64,000 bases of DNA from Sporosarcina sp. FSL W8-0480 (GTDB taxonomy: Bacteria; Bacillota; Bacilli; Bacillales_A; Planococcaceae): the NCBI RefSeq assembly GCF_037963765.1, contig NZ_CP150166.1, positions 3,045,501-3,109,500 of the forward strand. Reading direction: 5' to 3'. The notes beneath the pieces were generated by a model. It searched no databases. It was not told the DNA's origin and saw nothing but the letters and a program-made list of their open reading frames with translations. Each line of letters begins with the position of its first letter. Positions within the stretch are counted from its first letter, which is position 1. The position numbers were made by a program, and so were the translations under genes. Shown in pieces: positions 1 to 64,000 of this stretch.

Positions 1-1177
1 CATAATAGCCTGCCAAAATTTTTAGTAATGTGGATTTTCCGCTCCCACTCAGACCGACGACCGCATATCTTTTCCCTTTCTCAAAAACCAAATTAATGTT
101 TTCCAAAGTATTCTGTTCATCAGTCTTAAATGAGAAGCTCAAATTTTCAACTCGAATACTATGCTCTAAATTTGTTTTTTGAATTTTAAGACCAGATGAT
201 GCTTCCTTATTCAATAACTCATCGGAATTTCTTAACAACTGTAAGCTGGCACTTCTTTTTGCTACGGATGAAACAACATCATTAATAGGAGCAGTTACAT
301 TGTTAAGAAGCTGTACAAAGGCAAGGATTCCACCGATTGTCATTTGCCCCTCTATCGTCAACCATGCACCTGCAATAAAAAGGATTAACACAATTATCAC
401 AGTGCTGTTTTGAGTTAAGGACATTACAATCCCAAGCAATACTTGATACTTCTTCTTAGCATCCTCCTGTTGTTCTGCTTTTCCTTCAGATAGATTAAGT
501 ATCTCCTTTTCAATATTAAAGCTCTTTATAACCGGGTATCCGGAAAAAATATCTTTAATAAATGAAGTAAATATACCGTTATTTTTAGCAACATTGTTTT
601 GGGCACTAACTAACTTCCTATTAAAAATGGCTGAAACAATCAAAGGAAGTACGCAGGATACCAATACACATATCGCTAATATCCAGCTGATGTAAAACAT
701 AAGAGCGATGCCGAAGACGATCATTACACTTTGTGAAATTAGACGAATGGTCCCTCGAATATAATCTTCTTCTATAATCGTCATATCGTTATTCAATATG
801 GAAATATAGTTTCCGGTTTTCTCACTGTTAAAATCCTTTATTTTTAAACCAAGAATCCTTTCCGTTACGATCTTTTTTAAATTCGTCATCGCTTTTTTAG
901 TAAATCCATTCACGGTAATGATTTCTAACATATTCACTGAGATATTCACTAAAATATAGATGGCCGAAATTATGATCAAGCCATATAATGCCTGAAGCCC
1001 TTCCTCAATACCTTTGTCTATAAACTGCTGTAAAATAAGGGCTACACCTACACTTAAAAGGTAGGAGATGATTGAGAAAAATACCGCGAAACTATACATG
1101 ACTCTATTATTTTCATATATATAGCCTTTCAACTTTCTCCCATTACTGAAAGGGACCCCTACTGTACTTGTAGTCAT
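1..1177 (-). CDS. ABC exporter, fused membrane and ATPase domains (partial)
   Basis: The frame is open from an ATG at 1177 to the window edge, about 392 residues. The N-terminal ~300 residues are hydrophobic and read as a type I ABC exporter membrane domain. The nucleotide-binding domain follows, with a Walker A motif GLSGSGKST at about residues 376-384; the rest lies outside the window. The start is supported by an AAGGGGGAGA ribosome binding site directly upstream. It begins 10 bp after the stop of the 2511-aa NRPS, so it is almost certainly in the same operon. A half-transporter of this kind in an NRPS operon usually exports the finished peptide and may give self-protection; that role is inferred. 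It would act as a homodimer or heterodimer in the cytoplasmic membrane. Confidence 0.88.
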   Translation of the reverse strand, partial: MTTSTVGVPFSNGRKLKGYIYENNRVMYSFAVFFSIISYLLSVGVALILQQFIDKGIEEGLQALYGLIIISAIYILVNISVNMLEIITVNGFTKKAMTNLKKIVTERILGLKIKDFNSEKTGNYISILNNDMTIIEEDYIRGTIRLISQSVMIVFGIALMFYISWILAICVLVSCVLPLIVSAIFNRKLVSAQNNVAKNNGIFTSFIKDIFSGYPVIKSFNIEKEILNLSEGKAEQQEDAKKKYQVLLGIVMSLTQNSTVIIVLILFIAGAWLTIEGQMTIGGILAFVQLLNNVTAPINDVVSSVAKRSASLQLLRNSDELLNKEASSGLKIQKTNLEHSIRVENLSFSFKTDEQNTLENINLVFEKGKRYAVVGLSGSGKSTLLKILAGYY

Positions 1178-1187
1178 TCTCCCCCTT

Positions 1188-4100
1188 TTAATCATTTGCC
1201 CCTATTCCTTCCATTAACTGATTTAATAAATCAATTTCATCATCTAATAACTCAACACTGCTTACTTCTTCTATCAAATTCACTCTTTCTTTAGGCATTT
1301 GTTCGGAATTGGCAAATTTATAAAGCTCTTCTATGGCACTTAAAAAGTGTTTTTCAAAACTCTCCATATCTGCCTTACTTATGAATTGATGATCGTAATA
1401 ATTTGTGAATACGACCTTGTCCTTAACATATGCTCCATTTATTGTCAGAGGGTGGAATAATTGATTCTCGTCAGCAATATCGAATTGATTGAACCTGTCC
1501 GAAAATGCTATGCCTTTTAATTCGTGATTTTCAAGCGTGGTTTCTCCTAAGAAGTTAAAGATTATATCTGCATCGACCGTTAATGACTCGTCATGATGTA
1601 GATATCTCAGTATTCCATAGGAAATTCCTTGGTTTGGAACCTTTAAAAAGCTCCTTCTGACGTCCACTATTGCATCATTAATAGATAAATTAGGCTTTAA
1701 AATCATTGGATATATAGTTGTAAACCAGCCTACTGTTCTATTAATATTAATGTTTTCATTAAGTTCTTCTCTTCCGTGAGATTCTAACTCCAGTATATAA
1801 CTTGACGTATTCCTCCACTTTTTCAAGGCTATATTTAATGCGGTTATAAAGAATTCATCAGTTTCAATCCCAAAAATCCTATGATACTGCATGATCATTT
1901 GGGTGCACTTTTCTTTAGACATCTCAACACTAAATACGCCTAATCTCTTTTTACCAATGTACTCTTCTTCAGTTTTGGCTGTACCAAATAATCTGTCTGT
2001 GAATCTCCCTTCATACACTATCTCTTTCCAATGTTTTTCATCTTGTTGACTTAGATGGCTTTGTCCAAATTCCATTAAGCTTTCCACCCAATCCAAGTAC
2101 GAGGCTGTCTTTTTAGGCAATTCAACTTGCTTATTTGCGGCCAACTGATTATAAACGGTAAAGATGTCCACCACTATTATTCTCCAGGAAACACCGTCCA
2201 CCGCTAGATGATGTGCACAGACCATCAAATAATCCTTCGTTTTAGCATGAAATAATACTGCATGAAGCAATGGTCCATTTTGTATATCCATTGTGCTTTG
2301 CTCGTATTTCATCACTCTCTCAATTTCTTCGGTTGAGTCATCTTCAATAAATACTTCACTGAAGGCGCACAACCCCTCTTTCTCACCAATTGCTGTAATC
2401 CTTTGACGGGGATCATATACAACTCGTAACATGTCATGATGTTTCACGATTTTCTGTATTGCAGCCTTTAAAATATCTCCATTTAAAGGTGATTCCACTT
2501 CAAGAACTATGGATTGATTGAAGTGATTTGGATTTTTCAAGTCCAATTGAAGGAATCTACTTTGGATAGGTGATAAAGGAATTTCCCCGGACAATGAATC
2601 CTGACTATATTCCTCTATTTCTTTTACAACAACGTTTGCATTGCAAATGGATCCCACCGTTTGATAGTTCATAATATCTTTTATGGAAAGTCTGTATCCA
2701 AGTTCTCTTACAATAGAAGATACTTGAATTGCTTTAATTGAATCTCCACCTAACTCAAAGAAGCTATCATTTAGTCCAACAGGTTCTCTATTTAATACTT
2801 CTTCAAATGTCGTGGCTACCATTATTTCAATATCAGATGTAGGGGCAATGAATTCTTCTTGCCTTTCGAATCCGATATCCGGCAAAGCGTTTTTATCCGC
2901 TTTCCCATTTACAGTCAAAGGGATCTCGTCTATCGCCATAATATAGGAAGGTATCATGTATTCAGGTAATTCTTTTCTTAAACCTTCTCTTATTGCAGCT
3001 ATATCCGTTGATTCTTTCTCCTCCATTACCACGTATGCATAAAGGGCTTTATCCCCTTCGCCTACTTCCTTTGCGATGACTACCGTTTCCTTTATTCCCG
3101 CTTGTTTGTTGAAAACTTCCTCGATCTCCTGTAATTCAACTCGGTAGCCCCTTATTTTCACTTGCTGATCGATTCTGCCTAAGTACTCTATATTTCCGTC
3201 CGGCAGCCATCTTACCAAGTCTCCGCTTCTATACATTTTCCCTTTGCCGAATTTGTTGTCCACGAACTTTTCCTTATTGAGATCGTCCCGATTTAAATAA
3301 CCTCTACTAACACCTGATCCTGTAATGCATAATTCTCCAGGAACACCAATGCCACAAAGCTTGTCCCCGTTCAGTACATAAACTTGTGTACCGCTAATAG
3401 GCTTTCCGATTGGGATGGTATCGAAATCGTTCGGTATCTCATAGGTCGTTGTAAACGTTGTATTCTCTGTCGGACCATATCCATTGATGATTTTTATATT
3501 AGGATACAATGATTTAAATTTCCTTACATGACTAACAGATAGTTCTTCTCCACCTACGAACAAATTCTCCAAGTGCTCAAACATATCGGCTTTTATATCT
3601 AACATTTGATTGAACAGGCTTGATGTCATCCAAAGCGTATTTATTTTATTTTCTTTTAAAGATCTTGATAGTTTGTTTACATCTGTCAACGTATCTTGAG
3701 TTTCTAAATACAATGTTCCGCCGTTTAATAAACAACCGAAAAACTCAAATGTTGATGCATCAAAAGCAATTGATCCTGTCTGAAGAATTCTTGTTTCTTC
3801 ATTGAATGTGATGAAGTTGGGTTCTTTCACCAAACGAATGATACTTTTATGCTCAATAAGACTACCTTTTGGCTTTCCACTTGTTCCAGAAGTGTACATG
3901 ATGTAGGCTAGGTGATTGCCTTCCAAATTCAGATTTGGATTGGTGCTATTTCGATAATTATTATGATCTTTCAAGTTAATCTTTGTTAGTTGTTTTTCAA
4001 ATTCATAATCAAATTCGCCTAACAAGGCAGTTTTTGCCCCTACATCTTCGACTATGAAATCTATACGTTCTTTCGGATACGTATGGTCAATCGGAACATA

Positions 4101-7100
4101 GCTTGCCCCCGCCTTCAAAACGCCTAATATTCCGACGATTAACTGCAGAGATCGTTCTGAAAGAATAACAACCGGCTCTTCCTGCGCAACACCTTTTTCC
4201 AATAGTTCATGAGCCAATTCATTAGCCCTATTATTTAATTCAGCATAGGTCATTTCCTTGTCTTCAAATACAATGGCAGTTTTCGTCGGGAATTTATCCG
4301 CCATTTCTTCAAAGATTTGCTTCACACTGACCTCATCATAATTTCTTTCACTACGATTGAATTCACTAGTGATCACATTAAATTCATCGTGGATTAGTGA
4401 GTCCAGTTCTTCAATTTTCTGCTCCGTGTCAGCTGTTATACCCGAAAGTAGTTTGATGTACCGATTCATCATCAATTCAATACTCTCGCGTTTAAATAAA
4501 TCCGTATTATAAATACAATTCAGCTTGTACGTTCCATCTTTCAAGGACATTTCTATATCGATATCAAATTTCGATAGAGGGTCAGCAGTGAAAACGTCTT
4601 CGATGCTCATAGTATTTAACTCAAATTTGAATTCAGCTGCATTTTGCAGTGTAAAAGACACATCGAATAATGGATTCCTACTTGGATCCCTTTTATCCAC
4701 TACTTCATCCACTAATTCCTCAAAAGGATATTCTTGGTTTTCGTATGCCCCCATGCAATGTTCCTTTACCTCATCAAGAAAATCTTTAATAGTTTTTTCC
4801 GCATTTGGATAGCCACGCATCGCTAACGTATTCACGAACATCCCTAACGCCTTTTCGACATCCTTATGTGTCCTTCCAAACATCGGACTTCCGATTACGA
4901 TATCTTCCTGATGACTGTATTTATGAAGGGTGATCATAAGTCCACCAAGGAGAATCATATAATCGGTCAAGTGATTCTCGTTTGCAAATCTTCTTATTTT
5001 TGCAGTTACGTCTTCTTGGAGATCAATCGTAATTCGATCACCATTAAAGGTTTTGATCATCGGCCTTTTGGCATCGTAAGGTAAATGTAAAGCTTCAGGT
5101 TTGGTTTTATAGATGTTATGCCAATAATCCTTTTGGGCTTGCAAATCCCTTGTATTAAACCATTCACTGTAATTCTTATATTGAATGACCTGTTTCTCTA
5201 ACTCTCCGCCATTACACAAAGCTATAAATTCTTCCATAAATAGATTAATACTTACAGCATCGGAAACGATATGGTGGGTATCAAACAGTAAATAGCCATG
5301 GCTCTCCGATAATTTCACTAAGCCTAATCTGACTAATCGGTTTTTATTCAACTCAAAAGGCCTGACAAACTCTTGCATAAGCTGTTTTTTGGATAGTCCT
5401 CCATCCAAAATTCTTATATCAGCGTCCACCGTTTGAGAAATCCTTTGAATATACTCTCCATCCTCTATATGGAAACTCGTTCTCAAAATTTCGTGATGCT
5501 CAATGAGTTTTTGAAATACCGCTGAAAAGAGCTCCGTATCAAAGTTCCCTTTAACTTCGATTCCAAAAGGCATATTATAAGCTAAGGAATCTGGATTAAC
5601 CTCTTGCAATACATACATTCTCTTTGCAGATGAAATCATTGGGTAACTCATTTTCATTTCAGCAAGTGGTATAGGATAGAAATTCAAATTCTCAACGGAA
5701 TTCATAAAGAAAGCAAGGTCCTCAACAACCGGATGCTTAAACACATCCGATATTTTCACATCCTTACCTATTTCTTGTTTGATTAAATTCACAAGTTCCA
5801 TTGCAAGAATACTGTGTCCGCCTAATTCAAAGAAATTATCTGTTATGCCGATTCGATCTCTATTTAAAAGCTTCATATAAATACTGCAAAGTTTCTTTTC
5901 CAAAGATGTCTTTGGTGCGATGAATTCCCTTTCTTCGCTATTCGCCAGCAATAATAGTGCTTTATGATCCACTTTGCCATTTCTTGTCTTAGGAATATCT
6001 TCAACGTTATGCCAAAAACTTGGGACCATATATTCTGGAACCTGTTGTCTAATAGTATTTTTAACCCGATTCAAATCAGCCTCTATACTATCTGTTTTAA
6101 ACGCAATGAAAGCATGGATTTTCTTATCATTCTCATATTCTTGAACTACGACGGCAACATCTTTAATCGTATGATCATGTCTAATACAGGATTCGATTTC
6201 GCCTAATTCGACCCTATATCCTCTAATTTTCACTTGATCATCAATACGACCGATGTATTCAACGTTTCCATCCGGAAGCCATTGCGCCAAATCTCCAGTT
6301 CTATAAAGTTTCCCTTCGCCGAAAGGATTGTCTATAAACTTTTCTTCTGTTAGCTCAACTCTATTTAGGTAACCCCTTCCCACGCCTCCCCCTGCGATGC
6401 AAAGTTCGCCCGGCATACGGATTCCACAAAGGTTCGTACCCTGCAGAATATATATTTGGGTATTAAAAGTAGGTTTTCCAATAGGCACTGATTTATAATT
6501 TGCTCTTTCATCTGACCTGATAAAGAAATCGGTCGCACAGACTGTGGACTCCGTTGGGCCATAAGCATTTACATAATCTATTCCTTGTTTTACATGGTTC
6601 AGTACATGTGGATTGGATTCAGAACCTGCAGTTATAATGAGCCGCACTGTATCCAATTCTGTTAACAAGAAATATTGCGGAGGCAAGGTCACCACCGTAA
6701 CTCCCATTTCCCTAACATAATTGCTAAATAGTTGCGGGTCTTCTATAATTTCGTCATCCGTTAAGACAAGCGTTCCACCATGAAATAATGCCATTATAAT
6801 TTCCCAAACTGCAGCATCAAATGATAGGTTTGCAAATTGCAAGATAGAATCTTTATCATCTATCTCATAATGGTTACGATGGTGTTTAGAAAGATTGACA
6901 ACATTATGATGTTCAATCATTACTCCCTTAGGCTGTCCTGTAGTGCCTGATGTATATATGATATAAGCGAGGGACTCTGGTTTAATATCAACAGTATCTA
7001 TCTCTTCCGTATAGACCGTGTCATCATTTAAATTTATTTGTTTTCTACTTGTATATCCAAGCTCTTCGGTACAGAGAACTAGTTTAGGATTGCTATCCTC

Positions 7101-8723
7101 TAACATATATTCAATTCGAGTCTTTGGGTATTTTGAGTCGATTGGTATATAGGCAGCCCCCGATTTTAGGACTCCTAATATACCGGCAATAATTTCAATT
7201 CCTTTATTTCCAACAATGGCGACCAAGTCATTGGATTTTATTCCATTCTTTCTTAATGTAAATGCTATCTGATTAGCCATCTTATTTAACTCGGGATAAG
7301 TTAGTCGCTGATCCCGATACGCAATGGCAACTTTATCGGGATAGCTAAAAACCTGTTTTTCAAATACCGAAACAATGGTTTCATCTTTAGATATGTTGTC
7401 CGGAGTTTTATTAAACTCAAGTAAAATCTTGTTCTGTTCCATTGGTGGTAAAATGTTCATATCAGAAATGGATATTGACTTGTTAGCGGCCTCTATTAAC
7501 TGCTTAACAATATAGACTAACCTGTCATGCATTCTTTCAATATCCTCTTCGTCAAACAATGAAATTCTGTAATCATAATCTATGCTGAGCTCATTTTCCT
7601 TTGACCGATCACTTACATGAACGGTTAAAGCATTGTACTGATGACTACTATTTAACCACTCAATATTGTCTAAAACGGATGTGAGTTCAGAATCATAATT
7701 CGCATTCTGATATGAATAGCCAATCTCTAATAGATTTAAATCTTTCTTCAAATGCCTGTTCATATACTCATTGATGTCATTATAGGTATACGATGAGTGT
7801 CTAAGCATACTTGTTTGTTTCTGTTGAATGTCCAACAAAAATTCTTTGGCATTCATATCTTTATCGATAGTAGCTAATAGTGGTAATAAATGAACAAACT
7901 CTCCAAATATCTTCCTATCCCTTTTCTTCCTACCTAATACAGCCACTCCAAGAGAGATGGAATCAGTTTGTTTTTCATAGGAGTTAAGTAAAATTAGGGA
8001 ACTAAGAAATAAAACGGGTAATGAAACACCACAGTTTTCTGCGCCTGTAACGATGGATTTTGTTTCTTCTTCGTCTACGTTAAATGACATTCTTCTACTT
8101 TTCAGGTCTTCAATTGAAGATGCTTTAGGGTATTGATTGACACTATCGAATTTTTCTAAAAGCCGAGTCCAATACTCTTTACTTTTTTGCTTTCTTTTCG
8201 AGTCCTTTTCTTCATGCTCCTTTTTAATGTATTCTTCAAAAGAGGCTTCAGGATCCTCCTCAACCTCAATACGCAGCATATATTGACGTAGTTTTTTAGA
8301 AAAAATCTCGACTAATGACCAAGCATCAGCTATAGAATGATGCATAAAAAGCGCAAAAGACATTTTACCATTTGGTTTATGAAGTATATAAATCTCGTAC
8401 AGTTTTCCACCTTTATTGAAATAACACTTACTCATATGGATCGCTTTAAACTGTTCGTATACATTCCAAGTCGTAATTTCGACTAATGGAATGTCTTCAT
8501 AGTGAAAGCTTTCAAATGTTTGGTATAAATCGGTATCCTTTTCGATGTATCTTATTTGAAAAGCGTCCAACTCTTTGAGCACATGATTTAGTCCTTCATT
8601 TATTTCTTCATATGAATAGTTCGACTTAAAATCTGCGACAATTCCTAAGGTATTGATGCTCGTATTTTCAAAAATACTTTCAATATCTATAATTTGTTTT
8701 TGACTTTCCGACAATCCAATCAT
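1188..8723 (-). CDS. NRPS, 2 modules: C(starter)-A-T-C-A-T-E
   Basis: A 2511-aa nonribosomal peptide synthetase. The N-terminal condensation domain (about 1-430) has HHSIADA at 128-134 and a segment TVHVSDR...IDYDYR that resembles the lipoinitiation (C-starter) domain of surfactin synthetase SrfAA, so it probably loads a fatty acyl group. A domain 1 (about 440-930) gives the pocket code D-A-W-Q-I-A-A-V-C, nearest to Phe-type codes but with Gln at the fourth position. T1 has its phosphopantetheine Ser at 971 (GGHS). Then a second C domain with HHIVSDA, A domain 2 (pocket D-A-F-W-F-G-G-T-F, Val-type), T2 with Ser1995 (GGDS) and a terminal epimerisation domain (HHLAVDG, ESHGRE, RTVGWFTTIYP). It should make acyl-X1-D-Val and hand it to a module starting with a D-accepting C domain. 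It is last of the three NRPS genes but probably first in biosynthesis. It starts 12 bp after the 1484-aa NRPS. Confidence 0.93.
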   Translation of the reverse strand: MIGLSESQKQIIDIESIFENTSINTLGIVADFKSNYSYEEINEGLNHVLKELDAFQIRYIEKDTDLYQTFESFHYEDIPLVEITTWNVYEQFKAIHMSKCYFNKGGKLYEIYILHKPNGKMSFALFMHHSIADAWSLVEIFSKKLRQYMLRIEVEEDPEASFEEYIKKEHEEKDSKRKQKSKEYWTRLLEKFDSVNQYPKASSIEDLKSRRMSFNVDEEETKSIVTGAENCGVSLPVLFLSSLILLNSYEKQTDSISLGVAVLGRKKRDRKIFGEFVHLLPLLATIDKDMNAKEFLLDIQQKQTSMLRHSSYTYNDINEYMNRHLKKDLNLLEIGYSYQNANYDSELTSVLDNIEWLNSSHQYNALTVHVSDRSKENELSIDYDYRISLFDEEDIERMHDRLVYIVKQLIEAANKSISISDMNILPPMEQNKILLEFNKTPDNISKDETIVSVFEKQVFSYPDKVAIAYRDQRLTYPELNKMANQIAFTLRKNGIKSNDLVAIVGNKGIEIIAGILGVLKSGAAYIPIDSKYPKTRIEYMLEDSNPKLVLCTEELGYTSRKQINLNDDTVYTEEIDTVDIKPESLAYIIYTSGTTGQPKGVMIEHHNVVNLSKHHRNHYEIDDKDSILQFANLSFDAAVWEIIMALFHGGTLVLTDDEIIEDPQLFSNYVREMGVTVVTLPPQYFLLTELDTVRLIITAGSESNPHVLNHVKQGIDYVNAYGPTESTVCATDFFIRSDERANYKSVPIGKPTFNTQIYILQGTNLCGIRMPGELCIAGGGVGRGYLNRVELTEEKFIDNPFGEGKLYRTGDLAQWLPDGNVEYIGRIDDQVKIRGYRVELGEIESCIRHDHTIKDVAVVVQEYENDKKIHAFIAFKTDSIEADLNRVKNTIRQQVPEYMVPSFWHNVEDIPKTRNGKVDHKALLLLANSEEREFIAPKTSLEKKLCSIYMKLLNRDRIGITDNFFELGGHSILAMELVNLIKQEIGKDVKISDVFKHPVVEDLAFFMNSVENLNFYPIPLAEMKMSYPMISSAKRMYVLQEVNPDSLAYNMPFGIEVKGNFDTELFSAVFQKLIEHHEILRTSFHIEDGEYIQRISQTVDADIRILDGGLSKKQLMQEFVRPFELNKNRLVRLGLVKLSESHGYLLFDTHHIVSDAVSINLFMEEFIALCNGGELEKQVIQYKNYSEWFNTRDLQAQKDYWHNIYKTKPEALHLPYDAKRPMIKTFNGDRITIDLQEDVTAKIRRFANENHLTDYMILLGGLMITLHKYSHQEDIVIGSPMFGRTHKDVEKALGMFVNTLAMRGYPNAEKTIKDFLDEVKEHCMGAYENQEYPFEELVDEVVDKRDPSRNPLFDVSFTLQNAAEFKFELNTMSIEDVFTADPLSKFDIDIEMSLKDGTYKLNCIYNTDLFKRESIELMMNRYIKLLSGITADTEQKIEELDSLIHDEFNVITSEFNRSERNYDEVSVKQIFEEMADKFPTKTAIVFEDKEMTYAELNNRANELAHELLEKGVAQEEPVVILSERSLQLIVGILGVLKAGASYVPIDHTYPKERIDFIVEDVGAKTALLGEFDYEFEKQLTKINLKDHNNYRNSTNPNLNLEGNHLAYIMYTSGTSGKPKGSLIEHKSIIRLVKEPNFITFNEETRILQTGSIAFDASTFEFFGCLLNGGTLYLETQDTLTDVNKLSRSLKENKINTLWMTSSLFNQMLDIKADMFEHLENLFVGGEELSVSHVRKFKSLYPNIKIINGYGPTENTTFTTTYEIPNDFDTIPIGKPISGTQVYVLNGDKLCGIGVPGELCITGSGVSRGYLNRDDLNKEKFVDNKFGKGKMYRSGDLVRWLPDGNIEYLGRIDQQVKIRGYRVELQEIEEVFNKQAGIKETVVIAKEVGEGDKALYAYVVMEEKESTDIAAIREGLRKELPEYMIPSYIMAIDEIPLTVNGKADKNALPDIGFERQEEFIAPTSDIEIMVATTFEEVLNREPVGLNDSFFELGGDSIKAIQVSSIVRELGYRLSIKDIMNYQTVGSICNANVVVKEIEEYSQDSLSGEIPLSPIQSRFLQLDLKNPNHFNQSIVLEVESPLNGDILKAAIQKIVKHHDMLRVVYDPRQRITAIGEKEGLCAFSEVFIEDDSTEEIERVMKYEQSTMDIQNGPLLHAVLFHAKTKDYLMVCAHHLAVDGVSWRIIVVDIFTVYNQLAANKQVELPKKTASYLDWVESLMEFGQSHLSQQDEKHWKEIVYEGRFTDRLFGTAKTEEEYIGKKRLGVFSVEMSKEKCTQMIMQYHRIFGIETDEFFITALNIALKKWRNTSSYILELESHGREELNENININRTVGWFTTIYPMILKPNLSINDAIVDVRRSFLKVPNQGISYGILRYLHHDESLTVDADIIFNFLGETTLENHELKGIAFSDRFNQFDIADENQLFHPLTINGAYVKDKVVFTNYYDHQFISKADMESFEKHFLSAIEELYKFANSEQMPKERVNLIEEVSSVELLDDEIDLLNQLMEGIGAND

Positions 8724-8735
8724 TTTTACACCTCT

Positions 8736-11700
8736 CTATACCTCTACCATCCTGTATCCATGAAGTATTATTTTGTCCATAGCTTCCATTACTTGCTCTT
8801 CCCTATTTTCAAATCCTGTTGCAACGATCACCACACCATCATCTGTAAACTGGCATCTCACATTTATCGGCAACTTACCACTCGACGTATCTATTATCTT
8901 CCTTGCATTCATATCTAAAGTACTTTCTGCCGTGATTCCTGAATCATCACCATAGCTTGTCACTGCATTGACGCTAGGTATTTTGCTTCCATTTTCTATT
9001 AGCCAGTTTTCCTGTTCGCGATTTAAATCTCTTATTCCTAAACAAAGTTCCGGTGAGTTGGCAAGTAGTTCACTTATCTTCTCAAACCTGTTTCTTTCAG
9101 CTAAATCAATGGTGAATAATTTCGCTTCTTGGAAAAGACCAAGCGTCCTACTATTCGAAGCGTTTCTACCATGATGTAAAATAATCACAGGTATTTTATC
9201 GACTGCCTTCATCGTTTCTTCTTGAAGTATGATTGCTTCAAGCAATGAAAGTGTTGCAAGCAATTGATTAGTCATTACTGTATGATCTACATTGCTTTCA
9301 TCGAACTTCTTTTTAAAGACAGTCATTTTGCTTTTATTCTTATAGAGCAAGTCCATATTTTGAGCTGCATTCACGAATTCATTGAATTTCAATTCACTTG
9401 ATCCTTTTACTGCAGTTTCATTCTTCACATGTTGTGAATAGAAATGATCCTCTATTTTCCGGTGAATTAATTCCGGTTCTTTTAATAATTGATTTATCCT
9501 ACGCTCAAAAATTGAGGAAGAAGTCATATCCCATAAAGCATGGTGGATAAAAATATAAACGACATATTTGTTATGGGTAGCCTTGATGATGCAAATCTTA
9601 TTCAGCAAAGGTCCCTCAAACAAGTTCTTCGTGTCTAACCCGAACTTCTCGACAAGCGAATAGACGACTTGAGTGTCTTTTTGATTACTTCCACTAATGT
9701 CTACTACTGGAATCCTGTGATTCGTTGAAATTTCACTTTCAATGAATAAGTTCTTTTCCTGATCATAGCGGGTCCTTAAAACAGACTGTTCTGCTATAAC
9801 CCTTAAAATTGCCCTTTCAAGTTCACTCACTGTATATTCGCCTTCAAGGATAAAACGTCCGCTTGAGCCCCCACCAATGGTATCTTCAAGAAAGATTTGT
9901 TGGGATAAAGAAGGTTCATACTCCCCGACACTATTTCCTCTAACGATTGAATCACCATATGAATCCAATTCCTCAAGGAAATCTTTATAATGGATTTTGG
10001 CATCCGCGATTTTCTTGTTTATATCCAATTCAGATGAATAATCAACCTTCTCATGTCCATCTTCTTGTCCTTCATCCATCAAGGCTTTCGCCAATTCAAG
10101 TACAGTCCCGTTTTTCATAAGTTTTTTTATCGATAGAGCATAATCCACATTCCTACATAAAGTAGTAAACCTGATGGCCTTTATGGAATCTCCGCCTAAT
10201 TCAAAGAAATTGTCTTTAATGCCAACCTGATCAATTCCTAAGACTTCTTCAAACAGTTTACAAAGAGTTTCCTCAACCGAATTTCTTGGAGCAATGTATT
10301 CCACATGCCTTTCCAATTCGATTGCTGGCAATGCTTTTTTATCAATTTTCCCGTTAACAGTTAAAGGAATCTCGGCTATTTCCATTACATAGGCCGGTAT
10401 CATGTACTCAGGTAATTCTTTCCGTACACCTGCTTTTACCGTAACTATATCCGTCGCGTTTTCTTCGTCCATCACAACATAAGCGCATAAGGCTTGATTT
10501 CCTTCGTCTATTTCCTTTGCGATGACAACAGTTTCCTTTATGCCTGCTTGCTTGTTGAAAACTTCCTCTATCTCCTGCAGTTCAACGCGATAGCCCCGGA
10601 TTTTCACTTGGTTATCGATTCTACCTAAGTACTCGATGTTTCCGTCCGGCAGCCATCTTACCAAATCTCCACTCCTATACATTTTGCCTTCGCCAAAAGG
10701 ATTATCGACAAACTTCTCCTTCGTCAGTTCCTCACTATTTAAATAGCCTCTGCTGACGCCGGATCCTGTAATACATAATTCTCCCGGAATACCGATGCCG
10801 CAGATTTGTTCGTCTTGGCAAATATATGCAGTCCGTCCCACTATCGGCTTCCCTGCTTGGATAGTGCCTGTTTGATCCTTCGGTACATGATAGAATGCAG
10901 CGCATACCGTTTGCTCGGTTGAACCGAACGTATTACCCACATTGGCATGTTCCAATAAATTATCGATATAGCTGTATTTGAGTGTATCTCCGCCATTTAA
11001 ATAGAGATTTACAGTTTTAGGAATTCGTCCTTGATTGAACTCCTTCAATAACAGAGTGGAACAACTGATTAACGTCACTTCATGCTCGTCCATATAATCA
11101 CATGCTTTGTTTATATCCGTAATTCGCTCCTCATTATAAAGAACTACTTTTCCACCTCTAATATGGACTGGATACACTTCTTCAACGATGGTGTCGAAGT
11201 TATAGGCCGTATGCTGGAGCGCTACTGTTTCTTCAGAGATGTTAAATTCATCTGCAAAAGATCGTACATAAGAGGTGGCGCCTGCATGCTCGACCATGAC
11301 GCTTTTTGGTTTTCCACTCGTTCCTGATGTCGACGTTAAATAGATCAAGTCCTCTTTTTCATTGATCTTTACCGGGTTCTCTTCACAACCGCTATACGCA
11401 TCTTCGGAAAACAGGTGTAAACAAACATAGTCTCCCTCCGGGGCGTCTACCCCTTTCCCTAAAAGAATCACTTTCGGGGAATAGTCGTTTAAGATGAAGT
11501 TTATCCGGTCTTTCGGGAAGCTTATATCAATTGGTCCATAGGCTCCACCGGATTTCATGACGCCATAAATTCCTATCATCATTTCAAGATTTCTTTCAGA
11601 AAGTATTGCCACTATGTCATTTCTGCCGACGCCTAATTCCCTCAATTTATGAGATAGTGAATTGGCTTTTCTATTTAGTTCATCGTAAGTGAGTTCTTCA

Positions 11701-13190
11701 TCTTCGTAGACGAGTGCGATGTTGTCAGGTGTTTTAACAACTTGCCTTTCAAAATGCTCAATTATCGTTTCGCTTGAATACAACTCATCTAAAGATTCAC
11801 TTTGGTTGAATTGCTTTACAACCATTTCCTGTTCGTTTTCATCGATTAAGTTCAGATGGCCGATAGCCTTGCCCGGATTGTTTATCATTTCTAAGATTAA
11901 ATGATCAAGTCTCTCTAATATAAGTTTTATCTCGTATTCCGAAAACTTCTTAGTATCGTATAAAATATCGAACACTATACGATCTTGCGCATCTACACCT
12001 ATACAAATATCGTAGTTAGTTTCTTCTCTCCCAGATTCCCCGACAATTTCAAAATCAAATGATGTGTCCAGCTCTGAATTTGAGACATAATAGTTTTCAA
12101 ATACAAATAAGGTATCGAAAAGTTGTCCTTGTATGGGACTTTGTTTTTGGATTTCACTGAGGGCAAAATATTCATACGCTTGGCTTGCTATAGCTTGATT
12201 ATCCATATCCTTTAATAGGTCCAATACCGTTGTGTCCCTCTCGCATCGGATACGGACTGGAATCGTATTTATAAATAACCCGATTGCACGCTCAATGTTT
12301 TTAACCCTGCCATCTCGCCCCGAAACGACTTTCCCAAATACAACATCATTGCTATTATTATATTTTTGCAGCAAAATACCCCAAGCGGTTTCTACGATTC
12401 GATTTAATGTCATCCTATGACTCTTTGCGAACTCTTTAACTTTCTCGCTACTTTCAAGAGTCATTGAATGGATTACACAGTTCCCCTCAGAAGGGGCTGG
12501 CTTATCCTCTAAGGGGATAATGCCAGCAACAGTATCATAGTCGACTAAAAGATTTCTCCAATATTCTTCCGCCTGATTATGGTCTTGAGCTTGCAACCAT
12601 TTTATAAAGTCGCCATAAGAACCAACTTCGGCTTTTTCTACAGCAACTTTTTCCTTTAAATCGTTGTAATGCAATCCTTCTTCAAGCAATTCATAGAGCC
12701 TAAAGAAATCACCTATGATAATCGAATTACACCAACCATCTATAAGAATATGATGGGCGCTCCATAGTATAATCCACTCATCACTGCTTGCCTCTATAAG
12801 GGTTACACGGAGTAAGCTATCGCTTTCGAGATTGAAATCCCTTTCAATGTCTGCAGCTTTAATGGATTTTATTAACTCTGTTCTTTTATCTAAAGGTTGG
12901 TCTTTAATGACTTCTTTTTGAATTTCAATTTCCCTATCTTTCAACACTACTTGCCAGGGCTTACCGGTAGACTTTGCTATAACAATCGCCGTTCGTAAGG
13001 TGTCATATTTTATAGAAAGGAGAGAAATAGCTTGTCTAATGTACGTCTCATTGACCTTCCCCTTTAATGTAAATGCATTTTGGATAAAGTAACTGGAGTT
13101 CTCGGGATCTCTCAGTTTCTCAAATAATATGCCCTCTTGAAGGGGAGATAATTGATAGATGCTTTGAATGTTCTTTTTATTAGTCATCAT
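8736..13190 (-). CDS. NRPS, 1 module with terminal condensation-like domain: C-A-T-C*
   Basis: A 1484-aa synthetase. The N-terminal C domain opens with YQLSPLQEGILF and has HHILIDGWC, like tyrocidine TycB1, which accepts a D-residue donor. The A domain (about 440-960) has an unusual FGSTEQT variant of core A5 and a pocket code D-T-E-S-L-G-T-V-C; an acidic third position suggests a basic substrate, but I cannot name it. The T domain has Ser1002 in GGDSIKAI, the form normally followed by an epimerisation domain. Instead, after a ~60-residue linker, about residues 1110-1484 form a shortened C/E-superfamily domain with HHALWDM at 1216-1222 and HGRNASNSRTLGLF further on. There is no thioesterase or reductase. 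The last domain may release or cyclise the chain, or may be a degenerate E domain. The A domain is nearly identical to A domain 3 of the 4600-aa NRPS. The start lies 21 bp after that gene. Confidence 0.92.
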   Translation of the reverse strand: MMTNKKNIQSIYQLSPLQEGILFEKLRDPENSSYFIQNAFTLKGKVNETYIRQAISLLSIKYDTLRTAIVIAKSTGKPWQVVLKDREIEIQKEVIKDQPLDKRTELIKSIKAADIERDFNLESDSLLRVTLIEASSDEWIILWSAHHILIDGWCNSIIIGDFFRLYELLEEGLHYNDLKEKVAVEKAEVGSYGDFIKWLQAQDHNQAEEYWRNLLVDYDTVAGIIPLEDKPAPSEGNCVIHSMTLESSEKVKEFAKSHRMTLNRIVETAWGILLQKYNNSNDVVFGKVVSGRDGRVKNIERAIGLFINTIPVRIRCERDTTVLDLLKDMDNQAIASQAYEYFALSEIQKQSPIQGQLFDTLFVFENYYVSNSELDTSFDFEIVGESGREETNYDICIGVDAQDRIVFDILYDTKKFSEYEIKLILERLDHLILEMINNPGKAIGHLNLIDENEQEMVVKQFNQSESLDELYSSETIIEHFERQVVKTPDNIALVYEDEELTYDELNRKANSLSHKLRELGVGRNDIVAILSERNLEMMIGIYGVMKSGGAYGPIDISFPKDRINFILNDYSPKVILLGKGVDAPEGDYVCLHLFSEDAYSGCEENPVKINEKEDLIYLTSTSGTSGKPKSVMVEHAGATSYVRSFADEFNISEETVALQHTAYNFDTIVEEVYPVHIRGGKVVLYNEERITDINKACDYMDEHEVTLISCSTLLLKEFNQGRIPKTVNLYLNGGDTLKYSYIDNLLEHANVGNTFGSTEQTVCAAFYHVPKDQTGTIQAGKPIVGRTAYICQDEQICGIGIPGELCITGSGVSRGYLNSEELTKEKFVDNPFGEGKMYRSGDLVRWLPDGNIEYLGRIDNQVKIRGYRVELQEIEEVFNKQAGIKETVVIAKEIDEGNQALCAYVVMDEENATDIVTVKAGVRKELPEYMIPAYVMEIAEIPLTVNGKIDKKALPAIELERHVEYIAPRNSVEETLCKLFEEVLGIDQVGIKDNFFELGGDSIKAIRFTTLCRNVDYALSIKKLMKNGTVLELAKALMDEGQEDGHEKVDYSSELDINKKIADAKIHYKDFLEELDSYGDSIVRGNSVGEYEPSLSQQIFLEDTIGGGSSGRFILEGEYTVSELERAILRVIAEQSVLRTRYDQEKNLFIESEISTNHRIPVVDISGSNQKDTQVVYSLVEKFGLDTKNLFEGPLLNKICIIKATHNKYVVYIFIHHALWDMTSSSIFERRINQLLKEPELIHRKIEDHFYSQHVKNETAVKGSSELKFNEFVNAAQNMDLLYKNKSKMTVFKKKFDESNVDHTVMTNQLLATLSLLEAIILQEETMKAVDKIPVIILHHGRNASNSRTLGLFQEAKLFTIDLAERNRFEKISELLANSPELCLGIRDLNREQENWLIENGSKIPSVNAVTSYGDDSGITAESTLDMNARKIIDTSSGKLPINVRCQFTDDGVVIVATGFENREEQVMEAMDKIILHGYRMVEV

Positions 13191-13211
13191 TTATCTCCTT
13201 TCATATAACGT

Positions 13212-16200
13212 TTAACTAAAGATATTCAGAATATCTTCCAATTCTTCAACTCCCATATCTACGGCATCAAAATCGGAAGGAGTAGCCACTACTTCTTTTT
13301 GAGTAATACAGTGCTCAATCACTTCAAGTAATGATTCCGTATAGAGTTTACAAAATGCCTCCATACTTTCTTTTGTAAATTTATTTTCCTTATAACTTAT
13401 ATATCCATATAGTTTTTCATCACTTTTTTGGATGTCAATGCTAATGTCATAAGGCAATTCATTTCTTTCATCACTTGTTACCCCAGGACTAATCGAAGAC
13501 ATTTCAAATTCGTGTTCTTTATCATCATTCATCACAAGATCCATATCGCCCATATAGTTAAATGCTATAGATGAATTTAAATTTCTCTCTGTCGGTTTTT
13601 GTTGTTTCCACAATGAATATCCAATCCCTAAGTTCGGAACCTTTCTTAACATTTCTTTCGTTTCGACTATACTTTCCTTCATAGTGTCAAAACTTCTTAA
13701 ATGGACTGGATAGATACTTGTGAACCATCCAATTGTTCGATCCAAATGGATATTGGACACTACATCGTTTCTTCCATGACTCTCCAAATCTACCGTAACT
13801 TCATCCACGCCCTTCCACTTTTTAAGCGCTACCATTAATGAAGTTATTAGGAGATCATTTACATCTGTGCCGTAAGCATTGAATGATTCATAAATAAGCT
13901 TCTTTGTCGTTTCAGAATCGAGTGTAAAGCTTTCATATCCAAGCCCGTTGAAGGATAAATTTGTTTCACTCTCTAATTGACCTGCAGGAATATGACTATA
14001 CACCTTTTCCCAATAGTTGCTTTCCCCAATGAAGGATGTGCTGTTCAAGTATTCTTTTAGAGCATTTGTCCATTGCTTATAGGATGCGGTTTTATTAGGC
14101 AAGACGATTGCCTCATTTTCAACTGCCTGGCCATAAGCTGTTGCAAAATCCTCCAATAGAATCCTCCAAGATACACCGTCAATAATAAAGTGGTGAATGG
14201 CTATCATTAAATAATCGCAGTCTTTTGTTTTAAACAATGCTGCCTTCACTAATGGACCATGCTCCAAATCCATCGTTCTCTGAATCATAGTACTTTCCTC
14301 TTCAATTCTTCTTTCGAGATTTACCCAATTCGTGCAGTCGAATTCTTGAAGAATAAATTTTCTATTCATTTCCGATGGCAATATGACTTGATGATCATCC
14401 TTTAAAACAACTCTAAGCATGTCATGGGTTTTTAGGAGTACATCCAACACATCCCGTATCGCGAATGCAGATAAGGCAGTTTTACTTTTCAACATGACAG
14501 CTTGGTTATAGTGATTTCGGTTCATAAGGTTCCATTCAATAAATCTCTTCTGTATCGGAGACAAATCGATCTCCCCGTTTACCTCTCCTTGCTCATAATG
14601 GACTGTGATTTCTTTTACTTCACTGACAATACTCTCTACACTTTGCAATCTCATAATGTCAGCGATAGTTATTTCGTAGCCAAATTCCCTAACTTTCGGC
14701 ACTACCCTAATAGCCTTTATTGAATCTCCGCCAAGCTCGAAGAAATTATCCGTAACGCCAACTTGTTCAATATCCAAGACCTCTTCGAATATGCTGCATA
14801 GCATTTCTTCAACAGGAGTTCTTGGCGCAACATACTCATCCTGTCTTTCATATTCGATTTCCGACAAGGAATCCTTATCGATCTTCCCATTTATCGTCAA
14901 TGGGATTTCGTCAATTTCCATCACAAAGGAAGGTATCATGTAACTTGGCAATTCTTTACGTAGCTCGCCTTTTACTTCAGAAAGATCGATTTTCAGTCCG
15001 TTTTTGGGTACGACGAAAGCTGATAGGGTCTTATCCCCTCTATATTCTTTAGCGATGACAACTGCGTCTTGGATCCCCTCTTGCTTCCTAAGGGCATCTT
15101 CGATTTCTCCCGGTTCGATTCGATAACCACGGATACTTGTCTGTTCATCAATTCTTCCGAGATACTCCAGTTCGCCATTCGGGAGCCATCTTGCTAAATC
15201 ACCCGTTCGATAAAGTATCCCTTTTCCAAATGGATTTTCCACAAACTTCTCTTTCGTCAACTCTTCCTGATTGAAATAGCCTTCACTTACTCCTGCACCT
15301 GCAATGCATAGCTCTCCCGGGACATTAATGGCACAGAGCTTGTCCTGATCCATAATATAGATCTGGGTATTGTTGATAGCTTTACCGATTGACACTGCAG
15401 TACCTTGGCCTAATCCTGAATAGACATAATCGCAACAGCCGACTGTCGCTTCTGTCGGTCCGTATTCATTGTGGATTTTTATATGGCTTCCGAACTTGTC
15501 CAATATATCTTGCGCAAGTTGTACGCTGAGTTCTTCCCCACCTACGATTAATGTGTTCAGTTTCCTTAATTGTTTTGGCTGTTCTTGTATGGCCATCTGT
15601 AAATGCGATGGCGTCATTTTTGCGAAGCTGTATTTGTCATCTTGGAATATTTCTTTTATTGTCTTTTCTACGTCTTGTTGCTGGATGACTAATTTACCTC
15701 CCGTACATAAAGGAAGGAATAATGTAGTCACCGTCAGGTCGAAACCGACACTCGTAAACAACGGCGCACAAACTTCATCAGTGACATACGAGCCTTTCCC
15801 ATACTGCAAGTAGTTGTATAGATTACTATGCTTGACCATGACGCCTTTCGGTTTTCCGGTAGTTCCCGACGTGTACATGATATAGACAAGATCATTTTCA
15901 TGATGAAGCCTTGGTGGATTAGCTACTTGATGGCCCGACACAGTAAATTCTTCATCCAAGTTAAGGATTGTTGAATTGACTGTTCCAAGTTCTCGAAGGG
16001 ACGACAGTTCAGAGTCGCCTACAAGGATGACCTTTGGCGCCGAATCGTCTACAACATATTTCTTCCGCTCCAATGGATAGTCCGGATCGATTGGAATATA
16101 GCTGCCCCCCGCCTTTATGACAGCATAGATTCCTACTATCATTGCGGCACTTCTGTTTGTTAAGATAGCGACCCGTTCTCCCGGTTTAATGCCTAAGTCG

Positions 16201-19200
16201 ACAAGTTTATTCGCAAGATGATTGATCTTATTATTCAATTCGCTATAGCTCAATTCGTTCTTACCATCTACAAGAGCAATTTTTTCCGGATTCACCTCCA
16301 CAGCCTCTTCAAATAGTTCTTTTACTGTTTGCTGTGTATCGATGATTTTCTCGGTATTGTTGAAATCCTTGAGCATATTCAATGTTGCCGCCTCATCGAA
16401 AAGAGCAACTTCCCCAATCGTTTTTTCAGGATTGGCAATGATTTCATTGAGTATATGGAAATAATGTTCAACAAGAATTTTCATGCTTGATTTGTTGAAT
16501 ATTGCTTCGCTATAGATTAAATCAAGATGGTAGTGTCCATCGCCATATTCCATTTGGAAATCCAAGTCGAATTTCGCAACTGGTTTTTGACTGACCGTCC
16601 CGAGTGTGAAATCTTTCGTTCCGAAAATTACCTCTTCATTGTTTTGAAGCGTGAACATAATATCAAAGATCGGATTTCTGCTGAAGTCACGATTGGTTAC
16701 AGTTCTTTCAACCAAGTCTTCAAATGGATATTCCTGATGTTCGTATGAGCTCAAGGAATGTTCTTTGATTTCATCTAATAAGACTTTGATCGATTTATCT
16801 TTTTCCGGATAGCCTCTCATCGCAAGTGTATTTACAAACATCCCGACGATATTGGCAGTATCCGGATGAGTTCTTCCAGATATCGGACTTCCTATCACTA
16901 CATCCTCTTGTCGGCTGTATTTGCTGATGCAAACCATCAAGGCTCCTAACATGACCATATAATCCGTATAGCCTTCTCTTCGCGCAAACATTTTCAATTC
17001 TTCCGTGACTTCTTTGGCTAACTGTTTTTTGACACGATCCCCTTTGAAGCTCTGCAGCTGTGGCCGTTTGGCATCAAGAGGGAAATCCAAGACAGGTGGC
17101 TTTTCCTTATGAGTGCTTAACCAGTAGTTCTGTTGTTCAGCGAGGTCCCTGTTTAACATCCATTCACTGTAATCTTTGTAGTGGACGTTTAGGGAAGGAA
17201 GTTCATTCCCTTCGTAAAGCTGACAGAACTCCTGGATCAAAATGTTCATGCTCATACCATCAGAGATAATATGATGCTTATCAAAGAGGAGATACCCTTG
17301 GTCATCTTCTGTCTTGATAATCTTCACTCTTAGCAAAGGTGCTTTACTGAGATCGAAAGGACGTACGAACTCCTCTAAATAGACTTCCGAAGGTAAATTT
17401 GCGTCTCTTTCCTCTATATCAACTTCGATGGCAGCCTCAGCAGCAATCTTCTGCACAGCTACTTCCTCTTCAAAGTGGAAACTCGTTCTTAGCGATTCAT
17501 GCCTTTGGACCAACCGATCCAATACGTTCTGAACCTTTTCCACATCTACTTTCCCTGTATACGATAAGCAAATTGGCATATTGTAGCCGATTTCGGATTC
17601 ATTCATTTGATTGAGCAAGAAAAGACGTTTCTGTGCTGATGACATCGGATAAGTTTCCTTATTCCCTGCTTTTGGAATCGGTTCGTAATTCCCTGCTTCC
17701 ATCTCTTCGATATGCTTGGAAAGTGATTCCGGAGTAGGGTATTCAAATAGATATTTAATACCTATACGTTTATTCAGTTTTTCCTCTAACTGATTGACAA
17801 CGTTCATGGCTCGTAAACTATGACCGCCAAGTTCGAAGAAATTATCCGTTACACCCACTTGTGGAATGCCTAAGACTTTTTCAAATATCTTACAAACCGC
17901 TTCTTCAACAGGATTTTTAGGCGCAATATATTCTTCGTGCCTTACCCATTCAATGTCCGGCAACGCTTTTTTGTCCGTTTTCCCGTTTACCGTCAATGGG
18001 ATTTCTTCTATTGCCATAATGTAAGCCGGGATCATGTATTCAGGTAATTCATTTCGTACACCTGCTTTTACAGAGGCTATATCCGTCGCGTTTTCTTCTT
18101 CCATCACGACATAAGCGAAAAGGGCTTGATCTCCTTCGCCTATTTCTTTGGCGATGACGACTGTTTCCTTTATGCCTTGTTGTTTGTTGAAGACTTCCTC
18201 TATTTCCTGCAGTTCAACACGATAACCTCGAATCTTCACTTGCTGATCGATTCTACCCAAGTACTCGATATTTCCGTCCGGGAGCCATCTCACGAGATCT
18301 CCGCTTCGATACATTTTCCCTTCACCAAAAGGATTATCGACAAACTTCTCCTTTGTCAGTTCCTCACTGTTTAAATAGCCTCTACTGACGCCGGAACCTG
18401 TTATGCATAATTCTCCCGGAACCCCAATTCCGCATAGTTGCTCTCCTTGGAGAATATATGCATTCCGCCCTACTATCGGCTTGCCGGCAGGGATGGTGCT
18501 TGTTTGATTTTTAGGCACTTGATAAAAAGCAGCACATACCGTTTCTTCCGTAGAACCGAATGTATTTCCGACATTGGAATGTTTCAATAAATTATCGATA
18601 TAGCTGTATTTGAGTGTATCTCCGCCATTTAAATAGAGATTTACAGTTTTAGGAATTCGGCCTTGATTGAACTCCTTCAATAACAGAGTCGAACAGCTGA
18701 TTAATGTCACTTCATGCCCGTCCATATAATCACATGCTTTATTTATATCCGTGATTCGTTCTTCATTATAAAGAACGACTTTTCCACCTCTAATATGGGC
18801 TGGATACACTTCTTCAACGATGGTGTCAAAGTTATAGGCCGTATGCTGCAGCGCTACTGTTTCCTCGGATATGTTAAATTCATCTGCAAAAGATCGGACA
18901 TAAGAGGTGACGCCTGCATGCTCGACCATGACACTTTTTGGTTTTCCACTCGTTCCGGAAGTCGACGTTAAATAGATCAAATCCTCTTTCTCATTGATCT
19001 TTACCGGGTTCTCTTCACAACCGCTATACGCATCTTCGGAAAACAGGTGTAAACAAACATAGTCTCCCTCCGGGGCGTCTACCCCTTTCCCCAAGAGAAT
19101 CACTTTCGGGGAATAGTCGTTTAAGATGAAGTTAATCCGGTCTTTCGGGAAGCTTGTATCAATTGGTCCATAGGCTCCACCGGATTTCATGACGCCATAA

Positions 19201-22200
19201 ATTCCTACCATCATCTCTAAATTTCTTTCAGAAAGTATAGCGACGATGTCATTTCTGCCGACGCCTAATTCCCTTAATTTATGCGATAGTGAATTGGCTT
19301 TTCTATTCAGTTCATCGTAAGTAAGTTCTTCATCTTCAAAGACGAGTGCGATGTTGTCAGGTGTTTTAACAACTTGTCTTTCAAAATGCTCAATTATCGT
19401 TTCACTTGAATACATCTCATCCAAGGATTCACTTTGGTTGAATTGCTTTACAACCATTTCCTGTTCTTTTTCATCGATTAAATTCAAGTGACCGATCACC
19501 TTGCCCGGATTTTTTATTATTTCCTTGATCATAAAACTATAATGCTCAAGGAAATATTCAATACTTTCCGGGGTAAATAGCTCTTTTCCATACGTGCAAT
19601 TTACGATAAACTCGCCATTTTGTTCATATACATCTATGTCTAAATCACATTTAACCGATAGTTCTCCTTCAGTCCAGTTTGAGATCGAAATACCATCAAT
19701 ACTGAACTTCGCTTCTTCGTTGTTTTGAAGAGTAAGCATTATATCAAAGAGCGGATTCCTATTTAGTTCCCGGTTTTCCACCACATTTTCTACAAGCTTT
19801 TCGAATGGATATTCTTGATTTTCATAAGCCGTTAGACAATGTTCTTTGACTTCGTCTAAGAAGTCGTTCGTCAGTTTGTCTTTTTCCGGATATCCTCTCA
19901 TAGCCAATGTGTTGACGAACATGCCTACTATATTTTCAGTGTCCGCATGGGTTCTGCCAGATATCGGACTTCCTATAATAATGTCTTCTTGTCTGCTATA
20001 TTTACTCACGCTTATCATTAAAGCTGAGAGAAAAACCATATAATCTGTATAACCTTTTCTCCTTGAAAAGGACTTTATTTCCTTTGTCATCTCTTTTCCT
20101 ATGGACTTTTTTAAACTTCCTCCTTCGAAAGTTGGAGTCTGTGGCCTGTTGAAGTCCAGCGGAAAGTCTGATGCCAATGGTGCTTTATCGTGAATAGCCA
20201 ACCAATAGTCTTCCTGTTTTTTCAGATCCTTGTTAAGCATCCATTCACTGTAATCTTTATAGTGGATAGTAAGGGCTTGTAGTTCCTTTCCTTCGTAAAA
20301 TTGGCTAAAATCATTCACCATAATATTCATACTCATGCCATCGGAAATAATATGGTGCATATCAAATAGAAGATATCCTTGATTTTGGTTGACTTTAATA
20401 ATCTTTGCCCTTAACAAGGGTGCTTCAGTTAGATCAAATGGACGTACAAAGTCTTTTAAATACACTTCCGGCGAAGCGTCATTGACTCCTTCGGACATTT
20501 CAAGCGGGATTTCACTGTTCAAGCTAATCCGTTGGATAAATTCTCCCTCTTCGTAATGGAAGCTCGTTCGGAATGACTCATGTCTATCCACTAACTTAAT
20601 AAGGGCCTGCTCGACTTTATCTTCGTCAAGTGATCCTTCATAGGTCAGGCAAAGCGGCATATTATAACTTACATCCGCTTTATCCAATTGGTGGATTAAA
20701 AATAGTCTTTGTTGCACGGAGGACATAGGATACGATTCTTTATAAGCCGCTTTCGGAATAGGCTCATAAGCATTCCCTTCAAGTTCCATCACATACTTGG
20801 ACAATAATTCAGGAGTAGGATTTTCAAATATATATTTGAAACCTATACGTTTCTCCATACGTTCCTCAATTAAATTAACGACTCCCATAGCTCGTAAACT
20901 ATGGCCGCCTAATTCAAAGAAATTGTCCGTTACGCCAACTTGTTCAATACTTAAAACCTCTTCGAATATGCTGCAGAGCATTTCTTCAACAGGATTTCTT
21001 GGAGCAACATACTCATCCTGTCTTTCGTATTCGATTTCTTGTAAAGCATTTTTATCGACTTTCCCATTAATCGTTAATGGGATTTCTTCGATTTCCGCGA
21101 CAAAGGAAGGAATCATAAAGCTTGGCAATTCTTTTCGTAAATCGCGTTTGACTTTGGTGAGATCCAGTCCTATTCCATTCTTCGGTACGACGAATGCCGT
21201 AAGAAGCTTGTCTTCTCCAGTTTCTTTCACGATTACGACTGCGTCTTTTATCCCCTCTTGCCGCCCTAAAACTTCTTCGATTTCTCCAGGCTCAATTCGA
21301 TACCCCCGGATGCTTGTTTGTTCATCAATTCTGCCAAGGTACTCCAATTGACCGTTCGGCAGCCATCTTGCTAAATCGCCCGTTCGATAGAGAACTCCTT
21401 CTCCAAACGGATTTTGCACGAACTTTTCTTTCGTCAGCTCTTCTTGATTGAAATAGCCCGCGCTTACCCCTGCTCCTGCTATACAAAGTTCTCCCGGAAC
21501 ATTTATGGAACAGAGCTTGTCCTGATCCATAATATAGATTTTGGTATTGTCGATTGCCTTACCGATTGATACAGCCGTTCCTTGTACCGATCCTTTGTTT
21601 GATCCCGTATAGACATAATCGCAACAACCAACTGTCGCTTCTGTCGGCCCGTATTCATTGTGGATTTTTATATGGCTTCCGAACTTGTCCAAGATTTCTT
21701 GTGTAAGTTGAACGCTCAGTTCTTCTCCACCCACAATTAACGTGTTTAGTTTCTTGAGCTGTTTTGGTTGCTCTTGGATGGCCATCTTTAAATGTGATGG
21801 CGTCATTTTCGCAAAGCTGTATTTGTCCTCATGGAATATCTCTTTTATTGTTTTTTCTACGTCATGATCCTCAATGACTAATTTTCCACCTGTACATAAT
21901 GGAAGGAATAAGGTTGTCACCGTCAGATCGAATCCGAAACTTGTAAACAATGGCGCGCAAACTTCCTCCGTGACATAGGATTTTTTCCCATACTGCAAGT
22001 AGTTGTACAGGTTACTATGCTTCACCATGACGCCTTTCGGTTTGCCGGTCGTTCCGGAAGTGTACATGATATAGACAAGATCATTTTCATGATGAACCCT
22101 TGGTGGATTAGCTACTTGATGGCCTGACGCAGTAAATTCATCATCCAAGTTAAGGATTGTTGAATCGACTGTTCCAAGTTCTCCAAGTGCCGACAGTTCA

Positions 22201-25200
22201 GAGTCGCCTACAAGGATGACCTTTGGCGCGGAATCCTCAATGACATATTTCTTCCGCTCCAATGGGTAATCAGGATCGATTGGAATATAACTTCCTCCAG
22301 CCTTTATGACGGCATAGATTCCTACTATCATTGCGGCGCTTCTGTTCGTCAAGATAGCGACCCGTTCCCCGGGTTGAATGCCTAATTCCCGGAGGTTGTT
22401 TGTCAGGTAATTGATCTTATTATTTAATTCTTCGTAGCTTAATTCGTTCAGCCCATCCACAAGTGCAATTTTTTCCGGGTACTTCTCCACGACTTCCTCA
22501 AACAGTTCTTTTACCGTTTGTTTTGTATCGATCAGATTATCGGTATTGTTAAATTCCATAAGGATGTTCAATGTGTCAGTCTCATTGGAAAGCTTGAGTT
22601 CTCCAATCATTTTGTTAGGACTAACGATGATTTCATTTAGTATATGAAAATAATGTTCTACAAGGATTTCCATGCTTTCTTTATTGAATAATGCTTCGCT
22701 ATAGATCAAATCGAGTTGATAATGTCCGTCGCTATATTTCACATGGAAATCCAAATCAAATTTCACGACTGTTTGATGACCTATAGTACCCAAAGTGAAA
22801 TCCTTTGTTTCGAAAAGCACCTCTTCATTGTTTTGAAGCGTAAACATAATATCGAAAATCGGATTTCTACTGAGATCCCGATTCGTTACGATTCTTTCAA
22901 CCAGATCTTCAAATGGGTATTCCTGATTTTCATAGGAATTCAAAGAGTGTTCTTTAACTTCATCTAAAAAGGCTTTGACGGATTTACCTTTTTCAGGATA
23001 GCCCCTCATTGCAAGAGTGTTTACGAACATTCCGACGATACTAGTAGCATCCGGATGGGTTCTTCCGGAAATCGAGCTTCCAATAATAATATCCTCTTGC
23101 CGGCTGTATTTTCCGACGCATACCATTAAAGCCCCTAACATGACCATATAGTCCGTATAGCCTTCCCTTCGAGCAAAAGCCTTCAATTCTTCCGTAGCAT
23201 TTTTTGAAAGCAATTTTTTAACACTTTTACCTTTAAAGCTCTGAAGTTGAGGCCTTTTGGCATCGAGAGGGAAATCCAAAACAGTTGGCTTTTCCGCATA
23301 AATGTCTAACCAATAGTTCTGTTGACCGTTGAAATCCCTATTCGACATCCATTCACTGTAATCTTTGTATTGGACAGTTAAGGAAGTAAGTTCTTTCCCT
23401 TCGTAAAGCTGACAAAACTCCTTGATCAAAATGTTCATGCTCATGCCGTCCGTAATAATATGATGCATGTCAAATAGAAGATAACCTTCGTCATCTTTGG
23501 TCTTGATGATCTTTATCCTTAACAATGGTGCTTTACTTAGATCAAAAGGACGTACGAATTCCTTCAAATAGACTTCCGATGATGAGCTTGCATCTCGTTC
23601 TTCCCTTTCAACCTTGATGCTTGCCGCGGCAGCAATCCTCTGGACAGCTTCCCCATCTTCAAAGTGAAAACTTGTTCGTAGCGATTCATGTCGTTGTACT
23701 AATTCATTCAATACATTCTGAACCTTTTCTTCATCCATTTTTCCTGTATACGATAAGCATGCCGGCATATTGTAACTGAGTTCGGCTTCATTCATTTGGT
23801 TCAGTAAGAATAGCCGCTTCTGCGCCGATGACATCAAGTATGAATCCTTATGCTCAGCTATCGGGATAGGTTCGTAATTTCCGACTTCCATCTCTTCAAT
23901 ACGCTTGGAGAGCAGTTCCGGAGTAGGACAATCGAATATATGGTTCATTTCAATACGTTTCTTCAACTTTTCCTCTAACAAGAGTACGACATTCATAGCT
24001 CTTAAACTATGTCCGCCTAATTCGAAGAAATTATCCGTTACACTTACTTGTTGAATCCCGAAGACTTCTTCATAGATGTTGCAAATTGTTTCTTCAACAG
24101 GATTTCTTGGGGCAATGTATTCAACAGGTCTTTCCCATTCGATATCCGGCAAAGCCTTTGTATCCATTTTTCCGTTTACGGTCAAGGGAATCTCATTGAT
24201 TGCCATAATATAAGAGGGGATCATGTACTCGGGTAATTCTTTTCGTAAACTTTCTTTTATAACGGCTAAATTCACATCTTCTCCCTCTTCCATCACCACA
24301 TAAGCGAAAAGGGCCTTATCTCCGTCCAATACTTCTTTAGCGATGACAACTGTTTCCTTTACTCCGTCTTGTTTGTTGAAAACTTCCTCTATCTCTTGCA
24401 GCTCAACCCGATAGCCCCTAATTTTCACCTGCTGGTCAATCCTGCCTAAGTATTCGATGTTTCCGTCTGGCAGCCATCTGACCAAATCCCCGCTTCTATA
24501 CATTTTCCCCTCACCAAAGGGGTTGTCGACAAACTTTTCATTTGTAAGTTCATCCCGATTTAAATAGCCCCTACTGACACCGGTGCCTGTAATGCATAAT
24601 TCTCCCGGAATTCCGATACCGCAAAGCTTGTCACTATTCATGACATATACTTGTGTGCCGCTGATTGGCTTTCCGATTGGAATCGTATCGAAATCAGTTG
24701 GTATCTCATAAGTTGTCGTAAATGTCGTATTCTCTGTTGGACCATATCCATTGATGATTTTTACATCCGGATACATAGATTTAAACTTTCTAATATGATT
24801 AACAGATAGTTTTTCTCCACCTACTAACAGATGGTCCAGATTTTCAAACATATCAGCTTTAATATCTAACATTTGATTGAATAAGCTTGATGTCATCCAA
24901 AGGGTATTTATTTTGTTTTCTTTTAGGGATTTTGATAGTTTATTAACATCTGTTAACGTTTCATTCGGTTCTAAATACAAAGTGCCCCCGTTCAGTAAAC
25001 TACCGAAAAATTCAAATGTCGATGCATCAAAGGCAATAGATCCGGTTTGAAGAATCCTTGTATTTTCATTGAAAGCGACGTAGTTTGCATCTTTCACCAA
25101 TCGAATAATACTCTTATGCTCAATGAGACTTCCTTTCGGCTTTCCACTCGTTCCTGAGGTGTACATTATGTACGCAAGGTGAGTACCGTCTACTGTTATG

Positions 25201-27014
25201 TTTGGATTTGTATCAACGTTGTTATAACTTTTATTATCTTTTAAATTCACTCTGATTAAATCTTGTTTAAAATCATAATAAAAATCTCCAAGTAGGGCTA
25301 TTCTTGCACCTACATCTTCCACGATAAAATCTATGCGTTCTTTTGGATACGTGTGATCAATCGGAACATAGCTTGCTCCAGCCTTTAAAATCCCCATTAT
25401 TCCTACTAATAACTCTAAGGAACGTTCCCCGTAGATGATAACCGGTTCTTCTTTTTCAACTCCAAGCTCAATTAATGTATGAGCCATTGCATTCGCCCTT
25501 TTATTTAATTCGTCGTAACTCATCCCTTTATCCCCAAATCTAAGGGCAGTTTTATCCGGGAATTTAGTTGCCATTTCTTCAAACAGCGCACTCACACTGA
25601 ATTCATCATAATTTCCTGTTGAATGATTGAATTCCCTAATTATCATTGCTTCCTCTTCATCAGTAATGCTGTTAATCGACTCCACTTTACTGTCAGGATG
25701 CAATGCGAAATGCAGGACCGTTTTCTTTAGTTGCAGGAGGATTCGTCTAATATCGTTTTCCGAAAATAAGCTTGGATCATAGAGCAGATCTAATTGCAAA
25801 GTGTCTAAATGGCTAACACGTAATGTAAGTGGGTAATTCGTTTGTTCCCTTGCTTTACTAATTTCAAATGACAAACCTTCTTTCTCCGACAAAATGCCTT
25901 CATTTGTTACAAAGTTTTCAAAGGCATATACGGAGTGAATAAGGCCCTTGTTCATGGATCTCGATTGAATTTCCGCAAGGGAACTATGTTGGTAGTCAAG
26001 GCTATTCGCACCCTGATTTTGCATGTTATGCAACAGTTCCATGCAGCTTATTTCATCCGTAGCCTCGACCCTTGTAGGAATGGTATTAATGAACAGGCCT
26101 ACAGTTTCTTCTATATTAGGTAGTGAAATGTCTCTGCCTGAAACGACTTTTCCAAACACCACATCATTGGAACCGCTATAGGATTGCAATACAACACCCC
26201 ATGCAGTCTCAATTAATGTACTGATAGTTACGTTGTAAGCAACCATCCTTTCCTTTACGATATTGAATTCCGTTTCGGTAAAAGGAATACTGAATTCTAA
26301 AACACTACTATCAGTAATTTCCTTATTACCAAAGGATTGAATCTTGGCATTTGTATCATATCCATGCAGCAGATTGTCCCAATAGGTGTAACCCTCCTCC
26401 TCATCTTTCATCTGCAACCACTTAATATAATCACCATAAGTGGTCTTGCTACGATTTGAATTTTTAATGGCCGACATAATATTTTCTTTTGATTCACCTT
26501 TTTGCAAGGCGAAATAATTATTCAAAAAGTCTTCAAAAAGAATCGGCAAACACCAGCCATCGATAATGATATGATGAAAACTCCAAACCAATATCCATTC
26601 ACCCTTGGACAATCTAATCGCAGCTACCCTGAAATTTGTAGATTTCTCAAAATCAAATCCTCGCTTTACATCCTGTTCAAGAAACTTCTCCACTTCGACT
26701 TCTTGTTCAACACCTGATAATTCTTGAAGGTCCAGTTTAGTAAACTCTATTTGTCTATCTTTCAGTACAATTTGCACTGGTTTTTTAAATCTATTCAGAG
26801 GAATCATTGTTCTAAGAACTTCATGTTTTTGTGCAAGAAGTTGTATGCTTTCATTCGCCAACTCTACAGAAAAGTCACCTTTGATTTTTAAACTTGTCTG
26901 CACAACATAGTTTCCAGACTTCTCATTCACGATTTGGTGAAACAACATCCCTTCTTGTAAAGGGCTCAGAGAGTAGACCTTCTCGATATTATTATTCAGA
27001 TTATGCGTACTCAT
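13212..27014 (-). CDS. NRPS, 4 modules: C-A-T-C-A-T-C-A-T-C-A-T-E
   Basis: A 4600-aa synthetase. C1 (HHIIIDG at 147-153, N terminus [12 protein letters not shown]) is of the TycB1 type that follows an epimerisation domain; C2-C4 carry HHIITDG or HHIISDG and look like L-L condensation domains. Pocket codes read from the sequence: A1 D-A-F-W-L-G-G-T-F (Val, strong), A2 D-L-T-K-I-G-E-V-G (Asn, strong), A3 D-T-E-S-L-G-T-V-C (unknown, possibly basic), A4 D-L-T-K-I-G-E-V-G (Asn). Phosphopantetheine serines are at 1003, 2039, 3066 (GGHS) and 4098 (GGDS). The last ~430 residues are an epimerisation domain ([24 protein letters not shown]). The C terminus TPSDF...EELEDIL matches the donor communication-mediating helix that docks to C domains such as that of the 1484-aa NRPS. 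It should add Val-Asn-X-D-Asn. Its start overlaps the stop of the ATPase gene by 14 bp, indicating translational coupling. Confidence 0.95.
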   Translation of the reverse strand: [4600 protein letters not shown]

Positions 27015-27711
27015 ATTTCAGACCCTCCCTAACCGTATCCTCTACAATCACTCCATCACGTAGCCGAATTAATCGGTTTCCATATAGAGCCGTATTTTCG
27101 TCATGTGTTACTTGAATGATGGTGATTCCATACTTTTGGTTAATTTCTTTAAATAGCTCCATAATCGTTACACTTGTCTTACTATCCAAATTCCCTATTG
27201 GCTCATCTGCAAGAATAATACTAGGGTTAATAATAATTGCTCTCGCAATGGCTACCCGTTGTTGCTGCCCGCCCGATAAGCGACTTGGAATTTCCTTGCG
27301 CTTATGACTGAGGCCTACGATCCCTAAGATTTCATCTAACTTCTCACTATAATCTTTCACGTTTTTCCCACTCATCGCGATGGGCAAAAGTATGTTTTCC
27401 TCGACTGACAGATTGTGCACCAAATTATAAAATTGAAACACAAACCCAATATCCGATCTACGTAACTTACTTAACTCTTTATCTTTGAGCGATTGAATGT
27501 CTTTCTCTTTTATGATGATTTGGCCAGAAGTAGGCTTGTCCAAGCCTCCCAATAAATACAATAATGTACTTTTCCCACATCCCGATGGCCCCATAATCGA
27601 TACAAATTGTCCTTGTTCTATATCAAAGGAAATGCCATTTAGAACTTTTGTTAAATTGCTTTTATCTCCAAAACTTTTCGTAACATTACTTACTTTTATT
27701 ACCTTTTCCAT
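27001..27711 (-). CDS. ABC transporter ATP-binding protein, MacB/LolD type
   Basis: A 236-aa ATPase with Walker A GPSGCGKST, signature LSGGQQQRVAIARA and Walker B ILADEPIGNLD, typical of the subunit that powers MacB/FtsX-type permeases. The frame is open further upstream to 27753, but the ATG at 27711 (MEKVIKVSN) is preceded by GGGGGAA at a good distance and matches the usual N terminus of the family, so I place the start there. It follows the permease gene by about 49 bp and overlaps the 4600-aa NRPS start by 14 bp. With the permease it probably forms a mechanotransmission-type pump or peptide-resistance transporter, like the BceAB group; this is inferred from the family and location. Confidence 0.93.
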   Translation of the reverse strand: MEKVIKVSNVTKSFGDKSNLTKVLNGISFDIEQGQFVSIMGPSGCGKSTLLYLLGGLDKPTSGQIIIKEKDIQSLKDKELSKLRRSDIGFVFQFYNLVHNLSVEENILLPIAMSGKNVKDYSEKLDEILGIVGLSHKRKEIPSRLSGGQQQRVAIARAIIINPSIILADEPIGNLDSKTSVTIMELFKEINQKYGITIIQVTHDENTALYGNRLIRLRDGVIVEDTVREGLKYEYA

Positions 27712-27760
27712 ATATGATTCCCCCATTAATTTATACGTTAGTGGTAACAGCATGATTGGC

Positions 27761-30232
27761 TTATTCGTACTTGATTTGTTCGACTACATTCATTTTGGAA
27801 ATCTTAAACATTGGAATTAGGGCAGTTAGTAGTAAAATGATAAATATTATGCCGACAACAGAAAGTATTTGAAGCCACTGAAAACTAAATTGTAAATACA
27901 CACCGATTGAGCTTAATAACCCTTGTAGCAAATTGCTCAACCATAGGCTCAACAGTAATCCGAATCCACATCCGATTAAATATGAATTCATGACTTCAAA
28001 AAAGATCATAGTATTTAATTGCGCCTTGCTCATTGATACCGAATACAACACTGCATACTCTTTTCTTCTTTGTATGAAACCGATAACTTGGTTGTTTATC
28101 AAGCCTACAGCTGATAGCAAAATGGATAGAAATAGGAATATCCATACTGTAGACAGCAAGCCGCTCACTCTTTGATCTTGCTCTTCCATAAATTCGTCTA
28201 TTGTTTGTACTGTAATATCCTCTCCGGATAATTCTTTGTATAACGTCTTTTTCATTTGGTCTAAGTTTTCATTGGAAGCAACATACATCGTACTTGGTAC
28301 TTCATTTATATCTTTTTTAAACTGTGCTTCGGAAAAAACGATTGTATTTCTTGAAGTGGAAAATAGTGATGAGTCGACCGTGCCTACTATTTCGACTGTG
28401 AAATTTTCGGATTTCATATTATCCGATTTAATCACTAACTGATCTCCTATCTTCAAATCATTTTTCACGCCATAATACTCGTCAATCATGACTTGCCCAA
28501 CTTTAAGTTCCTTTATCTTTCCATCCTTGTTCTTAACACCTAATCTTTCATCCTCTAAACCAATAACAACAAGACTTAAATCATTTCCATTGATGTTTAC
28601 ATCATCGTAAAGTGTATATAAAAAGCTAATCCCTTCCACACCTGATACTTGCTTTAACTTCACATAGTCGTCTTCCTTTTTTTCCATTCCATAAATCTGA
28701 ATATCCGATTCAAATGCATCCTTTGCTTTGCCGAATAAATTCTCAAGCGACATCGATGTAATGAATATCATTAAAACGACAGAAAGCGAAATAACGACAA
28801 GTTTAATGTTTGAGTTGATGATCTTACTATCTGCAATATTTCTTGCCCCTAACGATGGCGCTTGCCCGAATATTGCTTTATTCACCTTACTAAAGAACGT
28901 GGATACGTATTTTGTAACAAAGGGTAATATCCAAATGCCTCCAGTCATCGCAGCTAACAACGCAAGTAAAGAAAGGATAATATCATAGTCATTGTTTACC
29001 GTGTATAGCGTATAAGATATACCTAACAGCACAAACCCGATAACGGTAAGGATCCAAGGTGCTCTTTGAATTGCGCTAAATTCTTCAAATATCAAGTTCT
29101 TTATGGAATATCTACCGATCTGATAGATGACTTGAAGTACACTTATCAATTGAATAACGACAGCAAAAACAAGTGCAAAAAGTATATAACTATAATTCAG
29201 CGGTGTAGCTATCTGCTCCATCGACACACCGGATATCCCCGCTGTTAGTGCGCCTAATATAGCTTCTTTAAAGGAAATCCCACAAATGACTCCAAGAATT
29301 CCACCTAATAATCCATAGATAAAATTCTCTACGATCATTATGAGATTCACTGTTGACTTAGTGGCACCCAAGCTTCTAAATGTGCCTACAACAGGTATTC
29401 TTGACAGTAAAATAACCTTTGCATTTGAAGAAATAACATAATAGTTCATGATGATCGCCAATACCAAGATGATTAATAAAACCTGGCTAATCATACTCGT
29501 ATTAAAATCGATCAACTCTTGATCGACCAAAGCTTGTATATTGAAATCCTTATTATTCTTTATAAGGGTCTTAATGCTATCGCTAATAGTCGCATCATCA
29601 TCCAAGTTAAGTAAAAGTGAATTTACTTTATCGCTTTGATCAGTTATGCTTTCGACTTCAGCGTTGGCTAATACGACTAAATTTTCATTCTCAACACCAA
29701 GGAATAATCCCGTCTTTTCCCCAACTGCACCTACTTTATATTCCTTTACACCAGCTTGAGTTTGAATGGAAATCGTATCGCCTACTTGATAGCCATAGTT
29801 TTCGGATAGTTGCGGGCTAATTAAAATTTGATCTTTTTCACTTAAATCGAAATCGGCTTGCTTTGTTTGAAATAATCCTGAGTCCAAACAATCCTCTTTC
29901 CCGCAGCCGTACAATTTAAGGGTTAATAAGTCATTATTGTCAACGACTCCAAAGGTGATGATCGCAGCTGATTCTTCTTTTACTTTTATATCCTTGCTTG
30001 TAAAATCGCTTGCACTAAAAAATGGGTTTTCAGCATCTTTATTGGTAACAATCACATCGTAACCATTATAGGATTCTTGATATAATGCCTCGTATTGTTG
30101 TAAAATATCATCTTGGGCAACAAGGTTTATATACAAAATAAATGTTGAAATCATAAGTGATAGTAAAATTAACAGGCCTCTTAATTTGTTTTCTCTGATG
30201 TTTCTTCCAACATACGTCGTAAAAATCTTCAT
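27761..30232 (-). CDS. ABC transporter permease, FtsX/MacB family
   Basis: An 823-aa membrane protein. An N-terminal transmembrane helix (about 17-40) is followed by a ~200-residue extracytoplasmic domain, a set of helices around 240-420, a second extracytoplasmic domain and three C-terminal helices ending IPMFKISKMNVVEQIKYE. This is the arrangement of two FtsX-like permease repeats. The C-terminal NVVEQIKY-type tail is common in this family. It lies between the PPTase (5 bp upstream) and the ATPase gene, so the three form the start of the NRPS operon. It may export the lipopeptide or protect the producer from it; the sequence does not settle which. Substrate specificity cannot be read. Confidence 0.92.
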   Translation of the reverse strand: MKIFTTYVGRNIRENKLRGLLILLSLMISTFILYINLVAQDDILQQYEALYQESYNGYDVIVTNKDAENPFFSASDFTSKDIKVKEESAAIITFGVVDNNDLLTLKLYGCGKEDCLDSGLFQTKQADFDLSEKDQILISPQLSENYGYQVGDTISIQTQAGVKEYKVGAVGEKTGLFLGVENENLVVLANAEVESITDQSDKVNSLLLNLDDDATISDSIKTLIKNNKDFNIQALVDQELIDFNTSMISQVLLIILVLAIIMNYYVISSNAKVILLSRIPVVGTFRSLGATKSTVNLIMIVENFIYGLLGGILGVICGISFKEAILGALTAGISGVSMEQIATPLNYSYILFALVFAVVIQLISVLQVIYQIGRYSIKNLIFEEFSAIQRAPWILTVIGFVLLGISYTLYTVNNDYDIILSLLALLAAMTGGIWILPFVTKYVSTFFSKVNKAIFGQAPSLGARNIADSKIINSNIKLVVISLSVVLMIFITSMSLENLFGKAKDAFESDIQIYGMEKKEDDYVKLKQVSGVEGISFLYTLYDDVNINGNDLSLVVIGLEDERLGVKNKDGKIKELKVGQVMIDEYYGVKNDLKIGDQLVIKSDNMKSENFTVEIVGTVDSSLFSTSRNTIVFSEAQFKKDINEVPSTMYVASNENLDQMKKTLYKELSGEDITVQTIDEFMEEQDQRVSGLLSTVWIFLFLSILLSAVGLINNQVIGFIQRRKEYAVLYSVSMSKAQLNTMIFFEVMNSYLIGCGFGLLLSLWLSNLLQGLLSSIGVYLQFSFQWLQILSVVGIIFIILLLTALIPMFKISKMNVVEQIKYE

Positions 30233-30237
30233 TTCTC

Positions 30238-30891
30238 TTAACCCCTTATCGTTTTTATAGCCACGGTTAATACGTAGTTTTCTCTTAAATTGATTTTCTG
30301 ATAGAAGTCGCCCACTTCATAAGCAGTTAACGCTGTCAAAGGCTCAACCAATCCAGTGCCAAGCATCTTAAAATAACTCTCTTTCATCGTCCAAATTTTG
30401 GTTAATGTCAGATCCTTATCAATTGCATTGTGGAATACCTTTAGCTCTTTTGGAGAACAAAAAGCCGCAGCCAATTTTTCGTTATACTTAATAATGTCCT
30501 GTATATCCACGCCGACAGTTTCATCAGCAATTACACAAGACACGCCAGCTCTGCAGTGGCTAATATTAAAATGTATTTCTGGGAATAATTTTAGAAAAGG
30601 TTTATTATGTTCATTTAGTGTGAATTCATAGGAGTCGTAAATATCGAAGGTTTCTTGCATAGCTAACACAAATAACGCGTACGAAATAATACATAGCTTT
30701 TTGTCTATTTTATTCCTGTATCTCTTTGCTTTTAATTGGCGCTCTATCGGCATGATTTCATACATCATCGCCAACATTTCATCACTAACTTGCTCCAATG
30801 CGGTATGTGTAAAAAGATTTACTACCTTGCCATTCATATGGATTTTTTCAGTTGAATAATCCTTCAAAATAGTGGCCACTTTTTTCATCAT
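30238..30891 (-). CDS. 4'-phosphopantetheinyl transferase, Sfp type
   Basis: A 217-aa enzyme of the Sfp/HetI/AcpT superfamily. It contains the family's metal-binding VGVDIQ motif (about 116-121) and the WTMKESYFKMLGTGL motif (about 165-179), with NISHC upstream. It transfers phosphopantetheine from coenzyme A to the conserved Ser of each T domain, turning the three NRPSs into their active form. Its location as first gene of the operon fits that role. Two consecutive ATGs are possible starts (30891, 30888); GGGG lies 8-11 bases upstream. Length is close to the usual 220-240 residues for Sfp. Confidence 0.94.
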   Translation of the reverse strand: MMKKVATILKDYSTEKIHMNGKVVNLFTHTALEQVSDEMLAMMYEIMPIERQLKAKRYRNKIDKKLCIISYALFVLAMQETFDIYDSYEFTLNEHNKPFLKLFPEIHFNISHCRAGVSCVIADETVGVDIQDIIKYNEKLAAAFCSPKELKVFHNAIDKDLTLTKIWTMKESYFKMLGTGLVEPLTALTAYEVGDFYQKINLRENYVLTVAIKTIRG

Positions 30892-31355
30892 TTTTTCTAC
30901 CCCAAACTATTATTTATTTTTCATGTTGCCCCCTTGATCTATGCTGTATTTGTCGAATTTCTTCTTGTGCTGTTCTACCGTTTTAGTACTTTCGCTGATT
31001 TCTCTCTTTTTTCTTTTTCTTGATAAAACACATTGTCGAATTACCAAAATATTCATTTGTGTACGTCTATTATATCTATACGAAATAAAATATTCCATAT
31101 AAACTTAATATTTAATAAATACAGATAAAAGTAACTAAATAGAATTGATAGTAAATGGTAAGTTTTTCATGTTGAATATTACGAGACTTTTAAAATACAA
31201 ATTTACCCTGTTCACTCTTTCCTATAATGGCTTAAAATCATAGGATGAATTACACAGTGGCAATTAATTCTTATTTACTGTATAGAACACTGTCAGTATT
31301 TGACTTTTTTTGTTTTGTAAATTAGGCAGTACCAATTCACTTTGTCAGCAAAAAG
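30892..31355 (-). promoter_or_regulatory. Upstream region of the NRPS operon, candidate promoter
   Basis: This AT-rich stretch has no convincing gene and should hold the operon promoter. On the minus strand a TATAAT sits at 31074-31069, but no good -35 is 17 bases before it. A mini-frame, ATG AAA AAT AAA TAA, with an excellent AAGGGGG ribosome binding site lies at 30933-30919, about 30 bases before the PPTase start. It could be a leader peptide or simply the tail of a longer weak frame (31056-30919). Confidence 0.3.
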
Positions 31356-31394
31356 GGCTGTCACAGAAAGTCAGTAAAACTTTCTGTGACAGCC
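31356..31394. repeat. Perfect 15-bp hairpin, terminator-like, related to the one at 32112
   Basis: GGCTGTCACAGAAAG and its exact complement enclose a 9-base loop. On the minus strand it is followed by CTTTTTGC, so it could terminate leftward transcription. The left arm and loop match the left arm of the hairpin at 32112-32154 almost base for base, so the two look like members of one repeat family, flanking the gene at 31623. Confidence 0.7.
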
Positions 31395-31536
31395 TCATTT
31401 CCGGATAGCTTTTTTACTAACAAGGACTTACTTTCATCACTTCCTTATTGTAATAAATATACATATAGAAATAACTTTTGCACTAAGCATATAAACTACC
31501 TATCATTTATTTCTCTATGATTCAGTATTAAGGTAA

Positions 31537-31580
31537 TGGTATAATAATTTTAATACACAAAAATAGTCACCTTATAAGGT
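31537..31580 (+). promoter_or_regulatory. Extended -10 promoter with a 12-bp palindrome
   Basis: TGGTATAAT (31537-31545) is an extended -10 element about 80 bases upstream of the gene at 31623. A perfect palindrome ACCTTATAAGGT lies at 31569-31580, just downstream of the expected transcription start, where a repressor could bind. No -35 consensus is evident. Functional assignment is inference. Confidence 0.4.
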
Positions 31581-31622
31581 ATAGAAATAATAGACTACTA
31601 TTAAACATAGAATTTGGAGTGA

Positions 31623-32063
31623 ATGAATTTGAGGTTGGCGGCTGATATTGCTTTTATGGAGGAGGTAAAGAGGTACAACGAGCAAGAACTCAGGGAATTG
31701 GTCTACAATACTTATAATCTATTAGGTGAAAAATATAATAAAATTGTTGGCTTTGGTTTTGGCGGTTGCAAGGAGTTTGTGGCAGCTCTGATTTTGTCGG
31801 AATTTGATCATACGACTTCTCAGTATATAGATCATGGGGTTGAACAGGTCTTTATGGGCAATTGGGGCCCTGTTGATTTTAGTAATTTTATGGATAAGGT
31901 GATTTTCGAAAACAGTTGTATTTCCTATCCTGCCTGGAGCAGAGCTTATCGATTTATAGTGAAGAGTCATGCTTGGTTGGAAGACCATCCTTGTTCTGCG
32001 GCAAATACGGTTCGCTCATCCGCGACTAAGGGCATCTTTTCAAGGAAGTTAATTAATTCATAA
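31623..32063 (+). CDS. Hypothetical protein, orphan
   Basis: A 146-aa protein that I do not recognise. It is soluble, with a helical charged N terminus, a glycine-rich IVGFGFGGCKEF segment at about 41-52, several aromatic residues (NWGPVDF, YPAWSRAYRF) and a basic C terminus. There is no signal peptide or membrane helix. GGAGTGA precedes the start; with ATG at 31623 the spacing is very short, so a TTG at 31629 or 31635 in the same frame could be the true start. It stands alone between two related hairpins (31356 and 32112) and has its own promoter-like sequence, so it looks like an inserted or selfish small unit. It is not clearly linked to the NRPS operon or the Tct operon. Confidence 0.6.
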   Translation: MNLRLAADIAFMEEVKRYNEQELRELVYNTYNLLGEKYNKIVGFGFGGCKEFVAALILSEFDHTTSQYIDHGVEQVFMGNWGPVDFSNFMDKVIFENSCISYPAWSRAYRFIVKSHAWLEDHPCSAANTVRSSATKGIFSRKLINS

Positions 32064-32071
32064 TAATTGCG

Positions 32072-32097
32072 AGGTACCTGTGCAGGAAACATTCAAT
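32072..32097 (+). repeat. Dispersed AGGTACCTGTGCA repeat, single arm
   Basis: AGGTACCTGTGCAGGAAACA at 32072 matches the arms of the repeat at 38198-38307 (AGGTGCCTGTGCAGGAAACA). Further copies or partial copies lie near 47709, 49807, 56331 and 56434. Confidence 0.65.
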
Positions 32098-32111
32098 CCA
32101 TTAAAAAACGG

Positions 32112-32154
32112 GGCTGTCCAGAAAGTCAGTAAAAACTGACCTTATGTGACAGCC
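32112..32154 (+). terminator. Hairpin following the 31623 gene
   Basis: GGCTGTCCAGAAAGTCAGT pairs imperfectly with ACTGACCTTATGTGACAGCC around an AAAA loop, followed by ATTTTA. It is 49 bases after the stop at 32063 and may terminate that transcript. It is a diverged copy of the hairpin at 31356. Confidence 0.55.
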
Positions 32155-32184
32155 ATTTTAAATTACACAATGAGTGGTAATGTT

Positions 32185-32322
32185 GATTTCCGCTTCAGGC
32201 GGACGCTTTCCGCCGGCATGGCTTGAGCCTCCTCGGTCGCTAAAGGCGTGCGCCCTGCGGGGTCTCAAGGCTCATGCTATTCCGGCAGGAGTCGCCGCCT
32301 TCCGCTCCAATCAACGGAAATC
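32185..32322. repeat. GC-rich ~138-bp palindromic repeat
   Basis: This stretch is far richer in GC than its surroundings. Its ends are GATTTCCG and CGGAAATC (perfect complements), and inner parts also pair imperfectly, for example CCGGCATGGCTTGAGCC with GGCTCATGCTATTCCGG. I recall very similar intergenic palindromes, with the same TTGAGCCTCCTCGGTCGC core, as dispersed repeats in Bacillus and relatives; that recall was not checked. A 61-residue frame across it (32174-32359) is not a gene. Confidence 0.75.
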
Positions 32323-32371
32323 CTTTCAATATGGAATACATACTTACGAGGTACCTTAACAAATGAAAATC

Positions 32372-32400
32372 CCCAGCAACCGACTTATTTGGTTGCTGGG
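32372..32400 (-). terminator. Rho-independent terminator of the tct operon
   Basis: A perfect 10-bp stem, CCCAGCAACC / GGTTGCTGGG with a 9-base loop, is followed on the minus strand by GATTTTC. It lies 53 bases after the tctA stop. Confidence 0.8.
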
Positions 32401-32453
32401 TAACTTATTGTATCTGTTATCTGTAATTTAGTTGATGGATGCCTTTTAATATC

Positions 32454-33959
32454 CTAAGCTACTTTCTTTTTCTTCACAACCCCACTCAAAAACGGTGATA
32501 CGAATGTGATTGCAGCAACGATTAATAGTACGGCTGAGATAGGTCTGTTGAAGAATATGTTAAAATTGTCTTGGGAGATAAGCATGGACTGATTATAGCT
32601 TGTTTCTGCAAGTGGCCCAAGAATAATTGCCAAAACAATCGGTGCAAGTGGAAATCCATATCTTCTTAAGATGAAACCAATGACCCCGAACAACAACATG
32701 ACCCAAATATCATAAGCGTTATTATGAATTGCGTACGAGCCAACAATACTTAACAATAAAATAATAGGTCCTAACACAATAGGCTTCACGACTAATACTT
32801 TTGAAAAAATCCTTGCGCCGCCAATTCCAATAACAATAATTAGGATGTTTGCAACAAATAAGCTGAAAAATAAGGAGTACACAATGTCCCCACTATGTGT
32901 AAAAAGTTCCGCACCCGGTCGTAATCCATGAATGAGTAGACCACCTAAAAATACAGCGGATACGGCATTACCAGGTATTCCAAGTGATAACAATGGAATT
33001 AGTGATCCACCAGTTACTGCATTATTGGATGCTTCAGGTGCAGCAACTCCCTGAATGGACCCTTTACCGAATGAGTCTTTATCTTTTGACCATCTCTTCG
33101 CTTCATTATAAGCAATAAATGCTGCTGGATCCGTTCCTACTCCTGGGATTATTCCTATAATAGTTCCAATGATTGAGGAACGACCCATGTTAGGAGTCAG
33201 TCTTAATAATTCTTTAAACTTCGGAACCACTTTTCCTGCCACTGTCGGGATTTGCGAAAGTTCTAATCCTTCATCATTTGACAACTTACTGGAAATCATT
33301 AAATTAAATGCTTGAGATGCTGAGAATAATCCAATCAAAACAGGGATCAATGCGAATCCATCCAATAACGCAGGATGTCCGAAAGTGAATCTTGGATATC
33401 CGGAAATAGGATCCATGCCGACCGTTGCTATCAAAATCCCGAAAACCCCTGCCAATAAACCTTTCACAGGACTTTTACCAGTCAAACTTGAGATAATTGT
33501 TAAGCCAAACACTGCTAAAGCAAAGTATTCTGGTGGACCGAATCGTAAGGATTGTTGGGCCAAAAACGGTGCGAAAGCCGATAAGGCGATGACACTTACA
33601 ATCCCACCAAAACCAGAGGCAATTGCTGCAATCCCTAATGCTTTAGCACTTTCGCCTCTTTTTGTCATTTCATAACCATCTATTACCGTTGCAGCTGCTG
33701 ATGGCGTTCCAGGTGTATTCAATAAAATCGCTGAAATCGACCCAGAAAATACAGATGCCGAATAGACTGCACCAAGTAAGATAAGTCCGGTTGCCGGATC
33801 CATCGAAAAGGTAAATGGGATTAATATCGCAAGTGCCATTGTGGAACTTAATCCAGGCAATGCCCCGGTGAATACTCCAAATAACACACCACAAAGAATG
33901 GCGAATATATTAGTCGGTGTAAAAACGTTCCCTGCTGCCGATAACCAAACCTCTAACAA
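32454..33959 (-). CDS. tctA: Tripartite tricarboxylate transporter permease, TctA family
   Basis: A 501-aa integral membrane protein with about 12 hydrophobic segments. The N-terminal part contains GALPGLSSTMALAILIPFTF and LNTPGTPSAAATVIDGYEM, both characteristic of TctA permeases, and LSLGIPGNAVSAVFLGGLL in the second half repeats the glycine/proline-rich pattern. TctA is the large membrane subunit of the TctABC secondary carrier, which takes up citrate or other carboxylates driven by an ion gradient. It is the last gene of the unit RraA-like / dehydrogenase / tctC / tctB / tctA and lies 14 bp after tctB. The actual substrate is not given by the sequence; the neighbouring aldolase and dehydrogenase suggest a hydroxy- or oxo-carboxylate. 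Confidence 0.93.
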   Translation of the reverse strand: MLEVWLSAAGNVFTPTNIFAILCGVLFGVFTGALPGLSSTMALAILIPFTFSMDPATGLILLGAVYSASVFSGSISAILLNTPGTPSAAATVIDGYEMTKRGESAKALGIAAIASGFGGIVSVIALSAFAPFLAQQSLRFGPPEYFALAVFGLTIISSLTGKSPVKGLLAGVFGILIATVGMDPISGYPRFTFGHPALLDGFALIPVLIGLFSASQAFNLMISSKLSNDEGLELSQIPTVAGKVVPKFKELLRLTPNMGRSSIIGTIIGIIPGVGTDPAAFIAYNEAKRWSKDKDSFGKGSIQGVAAPEASNNAVTGGSLIPLLSLGIPGNAVSAVFLGGLLIHGLRPGAELFTHSGDIVYSLFFSLFVANILIIVIGIGGARIFSKVLVVKPIVLGPIILLLSIVGSYAIHNNAYDIWVMLLFGVIGFILRRYGFPLAPIVLAIILGPLAETSYNQSMLISQDNFNIFFNRPISAVLLIVAAITFVSPFLSGVVKKKKVA

Positions 33960-33973
33960 TACGTTTCACCTCT

Positions 33974-34420
33974 TTAATAAAAGTTCTCGAATAGCCCTTG
34001 CGGTAATGGAACCTTTAAGAACACCTGAAAGATTAGCGTTACCACTATAGATGATGCTATTGAAATAATAATGACATTCTTGAAATGTCGGTACCCAAAA
34101 ACCCAAAACAAGAAAAATAATAGAATGATAGATGATACTGTGAATCCAAGGAAATCCATCGCAATCATGTAAATAACTGCCGATGCAGCAATGATTGCCA
34201 AAAGCTTATATTCTCTTGTTGATATTGTATTTTCTGAAACCTGCTCGCGGTCAGGTTTCAGTTTGGTGTCCACAATAAGAGCTATTGCTAAAACCATGAG
34301 GACGACAGCGAAAAACTTTGGCCAAAATGCCGCCACTTCACTAAATTGGAAGGAATAAAAGAATGCAAACAGGCCTAATGAAAAGAAGATCCCCGCTAAA
34401 ATACCATTGATTTTAAACAT
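33974..34420 (-). CDS. tctB: Tripartite tricarboxylate transporter small subunit, TctB family
   Basis: A 148-aa protein with four predicted membrane helices (about 7-22, 30-50, 72-92, 97-140), the usual layout of the poorly conserved TctB subunit. Identification rests mainly on size, topology and position between tctC and tctA. It is needed with TctA to form the membrane part of the carrier. It begins about 40 bp after tctC. Confidence 0.85.
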   Translation of the reverse strand: MFKINGILAGIFFSLGLFAFFYSFQFSEVAAFWPKFFAVVLMVLAIALIVDTKLKPDREQVSENTISTREYKLLAIIAASAVIYMIAMDFLGFTVSSIILLFFLFWVFGYRHFKNVIIISIASSIVVTLIFQVFLKVPLPQGLFENFY

Positions 34421-34460
34421 TTATTCACCTACTTTAAAATGATAAATTGATTACCCTTAA

Positions 34461-35432
34461 TCACTTACCTGCGAATTTCATATATTTATTATAAGTGTCA
34501 TCAATAATTGCTTTAAATTCTTCTGCATTTTTATACGTAATATTGATACCTGAATTTGTCATTTGCTCTTGATACTCTTCTTGCTCAGTAATTTCCTTAA
34601 ACTTCTCTTGTAGGTATTCAATTATTTCTGGATCAGTTCCTTTTGGTGCCGCAAATCCTCTCCATGAACCTGACACGACATCTAATCCATGTTCACTTGC
34701 TGTTGGTACATCTGGTATTAAGTCTGATTTTTCGCTATCAAATAGTAGAATTGCTTTCATTGCACCACTTTTCAATTGACTTTCGAAGCCTGAGTAATTA
34801 CCAATCAATGCATCGATATGTCCACCCGCAACTGCCGCAACCGCCAATGCTTCACCGTCGAATGGAACTGTTGTGATATCGATTCCCGCAACTTCCGCTA
34901 GTTCTTTGCTTGTAAACGCCGGTACTGTTTGCGCACCAGAAACTCCTACGCTAATTTTGCCCGGATTTTCTTTTGCATAGTTGAGGAATGATTCAGCATC
35001 ATCATATGGTGCATCTTTCCCTAATACTAAAAAGAAAGGGTCATTAACAGTCATGATAATTGGAACAAAATCTTCATGTGTATAGGAAACGTTATTGAAA
35101 ATTGGATTACTTACAATAGAAGAAGTGATTAAAGTTAATGTATAGCCATCTGGTTTTGCAGTGGCACCAGCTGTTTGACCAATACTGCCTCCCCCACCGT
35201 CTCTGTTTTCAATGACTAAAGATTTCCCAACGATATCTTTCGCGTGGTTAGCAAGGATTCTAGATGTATTATCCGCAGGACCCCCGGCCGAAAACGGATT
35301 GATTATTTTAATCGGTTTTGTCGGATAATCTACTCCGTCTTTATTTTTAGCGTTATCATTCGAACACCCTGCCAATACTACTAATAGGGCCAATACCATA
35401 AATGAAATTACTTTTGTGAAATTTTTTCTCAT
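34461..35432 (-). CDS. tctC: Tripartite tricarboxylate transporter substrate-binding lipoprotein
   Basis: A 323-aa Bug/TctC-family binding protein. The N terminus is a lipoprotein signal with lipobox LAGC (Cys23). The mature part contains the family's YPTKPIKIINPFSAGGPAD start and GGGSIGQTAGATAKPDGYTL, which bind the carboxylate group in Bug proteins. It would sit on the outer face of the membrane and deliver substrate to TctAB. Bug proteins bind varied carboxylates, so the ligand cannot be named. The gene lies 21 bp after the dehydrogenase gene. Confidence 0.93.
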   Translation of the reverse strand: MRKNFTKVISFMVLALLVVLAGCSNDNAKNKDGVDYPTKPIKIINPFSAGGPADNTSRILANHAKDIVGKSLVIENRDGGGGSIGQTAGATAKPDGYTLTLITSSIVSNPIFNNVSYTHEDFVPIIMTVNDPFFLVLGKDAPYDDAESFLNYAKENPGKISVGVSGAQTVPAFTSKELAEVAGIDITTVPFDGEALAVAAVAGGHIDALIGNYSGFESQLKSGAMKAILLFDSEKSDLIPDVPTASEHGLDVVSGSWRGFAAPKGTDPEIIEYLQEKFKEITEQEEYQEQMTNSGINITYKNAEEFKAIIDDTYNKYMKFAGK

Positions 35433-35453
35433 CGTTAATCCCCCTTGTATAAT

Positions 35454-36332
35454 TTAATTTTCTTGAGCCATTTGATCCAAAACATCTTTCCAAGATGATG
35501 GTGTGACACCGTCGAACTTTTCTTTCAATCGGAAACTATGCATGTATTCAAGTTTTTCACGTACTGCTGTCGCCATAATTGCATTCACATTAAGCGATTC
35601 TAACATTTGGTTCGAGCCAGACATTTCAGTGAATCTTCGTTCTGCATGAATTGCAGTCCCTGTCACCAAACGATTTAATGTACTTTCGAAATCTGCTTTA
35701 TTCATTGTTTCTGAAACTGAATGAATTACAAGTTCTTCAATTTCCAATTTCCGTGCTGCCTCCAACATCTCCACACCTAAAACCGATAGACCCTTCATAA
35801 ATACACTTCTTACTAATTTTACAGCTGATGCTTCACCGGCAATATCACTGATCTTTGTCAAATCCATTTGGTATTCTGCAAACAATTTGATCATTAGATC
35901 TACACCATTTCCACTCGCATAAATCGGTACTTTATGTTTGTAAACTGGCAGAGGTCCCATCATAGCCGCATCGACAAAAAGGGCATCCTTTTGAATAACG
36001 CTTTCACTTATCGCCTTTTTGATATCCGGACTTGAAGCTGAAACGTCAATATAGAGTGTATTTTTTTGAATAAAAGGCAGTGTCGCTGTACTTACGGCAA
36101 GAGCTTTATCCGCCGGTACTGCTACAACTAAAACAGTGGATTGTTGAACCACATCCTCCAAATTCGGGATGAGATTCACATTTGCTTTATCAGCCCTTTC
36201 TTCTATTACTTTCCCGTAGACAGGATTATTTAGGGATGCATCAAATGCAATGATACCTTTTATTCCTTCCTCATTAAATCCTAATGCCATATTAAATGAT
36301 GCTTCACCAAAACCAATAAACCCTACTTTCAT
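35454..36332 (-). CDS. NAD(P)-dependent oxidoreductase with DUF1932 C-terminal domain
   Basis: About 292 aa. An N-terminal Rossmann fold starts VGFIGFGEASFNMALGF, where G-F-G-E-A-S replaces the usual G-x-G-x-x-G of 3-hydroxyacid dehydrogenases, as in the DUF1932 group. The C-terminal half is helical with SAVKLVRSVFMKG holding the conserved lysine. Such enzymes are grouped with 6-phosphogluconate dehydrogenase-like beta-hydroxyacid dehydrogenases; their substrates are often unknown. I prefer the ATG at 36332, though an in-frame TTG at 36338 is also open; GGGAG lies upstream. It sits between the RraA-like gene (12 bp upstream) and tctC, so it probably oxidises or reduces the imported acid or the aldolase product. 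Confidence 0.88.
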   Translation of the reverse strand: MKVGFIGFGEASFNMALGFNEEGIKGIIAFDASLNNPVYGKVIEERADKANVNLIPNLEDVVQQSTVLVVAVPADKALAVSTATLPFIQKNTLYIDVSASSPDIKKAISESVIQKDALFVDAAMMGPLPVYKHKVPIYASGNGVDLMIKLFAEYQMDLTKISDIAGEASAVKLVRSVFMKGLSVLGVEMLEAARKLEIEELVIHSVSETMNKADFESTLNRLVTGTAIHAERRFTEMSGSNQMLESLNVNAIMATAVREKLEYMHSFRLKEKFDGVTPSSWKDVLDQMAQEN

Positions 36333-36349
36333 GTCCAATCATCTCCCAA

Positions 36350-37033
36350 TTAACGACCTTCAAATTGCTTCATTTTATCTCTTAACCAATTCGGTTCGAT
36401 ACTATTTACAGGTGCATTTTCACTTTTAAGCTTCGAATACTTTAAAATTTCTTCGATTCTACTATTTTCATAGACTAATTTCTTTTCCGCATTTGAAATT
36501 GTATCTTTTAGCATATCACGGGGTATTACTACTACTCCGTCTGTATCCCCAACAATTAAATCACCGGGATTTACGACAATACCACCACACGAAATTCTTT
36601 TATTAATCGTTCCCGGACCTTCTTTAAACGGGCCCGCGGGAATAAAACCTTTTGCAAAAATAGGAAATTCCAATTTTGATAGTTCATCATGATCACGAAC
36701 TAACCCATCAATAATGATGCCCCCAAGATTTTTGGCTTTTGCAGCAAACGCCATTAACTCTCCAAGGTATGCACGGTGTTCATAGCCTTTCCCGTCAACA
36801 ACTAATACACTACCTTCCGGGGCCGTATGAATAGCTTGATGTAAAAATAAATTATCACCAGGTTCCAATGAAACCGTAAATGCAGGTCCAATAACTCTTT
36901 GTTCAGCGGTAACTGGTTTTATTTTATAATCCATTGCACCCGAATTAACTAACCCATCACATAGCAATGTAGAATTTAGTTGCGAAAGTCGATCAAGCAA
37001 ATCGTTTGGTAGCCTAAAATTGTTAGTATTCAT
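36350..37033 (-). CDS. RraA-like aldolase (HMG/CHA aldolase family)
   Basis: A 227-aa protein of the RraA fold, which includes 4-hydroxy-4-methyl-2-oxoglutarate / 4-carboxy-4-hydroxy-2-oxoadipate aldolases. Family marks are GPAFTV, LVVDGKGYEHRAYLGEL and GIIIDGLVRDHDEL, where the G-x-V-R-D arginine and aspartate bind substrate and metal. Members of this family that lie in carbon-uptake operons are usually lyases rather than the RNase E inhibitor. It leads the tct unit and has a GGGGGAGAAG ribosome binding site. A cre-like site lies ~20 bp upstream. It would cleave a 4-hydroxy-2-oxo acid to pyruvate and a second oxoacid; substrate inferred. Confidence 0.87.
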   Translation of the reverse strand: MNTNNFRLPNDLLDRLSQLNSTLLCDGLVNSGAMDYKIKPVTAEQRVIGPAFTVSLEPGDNLFLHQAIHTAPEGSVLVVDGKGYEHRAYLGELMAFAAKAKNLGGIIIDGLVRDHDELSKLEFPIFAKGFIPAGPFKEGPGTINKRISCGGIVVNPGDLIVGDTDGVVVIPRDMLKDTISNAEKKLVYENSRIEEILKYSKLKSENAPVNSIEPNWLRDKMKQFEGR

Positions 37034-37051
37034 CGCTTCTCCCCCTCATTA

Positions 37052-37065
37052 ATAAAGCGCTTTCA
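37052..37065 (-). promoter_or_regulatory. Candidate cre (CcpA) site before the RraA-like gene
   Basis: On the minus strand TGAAAGCGCTTTAT fits the Bacillus cre consensus TGWAARCGYTWNCW with one mismatch. It is about 20 bp upstream of the RraA-like start, so CcpA binding would block transcription of the tct operon when preferred sugars are present. Confidence 0.5.
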
Positions 37066-37186
37066 ATTACGGTGTAAAAATTTCTACTTTTTTAACCTAT
37101 GTAATATTTATTACCTCTCACAGTTTTAGAATAGCACCCCGTTTTAGAAAAGTAAATACAATTTACGAATTTGCGAAAATAAAAAA

Positions 37187-37220
37187 AGACAATTCTCTAA
37201 AGTAAATGAGAGAGTTGTCT
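37187..37220 (-). terminator. Terminator of the RpiR-type regulator gene
   Basis: AGACAACTCTCT and AGAGAATTGTCT pair with one mismatch around a 10-base loop, followed on the minus strand by a run of seven T. It lies 15 bases after the regulator stop. Confidence 0.85.
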
Positions 37221-37234
37221 AAGAAAGCTGTAGA

Positions 37235-38095
37235 TTATTGGTTTGAAGGTAAATGGTGATAATTAATTTCAGTTAGAATATCATTGACTTTATCCAGTCG
37301 CGATTTAATTTTCTCATGGTTCTGTGCAGCCACCGCTGTTATTAAATAATCTGCCAAGAAAATTGATGAAGTTATTGAATTATGAAAAGATAGGCTACTT
37401 GAACTGCAAGGTAGAATTACATCTGCATACTTTACCAGAGGTGATGAGTAACTGTCCGTAATTGCAATTACCGTAGCCTCCGCCTTTTTAGCATGAGACA
37501 CTAAATCTACAATGCGACGTGCATATCTTGGATAACTAATTGCTATCACTACATCCGTAGAGTCAAACCCCGCAACATCATCAATCCAATCGCTCTGATC
37601 TGCATTTTGGAGTTTTGTATTCCCCAATAATCGATTTAACCCATGCGTTAAATACTGCGCTACTGGTAATCCGCTTCGTACACCCGTGCAATAAATATTT
37701 CGTGCATTTAATATCGTTTTTATTGTTTTCTCCAACGATTCATTAGTGATGACATCAAATGTATTCTGGATACTATTTATTTGAAAGTCAACGTACTGTA
37801 ACCATAAATCATTTTTGGTCAAATCCTTCATGTTTGCTTCAAGTCTCGTATGTGGGGCGGCCTTACTCCTCAAAATCTCCTGTAACCCCTTCTGGAATTC
37901 GGAGTATCCAGAATACCCTAAGCTAAATGTTAACCTCATAATGGTAGTTGTACTTGTGCCAACAATTCCCGCCAACTGATCCACTGTATAGAATGCAACA
38001 TCCATGGGATTTTTAATAATAAAATCCGCAACTTTTTTCTGTGTATCCGTTAATTCATGCATCTTGATCTTCAACTTCTCAATCGGATTGCTCAA
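37235..38095 (-). CDS. MurR/RpiR family transcriptional regulator
   Basis: About 286 aa. The N-terminal HTH_6 domain (IEKLKIKMHELTDTQKKVADFI...TIMRLTFSLGYSGYSEF) binds DNA. The C-terminal SIS domain (about 130-260) contains IYCTGVRSG, VVIAISYPRYARRIVDL and AEATVIAITDS, which bind phosphosugars or other ligands. The frame is open to 38188, but a TTG at 38095 follows AGGGTGAGG and gives the standard N terminus SNPIEKL; a GTG at 38104 is an alternative. It is transcribed toward the RraA-tct operon with its own terminator, and most likely controls that operon. Its ligand may be a sugar acid or a catabolic intermediate; this is inferred. Confidence 0.88.
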   Translation of the reverse strand: MSNPIEKLKIKMHELTDTQKKVADFIIKNPMDVAFYTVDQLAGIVGTSTTTIMRLTFSLGYSGYSEFQKGLQEILRSKAAPHTRLEANMKDLTKNDLWLQYVDFQINSIQNTFDVITNESLEKTIKTILNARNIYCTGVRSGLPVAQYLTHGLNRLLGNTKLQNADQSDWIDDVAGFDSTDVVIAISYPRYARRIVDLVSHAKKAEATVIAITDSYSSPLVKYADVILPCSSSSLSFHNSITSSIFLADYLITAVAAQNHEKIKSRLDKVNDILTEINYHHLPSNQ

Positions 38096-38196
38096 ATCCC
38101 TCACCCTTTTCACCACGATGGAATATTTATTACATCTTAATTTTATAATGTATATACTACTACATGAATTCCAATTCTCCAAGAGCATACTGTATT

Positions 38197-38307
38197 TTGT
38201 AAAGGTGCCTGTGCAGGAAACATTTGTAAAGGTGCCTGTGCAGGAAACATTAAACCTAATTATACAATTGTAGTGAATTAACTGAATTCAACCATGCACA
38301 GGTACCT
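38197..38307. repeat. Dispersed palindromic repeat, full copy with a 27-bp tandem duplication
   Basis: The left arm AAAGGTGCCTGTGCAGGAAA occurs twice in tandem with a 27-bp period (from 38201 and 38228). The right arm at 38294-38307, ATGCACAGGTACCT, is its inverse complement, preceded by TGAATTCAAC. The arms could form a hairpin. Related pieces occur at 32072, 47705, 49807, 56331 and 56434. It lies between the RpiR-type gene and the gene at 38428, outside any coding sequence. Confidence 0.8.
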
Positions 38308-38427
38308 AAAAAAATACGGATTACAACAATCTGATTTTTGTGGAAATTTCAAAAGACACTGGGTGGCAATACCTGTACAATAGTTATTGATAGGTGTACC
38401 AAGTAAATTTACTTTGGAGGGTTCACG

Positions 38428-38880
38428 ATGGGGATTAATAAAGTCACATTAATGGAAGCGTATATGATTGAAACAATCCGAAGTAATGGCATTTCAAATC
38501 AGGAGTTGTTGACCCAACTCGAGCAAGAGAATAAAAGTGTTTGGGAGTCCATCAATCAAAATTTTAATTATGATGATTTAATCGCACTTTACATTCAAGA
38601 TAAAAGTGCATTCAAATCTATTCTTACGGATGGGTATCACGTGAAATTCATTACCATAAAAGGCCTACAAACCCTTTTGGAAATGAAAATAAAAAAAACA
38701 GCTGGAAAAGACTACACTTTGTCAGACAAGGGCATGGAACATTTGATAGTTACAGAAACGGAATTAACAATGCTGAATCAGATTCTCTCAAAGAACTGGA
38801 CAATTGAAGAATTACCTACAGATATAGAAAACGTCCAACTAAAAGAAATTAGCATACAACTTGCATACTCACTCGCCTAA
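38428..38880 (+). CDS. Hypothetical protein
   Basis: A 150-aa soluble, mostly helical protein that I cannot assign. It has a strong GGAGGGTTCACG ribosome binding site. Residues 1-45 are acidic and helical (ISNQELLTQLEQENKSVWES); the middle (VKFITIKGLQTLLEMKI) is basic. There is no signal peptide, membrane helix or known catalytic motif. It might be a small DNA-binding or antirepressor-like protein, but nothing proves it. It is alone on the plus strand, convergent with the BKACE unit, and ends ~110 bp before a shared terminator. Confidence 0.75.
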   Translation: MGINKVTLMEAYMIETIRSNGISNQELLTQLEQENKSVWESINQNFNYDDLIALYIQDKSAFKSILTDGYHVKFITIKGLQTLLEMKIKKTAGKDYTLSDKGMEHLIVTETELTMLNQILSKNWTIEELPTDIENVQLKEISIQLAYSLA

Positions 38881-38987
38881 AGTAATGTGTTGAATGGATA
38901 AGCAGTTTCCTGTAAAAGGGATAACGAAAAAGGGACCAGGTTCTAAGACAATTTCGAATTCAATGGGAGCCCAGTACTCCAAAAATG

Positions 38988-39024
38988 AACCCAACCCTTA
39001 ATTTTCGAATTAAAGGTTGGGTTT
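38988..39024. terminator. Bidirectional terminator
   Basis: AACCCAACC and GGTTGGGTT flank an AT-rich inner stem (TTAATT/AATTAA). T-rich sequence lies on the minus-strand side (CATTTTTGG), so it terminates the BKACE unit and may also end transcription of the gene at 38428. Confidence 0.85.
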
Positions 39025-39035
39025 ATAGATGATGA

Positions 39036-39869
39036 TTATTGATAAGAATGATTTTTTAAACCAAGAATATCCCTTGCTTCATCAGGTGTTGCAACTTCTT
39101 TCCCAAGTTCCTTAATGATTCGTTTAGCCCGTTCAACAAATTCAACGTTTGACTTGGCCAATTGATCTTTTGCATAAAAGATATTATCTTCCATCCCAAC
39201 CCTTATATGCCCCCCTAAAGCTAATGTTGCATAGAGAATTGGAAGATGCATTTTCCCAATACCGAATGCGCTCCATGTGGAATTTTTCGGTAACAGATTC
39301 TTTAAATGAAGTAAATTATCAATTGTTGCCTTCATTCCGCCCGGAGCACCTAAGACAAACTGAAAATGAGCTGGTGAGTCTAAAATCCCCTTTTTCAAAT
39401 AGTATTCGGCATTATAAAACATACCTGTATCAAACACTTCTATTTCAGGTTTCACATTATGTTCTTTCATAGTTGTTCCCAGTTTTTCCAAAAACTCAGG
39501 ACTATTTAGAAATACCGTTGAATGCCCCCAATTCATCGAGCCTGCGTCATAGCTCGCCAACTCGGGCTTTAATTCAATAAATGGCAACATCCTTGAATCA
39601 TCATCCATTACGAGACTTCCGGAAGTTGTCAGATTCAATACGATATTACACCGTTCTCTAATAAGATTTACCGTTTGTCGAAACTTTTCAATGTCCATTG
39701 ACGGTCTTCCGTTATCATCACGGACATGAATATGTGCAACTGATGCCCCAGCTTGATAGCAAGCAAATACCTCGTCCGCTATTTCCTCTGGTGTAAGTGG
39801 AACATAAGGTGTTTCCTTTTTCGTTGGCCATGCGCCAGTCGTTGCAACTGTCAATATAACTTTCTCCAT
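39036..39869 (-). CDS. BKACE family beta-keto acid cleavage enzyme
   Basis: A 277-aa TIM-barrel protein of the 3-keto-5-aminohexanoate cleavage enzyme family. The zinc-binding HIHVRD motif is at about 46-51, and ILTVATTGAWPTK, LNLTTSGS and EIEVFDTGM are conserved family segments. BKACE enzymes use zinc to transfer acetyl-CoA to a beta-keto acid, giving acetoacetate and a new acyl-CoA. Substrates differ among members and are not evident here. GGAGGATTTAAA precedes the start. It is the last gene of the Liv-transporter unit, 76 bp after the cyclase-family gene, so it probably acts late in degradation of the imported compound. Confidence 0.92.
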   Translation of the reverse strand: MEKVILTVATTGAWPTKKETPYVPLTPEEIADEVFACYQAGASVAHIHVRDDNGRPSMDIEKFRQTVNLIRERCNIVLNLTTSGSLVMDDDSRMLPFIELKPELASYDAGSMNWGHSTVFLNSPEFLEKLGTTMKEHNVKPEIEVFDTGMFYNAEYYLKKGILDSPAHFQFVLGAPGGMKATIDNLLHLKNLLPKNSTWSAFGIGKMHLPILYATLALGGHIRVGMEDNIFYAKDQLAKSNVEFVERAKRIIKELGKEVATPDEARDILGLKNHSYQ

Positions 39870-39945
39870 TTTAAATCCTCCTCTAATCTATTCAAATGAG
39901 TCAGTGGTCCTGTTCGACTGCATACTCACTATCACATGCAGGTAG

Positions 39946-40725
39946 TTACATATCAGAATTTAATATTGCTACCGGTCGAGCCCAACCTGCACTTGCCCCT
40001 TTAATTTTCACAGGAAACACAGAAACTTTAAATCCATAAGGTTTTGGTATTTGATCGAGGTTTGCTAATTTTTCAATCTGACAATATTCCTTATCTTTCC
40101 CGACAAAATGTGCCGACCACAAAACACCGTCTCTCGGATTATCAGAGTAATCCTTAGCTTGAATATGGAACGGAATATCCCAACCCCACCCATCCGTTCC
40201 CATTACTTTTATACCTTGCTCAATTAACCAGTGAGTTGCTTCCGCAGAAACACCCACATGGGAATTGAAGTAATTTTCTTTGTAATAGTATTTATCCGCA
40301 TCGGATCTTATCATGACGATATCGTAAGACTTTAACGTGTAATTAATTTCGGATAATTTTTGCTTTAAGTCTTCAGTTTTAATTTCATATCCAATTGGCT
40401 TATCAGTGAAGTCTAATAAAACGCCATCCCCAAAGAACCAGTCTAAAGGCAATTCATCAATTGTTCTCGCCGGTTTTCCTTCACTTGTTTCCGCATAATG
40501 ATACGGAGCATCTACATGTGTACCTGTGTGAGTTGTTAAATTAATCGTTTCAACAGCCCAAGCTTTCCCATCCGGAAAATCATTAGGCTCCAAGCCAAAA
40601 ATCTTAGCCCCGGCTACTGCACCTTCTTCATGTGTTTCATAGGTTATTGAAGGAGGATAAGGTTCCTTAGAATCGTTATCAAGTGGAACACTAAGATCAA
40701 TAAACCTTAATTTATCTCTGCTCAA
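39946..40725 (-). CDS. Cyclase family protein (kynurenine-formamidase-like)
   Basis: A 259-aa member of the cyclase / KynB superfamily. The metal motif HTGTHVDAPYHY (about 66-77) and the start FIDLSVPLDND are typical; the Ser-free, metal-dependent hydrolases in this family open amides or lactones such as N-formylkynurenine or isatin. The start codon is TTG with AAAGGAAG upstream. It lies between livF (36 bp) and the BKACE gene. No kynureninase or tryptophan dioxygenase is nearby, so classical tryptophan breakdown is unlikely. The substrate is probably the cyclic or amide compound brought in by the Liv transporter. Confidence 0.88.
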   Translation of the reverse strand: MSRDKLRFIDLSVPLDNDSKEPYPPSITYETHEEGAVAGAKIFGLEPNDFPDGKAWAVETINLTTHTGTHVDAPYHYAETSEGKPARTIDELPLDWFFGDGVLLDFTDKPIGYEIKTEDLKQKLSEINYTLKSYDIVMIRSDADKYYYKENYFNSHVGVSAEATHWLIEQGIKVMGTDGWGWDIPFHIQAKDYSDNPRDGVLWSAHFVGKDKEYCQIEKLANLDQIPKPYGFKVSVFPVKIKGASAGWARPVAILNSDM

Positions 40726-40761
40726 TTTAGTGCACTTCCTTTCTACATCTCGAAACCAAAT

Positions 40762-41466
40762 TCAAGAAATTCCTAAGTATACATTTCTAATTTCATCATT
40801 ATTTAATAGCTCTTCCCTAGTTCCATGGGTATACATTTTTCCGTTATCCAAAACATAACCGTAATCCGCTATTTCAAGTGCACCTACAACTTCCTGGGAA
40901 ACTAGTAAAATAGTGATACCTTCCCCAACCAATGATTGCACTGTTTCCAAAACTCCGTTGGCTAGTAAAGGCGATAATCCTAAAGTGGGCTCGTCTAGTA
41001 AAAGTAACTTAGGTCTTCCCATCAGACCTCTACCAATGGCAAGCTGTTGTTGTTCCCCGCCTGATAATGTACCTGCTTTTTGGGTTTGTCTTTTTTCTAA
41101 AATCGGGTACATGGTAAATATTTTTTCTAATAAACTATTCTTTTGTTGTCGGGAAACTTTGATTGCCCCTAACTCAAGATTTTCTCTAATTGTCATCCGT
41201 GGGAATATCTTTCGTCCCTCAGGTACATGTGATAGACCGTGTTCACAAACCTTATATGGTTTGAATCCAGCAATTTCGTGATTATTAAATGTTATGGAAC
41301 CGGAGGATGGATTTAGTAATCCTGAAATCACGTTCATCAACGTCGTTTTACCCGCCCCATTTGAGCCCATTAATGCGGTGATTGTACCACTTTTAACTTC
41401 TAACGACACGTCCCGTAATACTTGCGCTTCGCCATATGAAAAATTCACATTATTAACATTTAACAT
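40762..41466 (-). CDS. livF: Branched-chain amino acid-type ABC transporter ATPase, LivF
   Basis: A 234-aa ATPase. Walker A GSNGAGKTTLMN, a Q-loop region with HVPEGRKIFP typical of LivF, signature LSGGEQQQLAIGRGL and Walker B LLLLDEPTLGLSP are all present. It partners LivG to energise uptake. Its start overlaps the livG stop by 14 bp, indicating coupling. The usual annotation is branched-chain amino acid transport, but Liv-type systems also carry amides, urea and aromatic acids; the adjacent BKACE and cyclase suggest a different organic acid or amide. Confidence 0.94.
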   Translation of the reverse strand: MLNVNNVNFSYGEAQVLRDVSLEVKSGTITALMGSNGAGKTTLMNVISGLLNPSSGSITFNNHEIAGFKPYKVCEHGLSHVPEGRKIFPRMTIRENLELGAIKVSRQQKNSLLEKIFTMYPILEKRQTQKAGTLSGGEQQQLAIGRGLMGRPKLLLLDEPTLGLSPLLANGVLETVQSLVGEGITILLVSQEVVGALEIADYGYVLDNGKMYTHGTREELLNNDEIRNVYLGIS

Positions 41467-42193
41467 CTTTTACTTCCTTCCGCTGTCCAAGATAGACGTT
41501 AATGACGTTTTCATCTTTGACTACTTCTTCGGGTACACCGTTAGCAATGATTCCACCAGCCGATAGTACAAATACCCGATCGCATACTTCCATTACAGCC
41601 TTCATAACATGTTCAACTATTAAAATAGTCAACTTTAATTCTTTGGAAATATGTTTTATTTGCCTAATTTTTTCGTCGACATCCACAGTACTTAACCCTG
41701 CAAAACATTCGTCTAAAAGTAATAATTTAGGTCGGGTGGCGAGAGCTTTTGCTATTTCCAAGCTCTTCTTTTCGGAAAGTGTTAAGTACTCTGCTGGAAT
41801 ATTCGCCTTATGACTTAGGTTTACTAATTCCAACAGCTTTTCAGCATCATCTGTAGCTTTCGATAAATTACTTTCCTTTCCGGCATACATGAGTGCCGGC
41901 AGTAAATTTTCACGAACAGTTAAACCTTTATACGGTCTTACAATTTGAAAAGTACGACCAATTCCCAAATTGGCTATTTTGAACGGTTTTTCCCTTGTAA
42001 TATCTTGACCGTTAAAAATAATACTTCCCGAATCCGGTCGAATCAGTCCAGATATCATATTGAAGAAAGTGGATTTACCTGCCCCATTCGGTCCAATCAA
42101 TCCACATATTTCAAACTCTTTAATATCTATGGAAGCCCCTTTAATTACTTCTATTCCTCCAAAACTTTTATGGATATTCTGCATAGCAAGCAC
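41453..42193 (-). CDS. livG: Branched-chain amino acid-type ABC transporter ATPase, LivG
   Basis: A 246-aa ATPase with Walker A GPNGAGKSTFFN, the LivG-type GIGRTFQIVRPY segment, a signature region TLSEKKSLEIAKAL (the usual SGG is replaced by SEK) and Walker B LLLLDECFAGLS (DEC instead of DEP). These signature changes are seen in some Liv-type ATPases, but the partner LivF has a normal signature. It lies 3 bp after livM and overlaps livF. Confidence 0.93.
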   Translation of the reverse strand: MLAMQNIHKSFGGIEVIKGASIDIKEFEICGLIGPNGAGKSTFFNMISGLIRPDSGSIIFNGQDITREKPFKIANLGIGRTFQIVRPYKGLTVRENLLPALMYAGKESNLSKATDDAEKLLELVNLSHKANIPAEYLTLSEKKSLEIAKALATRPKLLLLDECFAGLSTVDVDEKIRQIKHISKELKLTILIVEHVMKAVMEVCDRVFVLSAGGIIANGVPEEVVKDENVINVYLGQRKEVKDVKC

Positions 42194-42196
42194 TGC

Positions 42197-43168
42197 CTAT
42201 ACCCCCTTTCCTTTTTTCCATTTTAGATCGACTGTACGACTGTTTTTAATTAATCCAATAATTCCATTTGGCAAATATAGGATTGCAACAACTAGTAAAA
42301 CACCAAAAATAATCTGACTTAAATTCGAACCTATCGAAAGGACTAACACTTCATTAATAATCGTTACTAATAAAGCACCAATAAATGCACCTTTCCATGA
42401 ATAAGTTCCACCTAAAATTGCCATTAATACAATCATTACTGATAAATTGACACTAAACATAGAGTTCACATAGATAACTCCCTGATACCAGGAGAAGATA
42501 CCACCAACAACACCAGCTAATCCACCCGAGATGACATAGGCTGTTAATTTAACTTTAGTTGCATTGACACCCTGTGTACTTGCTACTTCTTCATCCTCGC
42601 GAATTGCTATTAAACCTAATCCAAACTTTGACTTTTCAATGATTTGGGCAATTAAAATTGTAATGAATAAAACTACTGCCATCATTTCGTACAAAATAAA
42701 ATTACTCATGAAGACTGAATCTGAAGGTGGTTTAACAAAAATCCCGGAAGCTGTATTGATACCTGGTAAATTTAAAACAAGCGCCGCAATTGCTAATGCA
42801 ATAACGAGTGTAATGACTGAAAAGTAAGGGCCTCTTAGCCGTAAACTTGGATAACCGACAATCAATGCGATCAATGCAGAAACGACTCCAGCCAAAGGTG
42901 TTGTAAAAATTGGTGACCAGCCAAATTGGGATAGCAAAATTGCCGTGGTATAGCCGCCAGCCCCAACAAAAGCCGCATGACCAAAGCTAACATAGCCGGC
43001 ATATCCCCCCAAAATGTTCCATCCGACCGTTAACGATATATTCATCATTAAAATGAAGATAAACGAAATTAAATATAAATTCAGGCCCATATATGGCAAT
43101 AATGCCAATAGGATAAACCCTATAGCGATACTAATGTACGTTAAATTGTTCTTCGTAAATGCTTTCAT
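42197..43168 (-). CDS. livM: Branched-chain amino acid-type ABC transporter permease, LivM
   Basis: A 323-aa permease with about ten membrane helices. It contains GWNILGGYAGYVSFGHAAF and RLRGPYFSVITLVIA, the standard LivM segments, and the cytoplasmic loop IREDEEVASTQGVNATKVKL that contacts the ATPases. It forms the channel with LivH. Its start overlaps the livH stop by 4 bp. Confidence 0.94.
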   Translation of the reverse strand: MKAFTKNNLTYISIAIGFILLALLPYMGLNLYLISFIFILMMNISLTVGWNILGGYAGYVSFGHAAFVGAGGYTTAILLSQFGWSPIFTTPLAGVVSALIALIVGYPSLRLRGPYFSVITLVIALAIAALVLNLPGINTASGIFVKPPSDSVFMSNFILYEMMAVVLFITILIAQIIEKSKFGLGLIAIREDEEVASTQGVNATKVKLTAYVISGGLAGVVGGIFSWYQGVIYVNSMFSVNLSVMIVLMAILGGTYSWKGAFIGALLVTIINEVLVLSIGSNLSQIIFGVLLVVAILYLPNGIIGLIKNSRTVDLKWKKGKGV

Positions 43169-44031
43169 ATCCTAACCTCCCTTGTCCGAATGATTAGGAT
43201 TAAAATTAATATCGCAAACATGACTAAATTGACCAGTGAATACGGAACCCAGACGCCGCTGATTGTTATAATCATTCCAATTGCCAATCCACCCAATAAT
43301 GTTCCAACAACACTTCCAACTCCGCCTAATATTACAATTAAAAAGATCGTAATTAACCAATCCATATGAATTGTTGCCTCAAACGGAAATAGTAATGATA
43401 ATGAAACTCCTGCAACTCCGGCACTTGCTAATGCAATTCCTAAGGTGATCGACGTGACCTTTGCTGTATTAATACCGGTTAGTGCTGCACCGGCTGGCTC
43501 CTGCTCGTACGCCCGTACTGATTTGCCGGTATATGTACGATATAGAAATAGATAAATCAAAAACAAAGAAATTAATGACAATACCGCTGCAATAACTTGA
43601 CCACCCGAAACATAGACGGAGCCAAATTTATAGGAAGTTAAGGTATATGAGGCTTTGATTAACCTTGGATTTGCTGTAAACCCCCACATCATAAGGTTTT
43701 CTAATGCTACTGCGATCCCAAAAGTTAACACCATTGAAGCAAAGCCGATATTTTTACTTTTCTTACTCAATCGGGTAAAGATTGATTTATTTAACCCTAC
43801 ACCTATTAGATAAAATACAGGTACTATTGCAATCAAGGCTATTAATGGGTCTAAGTTTAAGAAAGCGGAGGCAAAATACCCAATATAGGCTGCAAACACC
43901 GCAAAAGCGGCATGTGATATATTGATAACCCCGGTTGACCCCCAAGTCAGGCTAAAACCTACGCTTAGAAGCGCGTAGGTTAGGCCGACTAGAAAACCAC
44001 TTACAATTCCTTGTAGTAATTCTATGCCCAT
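43165..44031 (-). CDS. livH: Branched-chain amino acid-type ABC transporter permease, LivH
   Basis: A 288-aa membrane protein of the LivH family. Family marks are GLTYALLSVGFSLTWGSTGV near the N terminus and the EAA-like loop ALTGINTAKVTSITLGIALA at about 180-200. It pairs with LivM to form the membrane channel. It starts 12 bp after the binding-protein gene. Confidence 0.94.
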   Translation of the reverse strand: MGIELLQGIVSGFLVGLTYALLSVGFSLTWGSTGVINISHAAFAVFAAYIGYFASAFLNLDPLIALIAIVPVFYLIGVGLNKSIFTRLSKKSKNIGFASMVLTFGIAVALENLMMWGFTANPRLIKASYTLTSYKFGSVYVSGGQVIAAVLSLISLFLIYLFLYRTYTGKSVRAYEQEPAGAALTGINTAKVTSITLGIALASAGVAGVSLSLLFPFEATIHMDWLITIFLIVILGGVGSVVGTLLGGLAIGMIITISGVWVPYSLVNLVMFAILILILIIRTREVRI

Positions 44032-44043
44032 GGGTACTCCCCC

Positions 44044-45261
44044 TTACTCATTTGGATATGGATAGACTGGCTTGTCTGTTGCTACATCTTCTGGCCAAAC
44101 GATAACAGGAACCCCATCAATAACTTGCGTTAAATATGAATATGGAGTTGGTAGCCCTTTTTCGTCAAAAGTAAATGTACCACCAATCGTTTGCACAGTG
44201 TTTTCTCTTAACCAATCTTTAATTGCCTGATGATCTATTTCTCCTGCGCCTTCAACAGCTTGCGACAATACCTGCATCCAAGCATAACCAAACATAAAAT
44301 ATGGCGGTGCTTGTGTACCGTACTTATCCTTGCTCATTTTATTAAGTTCTTCTATCCCTTCGAATGGGAGTGACGGATGCATTGCAGTTCCTGAAAAGAC
44401 GTTATTCCCCTCCGCGCCAAGCTCTTCCTGCCAACTTGGAATGAGAGATCCTATTCCTTGTAAAATTGCTTTCGGTTGATAATCAAGAGCCTTGATGGCA
44501 CGAACCGTTTGAACACCATCCCCGAAAAAGCCATTCGCGAAGAACAAATCTGCACCAGCTTGTTTCGCTTTATTCACCAAAGGTTCAGCTGATTGTAATG
44601 GCAATTCGTAGAGCTCATCTACTACTAATTCGATACCTAATTCCTTTAGACCTATTTTAGCTGAATCGCGTACAGAGTGACCCACAGCATTATTCACTGA
44701 AATCATTGCTGCTTTTGTTGGCCACGTCTCCTTCGGTTGTGTTTTTAACCAATCAAAAAATCCGTGGTACCACCATTCACCCATTAGTGGTGGAGCCCCA
44801 AAAGCATAATCAAAACCTTGTTCAAATGATTTCATATGACCACCCATAGAGATGTAAACCATTTTATTTTGCTCCGCAACTCCCATTTGTGCTGCAGCAG
44901 AATCACCGGGATAACCACCAATTAATAAATCCACATTTTTTTGTGAGATTAGATTTTGCAAAAATGACACAGCGTTTGCCTGATCCGATTGATCGTCAAT
45001 AATCTCTAATTCAACTTTTTTACCTAGTAAACCACCATTTGCATTAATTTCATCTACCCAATATTTATAACCATCTTGGATAAACAAACCTGTCTCAGCA
45101 TAAGGGCCAGTCAATGGTAATGTCCCACCAATTTTTATTGTATCGCCAGCATTATTGCCCTTTTTGCTTGTTCCTTCTGTAGGTGCACAGGCAGTTACAA
45201 ACACCATTAATAGCACCATGAAAATTGCAAAAAAGGACTTTGATCCAAACTTCTTATCCAT
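44044..45261 (-). CDS. ABC transporter substrate-binding lipoprotein, Liv/Peripla_BP_6 type
   Basis: About 405 aa. A signal peptide with lipobox VTAC precedes a serine/glycine-rich linker, then a type I periplasmic-binding fold starting IKIGGTLPLTGPYAE. Other family segments are ELEIIDDQSDQANAV and YFMFGYAWMQVLSQAVEGAG. It captures the substrate outside the cell for LivHMGF. The frame extends to a TTG at 45276, but ATG at 45261 has GGGAGGG six bases upstream. The ligand is unknown; family members bind amino acids, amides or aromatic acids. Confidence 0.93.
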   Translation of the reverse strand: MDKKFGSKSFFAIFMVLLMVFVTACAPTEGTSKKGNNAGDTIKIGGTLPLTGPYAETGLFIQDGYKYWVDEINANGGLLGKKVELEIIDDQSDQANAVSFLQNLISQKNVDLLIGGYPGDSAAAQMGVAEQNKMVYISMGGHMKSFEQGFDYAFGAPPLMGEWWYHGFFDWLKTQPKETWPTKAAMISVNNAVGHSVRDSAKIGLKELGIELVVDELYELPLQSAEPLVNKAKQAGADLFFANGFFGDGVQTVRAIKALDYQPKAILQGIGSLIPSWQEELGAEGNNVFSGTAMHPSLPFEGIEELNKMSKDKYGTQAPPYFMFGYAWMQVLSQAVEGAGEIDHQAIKDWLRENTVQTIGGTFTFDEKGLPTPYSYLTQVIDGVPVIVWPEDVATDKPVYPYPNE

Positions 45262-45298
45262 CCCATTCCCTCCCAAATTATCAATAATAAAATTAACT

Positions 45299-46108
45299 CT
45301 AAAACCAATCTACTAAACCTTCCAAGTTTTCACCGTACTTTTCTTTTAGGGACGCTTTAAAATCATCAATTACTTTATTGATATAAATATCATGCCGAAT
45401 ATAATTTACCGTTATATTGACGAGTGATTGATGACTGGAGACAACAGCATATTCAGATAAAGCTTCCAAAATAATAACGCGACTATTATCAAAAACTATA
45501 TTTAATTCGCCGTCGTGTCGCTTCTTGCTTGATTCAAATGTAAAATGTCGTACATTAACCCACGGGGTCGGAATTGGGTACTCATCAAAGATAGTGCTAA
45601 CGATTTTTACTCCTCTTTCATGAGCCCTCAATAAATAATCATAAATAACATTAATCTCTTTTGACCAAGCACTTATTAAAATCTGTTTCTCTGCAAATTC
45701 AATTTCATCCTTTATTGCCTGTATAGATGGTCCATACCCATCTATGTGAAATAGCTCTTTCCATTCTAAATCCACTGATGTCGCAAGGGTTTTGAATTCC
45801 CTTTCAAGCAAATGGTAATTCTCAACAAAAACCTCTTCAAACATTTTTAGTAAATCTTGATAAGGTATGGGACTATATCTTCTACTTTGTGATTTATCAC
45901 CCCCAAAAACTGAATAGACATATCCTTTTTCTTGCATTCTACGCAAAGCTTCATAAACCTTAGGCCCGGGAACCCCTGATGACAGCGCTATCATATTTCC
46001 GTTTGCTGGGTGGGTTTCTAAGAGTGATATGTAAATCTTTGATTCATATTCAGTAAATCCATTCTTTTTCAATGAATTTATTACCTGTTCTCTACCCATT
46101 ATCATCAC
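45299..46108 (-). CDS. TrmB family transcriptional regulator
   Basis: A 269-aa protein with an N-terminal winged helix typical of TrmB/SgrR-like regulators (VINSLKKNGFTEYESKIYISLLETHPANG, then PGPKVYEALRRMQEKGYV). The C-terminal half resembles the TrmB effector/PLD-like domain (KQILISAWSKEINVIYDYL, then IVFDNSRVIILEA). TrmB proteins are best known in archaea but occur in Bacillales next to transport genes. It lies 38 bp upstream of the binding-protein gene in the same direction and probably controls the liv unit, with the imported compound or a product as inducer; this is inferred. Two nearby ATGs leave the start uncertain by a few residues. Confidence 0.85.
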   Translation of the reverse strand: MMIMGREQVINSLKKNGFTEYESKIYISLLETHPANGNMIALSSGVPGPKVYEALRRMQEKGYVYSVFGGDKSQSRRYSPIPYQDLLKMFEEVFVENYHLLEREFKTLATSVDLEWKELFHIDGYGPSIQAIKDEIEFAEKQILISAWSKEINVIYDYLLRAHERGVKIVSTIFDEYPIPTPWVNVRHFTFESSKKRHDGELNIVFDNSRVIILEALSEYAVVSSHQSLVNITVNYIRHDIYINKVIDDFKASLKEKYGENLEGLVDWF

Positions 46109-46240
46109 CTGATACTATGTTACTACTGGGGTAGTACAATGTCAATGTAATATTCGAACACCTCTGAATGTTTGGAGGTTTTTCTCTTATTCATCTATTT
46201 ATCAGGTTGGATTTATTTTGAAATAATAGGATGGAAAATC

Positions 46241-46281
46241 AAAAAACAGAAGACCCGTTTTTTCGGCTTCTCCTGTTTTTT
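46241..46281 (-). terminator. Terminator
   Basis: AAAAAACAG and CTGTTTTTT flank a partly paired inner stem. On the minus strand it follows the broken gene at 46290. Confidence 0.65.
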
Positions 46282-46289
46282 ATAATTAC

Positions 46290-46704
46290 TTAGTTTCCAA
46301 ATATTTGTTTTGAAGATTCTTTCGCTTTTGCAGGGTCAGACACTAACTCATTACCTGTTTTAACTAGTGGGCTTACAGTTGAGATGGCTTTGAGTTTATT
46401 TCCTTTATAATAACTTATGAAAATCATCTTGATTAATTGTTTAAAGAATAGCCTTTCGCAAATCTTCACTCTCTGAGACATCACTATTCATTGTATTGAA
46501 TAGTAAATAGCTGACTGCATTGCTTTCAATACTTTGTAGTGCAAATTTACTGTCGTTTTCGATGATCTCAAATTTAGTCATGGGAACGGGATAAAATAAA
46601 TGAATCTCACTATTTCTAAGTGCAGCAAGTGTACTGTGTTCCATAACTTCATAGTTGTAGGTATATACAATTTTAGTGTATTTACTGAGTAGTTTGGTGC
46701 GCAA
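46290..46704 (-). pseudogene. Frameshifted hypothetical gene
   Basis: Two overlapping minus-strand frames (46704-46441 and 46484-46290) read as one protein after a +1 shift near 46445-46480. The first part ends SEDLRKAIL; the second continues QLIKMIFISYYKGNKLKAIS and ends with a good terminator. The whole would be ~135 residues, but its N terminus may also be missing, since an IS4-type fragment lies just upstream. I do not recognise the family. It is unlikely to give a functional protein. Confidence 0.45.
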
Positions 46705-46737
46705 ACGGATACCAACTTCAATTTCCCTAAGACTTTC

Positions 46738-46890
46738 CTACTTGCATAGTTGTGCCATTATGAAGATTTTCACCACCGATAGGTCGGTGAGCTTTTGCGT
46801 TTGATAATTCAGCACCGGGCAATCCAAGGCATTCACCGGTAATTTAGATAAGTATTGACGAAAGACTAAATTTTGGTTTACACTTTTCAT
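46738..46890 (-). pseudogene. IS4-type transposase, N-terminal fragment
   Basis: A 50-residue frame, ATG at 46890, stop at 46738. Its start KSVNQNLVFRQYL and its end QKLTDLSVVKIFIMAQLC resemble the N terminus of IS4-family transposases, which have a KLT...LLLFAQL segment there. AGGAGC precedes the start. The rest of the transposase is absent, so this is the remnant of an insertion sequence that decayed or was truncated. The bases up to about 46975 (ATTAGGAGC and a GTAGGG...CCCTAC pair) are probably its former left end. Confidence 0.55.
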
Positions 46891-47056
46891 GAGCTTGCTC
46901 CTTTTGATAGTGTAGGGAACTGATTTAGTCGTCGTACCCTACCTACATTAGGAGCTTTTTTGTGTTTATTCAAGCATTAGTATTCCTTAAAGCGGACACT
47001 TTTCCAGGTATTCCCTGGCACGCAACGCTAATGGGCACCGAAAAGGCAACAAAAAA

Positions 47057-47084
47057 GGCATTACAGACCAAAAGCTGTAATGCC
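47057..47084 (-). terminator. Terminator of the GNAT gene
   Basis: GGCATTACAG/CTGTAATGCC, perfect 10-bp stem, followed on the minus strand by six T. It ends 9 bases after the acetyltransferase stop. Confidence 0.88.
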
Positions 47085-47092
47085 TCTCTTTA

Positions 47093-47659
47093 TTATTGTA
47101 TAAGTTTCACCATATGATGGAAGGGTTCTCCAATGATTGTCCAGGGAGACACGATTTCATATCCGAGTCGTTTGTAAAGCCGAATCGCGGAATCTTTTTG
47201 TGTTTCGACATTTAAGGACAATTTGGTGTAACCTTGCTGCTTTGCAAGATCTTCTGCGAAAGTGAATAATTGAGTTCCGATTCCTTTGCCACGGAAATTC
47301 GGAGCGATACCAACGGTATCTATATACAATTCACCCGGTAATGATTCCGCATCGATTTCAGGTGTTGGGACACCTTTTCCAATCAGCCAATTCGTCAAGT
47401 TGCAATCCAACATTGAAGAATCTTCCCCTGGATACAAGACGATAATGCCCACCATGTGGTCACTCATCTCCGCAATATATGTATTCAGATAGGAGTGTCG
47501 GTTGTCAGTTCGCATGAATAGCTCACGCAACCTTTCTGCAACCATTTCATCTTCGGTTGCTCCTGTTAGCCAATTGGCGATTTCTCCAATTGCGTCCATA
47601 ATGAGCGGGACAGCTTTTTCCGCATCTGTCGGTTGTGCGGGTCTAATTTGGATATTCAT
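47093..47659 (-). CDS. GNAT family N-acetyltransferase
   Basis: A 188-aa GCN5-related acetyltransferase. The acetyl-CoA site is GIAPNFRGKGIGTQL (R/Q-x-x-G-x-G/A pattern) at about 116-130, followed by LNVETQKDSAIRLYKRLGYEIV, the usual end of the fold. The N terminus (IRPAQPTDAEKAVPLIMDA) is standard. AGGAGATCC precedes the start. It is a single-gene unit with its own terminator, placed beside an IS110 element; its acceptor (an amine or protein N terminus) cannot be predicted. Confidence 0.9.
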   Translation of the reverse strand: MNIQIRPAQPTDAEKAVPLIMDAIGEIANWLTGATEDEMVAERLRELFMRTDNRHSYLNTYIAEMSDHMVGIIVLYPGEDSSMLDCNLTNWLIGKGVPTPEIDAESLPGELYIDTVGIAPNFRGKGIGTQLFTFAEDLAKQQGYTKLSLNVETQKDSAIRLYKRLGYEIVSPWTIIGEPFHHMVKLIQ

Positions 47660-47832
47660 TTTCAGGATCTCCTTTTTCTTTGATCCTTAGTATATCAAAA
47701 AAACTTGTAAAGGTACCTATTATATGAAATAGATTGTATTCAACGCAAAAAACCATTGTTTTCAGGGTATTAGAGAAGTACCAATCACAGAACTTCCGAA
47801 CCCACCCCACTATAAAAGAGGAGCTGAAAACA

Positions 47833-49239
47833 ATGGCTATAGTGACATTAAATCATATTCAGGGAAAAAACGGAAGTAATTGGAGTCGGTTGATGCGAAG
47901 TGCTGAAGCTGATAAGTATTGTATCGTGGCTGTGGATGCGGCAAAGTATGTTAATGCGGCGATTATATGCAATATAGAAGGTTACATTTTGAAGGGGCCA
48001 TTTGAATTTGATGGTTCTCAGACAGGGTTCAAGGTGCTGAAAAAGGAGATCAACCAAACACGAGAAGCCTACCAGCTGACTGATGTTATTCTTGGGATTG
48101 AGACAACAGCCCATTATTACGAGGATTTGGTTAGGGTATGCGGGGAAGAAGGCTACCTTATCCGGATTATCAACGCGGTGACAACGGCTGAGATTCGAAG
48201 AAAGATGTTGAACTACACGAAGACCGACCGAGTGGATTTGAATGCGATTGTACAAGCGGTTCTACAAGGTCATGGGGAAACGAGTCGTAAAAAGGAAGAG
48301 GATTTTGAAAATCTTAAGACATTGACTCGTGCCAGAAGAAGGATGGTTGATGATCAGACCCGCTGTGTGAACCATATACGGCTATATATGGATCATATCT
48401 TCCGTGAATTTCAAGGTAAAAACATGCGGATCGATGGAAAGAACCAGTTAGTGAAGATATTTGAAGAAATCACTTCAAAGTCGGCGCTCTTTTTGATGAG
48501 ACATTACCCACATCCTTCGGACGTTCTTTCTTTGGGGCATGCGGGATTAAGGAAACTATCAATCGAAAACAACCTTAAAATGCGTGATAGTACCATAGAA
48601 AGACTCTTAACCTATGCCAGGGAAAGCATTTCAAAGCCAAAAGAAGCCTTGGCTACTGAACTTCTCCTTCTTCGTCTTAAGTTAGATGAATTTGAGTTGA
48701 TCCATCGTCAGATAGCCGAATTGGAAGAAGTGATAGAAGAGCTACTTCTTAAGACGGATGGAGGAATACTGTTAAGTATTCCAGGTGTTGCCACAACACT
48801 CGCTGCCGAATTGACGGCAGAGATGGGCAACTTGGAGAACTTCCACAGTGCAGATCAATTGATCAAAATGGCTGGAACCAATCCGGTTGTGAAACAATCA
48901 GGAGGAAAAAAAGCCTCTCACTTCGCCATTTCCAAGCAAGGTAGGGCCCCGTTTCGATGTGTTGTTTATCTGTTAGGTAGATCTGTGGCTCGTTTCAATC
49001 CCGAGATGAAGGAGCACTATCACAAGCTAAAAGAGCGTGGAAAGCTGACGGGGCAGGCCTACATTGCCTTAGGCAATCGGATTCTTCGTATAGCGTATGC
49101 CATGCGTAAGCACCAAACTCTTTATAAAAGTCAGCAGCCTGATTATGTTCTGAAAAATGTTATCACTGGGAAACTAAGAAACAATCGTAAAGTAGCCGCG
49201 TTTTACAGTCGTTTTGTTGAAATAGAACATCTTGTATAG
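47833..49239 (+). CDS. IS110 family transposase
   Basis: A 468-aa recombinase. The N-terminal RuvC-like DEDD domain shows CIVAVDAAKY, ILGIETTAHYYEDL and KTDRVDLNAIVQAV, supplying the acidic residues; the C-terminal Transposase_20 part shows LLSIPGVATTLAAEL and PVVKQSGGKKASHF, with the conserved Ser. A frame is open from a TTG at 47734, but ATG at 47833 has GAGGAG upstream and gives the normal start. In this family a structured RNA from the element's noncoding end (bridge RNA) pairs with target and donor DNA. Confidence 0.92.
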   Translation: MAIVTLNHIQGKNGSNWSRLMRSAEADKYCIVAVDAAKYVNAAIICNIEGYILKGPFEFDGSQTGFKVLKKEINQTREAYQLTDVILGIETTAHYYEDLVRVCGEEGYLIRIINAVTTAEIRRKMLNYTKTDRVDLNAIVQAVLQGHGETSRKKEEDFENLKTLTRARRRMVDDQTRCVNHIRLYMDHIFREFQGKNMRIDGKNQLVKIFEEITSKSALFLMRHYPHPSDVLSLGHAGLRKLSIENNLKMRDSTIERLLTYARESISKPKEALATELLLLRLKLDEFELIHRQIAELEEVIEELLLKTDGGILLSIPGVATTLAAELTAEMGNLENFHSADQLIKMAGTNPVVKQSGGKKASHFAISKQGRAPFRCVVYLLGRSVARFNPEMKEHYHKLKERGKLTGQAYIALGNRILRIAYAMRKHQTLYKSQQPDYVLKNVITGKLRNNRKVAAFYSRFVEIEHLV

Positions 49240-49268
49240 CGCAAAATAAAGGTGCATGGAATGGAGTG

Positions 49269-49342
49269 GTGGGCGTGATAGCCTTCGCAGGCAAAGCCAA
49301 CCCTTGATAAGGCTTGCTTCTCGGCATGGTACTCATGCCCAC
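49269..49342 (+). ncRNA. Structured segment after the IS110 transposase, copy A
   Basis: GTGGGCGTGA (49269-49278) pairs with TCATGCCCAC (49333-49342). Inside, GCCT-TCGC-AGGC forms a small hairpin and AAGCC...GGCTT another. AGCCTT just after the left arm could pair with AAGGCT just after the right arm, a pseudoknot-like arrangement. A diverged copy with compensating changes lies at 63080-63151. It starts 30 bases after the transposase stop. It could be part of the IS110 bridge RNA or a separate structured repeat. Confidence 0.5.
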
Positions 49343-49404
49343 AAAGGCTTCAAGTTAAGTTCCAACTACTCATCTATAATTGTCTTTAGTGAATCAAATT
49401 AAAA

Positions 49405-49590
49405 GGCATCTTTCCGGAGCGTAGACCACATAGAACAATGGTACGTGAGGCCTTACAGGACCTCGATGCACAGCGTAATGGGTCTTGTTCCATAAATACG
49501 GATAAAACGTTAAAGAGTAGAGTTTAAATGAAATAGGATGTATCCCTGTGGAATGAAAACACAAGACCTTTCACGCTACGGAAAGATGCC
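49405..49590 (+). ncRNA. Candidate structured RNA closed by a 17-bp stem, IS110 3' region
   Basis: GGCATCTTTCCGGAGCG (49405-49421) and CGCTACGGAAAGATGCC (49574-49590) pair at 16 of 17 positions across 186 bases. Inside, GGTCTTGT (~49484) pairs with ACAAGACC (49561-49568) and GAGGCC-TTACAG-GACCTC forms a hairpin. No reading frame crosses it. Position, length and structure fit a bridge RNA, which in the IS1111 subgroup lies downstream of the transposase; that family knowledge is recalled, and the assignment is inference. Confidence 0.5.
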
Positions 49591-49806
49591 ACTATAGAGT
49601 GTTCTGTGATTGTTGAGTTTCAAAAAAATGGTATTTCGGAACTTTGGTTTCGTGCGGCCAAAAATACATGAAACATAGCGTTTGACTTATTTCACATTAA
49701 GCGCTGTGCAACAAACTTTCATGACAATTCAACCAATTTGAATAAATATACAACACATTAAAATAAATACCAATCTAACAATATTATAGATTTATATTTA
49801 TACATT

Positions 49807-49876
49807 TGTAGTGAATTAACTGAATTCAATCACGCACAGGCACCTTAATAATCTGAATTCAATCACGAGGTACCTG
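49807..49876. repeat. Dispersed repeat, right arms (two copies)
   Basis: TGTAGTGAATTAACTGAATTC followed by a CACGCACAGGCACCT arm repeats the right half of the copy at 38269-38307. A second shorter arm, TCTGAATTCAATCACGAGG, follows at 49852-49876. They lie between the IS110 element and the DUF3100 unit. No gene is visible in 49240-49906. Confidence 0.75.
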
Positions 49877-49906
49877 AAAGCTATGAGAACTTGGTACTTG
49901 AAATTC

Positions 49907-50359
49907 TTAAATAATACCTTGGAATCGTAATATAATTTCTGCAATGACGGCAGATCCTAAAAATGTCCCGAGCATAACGAGAATTGCAACTATGATTGTT
50001 TTCCAACCAAGTTTGACAAAATCAGTCCAAGAACGTCCAATTGCAATTCCTGCGTAAGCGAGTATCGGTGTTGCGAGAGCTAATAGTTGCACATCGGTCG
50101 TCCACTGTACTACTTTTTCGGATCCAGGAAACCAAGGCATGGAAACAATGACCCCGATAATCGAAATATATGCGATACTCGGGAAGTTTATAGGGATCAG
50201 CTCTTTTAAGACAAATCCTGCCAAACAGATAAGAATGAGTGTAATCATTCCCGGTACAGCCTTAAGTGGAAGAATATCATAACCCGCCCAGTTGCCAAAA
50301 AGGGCAGTGATGCCAAAAATCCCTAACAACAATGTCCATTCTTGAATGTTTTTCAGCAT
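49907..50359 (-). CDS. Small membrane protein paired with DUF3100 protein
   Basis: A 150-aa protein with five hydrophobic segments (about 9-27, 33-52, 60-77, 92-107, 118-145). I do not recognise a firm family; proteins of this size lie next to DUF3100 genes and look like half of a two-part transporter. Its start overlaps the stop of the DUF3100 gene (TGATG), a strong sign of coupled translation. It probably forms a membrane complex with that protein to import or export a small acid linked to the dehydrogenases upstream; inferred. Confidence 0.8.
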   Translation of the reverse strand: MLKNIQEWTLLLGIFGITALFGNWAGYDILPLKAVPGMITLILICLAGFVLKELIPINFPSIAYISIIGVIVSMPWFPGSEKVVQWTTDVQLLALATPILAYAGIAIGRSWTDFVKLGWKTIIVAILVMLGTFLGSAVIAEIILRFQGII

Positions 50360-51159
50360 CAGTATCCCTCCTTATTGCGAGTCATTCGAGCATAGATTTT
50401 TTCTGTTAGTGGAAGTGCAATAAAGATACTTACCCACAAACCTGTAGAAAGCGACAGTAAGTTACTTGCCCCCGCAAACGCGACAATTTGAGATTCAAGT
50501 TCCGGAAATGCAGCAATTAGTGAACCACTTGCCGCCGCCATCATACTTCCACTTCCGACGCCTGATGCCATCGCAAACGATAGTGGGCTTAGCGGAGTAA
50601 TTGTAGCTAATAATCCAGATATGAGACCAAGGAATACTGCTCCAAACACTGTCCCAAAGATATACATAGCCATAACTCCCCGTCCTTCTGGTGAGTTAAT
50701 CCCGAATTTATCCATGATTAGGCCAACGTTCGGTTCACGGCCAATGGAGTGCGTCATTCCTATAGCCTCTCGTTTAAGGCCTAACCAAATTGCTACCGGT
50801 AATGCAAGGAAGATTGTCCCTAAGTTACCAAGCTCCTGCAATAATAATGCAGGCCCTGCCTCAATAATTTGCGGTAAAGATGGCCCAATAATGACCCCAA
50901 TTTTCGCTAACAACAAAGAAACACCTAAAACTATTATCGGTTCAGCATTTTTGGACTGCTTTTCTTTCACAACCGGTGTGAAATAAAGCACTAAACCAAT
51001 CACCAATGCATATAACATCGGTAATAATAGAATTACACCTGGCCCTACGGGAATTTTAAATGTACCAATCATTTCAGTGATAATTACAATACCTAATACA
51101 ATTGCATGCAACCGCCAATCTTTCCAAATCCCGGCAAGCGAATTCTCATTTCCAACCAT
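50359..51159 (-). CDS. DUF3100 membrane protein, putative transporter
   Basis: A 266-aa protein with seven to eight hydrophobic segments and DUF3100-like motifs such as GREPNVGLIMDKFGINSPEG and ASGVGSGSMMAAASGSL, a glycine/serine-rich re-entrant stretch typical of secondary carriers. There is no experimentally known function for the family that I can cite. It lies 36 bp after the dehydrogenase gene and overlaps the small membrane protein gene. The operon ALDH, beta-hydroxyacid dehydrogenase, DUF3100, small protein suggests uptake of a hydroxy acid or aldehyde precursor. Confidence 0.86.
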   Translation of the reverse strand: MVGNENSLAGIWKDWRLHAIVLGIVIITEMIGTFKIPVGPGVILLLPMLYALVIGLVLYFTPVVKEKQSKNAEPIIVLGVSLLLAKIGVIIGPSLPQIIEAGPALLLQELGNLGTIFLALPVAIWLGLKREAIGMTHSIGREPNVGLIMDKFGINSPEGRGVMAMYIFGTVFGAVFLGLISGLLATITPLSPLSFAMASGVGSGSMMAAASGSLIAAFPELESQIVAFAGASNLLSLSTGLWVSIFIALPLTEKIYARMTRNKEGY

Positions 51160-51195
51160 TCAAATCTCCCCCCATTTGTTTATTCCCCTAAAAAA

Positions 51196-52077
51196 TCAAG
51201 TTTTTGCTTCTTGCTCAATCAATTCCGCTATAGCTGACGAATCACGTCTGCCATGGCCTGTCGCATTCGCCCGGTTAAACAACTCATGCGATGCATCACT
51301 AATTGCTGTAGACACCCCTACTTCTGTTGCCAGCTTCTGATACAGAGATAAATCCTTCAACATGTTGGCAAGAGAAAATGTAACATTGTCATACGTTTCA
51401 TGAAGTATGGAAGGTCCGAACACATCCATTACTTTTGTTTGCGCGGAGCCCTTTTGAAAAAGTTCCCTCAACTTTTCTTTCGATATACCCGCCTTTTCTC
51501 CAGTTAGTAAAGCTTCCCCTAACAGTGATATGATTCCTCCAACAACCATGTTATTGCACAACTTGACAATTTGCCCTGCTCCGCTTGACCCCAAGTATTC
51601 AACATGTTTCCCCATTGCTTGAAGTACCGAAGAAACCTTCTGAAAAGTCAGGTCTGAACCGCCGACCATTATGGTGAGCGTTCCTGAACTTGCGCCCTCA
51701 GGTCCACCACTCACCGGACAATCAAAATAAGATATACCAACAGATCTTGCCAATTCCTCAAGCTTTCTTGTCGTCGCAACGTCATTCGTACTCATATCCA
51801 GCACAGCACTTCCGGGCTTCATAAAATGCAAGGCCCCTTCATATTCATTCGACAGGACACTTTCCACTAAATCCGTTGTTGGCAAAGATAAGATGACTAC
51901 ATCGCACGCCTTGGCAAGCAATGGAACTGTAGCAGCTCCACTCCCTCCTTGTGCTATGACACGTTCAACTGCTTGCGGATTCGTATCGTATACCGTGACT
52001 TCATAACCTTTGCGAAGTAAATTCGTTGCAATCCCATATCCCATTAGTCCGCATCCAATCACGCCTATCTTCTTCAT
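51196..52077 (-). CDS. Beta-hydroxyacid dehydrogenase (HIBADH / tartronate semialdehyde reductase family)
   Basis: About 293 aa. Rossmann motif GVIGCGLMGYGIATNLL, the substrate loop DCPVSGGPEGASSGTL, catalytic-lysine segment GAGQIVKLCNN and the DLSLYQKLATEVGV segment are all standard. It reversibly oxidises a 3-hydroxy acid with NAD(P). The frame extends to 52119, but ATG at 52077 has TGGAGGAAATC upstream and gives the family start MKKIGVIG. It follows the aldehyde dehydrogenase gene, so the pair may convert a 3-hydroxy acid to its semialdehyde and then to an acid or acyl-CoA. Confidence 0.92.
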   Translation of the reverse strand: MKKIGVIGCGLMGYGIATNLLRKGYEVTVYDTNPQAVERVIAQGGSGAATVPLLAKACDVVILSLPTTDLVESVLSNEYEGALHFMKPGSAVLDMSTNDVATTRKLEELARSVGISYFDCPVSGGPEGASSGTLTIMVGGSDLTFQKVSSVLQAMGKHVEYLGSSGAGQIVKLCNNMVVGGIISLLGEALLTGEKAGISKEKLRELFQKGSAQTKVMDVFGPSILHETYDNVTFSLANMLKDLSLYQKLATEVGVSTAISDASHELFNRANATGHGRRDSSAIAELIEQEAKT

Positions 52078-52120
52078 AAGATTTCCTCCAGTCATTCCTA
52101 TCTGACAATCCCCTCCCATT

Positions 52121-53569
52121 TCAAGGCCTAATATACACCGTTTTGTAATCCGTCCAGAAATCTAATGTTGTTGATCCCTGCTCGCGCGGTCCAATACTGG
52201 ATGCCTTCTTACCACCGAACGGATACTGATTCTCAAAATAGTTGGAAGGGATATTCACATGGGTTACACCTGATTCAATAGTACGAATGAAGTGGAAAGC
52301 TTTCTTTAAGTCATTCGTATAGATTGTCGATGACAGACCAAATTCGCTATCATTCGCAAGTGTTAGTGCTTCTTCATACGTATCTACAACACTCATGCCT
52401 ATGACCGGTCCAAAAATCTCTTCTTTGAAAATAGTCATCTCTGGCGTAACACCACTAAACAATGTTGGAGCAACGAAATATCCTGCGTCAAGGCCATTTT
52501 CTGTCAATTGCTGTCCACCGCATTCTAGTATTGCACCCTCGTCAATTGCCGTTTTCACATAGTGTAAATACTTCTTTAATTGGCCTTCATCAACGACTGG
52601 TCCGTTGTCGACACCTTCCATAAATCCATTGCCTATCTTCAATCTTCTAACTCTTGCAATAAGTTTTTTCGTCAACTCTTCTGCAATCGGACGAAGTACG
52701 ATTAGACGACTTGTACCTGTGCAACGCTGTCCATTGTCCAAAAATCCACTGACAATTAAGTTCTCCACCGTTTCATCGATATCTGCATCTTCAAGTACAA
52801 TCGATGCGTTCTTCCCCCCCATTTCCGCTTGTATTTTAGCACCACGTTCACTAACGGCCTTTCCAAGAGCAAGCCCGACTTGTGTAGACCCAGTGAACGA
52901 TACTGCTTTGATCTTTTCATGACTGCCAATTGCATTTCCGATTACTCCACCGGGACCTGTCACCATATTTATCACACCTGGGGGAACACCAGCTTGTTCG
53001 AATAACTCCATAATCCTTACGCTAATCAATGATGTATTGCTTGCAGGTTTAAAAATCACCGTATTCCCCGCGACAATCGCAGGCGCAATCTTCCATATAC
53101 CAATTCCAAGAGGGAAATTGTAAGGAGCAATCACGCCAACTACTCCAAGCGGTTCACGGATTGTGTACGCAAAAATCCCCGGATCATGCGAGGGAACTGT
53201 TTCACCAGTCATCCGAGTTGCTTCTCCACTGAATTGCTTCATCGCTTCAATCGTTTTCCGTACTTCCCCATTTGCCTCTCTGAACGACTTTCCGACTTCT
53301 TTCGTAATAATAGTAGCCAATTCTTCTTGCTGATCTTCGAGCAACCGAATGAGGTTGAATAACACATCTCCGCGAGTAGGTGAGGAAGTATTCGCCCAAT
53401 TTGGGAACGCATCCTCCGCAGCTTGAATTGCTCGATTTACATCCGCTTCATTCGACTTTTGGAAATATCCCAACACCTCTTGGGTTGCAGGATTCAGGCT
53501 TGTATACGTTTCGTTCGTGTTTGAGGGCACCCATTCCCCATTAATATAATTATGATAAATAAGACCCAT
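52121..53569 (-). CDS. Aldehyde dehydrogenase
   Basis: A 482-aa NAD(P)-dependent enzyme. Active-site Cys lies in LDNGQRCTGTSR (about 280), the general-base Glu in AEMGGKNASIVLEDAD (about 250), and the cofactor loop FTGSTQVG upstream. The EEIFGPVIGMSVVDTYEEAL segment is typical. It resembles 2-oxoglutarate semialdehyde / benzaldehyde-type ALDHs (group with GGKN), but substrate choice is not certain. The frame is open to 53602; ATG at 53569 (MGLIYHNYINGEW) has AAGGGG upstream. It is first in the minus-strand unit, divergent from the symporter unit. Confidence 0.93.
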   Translation of the reverse strand: MGLIYHNYINGEWVPSNTNETYTSLNPATQEVLGYFQKSNEADVNRAIQAAEDAFPNWANTSSPTRGDVLFNLIRLLEDQQEELATIITKEVGKSFREANGEVRKTIEAMKQFSGEATRMTGETVPSHDPGIFAYTIREPLGVVGVIAPYNFPLGIGIWKIAPAIVAGNTVIFKPASNTSLISVRIMELFEQAGVPPGVINMVTGPGGVIGNAIGSHEKIKAVSFTGSTQVGLALGKAVSERGAKIQAEMGGKNASIVLEDADIDETVENLIVSGFLDNGQRCTGTSRLIVLRPIAEELTKKLIARVRRLKIGNGFMEGVDNGPVVDEGQLKKYLHYVKTAIDEGAILECGGQQLTENGLDAGYFVAPTLFSGVTPEMTIFKEEIFGPVIGMSVVDTYEEALTLANDSEFGLSSTIYTNDLKKAFHFIRTIESGVTHVNIPSNYFENQYPFGGKKASSIGPREQGSTTLDFWTDYKTVYIRP

Positions 53570-53688
53570 ATATACACCCCTTCTATCATACTTGTCCTCC
53601 ATTGATATGCTATCTTCTATAAAAAAATAACAATTGACTCTTTTGGGTTATGACAAAAATGTACAAACACCGAAAAGCGGCACTATTA

Positions 53689-53717
53689 TTGACATTCCGC
53701 CTTTTTTCTTATATATT
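53689..53717 (+). promoter_or_regulatory. Promoter of the symporter unit
   Basis: TTGACA (53689-53694), a 17-base spacer and TATATT (53712-53717) form a near-consensus sigma-A promoter, 39 bases before the 36-aa gene. Confidence 0.7.
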
Positions 53718-53755
53718 TGGATATATATTTCGTATTACGAAGGAGTTGAGATGAA

Positions 53756-53866
53756 TTGGATATTTGGTTGAAAACAATCATTTTTTTAAGTCCAGCCGTA
53801 ATTGGCATTTTGGGGTCAATTATTTTTTTCTACCAAACAAAGCCTAAAGTCGTAGAAAGGAAGTAA
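53756..53866 (+). CDS. 36-aa membrane protein, putative symporter accessory protein
   Basis: A TTG-started frame preceded by AAGGAG at ten bases. The product has one membrane helix (FLSPAVIGILGSIIFFYQ) and a basic tail, KPKVVERK. Small single-helix proteins often lie right before sodium-solute symporter genes and are annotated as symporter small accessory proteins; size, topology and position fit. It ends 26 bases before the symporter start, in the same transcript from the promoter at 53689. Confidence 0.7.
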   Translation: MDIWLKTIIFLSPAVIGILGSIIFFYQTKPKVVERK

Positions 53867-53892
53867 AGTAGATTAGATTAGGGGGGATAGAT

Positions 53893-55341
53893 TTGTTTAA
53901 CGTCATTATTTTTAGTTTTTATATTGTAATGTTATTGGTGATTGGTTTTATTACATACTCTAAAACGAAGTCATCTGTTGACTATTCATTAGCGGGACGG
54001 ACAAACAATAAATGGGTGACGGCAATTTCCGCATCGTCTTCTGATATGAGTGGTTGGTTATTATTAGGTTTGCCGGGATTAGCTTTTATTTCTGGGTATG
54101 GGGCGATTTGGACACTGTTCGGTTTGATTCTTGGGTCATTATTCAACTGGACAGTTGTTGCTAATCGACTTAGAACAATTACTGCGCATTATGATGCGGT
54201 TTCACTTGCCGAGTTTTTCGAAAAGAGGGTAAACGATAAAAAAGGCCTGATTGCTATTTTATCTGCCATTATTATTGTTTTATTTATGATCATTAATGCA
54301 TCAGCGGAGATTATCGGTAGTGGTAAGCTTCTTACGGAGGCATTTGGATTAACATATACAACCGGTATTGTTATTTCTTTAATCGTCGTCTTAATTTATA
54401 CGTTTTTAGGTGGCTATCTGGCGGTGAGTTGGAGCAACTTGATACAGGGGACAATAATGTTGATTGCACTTCTTGTTGTTCCAATAGCTGGTATCCTATC
54501 GATTGGTGGGGTGAATAATCTTTTCGATTCAATTCAGTCGATTGATCCGAATATGTTGACCTTTACGGGCGGTGATGCGGCGGCCTTTGCAATATTCGGT
54601 TTCGTAATTAGTGGATTGGGAATCGGAGTCGGCTATCCAGGGCAGCCGCATGTCCTGACAAGTTTCATGGCCATTAAAAATCCAGATGAGACAAGACATT
54701 CCACAGTAATTGCAATTACTTGGATAGCGCTTACAACGTATGGAGCAGTACTCATCGGTATGATTGGTCGAGTGCTTGCCCCTGACATTGCGGATCCTGA
54801 AACGGTATTTCTCGCCATGACAAAGGTATTGTTTTCAAGCAACACCATTGGATTATTCGCAGCCGCTGTGATGGCCGCCATTTTATCATCAGTTAGTGCA
54901 TATTTGTTAGTAGCTGGGGCTTCTGTATCTACTAATGTCTATCGGAAGTTTAAAAAGGAAAACCAAAATTCATTAATTGTAGAAAGAATTTCTGTTTTTG
55001 TAATTGGTGTCCTTGCATTCGTCATGTCCATGGCTGGCGGAGTAGTCTTCGAAGTCGCACTGTTTGCTTGGGGTGGTTTGGCAGCAAGTTTCGGTCCCTT
55101 TATACTTGCATCTCTTTATTGGAAAAAGCTTAACTATAAAGGCGCCGTTTGGAGTATGATTGTCGGAATGGTTGTGAACCTGATCTGGTATTATAGCGGT
55201 TTGTCCGACTATGTTTACGAGTTAATACCTGCCATCATATTGAGTACATTAACTCTGATCATTGTCAGCTTAGCCACAAAAGGGCCGGACGAGAAGACTC
55301 AAAAGTCGTACGAGGGATATTTACAATCTATTAAAAAGTGA
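53893..55341 (+). CDS. Sodium:solute symporter family protein (PutP-like)
   Basis: A 482-aa member of the SSS family with about 13 helices. The PutP-type start DYSLAGRTNNKWVTAISASSSDMSGWLLLGLPG and the SWSNLIQGTIMLIALL segment are characteristic. The start codon is TTG after GGGGGGATAG. It may import proline or another small solute with Na+. Downstream, overlapping by a few bases or adjacent, is an acetamidase/formamidase gene, so the true substrate may be an amide. Confidence 0.92.
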   Translation: MFNVIIFSFYIVMLLVIGFITYSKTKSSVDYSLAGRTNNKWVTAISASSSDMSGWLLLGLPGLAFISGYGAIWTLFGLILGSLFNWTVVANRLRTITAHYDAVSLAEFFEKRVNDKKGLIAILSAIIIVLFMIINASAEIIGSGKLLTEAFGLTYTTGIVISLIVVLIYTFLGGYLAVSWSNLIQGTIMLIALLVVPIAGILSIGGVNNLFDSIQSIDPNMLTFTGGDAAAFAIFGFVISGLGIGVGYPGQPHVLTSFMAIKNPDETRHSTVIAITWIALTTYGAVLIGMIGRVLAPDIADPETVFLAMTKVLFSSNTIGLFAAAVMAAILSSVSAYLLVAGASVSTNVYRKFKKENQNSLIVERISVFVIGVLAFVMSMAGGVVFEVALFAWGGLAASFGPFILASLYWKKLNYKGAVWSMIVGMVVNLIWYYSGLSDYVYELIPAIILSTLTLIIVSLATKGPDEKTQKSYEGYLQSIKK

Positions 55342-55355
55342 AAGTAGGGATATCT

Positions 55356-56258
55356 ATGAAGAAACTTTCAGCTAAGGATAATACAATTTTCGCATTCTCA
55401 AAAAACAACGAACCGGCTATTTATGTAGACAGCGGTGAAACGATCGAAGTCGAAACGATGGATGGACTGTCCAATCAAATTCGGGAGGAAAAGGATACGA
55501 TTGAGGCACTTGATTGGAATCGGGTTAACCCAGCCACAGGTCCCATTTACGTAAATCAAGCGAAAAAAGGCGATACACTAAAGATTACAATCGAAAAGAT
55601 CAATATTGATAACCAAGGAGTACTACTAACAGGACCTAATCTCGGGATGTTAGGCGATGAAATTGGCGAAATGACCAAAAGGATCGTTCAGATTAAAGAC
55701 GATCAAGTCATCTTCAATAATAAACTTTCATTTCCTATCACTAAGATGATCGGCGTGATCGGTGTGGCACCGGAACACAAAGATATTCCTTGCGGCACAC
55801 CTGATTCACATGGTGGAAATATGGATACTACGATTATTAAAGAAGAATCCGTCCTGTATTTACCTGTTTTTGTCGACGGGGCCTTGCTTGCCTTAGGAGA
55901 TTTTCACGGAGCAATGGGTGACGGTGAAATCTGCGGAACCGGAGTAGAGATTGCGGGCTCCGCTGTCTTGAAGATCGAAGTAGTAAAAGACCACACCATT
56001 GAACATCCAATCGTAAAATATGAAGAAGGTATTTCTTTCATTGTTTCAAAGGAAACATTGGACGACTCAGTTAAAGAAGCAACGAAACAAGCCGTCCACT
56101 TCCTAAAGGACAACACGGATTTAAGTCTCGAAGACGCTGCTATGCTGATGAGCGCAGTTGGTCAGGCGCAAATCAGCCAAGTGGTTGACCCCTTAATGAC
56201 AGCACGTTTCTTAATTCCACAATTTGTATTAGATACGTATGAAATTAAATCGTTCTGA
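55356..56258 (+). CDS. Acetamidase/formamidase family protein
   Basis: About 300 aa. Family segments: ETIEVETMDGLSNQI, WNRVNPATGPIYVNQAKKGD, IPCGTPDSHGGNMDTT and LGDFHGAMGDGEICGTGVEI, the last two supplying metal-binding and active-site residues. It hydrolyses formamide, acetamide or related amides to the acid and ammonia. The frame is open to a GTG at 55338, but ATG at 55356 with GTAGGGA upstream gives the usual start. It is co-transcribed with the SSS symporter, which probably imports its substrate or removes a product. It ends with a terminator at 56284. Confidence 0.92.
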   Translation: MKKLSAKDNTIFAFSKNNEPAIYVDSGETIEVETMDGLSNQIREEKDTIEALDWNRVNPATGPIYVNQAKKGDTLKITIEKINIDNQGVLLTGPNLGMLGDEIGEMTKRIVQIKDDQVIFNNKLSFPITKMIGVIGVAPEHKDIPCGTPDSHGGNMDTTIIKEESVLYLPVFVDGALLALGDFHGAMGDGEICGTGVEIAGSAVLKIEVVKDHTIEHPIVKYEEGISFIVSKETLDDSVKEATKQAVHFLKDNTDLSLEDAAMLMSAVGQAQISQVVDPLMTARFLIPQFVLDTYEIKSF

Positions 56259-56283
56259 TGCTGTATGAAAGTAAGCAAAACGA

Positions 56284-56318
56284 ATGGCCCCTATCAATTT
56301 ATTGACGGGGGCCATTTT
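56284..56318 (+). terminator. Terminator of the symporter-amidase unit
   Basis: AATGGCCCC and GGGGCCATT, with a 15-base loop, followed by TTG. Lies about 25 bases after the amidase stop. Confidence 0.8.
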
Positions 56319-56330
56319 GACGTTAGTTAC

Positions 56331-56452
56331 AATTCAGCCGTGCACACGTACCTAAAACACCTCCCGCATTTTCCGTAACAACTGTTCCCGCCTTTTCTTC
56401 ACACCCGACACGGAAATACCAAACCTCTTTGTTTTTGAGGTACCTTTACAAA
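56331..56452. repeat. Dispersed repeat arms, degraded
   Basis: AATTCAGCCGTGCACACGTAC at 56331 resembles the right arm of the repeat at 38294, and TTGAGGTACCTTTACAAAA at 56434 resembles the left arm in reverse. They flank about 80 bases of sequence with no visible gene. Confidence 0.5.
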
Positions 56453-56456
56453 ACGC

Positions 56457-57107
56457 TCATGCCGCATTCTCAATAATTTGCTGAATATATTCCATTGTTT
56501 TCTGCTCGGCTTCTTCCAATGTGTAGTCCATTCGATTGTTTAATATATTTGTTAGCATCCCTTGCCATAGCAATATTGTCATTTCGTTGAGAGAATCGAC
56601 TAATTGCTCGTTGATTTGTCCTTCTTTTGCCGCTTGCTGCAGTAGTGATTTCCCGCGTTTTGTTACGTTCCGTTCAAAGAGGATCGGTTTCAATTCATCG
56701 GGGATGTGGATCAGGTCCGATGGGTACATTTCGTAATAGCGTTCGATCAGCGTTTCGGGATGGTCGTCGAGATCCATGATGAATACCGCGTGGAAAATGG
56801 CGGGTTGCTGGAAGGAATGTTTGCAGAAACACTCCCATGATAGAATATATTTCTCCAAAGGGGTCTTTCCCCTGTTCATATAGACCGAGACGTCGTCCGT
56901 ATATCCTTTCAGTAGCTTCATGGATGCGAAGAAGATCAGATGTGACACTTCTTTAAAATAGTTGTAAATGGTGGCACTGTTGTATCCGGCACGGTCGGCG
57001 ACTTTCCGAATGGTTACTTGATCGATGCCTTCTTCCTCTATAATTTCAACGGTTGCTTCGATGAAATACTTCCACATTCTACTCATTTGAATTTTTTTAT
57101 TGCCCAT
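56457..57107 (-). CDS. TetR family transcriptional regulator
   Basis: A 216-aa regulator. The N-terminal helix-turn-helix (about 14-60) contains IDQVTIRKVADRAGYNSATIYNYF, the TetR signature. The C-terminal ligand domain (about 70-210) is not assignable. It is divergent from the BCCT-transporter unit and shares a 275-bp intergenic region with palindromes AATAATCATGATTA; a second copy of that palindrome precedes the M24 gene, so it probably regulates both. Its inducer may be the transported compound. Confidence 0.9.
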   Translation of the reverse strand: MGNKKIQMSRMWKYFIEATVEIIEEEGIDQVTIRKVADRAGYNSATIYNYFKEVSHLIFFASMKLLKGYTDDVSVYMNRGKTPLEKYILSWECFCKHSFQQPAIFHAVFIMDLDDHPETLIERYYEMYPSDLIHIPDELKPILFERNVTKRGKSLLQQAAKEGQINEQLVDSLNEMTILLWQGMLTNILNNRMDYTLEEAEQKTMEYIQQIIENAA

Positions 57108-57237
57108 ACCTTTACACCCCGTCTTTTCGTTTATACAATTCTCATTTTATATCAGTATACAATATTTACATATTTGTTTTTCGAGAATTCGATTGTTCTT
57201 ACTATTTTACTGTGATAGAATAATCATCATTAATAAA

Positions 57238-57249
57238 TAATCATGATTA
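57238..57249. promoter_or_regulatory. Palindrome TAATCATGATTA, candidate TetR operator
   Basis: A perfect 12-bp palindrome in the TetR-BCCT intergenic region. The same palindrome, one base longer on each side, lies at 61034-61047 before the M24 gene. A half-like ATAATCATCATTAAT is at 57219-57233. Confidence 0.55.
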
Positions 57250-57327
57250 GTATATCTTATCTGATTATTGGTGTCATATAAAATTAGTGCAACAAGTTTT
57301 TTCAACAAGCAACAATCGATGTTTTGT

Positions 57328-57341
57328 TGAAAGCGGTTGCA
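57328..57341 (+). promoter_or_regulatory. Candidate cre (CcpA) site before the BCCT gene
   Basis: TGAAAGCGGTTGCA matches the consensus TGWAARCGYTWNCW at 13 of 14 positions, ~56 bp before the start codon. It suggests repression of the unit by preferred sugars. Confidence 0.5.
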
Positions 57342-57396
57342 GTGGTGGATGATGACCAAGTACTAGTGTTAGAAATTAAAAATGGGAGTGGTGAAA

Positions 57397-58899
57397 ATGA
57401 AGCGGGTTCGAATCGATCCATTTATCTTTTGGGCATCTATCGTCGCGATTGTAGCTGCAACAATTTTGCTTGTTGTCAACCGGTCGACGGCGGAACCTTA
57501 TTTGGATAATTTGATGACGTCAATTACGTTTAAGATGGACTGGGCATTTCAGTTCTTAACAATTGGTTTATTCGTCTTATTAATCTGGTTGGCATTCAGC
57601 CGATATGGAAAAATCAAATTAGGAGAAGGCAAGCCTGAGTTTTCATCGTTTAGCTGGGGAGCAATGCTTTTCACCGCAGGTATGGGGACAAGCATCATGT
57701 ATTGGTCAATGATGGAGCCCATTTTCTACTTTACGGGGCCACCATTCGGGATTGAACCGGAAAGTAATGAAGCTGCTGAGTGGGCATTGACGTATGGGTT
57801 ATTCCATTGGGGCATCTCAGCATGGTCGCTATACGCTTTTCCGACGGTCGTCATTGCGTACTCGTATTTCATCAAGAAACGTCCGTCTTTAAAAATGAGT
57901 GTGGCGCTTAGCGGTGCGCTTGGGAAATATGCGGACGGTTGGCTTGGGAAATTTATCGATATACTTGTCATTTGGAGTCTGGTCGGTGGACTCGGAACTT
58001 CACTTGGATTAGGGGTGCCGATGGTATCGGCGGTTGTTGGCAGTATCTTTGGCATTGAGCAATCCCTGACTTTGGACGCGATTATCGTTATTTGTATTAC
58101 AGTCATTTATTCAGCGAGTGCTTACTTAGGTCTTCATAAAGGGATCCGCCGTTTGAGTGATTTGAACGTCTACCTCGCATTGGCGCTTGCAATTTTTGTC
58201 TTCATAGCCGGACCGACATTGTTCATCCTGACCTATTTTACAAACAGTTTCGGTTTGATGATCCAAAACTTTGCAATGATGAGTTTCTCTACGGATCCGA
58301 TTGGCAAGGGCGGATTCCCTCAAGGTTGGACAGTTTTCTATTGGGCATGGTTTGCGGCAACCGCACCGTTCTTGGGTCTATTTGTTGCAAGGATTTCAAA
58401 AGGGCGGACAATCCGGGAATTGATCGTCCATATGCTTCTATGGGGTTCGATTGGCGGTTGGATTTACTTCATGGTGTTCGGCGGATACACAATGAATTTA
58501 CAGTTGCAAGATATCATTCCGATAAAAGATATTTTGGCTGATAGCGGTGGTCCAGCTGCAGTCGTAGCCGTCTTGAAATCATTGCCGTTAAGTGCAATTG
58601 TATTGCCATTCTTCGTCGTACTTGCTGTCATCTTCCTTTCTACATCGATGGACTCTGCGACATATATTCTTGCTGCAATCGCAACAAAAGAACTTGGAGA
58701 TGGACAGGAGCCCGCAAGATGGCATCGCATGGTATGGGGAGCAATCCTTGCAACGATTTCGATTTCATTGCTGCTGATCGGCGGATTACGGGTCATTCAA
58801 ACTTCAGCGATAGTCGTTTCAGTTCCGATTTATATTTTCTATCTCTTGCTCGTCGTATCTTTATTAAGATGGCTGAAGCAGGATTTTCCAAAAGCTTAA
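57397..58899 (+). CDS. BCCT family transporter with altered tryptophan box
   Basis: A 500-aa transporter with about 12 helices. BCCT marks are GMGTSIMYWSMMEPIFYF (usually GMGIGLVFWGVAEP) and YWAWFAATAPFLGLFVARIS (usually [21 protein letters not shown]). The box of Trp residues that holds trimethylammonium groups in BetP-type carriers is changed here: WWISW becomes WFAAT. So the substrate is probably not betaine, choline or carnitine. GGGAGTGGTG precedes the ATG at 57397; a frame from 57382 is also open. It is first in a unit with the CocE-type hydrolase, so it may import the amide or ester that enzyme cleaves. Confidence 0.93.
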   Translation: MKRVRIDPFIFWASIVAIVAATILLVVNRSTAEPYLDNLMTSITFKMDWAFQFLTIGLFVLLIWLAFSRYGKIKLGEGKPEFSSFSWGAMLFTAGMGTSIMYWSMMEPIFYFTGPPFGIEPESNEAAEWALTYGLFHWGISAWSLYAFPTVVIAYSYFIKKRPSLKMSVALSGALGKYADGWLGKFIDILVIWSLVGGLGTSLGLGVPMVSAVVGSIFGIEQSLTLDAIIVICITVIYSASAYLGLHKGIRRLSDLNVYLALALAIFVFIAGPTLFILTYFTNSFGLMIQNFAMMSFSTDPIGKGGFPQGWTVFYWAWFAATAPFLGLFVARISKGRTIRELIVHMLLWGSIGGWIYFMVFGGYTMNLQLQDIIPIKDILADSGGPAAVVAVLKSLPLSAIVLPFFVVLAVIFLSTSMDSATYILAAIATKELGDGQEPARWHRMVWGAILATISISLLLIGGLRVIQTSAIVVSVPIYIFYLLLVVSLLRWLKQDFPKA

Positions 58900-58927
58900 G
58901 CAGGATATCACCAAGGAGGGTTTCATA

Positions 58928-60976
58928 ATGGTTTTTAACGTTCGTGAGTCAAACCGAATAATTCGTACAGAGTTTCCAAGGAAAGTTACGGAGATGAATA
59001 ATATTTGGATACCGATGTCAGACGGCACACGGCTTTCAGCACGTATTTGGTTGCCGGAAGATGCGGTGGATAATCCCGTTCCAGCGATCCTTGAATACAT
59101 CCCGTATCGAAAGGATGACTTCACTGCACTTCGAGATTCTTTGCGGCACCCGTATTTTGCAGGTCACGGGTATGCAAGTATCCGGGTTGACTTGAGGGGA
59201 TCTGGTGACTCGGAAGGAATTATGTATGATGAATATTTGAAACAGGAACAGGATGATGCCTTGGAAGTCCTCACTTGGATATCCGAACAACCTTGGTTTA
59301 CAGGCGGCATCGGCATGATCGGTAAATCATGGGGCGGTTTTAATGGTCTCCAAGTGGCTGCGAGGCGCCATCCTTCATTAAAAGCGGTCATTACACTTTG
59401 TTCGACAGATGATCGTTATGCAGATGATGTCCACTACAAAGGCGGGGCGATGCTTGCGTCGGATATGCTTTGGTGGGCGTCCACGATGCTTGCATACAAT
59501 GCACGTCCCGCAGATCCAGAGGTCGTCGGGGATTCATGGCGGGATAATTGGTTGGAGCGGTTGGATAAAACACCGCCTTTCGTGGAGGAATGGGTAAGAC
59601 ACCAGCGACGTGACGATTATTGGAAGCATGGCTCAGTATGTGAAAACTACGAGGACATCGACATACCGGTATATGCGGTCGGTGGTTGGGCAGACGGATA
59701 TACGAATGCCGTTCCTAGATTGCTTGAAGGTTTAAAAGGTCCACGTAAAGGGTTGATTGGCCCATGGGCACATGAATATCCTGAAATGGCCGTTCCGGGA
59801 CCACAAATCGGATTTCTCCAAGAATGTCTTCGCTGGTGGGACCAGTGGCTAAAGGGCATTGATACCGGCATTATGGATGAACCGATGTTACGGGCTTGGA
59901 TTCAGGATGGCGTTCCGCCGCAAACCGATTACTTCGTAAGACCGGGTCACTGGGTGGCTGAAGAACAATGGCCGCCAACCGCTTTGGAAGATAAACGCTA
60001 TTACTTGGGCGGTTCCGAATTAATTGCACAGGTGGAAAATGGAAAAGACATTAAAGTGGAAAGTGTTCAACAACACGGTCTTCATGCCGGTGTATTCTGT
60101 CCATTCGGCCAGCCGGGTGATTTGCCAGGTGACCAACGGAATGAAAACGGCTATGCGGTCGTATTCGATTCTGAACCGGTTGAAGAACCCGTCCATATTT
60201 TAGGGCATCCGACATTCCATGTTGAGCTTTCATCCAATAAACCGAATGCATTGCTCTCTGTACGTTTGAATGATGTAGCTCCCGATGGTTCATCGACACG
60301 GGTGACTTGGGGATTATTGAACCTGACGCATAGGAATAGCCATGAGTTTCCGGAGCATCTTGAACCGGGAAAAAAATACGAAGTCACTGTTGAAATGAAT
60401 GTAATTGGCCACACATTGGACAAGGGGCATCGTTGGCAATTGGCGATTTCACCAACATACTGGCCACACGCATGGCCATCCCCCGAAGAAGCGACACTCA
60501 CTGTCTATCCTTCGGAAAAGACATACCTGTCGTTGCCTGTTCGGGAACCGAAAGCAATTGATTTTGAATTAAAGCCATTCCAACAACCGGAAACGGCAGC
60601 GGTTTGGGAAAAGGATATTTTACGGGAGGCGAAACGGACTCGAGTCATTTCACATGATGTCGTGTCAAATGAGTGGATCCTTGATGATTTCTCAGATGAA
60701 GGTGCAAGGAAACTTCATTGCAACGGCATTGAATACGGCAGTACAAACCGTAATGTCTTCACAATTGAAGAAGGAGAACCGTTATCCGCAAAAGTCCAGT
60801 GTGATTGGACGTTAACAGTCGGAAGGGATGACTGGCAAACAAGCCTTGAAACGACAAGCGTCATGACGGCGGATGAAAAGAACTTCATTTTGATGAACCA
60901 ATTGATAGCCTATGAAGGGGAAAAAGAAGTTTTCAACCGTACATGGAAAACTGAAATTCCAAGAGATTTTGTATAA
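58928..60976 (+). CDS. CocE/NonD family hydrolase
   Basis: A 682-aa alpha/beta hydrolase of the X-Pro dipeptidyl-peptidase S15 / cocaine esterase group. The nucleophile elbow GMIGKSWGGFNGLQ (Ser at about 139), the acid loop VGGWADGYTNAV and GPWAHEYPE (histidine) form the triad. The C-terminal ~250 residues form the jelly-roll domain of this family. A strong AAGGAGG ribosome binding site precedes the start. It follows the BCCT gene by 28 bp. Substrates in this family include acylated esters, amides and Xaa-Pro peptides; here it probably opens an ester, lactone or amide taken up by the BCCT protein. Confidence 0.92.
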   Translation: MVFNVRESNRIIRTEFPRKVTEMNNIWIPMSDGTRLSARIWLPEDAVDNPVPAILEYIPYRKDDFTALRDSLRHPYFAGHGYASIRVDLRGSGDSEGIMYDEYLKQEQDDALEVLTWISEQPWFTGGIGMIGKSWGGFNGLQVAARRHPSLKAVITLCSTDDRYADDVHYKGGAMLASDMLWWASTMLAYNARPADPEVVGDSWRDNWLERLDKTPPFVEEWVRHQRRDDYWKHGSVCENYEDIDIPVYAVGGWADGYTNAVPRLLEGLKGPRKGLIGPWAHEYPEMAVPGPQIGFLQECLRWWDQWLKGIDTGIMDEPMLRAWIQDGVPPQTDYFVRPGHWVAEEQWPPTALEDKRYYLGGSELIAQVENGKDIKVESVQQHGLHAGVFCPFGQPGDLPGDQRNENGYAVVFDSEPVEEPVHILGHPTFHVELSSNKPNALLSVRLNDVAPDGSSTRVTWGLLNLTHRNSHEFPEHLEPGKKYEVTVEMNVIGHTLDKGHRWQLAISPTYWPHAWPSPEEATLTVYPSEKTYLSLPVREPKAIDFELKPFQQPETAAVWEKDILREAKRTRVISHDVVSNEWILDDFSDEGARKLHCNGIEYGSTNRNVFTIEEGEPLSAKVQCDWTLTVGRDDWQTSLETTSVMTADEKNFILMNQLIAYEGEKEVFNRTWKTEIPRDFV

Positions 60977-61033
60977 GTGATGTGGGAAGGCGACTAGTAA
61001 TAGTCCCCTTTCCACGTTCTTATGTGCAAATCA

Positions 61034-61047
61034 ATAATCATGATTAT
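61034..61047. promoter_or_regulatory. Palindrome ATAATCATGATTAT, candidate operator
   Basis: A perfect 14-bp palindrome 30 bases before the M24 gene; the central 12 bases are identical to the one at 57238. Likely a second operator of the TetR regulator at 56457. Confidence 0.55.
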
Positions 61048-61076
61048 ATATTAATCAAGAGTCGGAGGTTCTTCCT

Positions 61077-62210
61077 ATGGTAGTTCAAAAGAGAATTGAA
61101 GAAATCAGGAGCTATATGTATGAAAACGGAGTGGACGTAACGCTTGTCTATGAGCCTGATAATCAGTTTTATCTAACTGGGTTTCGCGCGATTTCCTATT
61201 CCCGACCGATTGTTACGTTGATCGACGGAAATGAAATTCAATTGATCATTCCAGGGCTTGAAGAAGCTCATGCCGCGCAAATGGCCAGTGTCGATCGAAC
61301 TCATGTGTATTACGAGCAATATGGGTTTCGTGATCGGGTGTTGACGTATGTGGATCATTTAACTCAAATACTATCAACCCTTCCTAATGGTAGTAAGGTC
61401 GGTGTAGAGATAGGTGTTTTACCAGCGTCCATTTATATGTATTTACAAGAGAAGGGATTTGTCCTTGTCGATATTGGTGCAAAAGTGACAGAGATGCGCT
61501 CCATCAAAGATTCACATGAAATAGAGCTGTTGAAAGTTGCCGGCCATTTATCCGATTTGGCAATTGGGGAATCTTTGAAGCATGTCAGCATCGGGATGAG
61601 TGAACTTGAATTTGATGCCTATGGTGATCGTTTGCTGCTTGAAGTTGCTTCACAGAAATATCAGGATGAATTGATCGGATATGCCGATTGGACATGCTCG
61701 GGTGTTGTGCGGAGCGAGATGCCCCATTTGTATTCAAGCACTCGGAAATTTGCGGACGGTGACGTTGTCGTCCATAGCCGACAAGTATGGTTCAACAACT
61801 ATCGTGCGGAGAATGAACGGACGTTTTTAATCGGGAACGTGACGGAAAAGCAGAAGGATTTACTGAAGTTGGCGATTGAAGCCCAGCAAGTCGGAATGGA
61901 ATTAATCCGACCCGGTATTTTAGCGAGGGATGTCGACATCGCTACATTTGAAGTGTTTAGAAAAGCCGGCTATGCGGAATTTGTTCAACACCGTGTCGGT
62001 CATGGACTTGGCCTGTCGGAACATGAAGAGCCCTATTTGCGATTTGATAATGATTTGGTTTTACAAGAAGGGATGGTCTACACGATTGAGCCGGGAATTT
62101 ATGTGCCCGGCGTAGGTGGATTCAGACATTCCGATACAGTCATCTTAACGGAAAACGGCAGCCGCTCAATCACCGAGTATCCTCGGGATTTCGAAAGTAT
62201 GCAGTTTTAA
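61077..62210 (+). CDS. M24-family protein (creatinase/prolidase fold), degenerate metal site
   Basis: A 377-aa protein with an N-terminal creatinase-like domain and a C-terminal pita-bread fold. The M24 landmarks are recognisable but three of the five metal ligands are replaced: the first Asp is Ser in GDVVVHSRQ, the second Asp is Glu in NYRAENERTF, and the last Glu is Ser in GGFRHSDTVILT. The His of VGHGLGL and the Glu of TIEPGIY remain. Metal-free members such as creatinase hydrolyse non-peptide C-N bonds, so this is probably not an aminopeptidase. GGAGG lies upstream. The gene follows the CocE hydrolase in the unit, with a TetR-type palindrome between. Confidence 0.9.
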   Translation: MVVQKRIEEIRSYMYENGVDVTLVYEPDNQFYLTGFRAISYSRPIVTLIDGNEIQLIIPGLEEAHAAQMASVDRTHVYYEQYGFRDRVLTYVDHLTQILSTLPNGSKVGVEIGVLPASIYMYLQEKGFVLVDIGAKVTEMRSIKDSHEIELLKVAGHLSDLAIGESLKHVSIGMSELEFDAYGDRLLLEVASQKYQDELIGYADWTCSGVVRSEMPHLYSSTRKFADGDVVVHSRQVWFNNYRAENERTFLIGNVTEKQKDLLKLAIEAQQVGMELIRPGILARDVDIATFEVFRKAGYAEFVQHRVGHGLGLSEHEEPYLRFDNDLVLQEGMVYTIEPGIYVPGVGGFRHSDTVILTENGSRSITEYPRDFESMQF

Positions 62211-62234
62211 CTAATAACAGAGTAGGGGAAACGT

Positions 62235-62747
62235 ATGCTGTCCATAATTCTTACGATAATCGTCATTAACTTGACGTACGTCTCGTTATTCACGTTGCGC
62301 GTCCTGTTTACATTCAAAGGACTTCGGGTCATTGCCTCAGTCGTTTCGATGGTTGAAGTGTTTGTCTATTTAATGGGGCTGAAATTGGTGTTAGACAATC
62401 TCGATAATCCAATCAATATTGCCGCATACTGTTTCGGTTGGGGGCTTGGTGTATATGTCGGAAGCCGGATTGAGAAAAAGCTTGCGTTAGGGTATACAGT
62501 ATTCGAGGTCGTCGTAAATGACACCGACACGGACATCTGCCGCTATTTACGCGAGAAAAACTACGGTGTAACATCATGGTTTGCAGATGGAAAGGATGGC
62601 AAGCGGCTTGTGATGAAGGTCCTTGCCAAGCGAAGAGATGAGCAAAAACTTCGGAGCACCATTTTAGAATTGGCACCAAGGGCATTTATCATCTCCTATG
62701 AACCGACTACGTTTAATGGTGGGTTTTTGGTGAGGAATTTGCGGTAG
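62235..62747 (+). CDS. UPF0316/DUF2179 membrane protein
   Basis: A 170-aa protein with three N-terminal helices (about 3-22, 32-52, 60-78) and a C-terminal cytoplasmic DUF2179 domain (GYTVFEVVVNDTDTDICRYL... to the end). The family is widespread in Bacillales and of unknown function. GTAGGGGAAACG precedes the start. It is 24 bp after the M24 gene, probably co-transcribed, but may be a chance neighbour. Confidence 0.9.
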   Translation: MLSIILTIIVINLTYVSLFTLRVLFTFKGLRVIASVVSMVEVFVYLMGLKLVLDNLDNPINIAAYCFGWGLGVYVGSRIEKKLALGYTVFEVVVNDTDTDICRYLREKNYGVTSWFADGKDGKRLVMKVLAKRRDEQKLRSTILELAPRAFIISYEPTTFNGGFLVRNLR

Positions 62748-62754
62748 TTGAGAT

Positions 62755-62959
62755 CTTGCACGAAAGAATGCGCTCTTCCCGGGGATTAATGAGCTCTTGG
62801 GCGAAACAATGCGCTCTTCCCCGGGATTAATGCGCTCTTGGGCGAAAGAATGCGCTCTTCCCCGGGATTAATGCACTCTTGTGCGAAAGAATGCGCTCTT
62901 CCCCGGGATTAATGCGCTCTTGGGCGAAAGAATGCGCTCTTCCCCGGGATTAATGAGTC
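62755..62959. repeat. 41-bp tandem repeat, five copies
   Basis: Five units of 41 bases, each like CTTGGGCGAAAGAATGCG followed by CTCTTCCCCGGGATTAATGCGCT, from 62755 to 62959. The first and last units differ at a few positions. Each unit contains AATGCGCTCTT and its partial complement, so single-strand folds are possible. It follows the UPF0316 gene by 7 bases and has no gene. Confidence 0.9.
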
Positions 62960-63079
62960 AAGTCCTTAGTCTTGTGTAAATTCCCTTTAATGTTTTCAGG
63001 TTAATATAAGACGTTACAAATATGTTAGGCAATACTGGATATGCCTACGAAACTCTATCTCGCAACTTTACTTGGAGAG

Positions 63080-63151
63080 GCGGACATGATAGCCTTGGCG
63101 GGAAAAGCCAGCCCTAACGGCTGGGTTTCCTGGCTTGGGACTCATGCCCGC
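63080..63151 (+). ncRNA. Structured repeat, copy B of the 49269 segment
   Basis: GCGGACATGA (63080-63089) pairs with TCATGCCCGC (63142-63151); CAGCC-CTAA-CGGCTG forms an inner hairpin. Flanking AGCCTT and GAGGCT occur in the same order as in copy A. Matching words are shared in order (CATGATAGCCTT, AAAGCCA, TGGCTTGG, CTCATGCCC, GGCTCCAAGT) with compensating changes. It lies between the tandem repeat and the IS256 transposase stop, on the strand opposite to that transposase. Confidence 0.55.
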
Positions 63152-63190
63152 AGAGGCTCCAAGTCAAGTTGCTTCACGATGCATCAAGTC

Positions 63191-64000
63191 TTACGACTTT
63201 TTAGCTGTAAACAATCGTTTATTCCAGTATTTATTTGATTCGACATAACTGATGAGTACGGCGCCAATCAACCTAAAAGCGGATTGGGTATTCGGGAAGA
63301 TCCGGATAACTCTTTCACGCCTGCGGATCTCTTCATTCAGCCTTTCTACACCATTAGTGCTTCGTATCGACTTGCGATGGGCGATAGGAAAATTCATGTA
63401 TTGGATTGAGTCTTCAAATCCCTCGTCAAGTATTTTTAATGCTTTTTGGTACTTGGGATTCTCTTCGTACTTTTCAAAGAACAGCTCTTTCAGACTTCGC
63501 ACGGTGTCCATATCTTCTGCGGCAAATATGCTTTTTAGTAGACTGATTGCTTCCTGGTTGTCCTTTTTAGGGAAAGCTTCTACGATGTTGCGTTTGAAGT
63601 GGACATTGCATCGCTGCCAAGAGGTTCCTAAAAAATCCTCTTGAATGGCTTTTTTAAGACCTTCATGGGCATCGGAAACAACCAGTTTTGGTGATTGTAG
63701 ACCTCTTGAAATAAGATGTTGGAAAAAGGAGGACCAACTCTTATAACTTTCGTTATGATCTACTTTCAACCCTAAGATTTCCCGACGACCTTCCTTGTCC
63801 ACTCCCAAAGCGATGTAGACGGCTTTAGAGACTACACGGTTGTGCTCCCTAACTTTAATGTACATTGCGTCCACAAATAAGTAAGGATAAAAGTTTGTAT
63901 TCAAAGGACGATTTGCCCATTCATTGACAATGGGATCCAGTTTCGCTGTAAGGGAGGAAACGAATGATTTTGACACACTCTTACCGCAAAGCTGTTCAAC
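63191..64000 (-). CDS. IS256 family transposase (partial)
   Basis: The frame runs off the right edge, at least 269 residues. The DDE triad is visible: Asp in FVDAMYIKVREH, Asp in LVVSDAHEGLKKA, Glu in NGVERLNEEIRRRERVIRIF. CNVHFKRNI is another family mark. A GTG at 63976 could be mistaken for a start, but the frame is open through VEQLCGKS up to the window end. The right end of the insertion sequence probably lies in 62950-63000, near TTGTGTAAATT. Confidence 0.92.
   Translation of the reverse strand, partial: VEQLCGKSVSKSFVSSLTAKLDPIVNEWANRPLNTNFYPYLFVDAMYIKVREHNRVVSKAVYIALGVDKEGRREILGLKVDHNESYKSWSSFFQHLISRGLQSPKLVVSDAHEGLKKAIQEDFLGTSWQRCNVHFKRNIVEAFPKKDNQEAISLLKSIFAAEDMDTVRSLKELFFEKYEENPKYQKALKILDEGFEDSIQYMNFPIAHRKSIRSTNGVERLNEEIRRRERVIRIFPNTQSAFRLIGAVLISYVESNKYWNKRLFTAKKS

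Follow-up and report, generated by a model that had tools for sequence, protein, structure and literature searches.

A putative seven-residue lipopeptide assembly line encoded out of gene order, with a lysine 2,3-aminomutase gene nearby, in Sporosarcina sp. FSL W8-0480

Three adjacent non-ribosomal peptide synthetase (NRPS) genes of Sporosarcina sp. FSL W8-0480 very probably encode one lipopeptide assembly line of seven residues whose genes do not follow the order of assembly. The genes lie on the minus strand of contig NZ_CP150166.1, within the stretch of 64,000 nucleotides that was analysed (positions 3,045,501 to 3,109,500, hereafter the window, in which coordinates are counted), and their products are called here by their lengths. 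Assembly in the order 2511 -> 4600 -> 1484 together with the residue classes, the release step being left aside, is regarded as highly probable, and the predicted peptide is acyl-Phe-D-Val-Val-Asn-B-D-Asn-B, in which B is a basic residue. Both the acyl chain and the product are predictions from the DNA. The three genes and their domain strings, with predicted residues, are as follows.

1188..8723, minus strand: NRPS of 2511 aa, modules 1-2, C(starter)-A(Phe)-T-C(LCL)-A(Val)-T-E
8736..13190, minus strand: NRPS of 1484 aa, module 7, C(DCL)-A(basic)-T-terminal C-superfamily domain
13212..27014, minus strand: NRPS of 4600 aa, modules 3-6, C(DCL)-A(Val)-T-C-A(Asn)-T-C-A(basic)-T-C-A(Asn)-T-E, that is, (C-A-T)x4-E

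These open reading frames lie at the coordinates given in a preliminary description, and their identity as NRPSs is borne out by Pfam, condensation, AMP-binding and PP-binding domains being present in each. The domain strings were read with HMMs derived from the domains of the window itself; the C-A-T modules carry HHxxxD and GGxS motifs, and the E domains are followed by DCL acceptors. The genome is a single contig of 3.25 Mb (completeness 98.44), on which all 10 matches to PF00668 (condensation) fall inside these three genes; seven of the 14 matches to PF00501 are their A domains, and the remaining seven are in frames of 483-585 aa. The preliminary description had reckoned with another NRPS to the left of the window; none was found on the whole contig with PF00668 and PF00501, since no PF00668 match lies outside the three genes. 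Within the genus Sporosarcina, where NRPS genes are sparse, 5 of 25 genomes gave a match to the 1484 protein at 1e-60, and a search of the genome-contig collection with the whole 1484 protein gave no match.

The types of the condensation-superfamily domains carry the argument for the order, and those that bear on it are listed below with the donor tail of 4600.

7407..8714, minus strand: starter-type C domain of module 1 (2511 residues 4-439), in the starter clade at 100/99
25623..26981, minus strand: DCL-type C domain of 4600, with acceptor-like N-terminus SPLQEGMLFH, by tree and motif
11802..13166, minus strand: DCL-type C domain of 1484, with acceptor-like N-terminus SPLQEGILF, by tree and motif
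1266..2579, minus strand: E domain of module 2 (HHLAVDGVSW, LESHGRE, FNFLG), TIGR01720 57.2 bits, below the cut-off of 74.2
13308..14567, minus strand: E domain of module 6, TIGR01720 103.3 bits, over the cut-off of 74.2
13215..13289, minus strand: COM-type donor tail of 4600 (TPSDF...EELEDI), TPSD tails occurring in comparators

A search with the 2511 N-terminal domain through 398 genomes of the class (taken as Bacilli), in which no more than four candidates per genome were scored, gave matches in 52 genomes at 1e-20. The domain stands at the start of the frame in 28 of the 29 loci returned besides the window's own; in the exception (L072), 152 codons precede it, with a possible start 21 codons upstream. 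Two trees were built from 91 C and E domains of the fetched loci plus the window's own. Labels for the 91 were assigned from their context, and for E domains from motifs too; the annotated bacillomycin D synthetase BamB/BamC supplied named reference domains of the DCL, E and LCL types. The quick tree has 100 rows and the careful tree 83, the latter leaving out the terminal domain of 1484, both L020 rows, L041, L025, L021, one L060 row and ten starter rows; the two agree on the typing. In the careful tree, the 2511 N-terminal domain (W_2511_C1), on a long branch of 1.56, falls in a starter clade of 21 rows, all N-terminal (100/99; starter reference set chosen by similarity to the query). Domains at the start of a frame are found in the DCL clade and other parts of the tree as well, so that being N-terminal does not by itself identify a starter. 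The starter clade includes the N-terminal domain of a 6346-aa frame (L091) whose first A domain has the code DVGEISSID; DVGEISSI is the module-1 code of PmxE, a protein of 6312 aa that begins with a starter C domain (PMC3708778). The N-terminal C domains of 4600 and 1484 lie in a post-E (DCL) clade of 12 (100/99); every one of the five domains whose label puts it behind another C-type domain is in this clade, BamB/BamC contributing three. The C-terminal E domains of 2511 and 4600 group with ten E domains (100/100). LCL typing applies to the line's other four C domains, which share a clade of 22 (100/98) with 18 further rows, 15 of them placed after a T domain and 3 truncated by the edge of their locus. 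The preliminary description had read a starter domain at the beginning of 2511, D-accepting domains at the beginnings of 4600 and 1484 and E domains at the ends of 2511 and 4600, and had named C-domain phylogeny as one check; this typing agrees with both trees.

Given a start at the starter domain and the use of each enzyme once, 2511 -> 4600 -> 1484 is the only such chain. This order, as first described, is backed by the C-domain phylogeny, by the 28 of 29 N-terminal relatives and by the COM-type tail and acceptor-like N-termini. The 4600 protein ends in TPSDFDAVDMGVEELEDILNIF, and TPSD tails also stand at the ends of four E-terminated comparator frames; the N-termini of 4600 (SPLQEGMLF) and 1484 (SPLQEGILF) resemble those of comparators, (S/T)P-x-Q-x-GML(F/Y), and 2511 begins without such a start. 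The C-terminal donor tail of 2511 is not of the TPSD type, and the hand-over from 2511 to 4600 thus rests on E/DCL logic; a hand-over from 2511 to 1484 that skips 4600 is possible. Assembly in the order 4600 -> 1484 -> 2511, or the making of several separate short products, would agree with the gene order itself and with the promiscuity known for the COM domains described at E/C junctions (PMC9113145), but both 4600 and 1484 start with DCL domains and the starter-type domain of 2511 would fall in the middle of the chain, which makes such schemes highly improbable.

The residue classes were read from the adenylation pockets by alignment.

5961..7382, minus strand: A domain 1, code DAWTIAAVC, Phe predicted
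2889..4328, minus strand: A domain 2, code DAFWFGGTF, Val predicted
10335..11771, minus strand: A domain 7, code DTESLGTVC, basic residue predicted, 94% identical to A domain 5

The codes of modules 3-6 in 4600 are DAFWLGGTF, DLTKIGEVG, DTESLGTVC and DLTKIGEVG. The aligned codes agree with the series aromatic-Val-Val-Asn-X-Asn-X of the preliminary description and refine it, position 1 being predicted as Phe and both X as basic-type, and the D-residues that it had put at positions 2 and 6 match the E domains in modules 2 and 6. The same alignment procedure was checked on BamB (DALSVGEVV, DLTKIGEVG, DVQFIAHVV, DAKDLGVVD) and BamC (DVWHFSLID, DFWNIGMVH), whose codes fit the Tyr-Asn-Pro-Glu-Ser-Thr of bacillomycin D. 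Among described codes, DAWTIAAI is listed for D-Phe (PMC3708778), DAFWLGGTFK is a Val code (PMC9113097) and DLTKIGEVGK is discussed among Asn signatures as compatible also with a Cya moiety (PMC12283262). A domains 4 and 6 are 87% identical and A domains 2 and 3 80%, which, with the 94% of A domains 5 and 7, suggests that the line seems to have grown by duplication. A reading of pocket X by eye as DTESYNTVC was mis-registered; the alignment gives DTESLGTVC, and a likeness to the poly-β-lysine code at position 301 therefore falls away.

The code DTESLGTVC is predicted to form a basic-type pocket. Glu at code position 3 is common to most Arg signatures (PMC12283262), and in the poly-ornithine synthetase PosA the corresponding Glu, together with Thr and Ser at later code positions, binds the side-chain amine of ornithine or lysine (PMC10522769); Glu at position 3 and Thr at position 7 of DTESLGTVC correspond to these amine-binding residues. 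Both basic residues are most simply L-Lys. A scan of the genome-contig collection with the pocket motif FDT-[hydrophobic]2-EE-[hydrophobic]-[Y/F]-P gave 32 loci, which belong to Bacteroidota, Clostridia and other groups; 22 have exactly DTES(I/L/V)GTVC, eight a near or cut variant and two no such domain. The closest relative among them is the third A domain of an uncultured Alkaliphilus (L109), with the code DTESLGTVC and 58% identity; among 261 genomes of the order the best other match is 45% identical, and no other match at 1e-85 was obtained among 398 genomes of the phylum. None of the six pocket codes, DTESLGTVC and DTESIGTVC included, nor DAESIGSVVK, was found in the open-access papers searched.

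The three NRPS genes appear to belong to an operon that runs left to genes for an ABC exporter, a thioesterase, KamA and a YokU-family protein, since these share strand and close spacing. In the following list, L011 stands for contig positions 3027000-3046900.

27001..27753, minus strand: ABC transporter ATPase, LolD/MacB-like, overlapping the start of the 4600 gene by 14 bases
27761..30232, minus strand: FtsX-type ABC permease, 823 aa
30238..30891, minus strand: 4'-phosphopantetheinyl transferase, expected to prime the T domains
1..1195 in the window (whole gene L011:17930-19696), minus strand: ABC exporter, 588 aa
L011:17191-17952, left of the window, minus strand: type II thioesterase, 253 aa, PF00975 E 1.4e-34, GYSFG
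L011:15776-17167, left of the window, minus strand: KamA/AblA lysine 2,3-aminomutase, 463 aa, TIGR03820
L011:15488-15775, left of the window, minus strand: YokU-family gene, 95 aa

This leftward continuation, with the ABC exporter, thioesterase, kamA and yokU genes, was absent from the preliminary description. Both PF00975 and the GxSxG motif are present in the thioesterase, which is a free protein. KamA scores 647.1 bits against the equivalog model TIGR03820 (cut-off 525.4) and matches PDB 2A5H at E 7.8e-184. Assignment of KamA to a lysine fermentation locus with a KCE-like gene at 39036 found no support; that gene is below the model cut-off, and among its neighbours are parts of a branched-chain-type ABC transporter.

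What kamA does beside these genes admits two readings. At least one of the two basic residues may be β-lysine from the neighbouring KamA, the product being a β-lysine lipopeptide, or kamA-yokU may have come in as a passenger when the NRPS genes were acquired by horizontal transfer, with no part in the product. A match to PF12544 (kamA) was obtained in 7 of the 261 genomes of the order. In the genus, 2 of 61 genomes matched, one of them (G006) only partially, in an interrupted relative whose frame is 45% identical to KamA and lies near another NRPS. The β-lysine acetylase gene ablB had no match in this genome, its family being matched in control genomes; lysine 5,6-aminomutase KamD had no match here nor in any control genome, which shows little. 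The rarity of kamA in the order and the lack of an ablB match thus make a β-lysine building block possible. Such a role also agrees with kamA following the thioesterase frame at a distance of 23 bp, in the same orientation, and with five other PF12544 genomes of the family in which a thioesterase-like frame directly precedes kamA and overlaps its start; in one of these (G482), read further, PF00975 matches the thioesterase, and the cluster around it is of the NRPS-PKS kind and also encodes an A-T protein (code DVGEVGGIE) and a free-standing C domain. In addition, the code of ε-poly-β-lysine synthetase, DGESISVVNK, has the same E and S at positions 3 and 4 (PMC10522769), but code position 6 (301) is Gly here vs Ser there. 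Furthermore, among the 28 genomes covered for the 32 pocket-motif loci, genome completeness not being stated, PF12544 had no match in 24, and for the exact code DTES(I/L/V)GTVC in 17 of 20; the pocket thus occurs mostly in genomes with no kamA match and is not by itself a β-lysine pocket. The uncultured Alkaliphilus was rejected as support for a β-lysine NRPS; one of its two kamA matches stands in a row that, by gene sizes, resembles lysine fermentation, and no NRPS domain occurs within the 20 kb read around that match. Against a β-lysine product and for a passenger stand two named Bacillaceae records with ablB-ablA-yokU in a row and no annotated NRPS in the stretch shown, this being an ordinary Bacillaceae unit from which kamA-yokU could derive as a passenger, and the closest KamA in the plasmid collection, that of Cytobacillus spongiae, is 80.5% identical, whereas the NRPS-linked KamAs of the family reach 73%. 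However, the intact kamA, its tight spacing to the NRPS genes, the recurrence of the thioesterase-kamA adjacency in five other genomes, the missing ablB and, weakly given the lack of a control match, the missing KamD argue against a passenger. We regard the passenger as a tenable reading, if on balance a doubtful one, and β-lysine in the product as rather unlikely, L-Lys remaining the simplest assignment.

Release of the chain would fall to a terminal domain of 1484 of which the preliminary description made no mention.

8739..9968, minus strand: terminal C-superfamily domain of 1484, HHALWDMTSS, weak PF00668

This domain spans the last ~410 residues and matches PF00668 at 39.7 bits over profile positions 33-192 of 456; no thioesterase matched in any of the three NRPSs, and 1484 ends without a TE in cis. 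The carrier before it is GGDSIKAIR, like the two carriers before the E domains. Among the 398 genomes of the class, with at most four candidates scored in each, its only strong match was to itself; the next relative (E 2e-12, 27% over 150 residues) belongs to a 468-aa frame cut by the contig end, and a further one (E 1e-8) follows T as the final domain of a 3229-aa synthetase. H177, D181 and S184 (HxxxDxxS) are invariant in the three aligned members and HH is kept in two, while the Met of HHxxxDM in 1484 is not kept in the two relatives. By profile comparison the domain is related to every C subtype; in local mode the longest alignment, of 380 columns, is that with E, while LCL and starter score higher over 302 and 276 columns, respectively. 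In the quick tree it joins L025 by long branches, and its predicted structure (mean pLDDT 44.6) is too poor for use. Its motifs HHALWDMTSS, ILHHGRN and VNAVTSY differ from the E-type HHxxxDGxSW, Glu before HGR and FNYLG; assignment as an E domain was rejected, the Glu before HGR being replaced and TIGR01720 giving no match, unlike in both true E domains. The missing Glu and the strong divergence, with a best match of E 2e-12 over 150 residues among the 397 other genomes of the class, would also suit a dead remnant, the chain being hydrolysed by the free thioesterase or spontaneously. We consider this unlikely, as HxxxDxxS is kept in all three aligned members, HH in two of three, and a relative likewise follows a T domain at the C-terminus of another synthetase. 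Fungal CT domains, which release by cyclisation, keep HxxxDxxS, and streptothricin ORF18, with HQxxxDM, couples a β-lysine peptide with an amine (PMC11546977). The terminal domain of 1484, with HHxxxDM vs HQxxxDM in ORF18, would resemble both as a C-superfamily member acting in release, a likeness of motif letters alone and weak evidence. A reading that joins these features is a cationic lipoheptapeptide, acyl-Phe-D-Val-Val-Asn-βLys-D-Asn-βLys, for which a Bacillaceae-type ablB-ablA-yokU unit, having lost ablB, provided the aminomutase at the end of the NRPS operon, and which a new terminal C-superfamily subtype releases in place of a thioesterase; as a whole it is decidedly unlikely.

We suggest that the line may work as follows. 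The starter C domain of 2511 would acylate Phe1, and module 2 would add Val, which is then epimerised to D-Val. The chain would go from 2511 to the DCL N-terminus of 4600, which would add Val, Asn, a basic residue and Asn, the last being epimerised to D-Asn, and the COM donor of 4600 would pass it to the DCL N-terminus of 1484 for addition of the second basic residue. KamA may replace one or both basic residues by β-lysine or supply β-lysine to the release step, in which the terminal domain of 1484 may release the chain by amide formation with an amine or by cyclisation. The free type II thioesterase would edit mis-loaded carriers, and the ABC transporters would export the product. If this is right, a structure open to testing can be written for a cationic lipopeptide, hitherto undescribed, from an NRPS-sparse genus, and the locus is one more polymyxin-like permuted assembly line. 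Two simple questions for enzymology would follow: how a bacterial terminal C-superfamily domain acts where there is no TE, and whether an osmolyte-type aminomutase has been recruited to make a peptide's β-amino acid. No such product was found in the open-access literature, searched by words and codes, among β-lysine lipopeptides, lipoheptapeptides or Sporosarcina lipopeptides.

Lipopeptide NRPSs with starter C domains are already known, as is the permuted order from polymyxin, and the variant features here are the predicted residue sequence, the terminal domain and the kamA link. Surfactin- and fengycin-type synthetases of Bacillus have collinear genes, release by TE and residues other than those predicted here. 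They share with the present line a starter C domain that acylates residue 1 (PMC11546977), COM docking at E/C junctions (PMC9113145) and, for surfactin, a free type II thioesterase (PMC8949500). The ε-poly-β-lysine synthetase of Streptoalloteichus hindustanus, found via its adjacent aminomutase gene (PMC10522769), likewise has a KamA-type gene beside it and E and S at code positions 3 and 4, but it is described as a poly-lysine-type homopolymer synthetase with the code DGESISVVNK, not a modular lipopeptide NRPS. A close comparison is with polymyxin of Paenibacillus polymyxa, the genes of which are described as 'not collinear', with assembly in the order pmxE-pmxA-pmxB (PMC3708778). Whereas polymyxin has ten residues rich in Dab, E domains in modules 3 and 6 and a TE at the end, the line described here has seven residues, Lys-type pockets, a terminal C-superfamily domain in place of any TE, and kamA nearby. 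Both have three NRPS subunits (PmxE, PmxA and PmxB in polymyxin), two E domains, ABC transporter genes and a starter C domain at the N-terminus of the subunit whose gene comes last; the circular permutation is the same, and the permuted order here, having this precedent, is the less surprising.

The NRPS genes are flanked on either side by the 17-base repeat GACTTTCTGTGACAGCC, which, with up to two mismatches allowed, has three matches in the window versus 0.01 expected and one match in L011, the stretch overlapping the left end of the window. Two of the three window matches form the arms of one hairpin. The copies may possibly represent a repeated terminator or a small mobile element bounding an island.

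Window 31356-31394 and 32138-32154, and L011:15253-15269; GACTTTCTGTGACAGCC, match with ≤2 mismatches
Window 39036-46108; KCE-like gene (profile match below the model cut-off) with branched-chain-type ABC transporter genes nearby
L135:15248-19938 and L136; NRPS-PKS cluster of genome G482, from the same family as the genome of the window

Lysine fermentation was considered for the KCE-like gene region and was unsupported in the part read, given the sub-threshold score and the transporter genes neighbouring it.

The G482 cluster comprises an A-T protein, a free C domain, a thioesterase, a methyltransferase and a KamA that is 73% identical to the KamA of the window's genome. This gene content makes the cluster a second candidate for a beta-lysine product. 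In the congeneric genome G006 (L040/L041), members of the PALP, Lyase_1 and ATP-grasp families lie upstream of NRPS genes, and downstream of these is a diverged aminomutase frame, the PF12544 match of which is interrupted by stop codons.

Neither DTESIGTVC nor DTESLGTVC was found in the open-access literature searched. The A-domain code DTES(I/L/V)GTVC (L098-L129) also occurs in Chitinophaga, Fulvivirga, Aquimarina, Clostridium puniceum and others. In the C-domain tree, the starter domain of the 2511-aa protein is sister to that of a frame of approximately 5598 aa in genome G032 (L096/L097), whose five C-A-T modules all carry A codes of the Ser-like DVWH(L/F)(S/T)L type.
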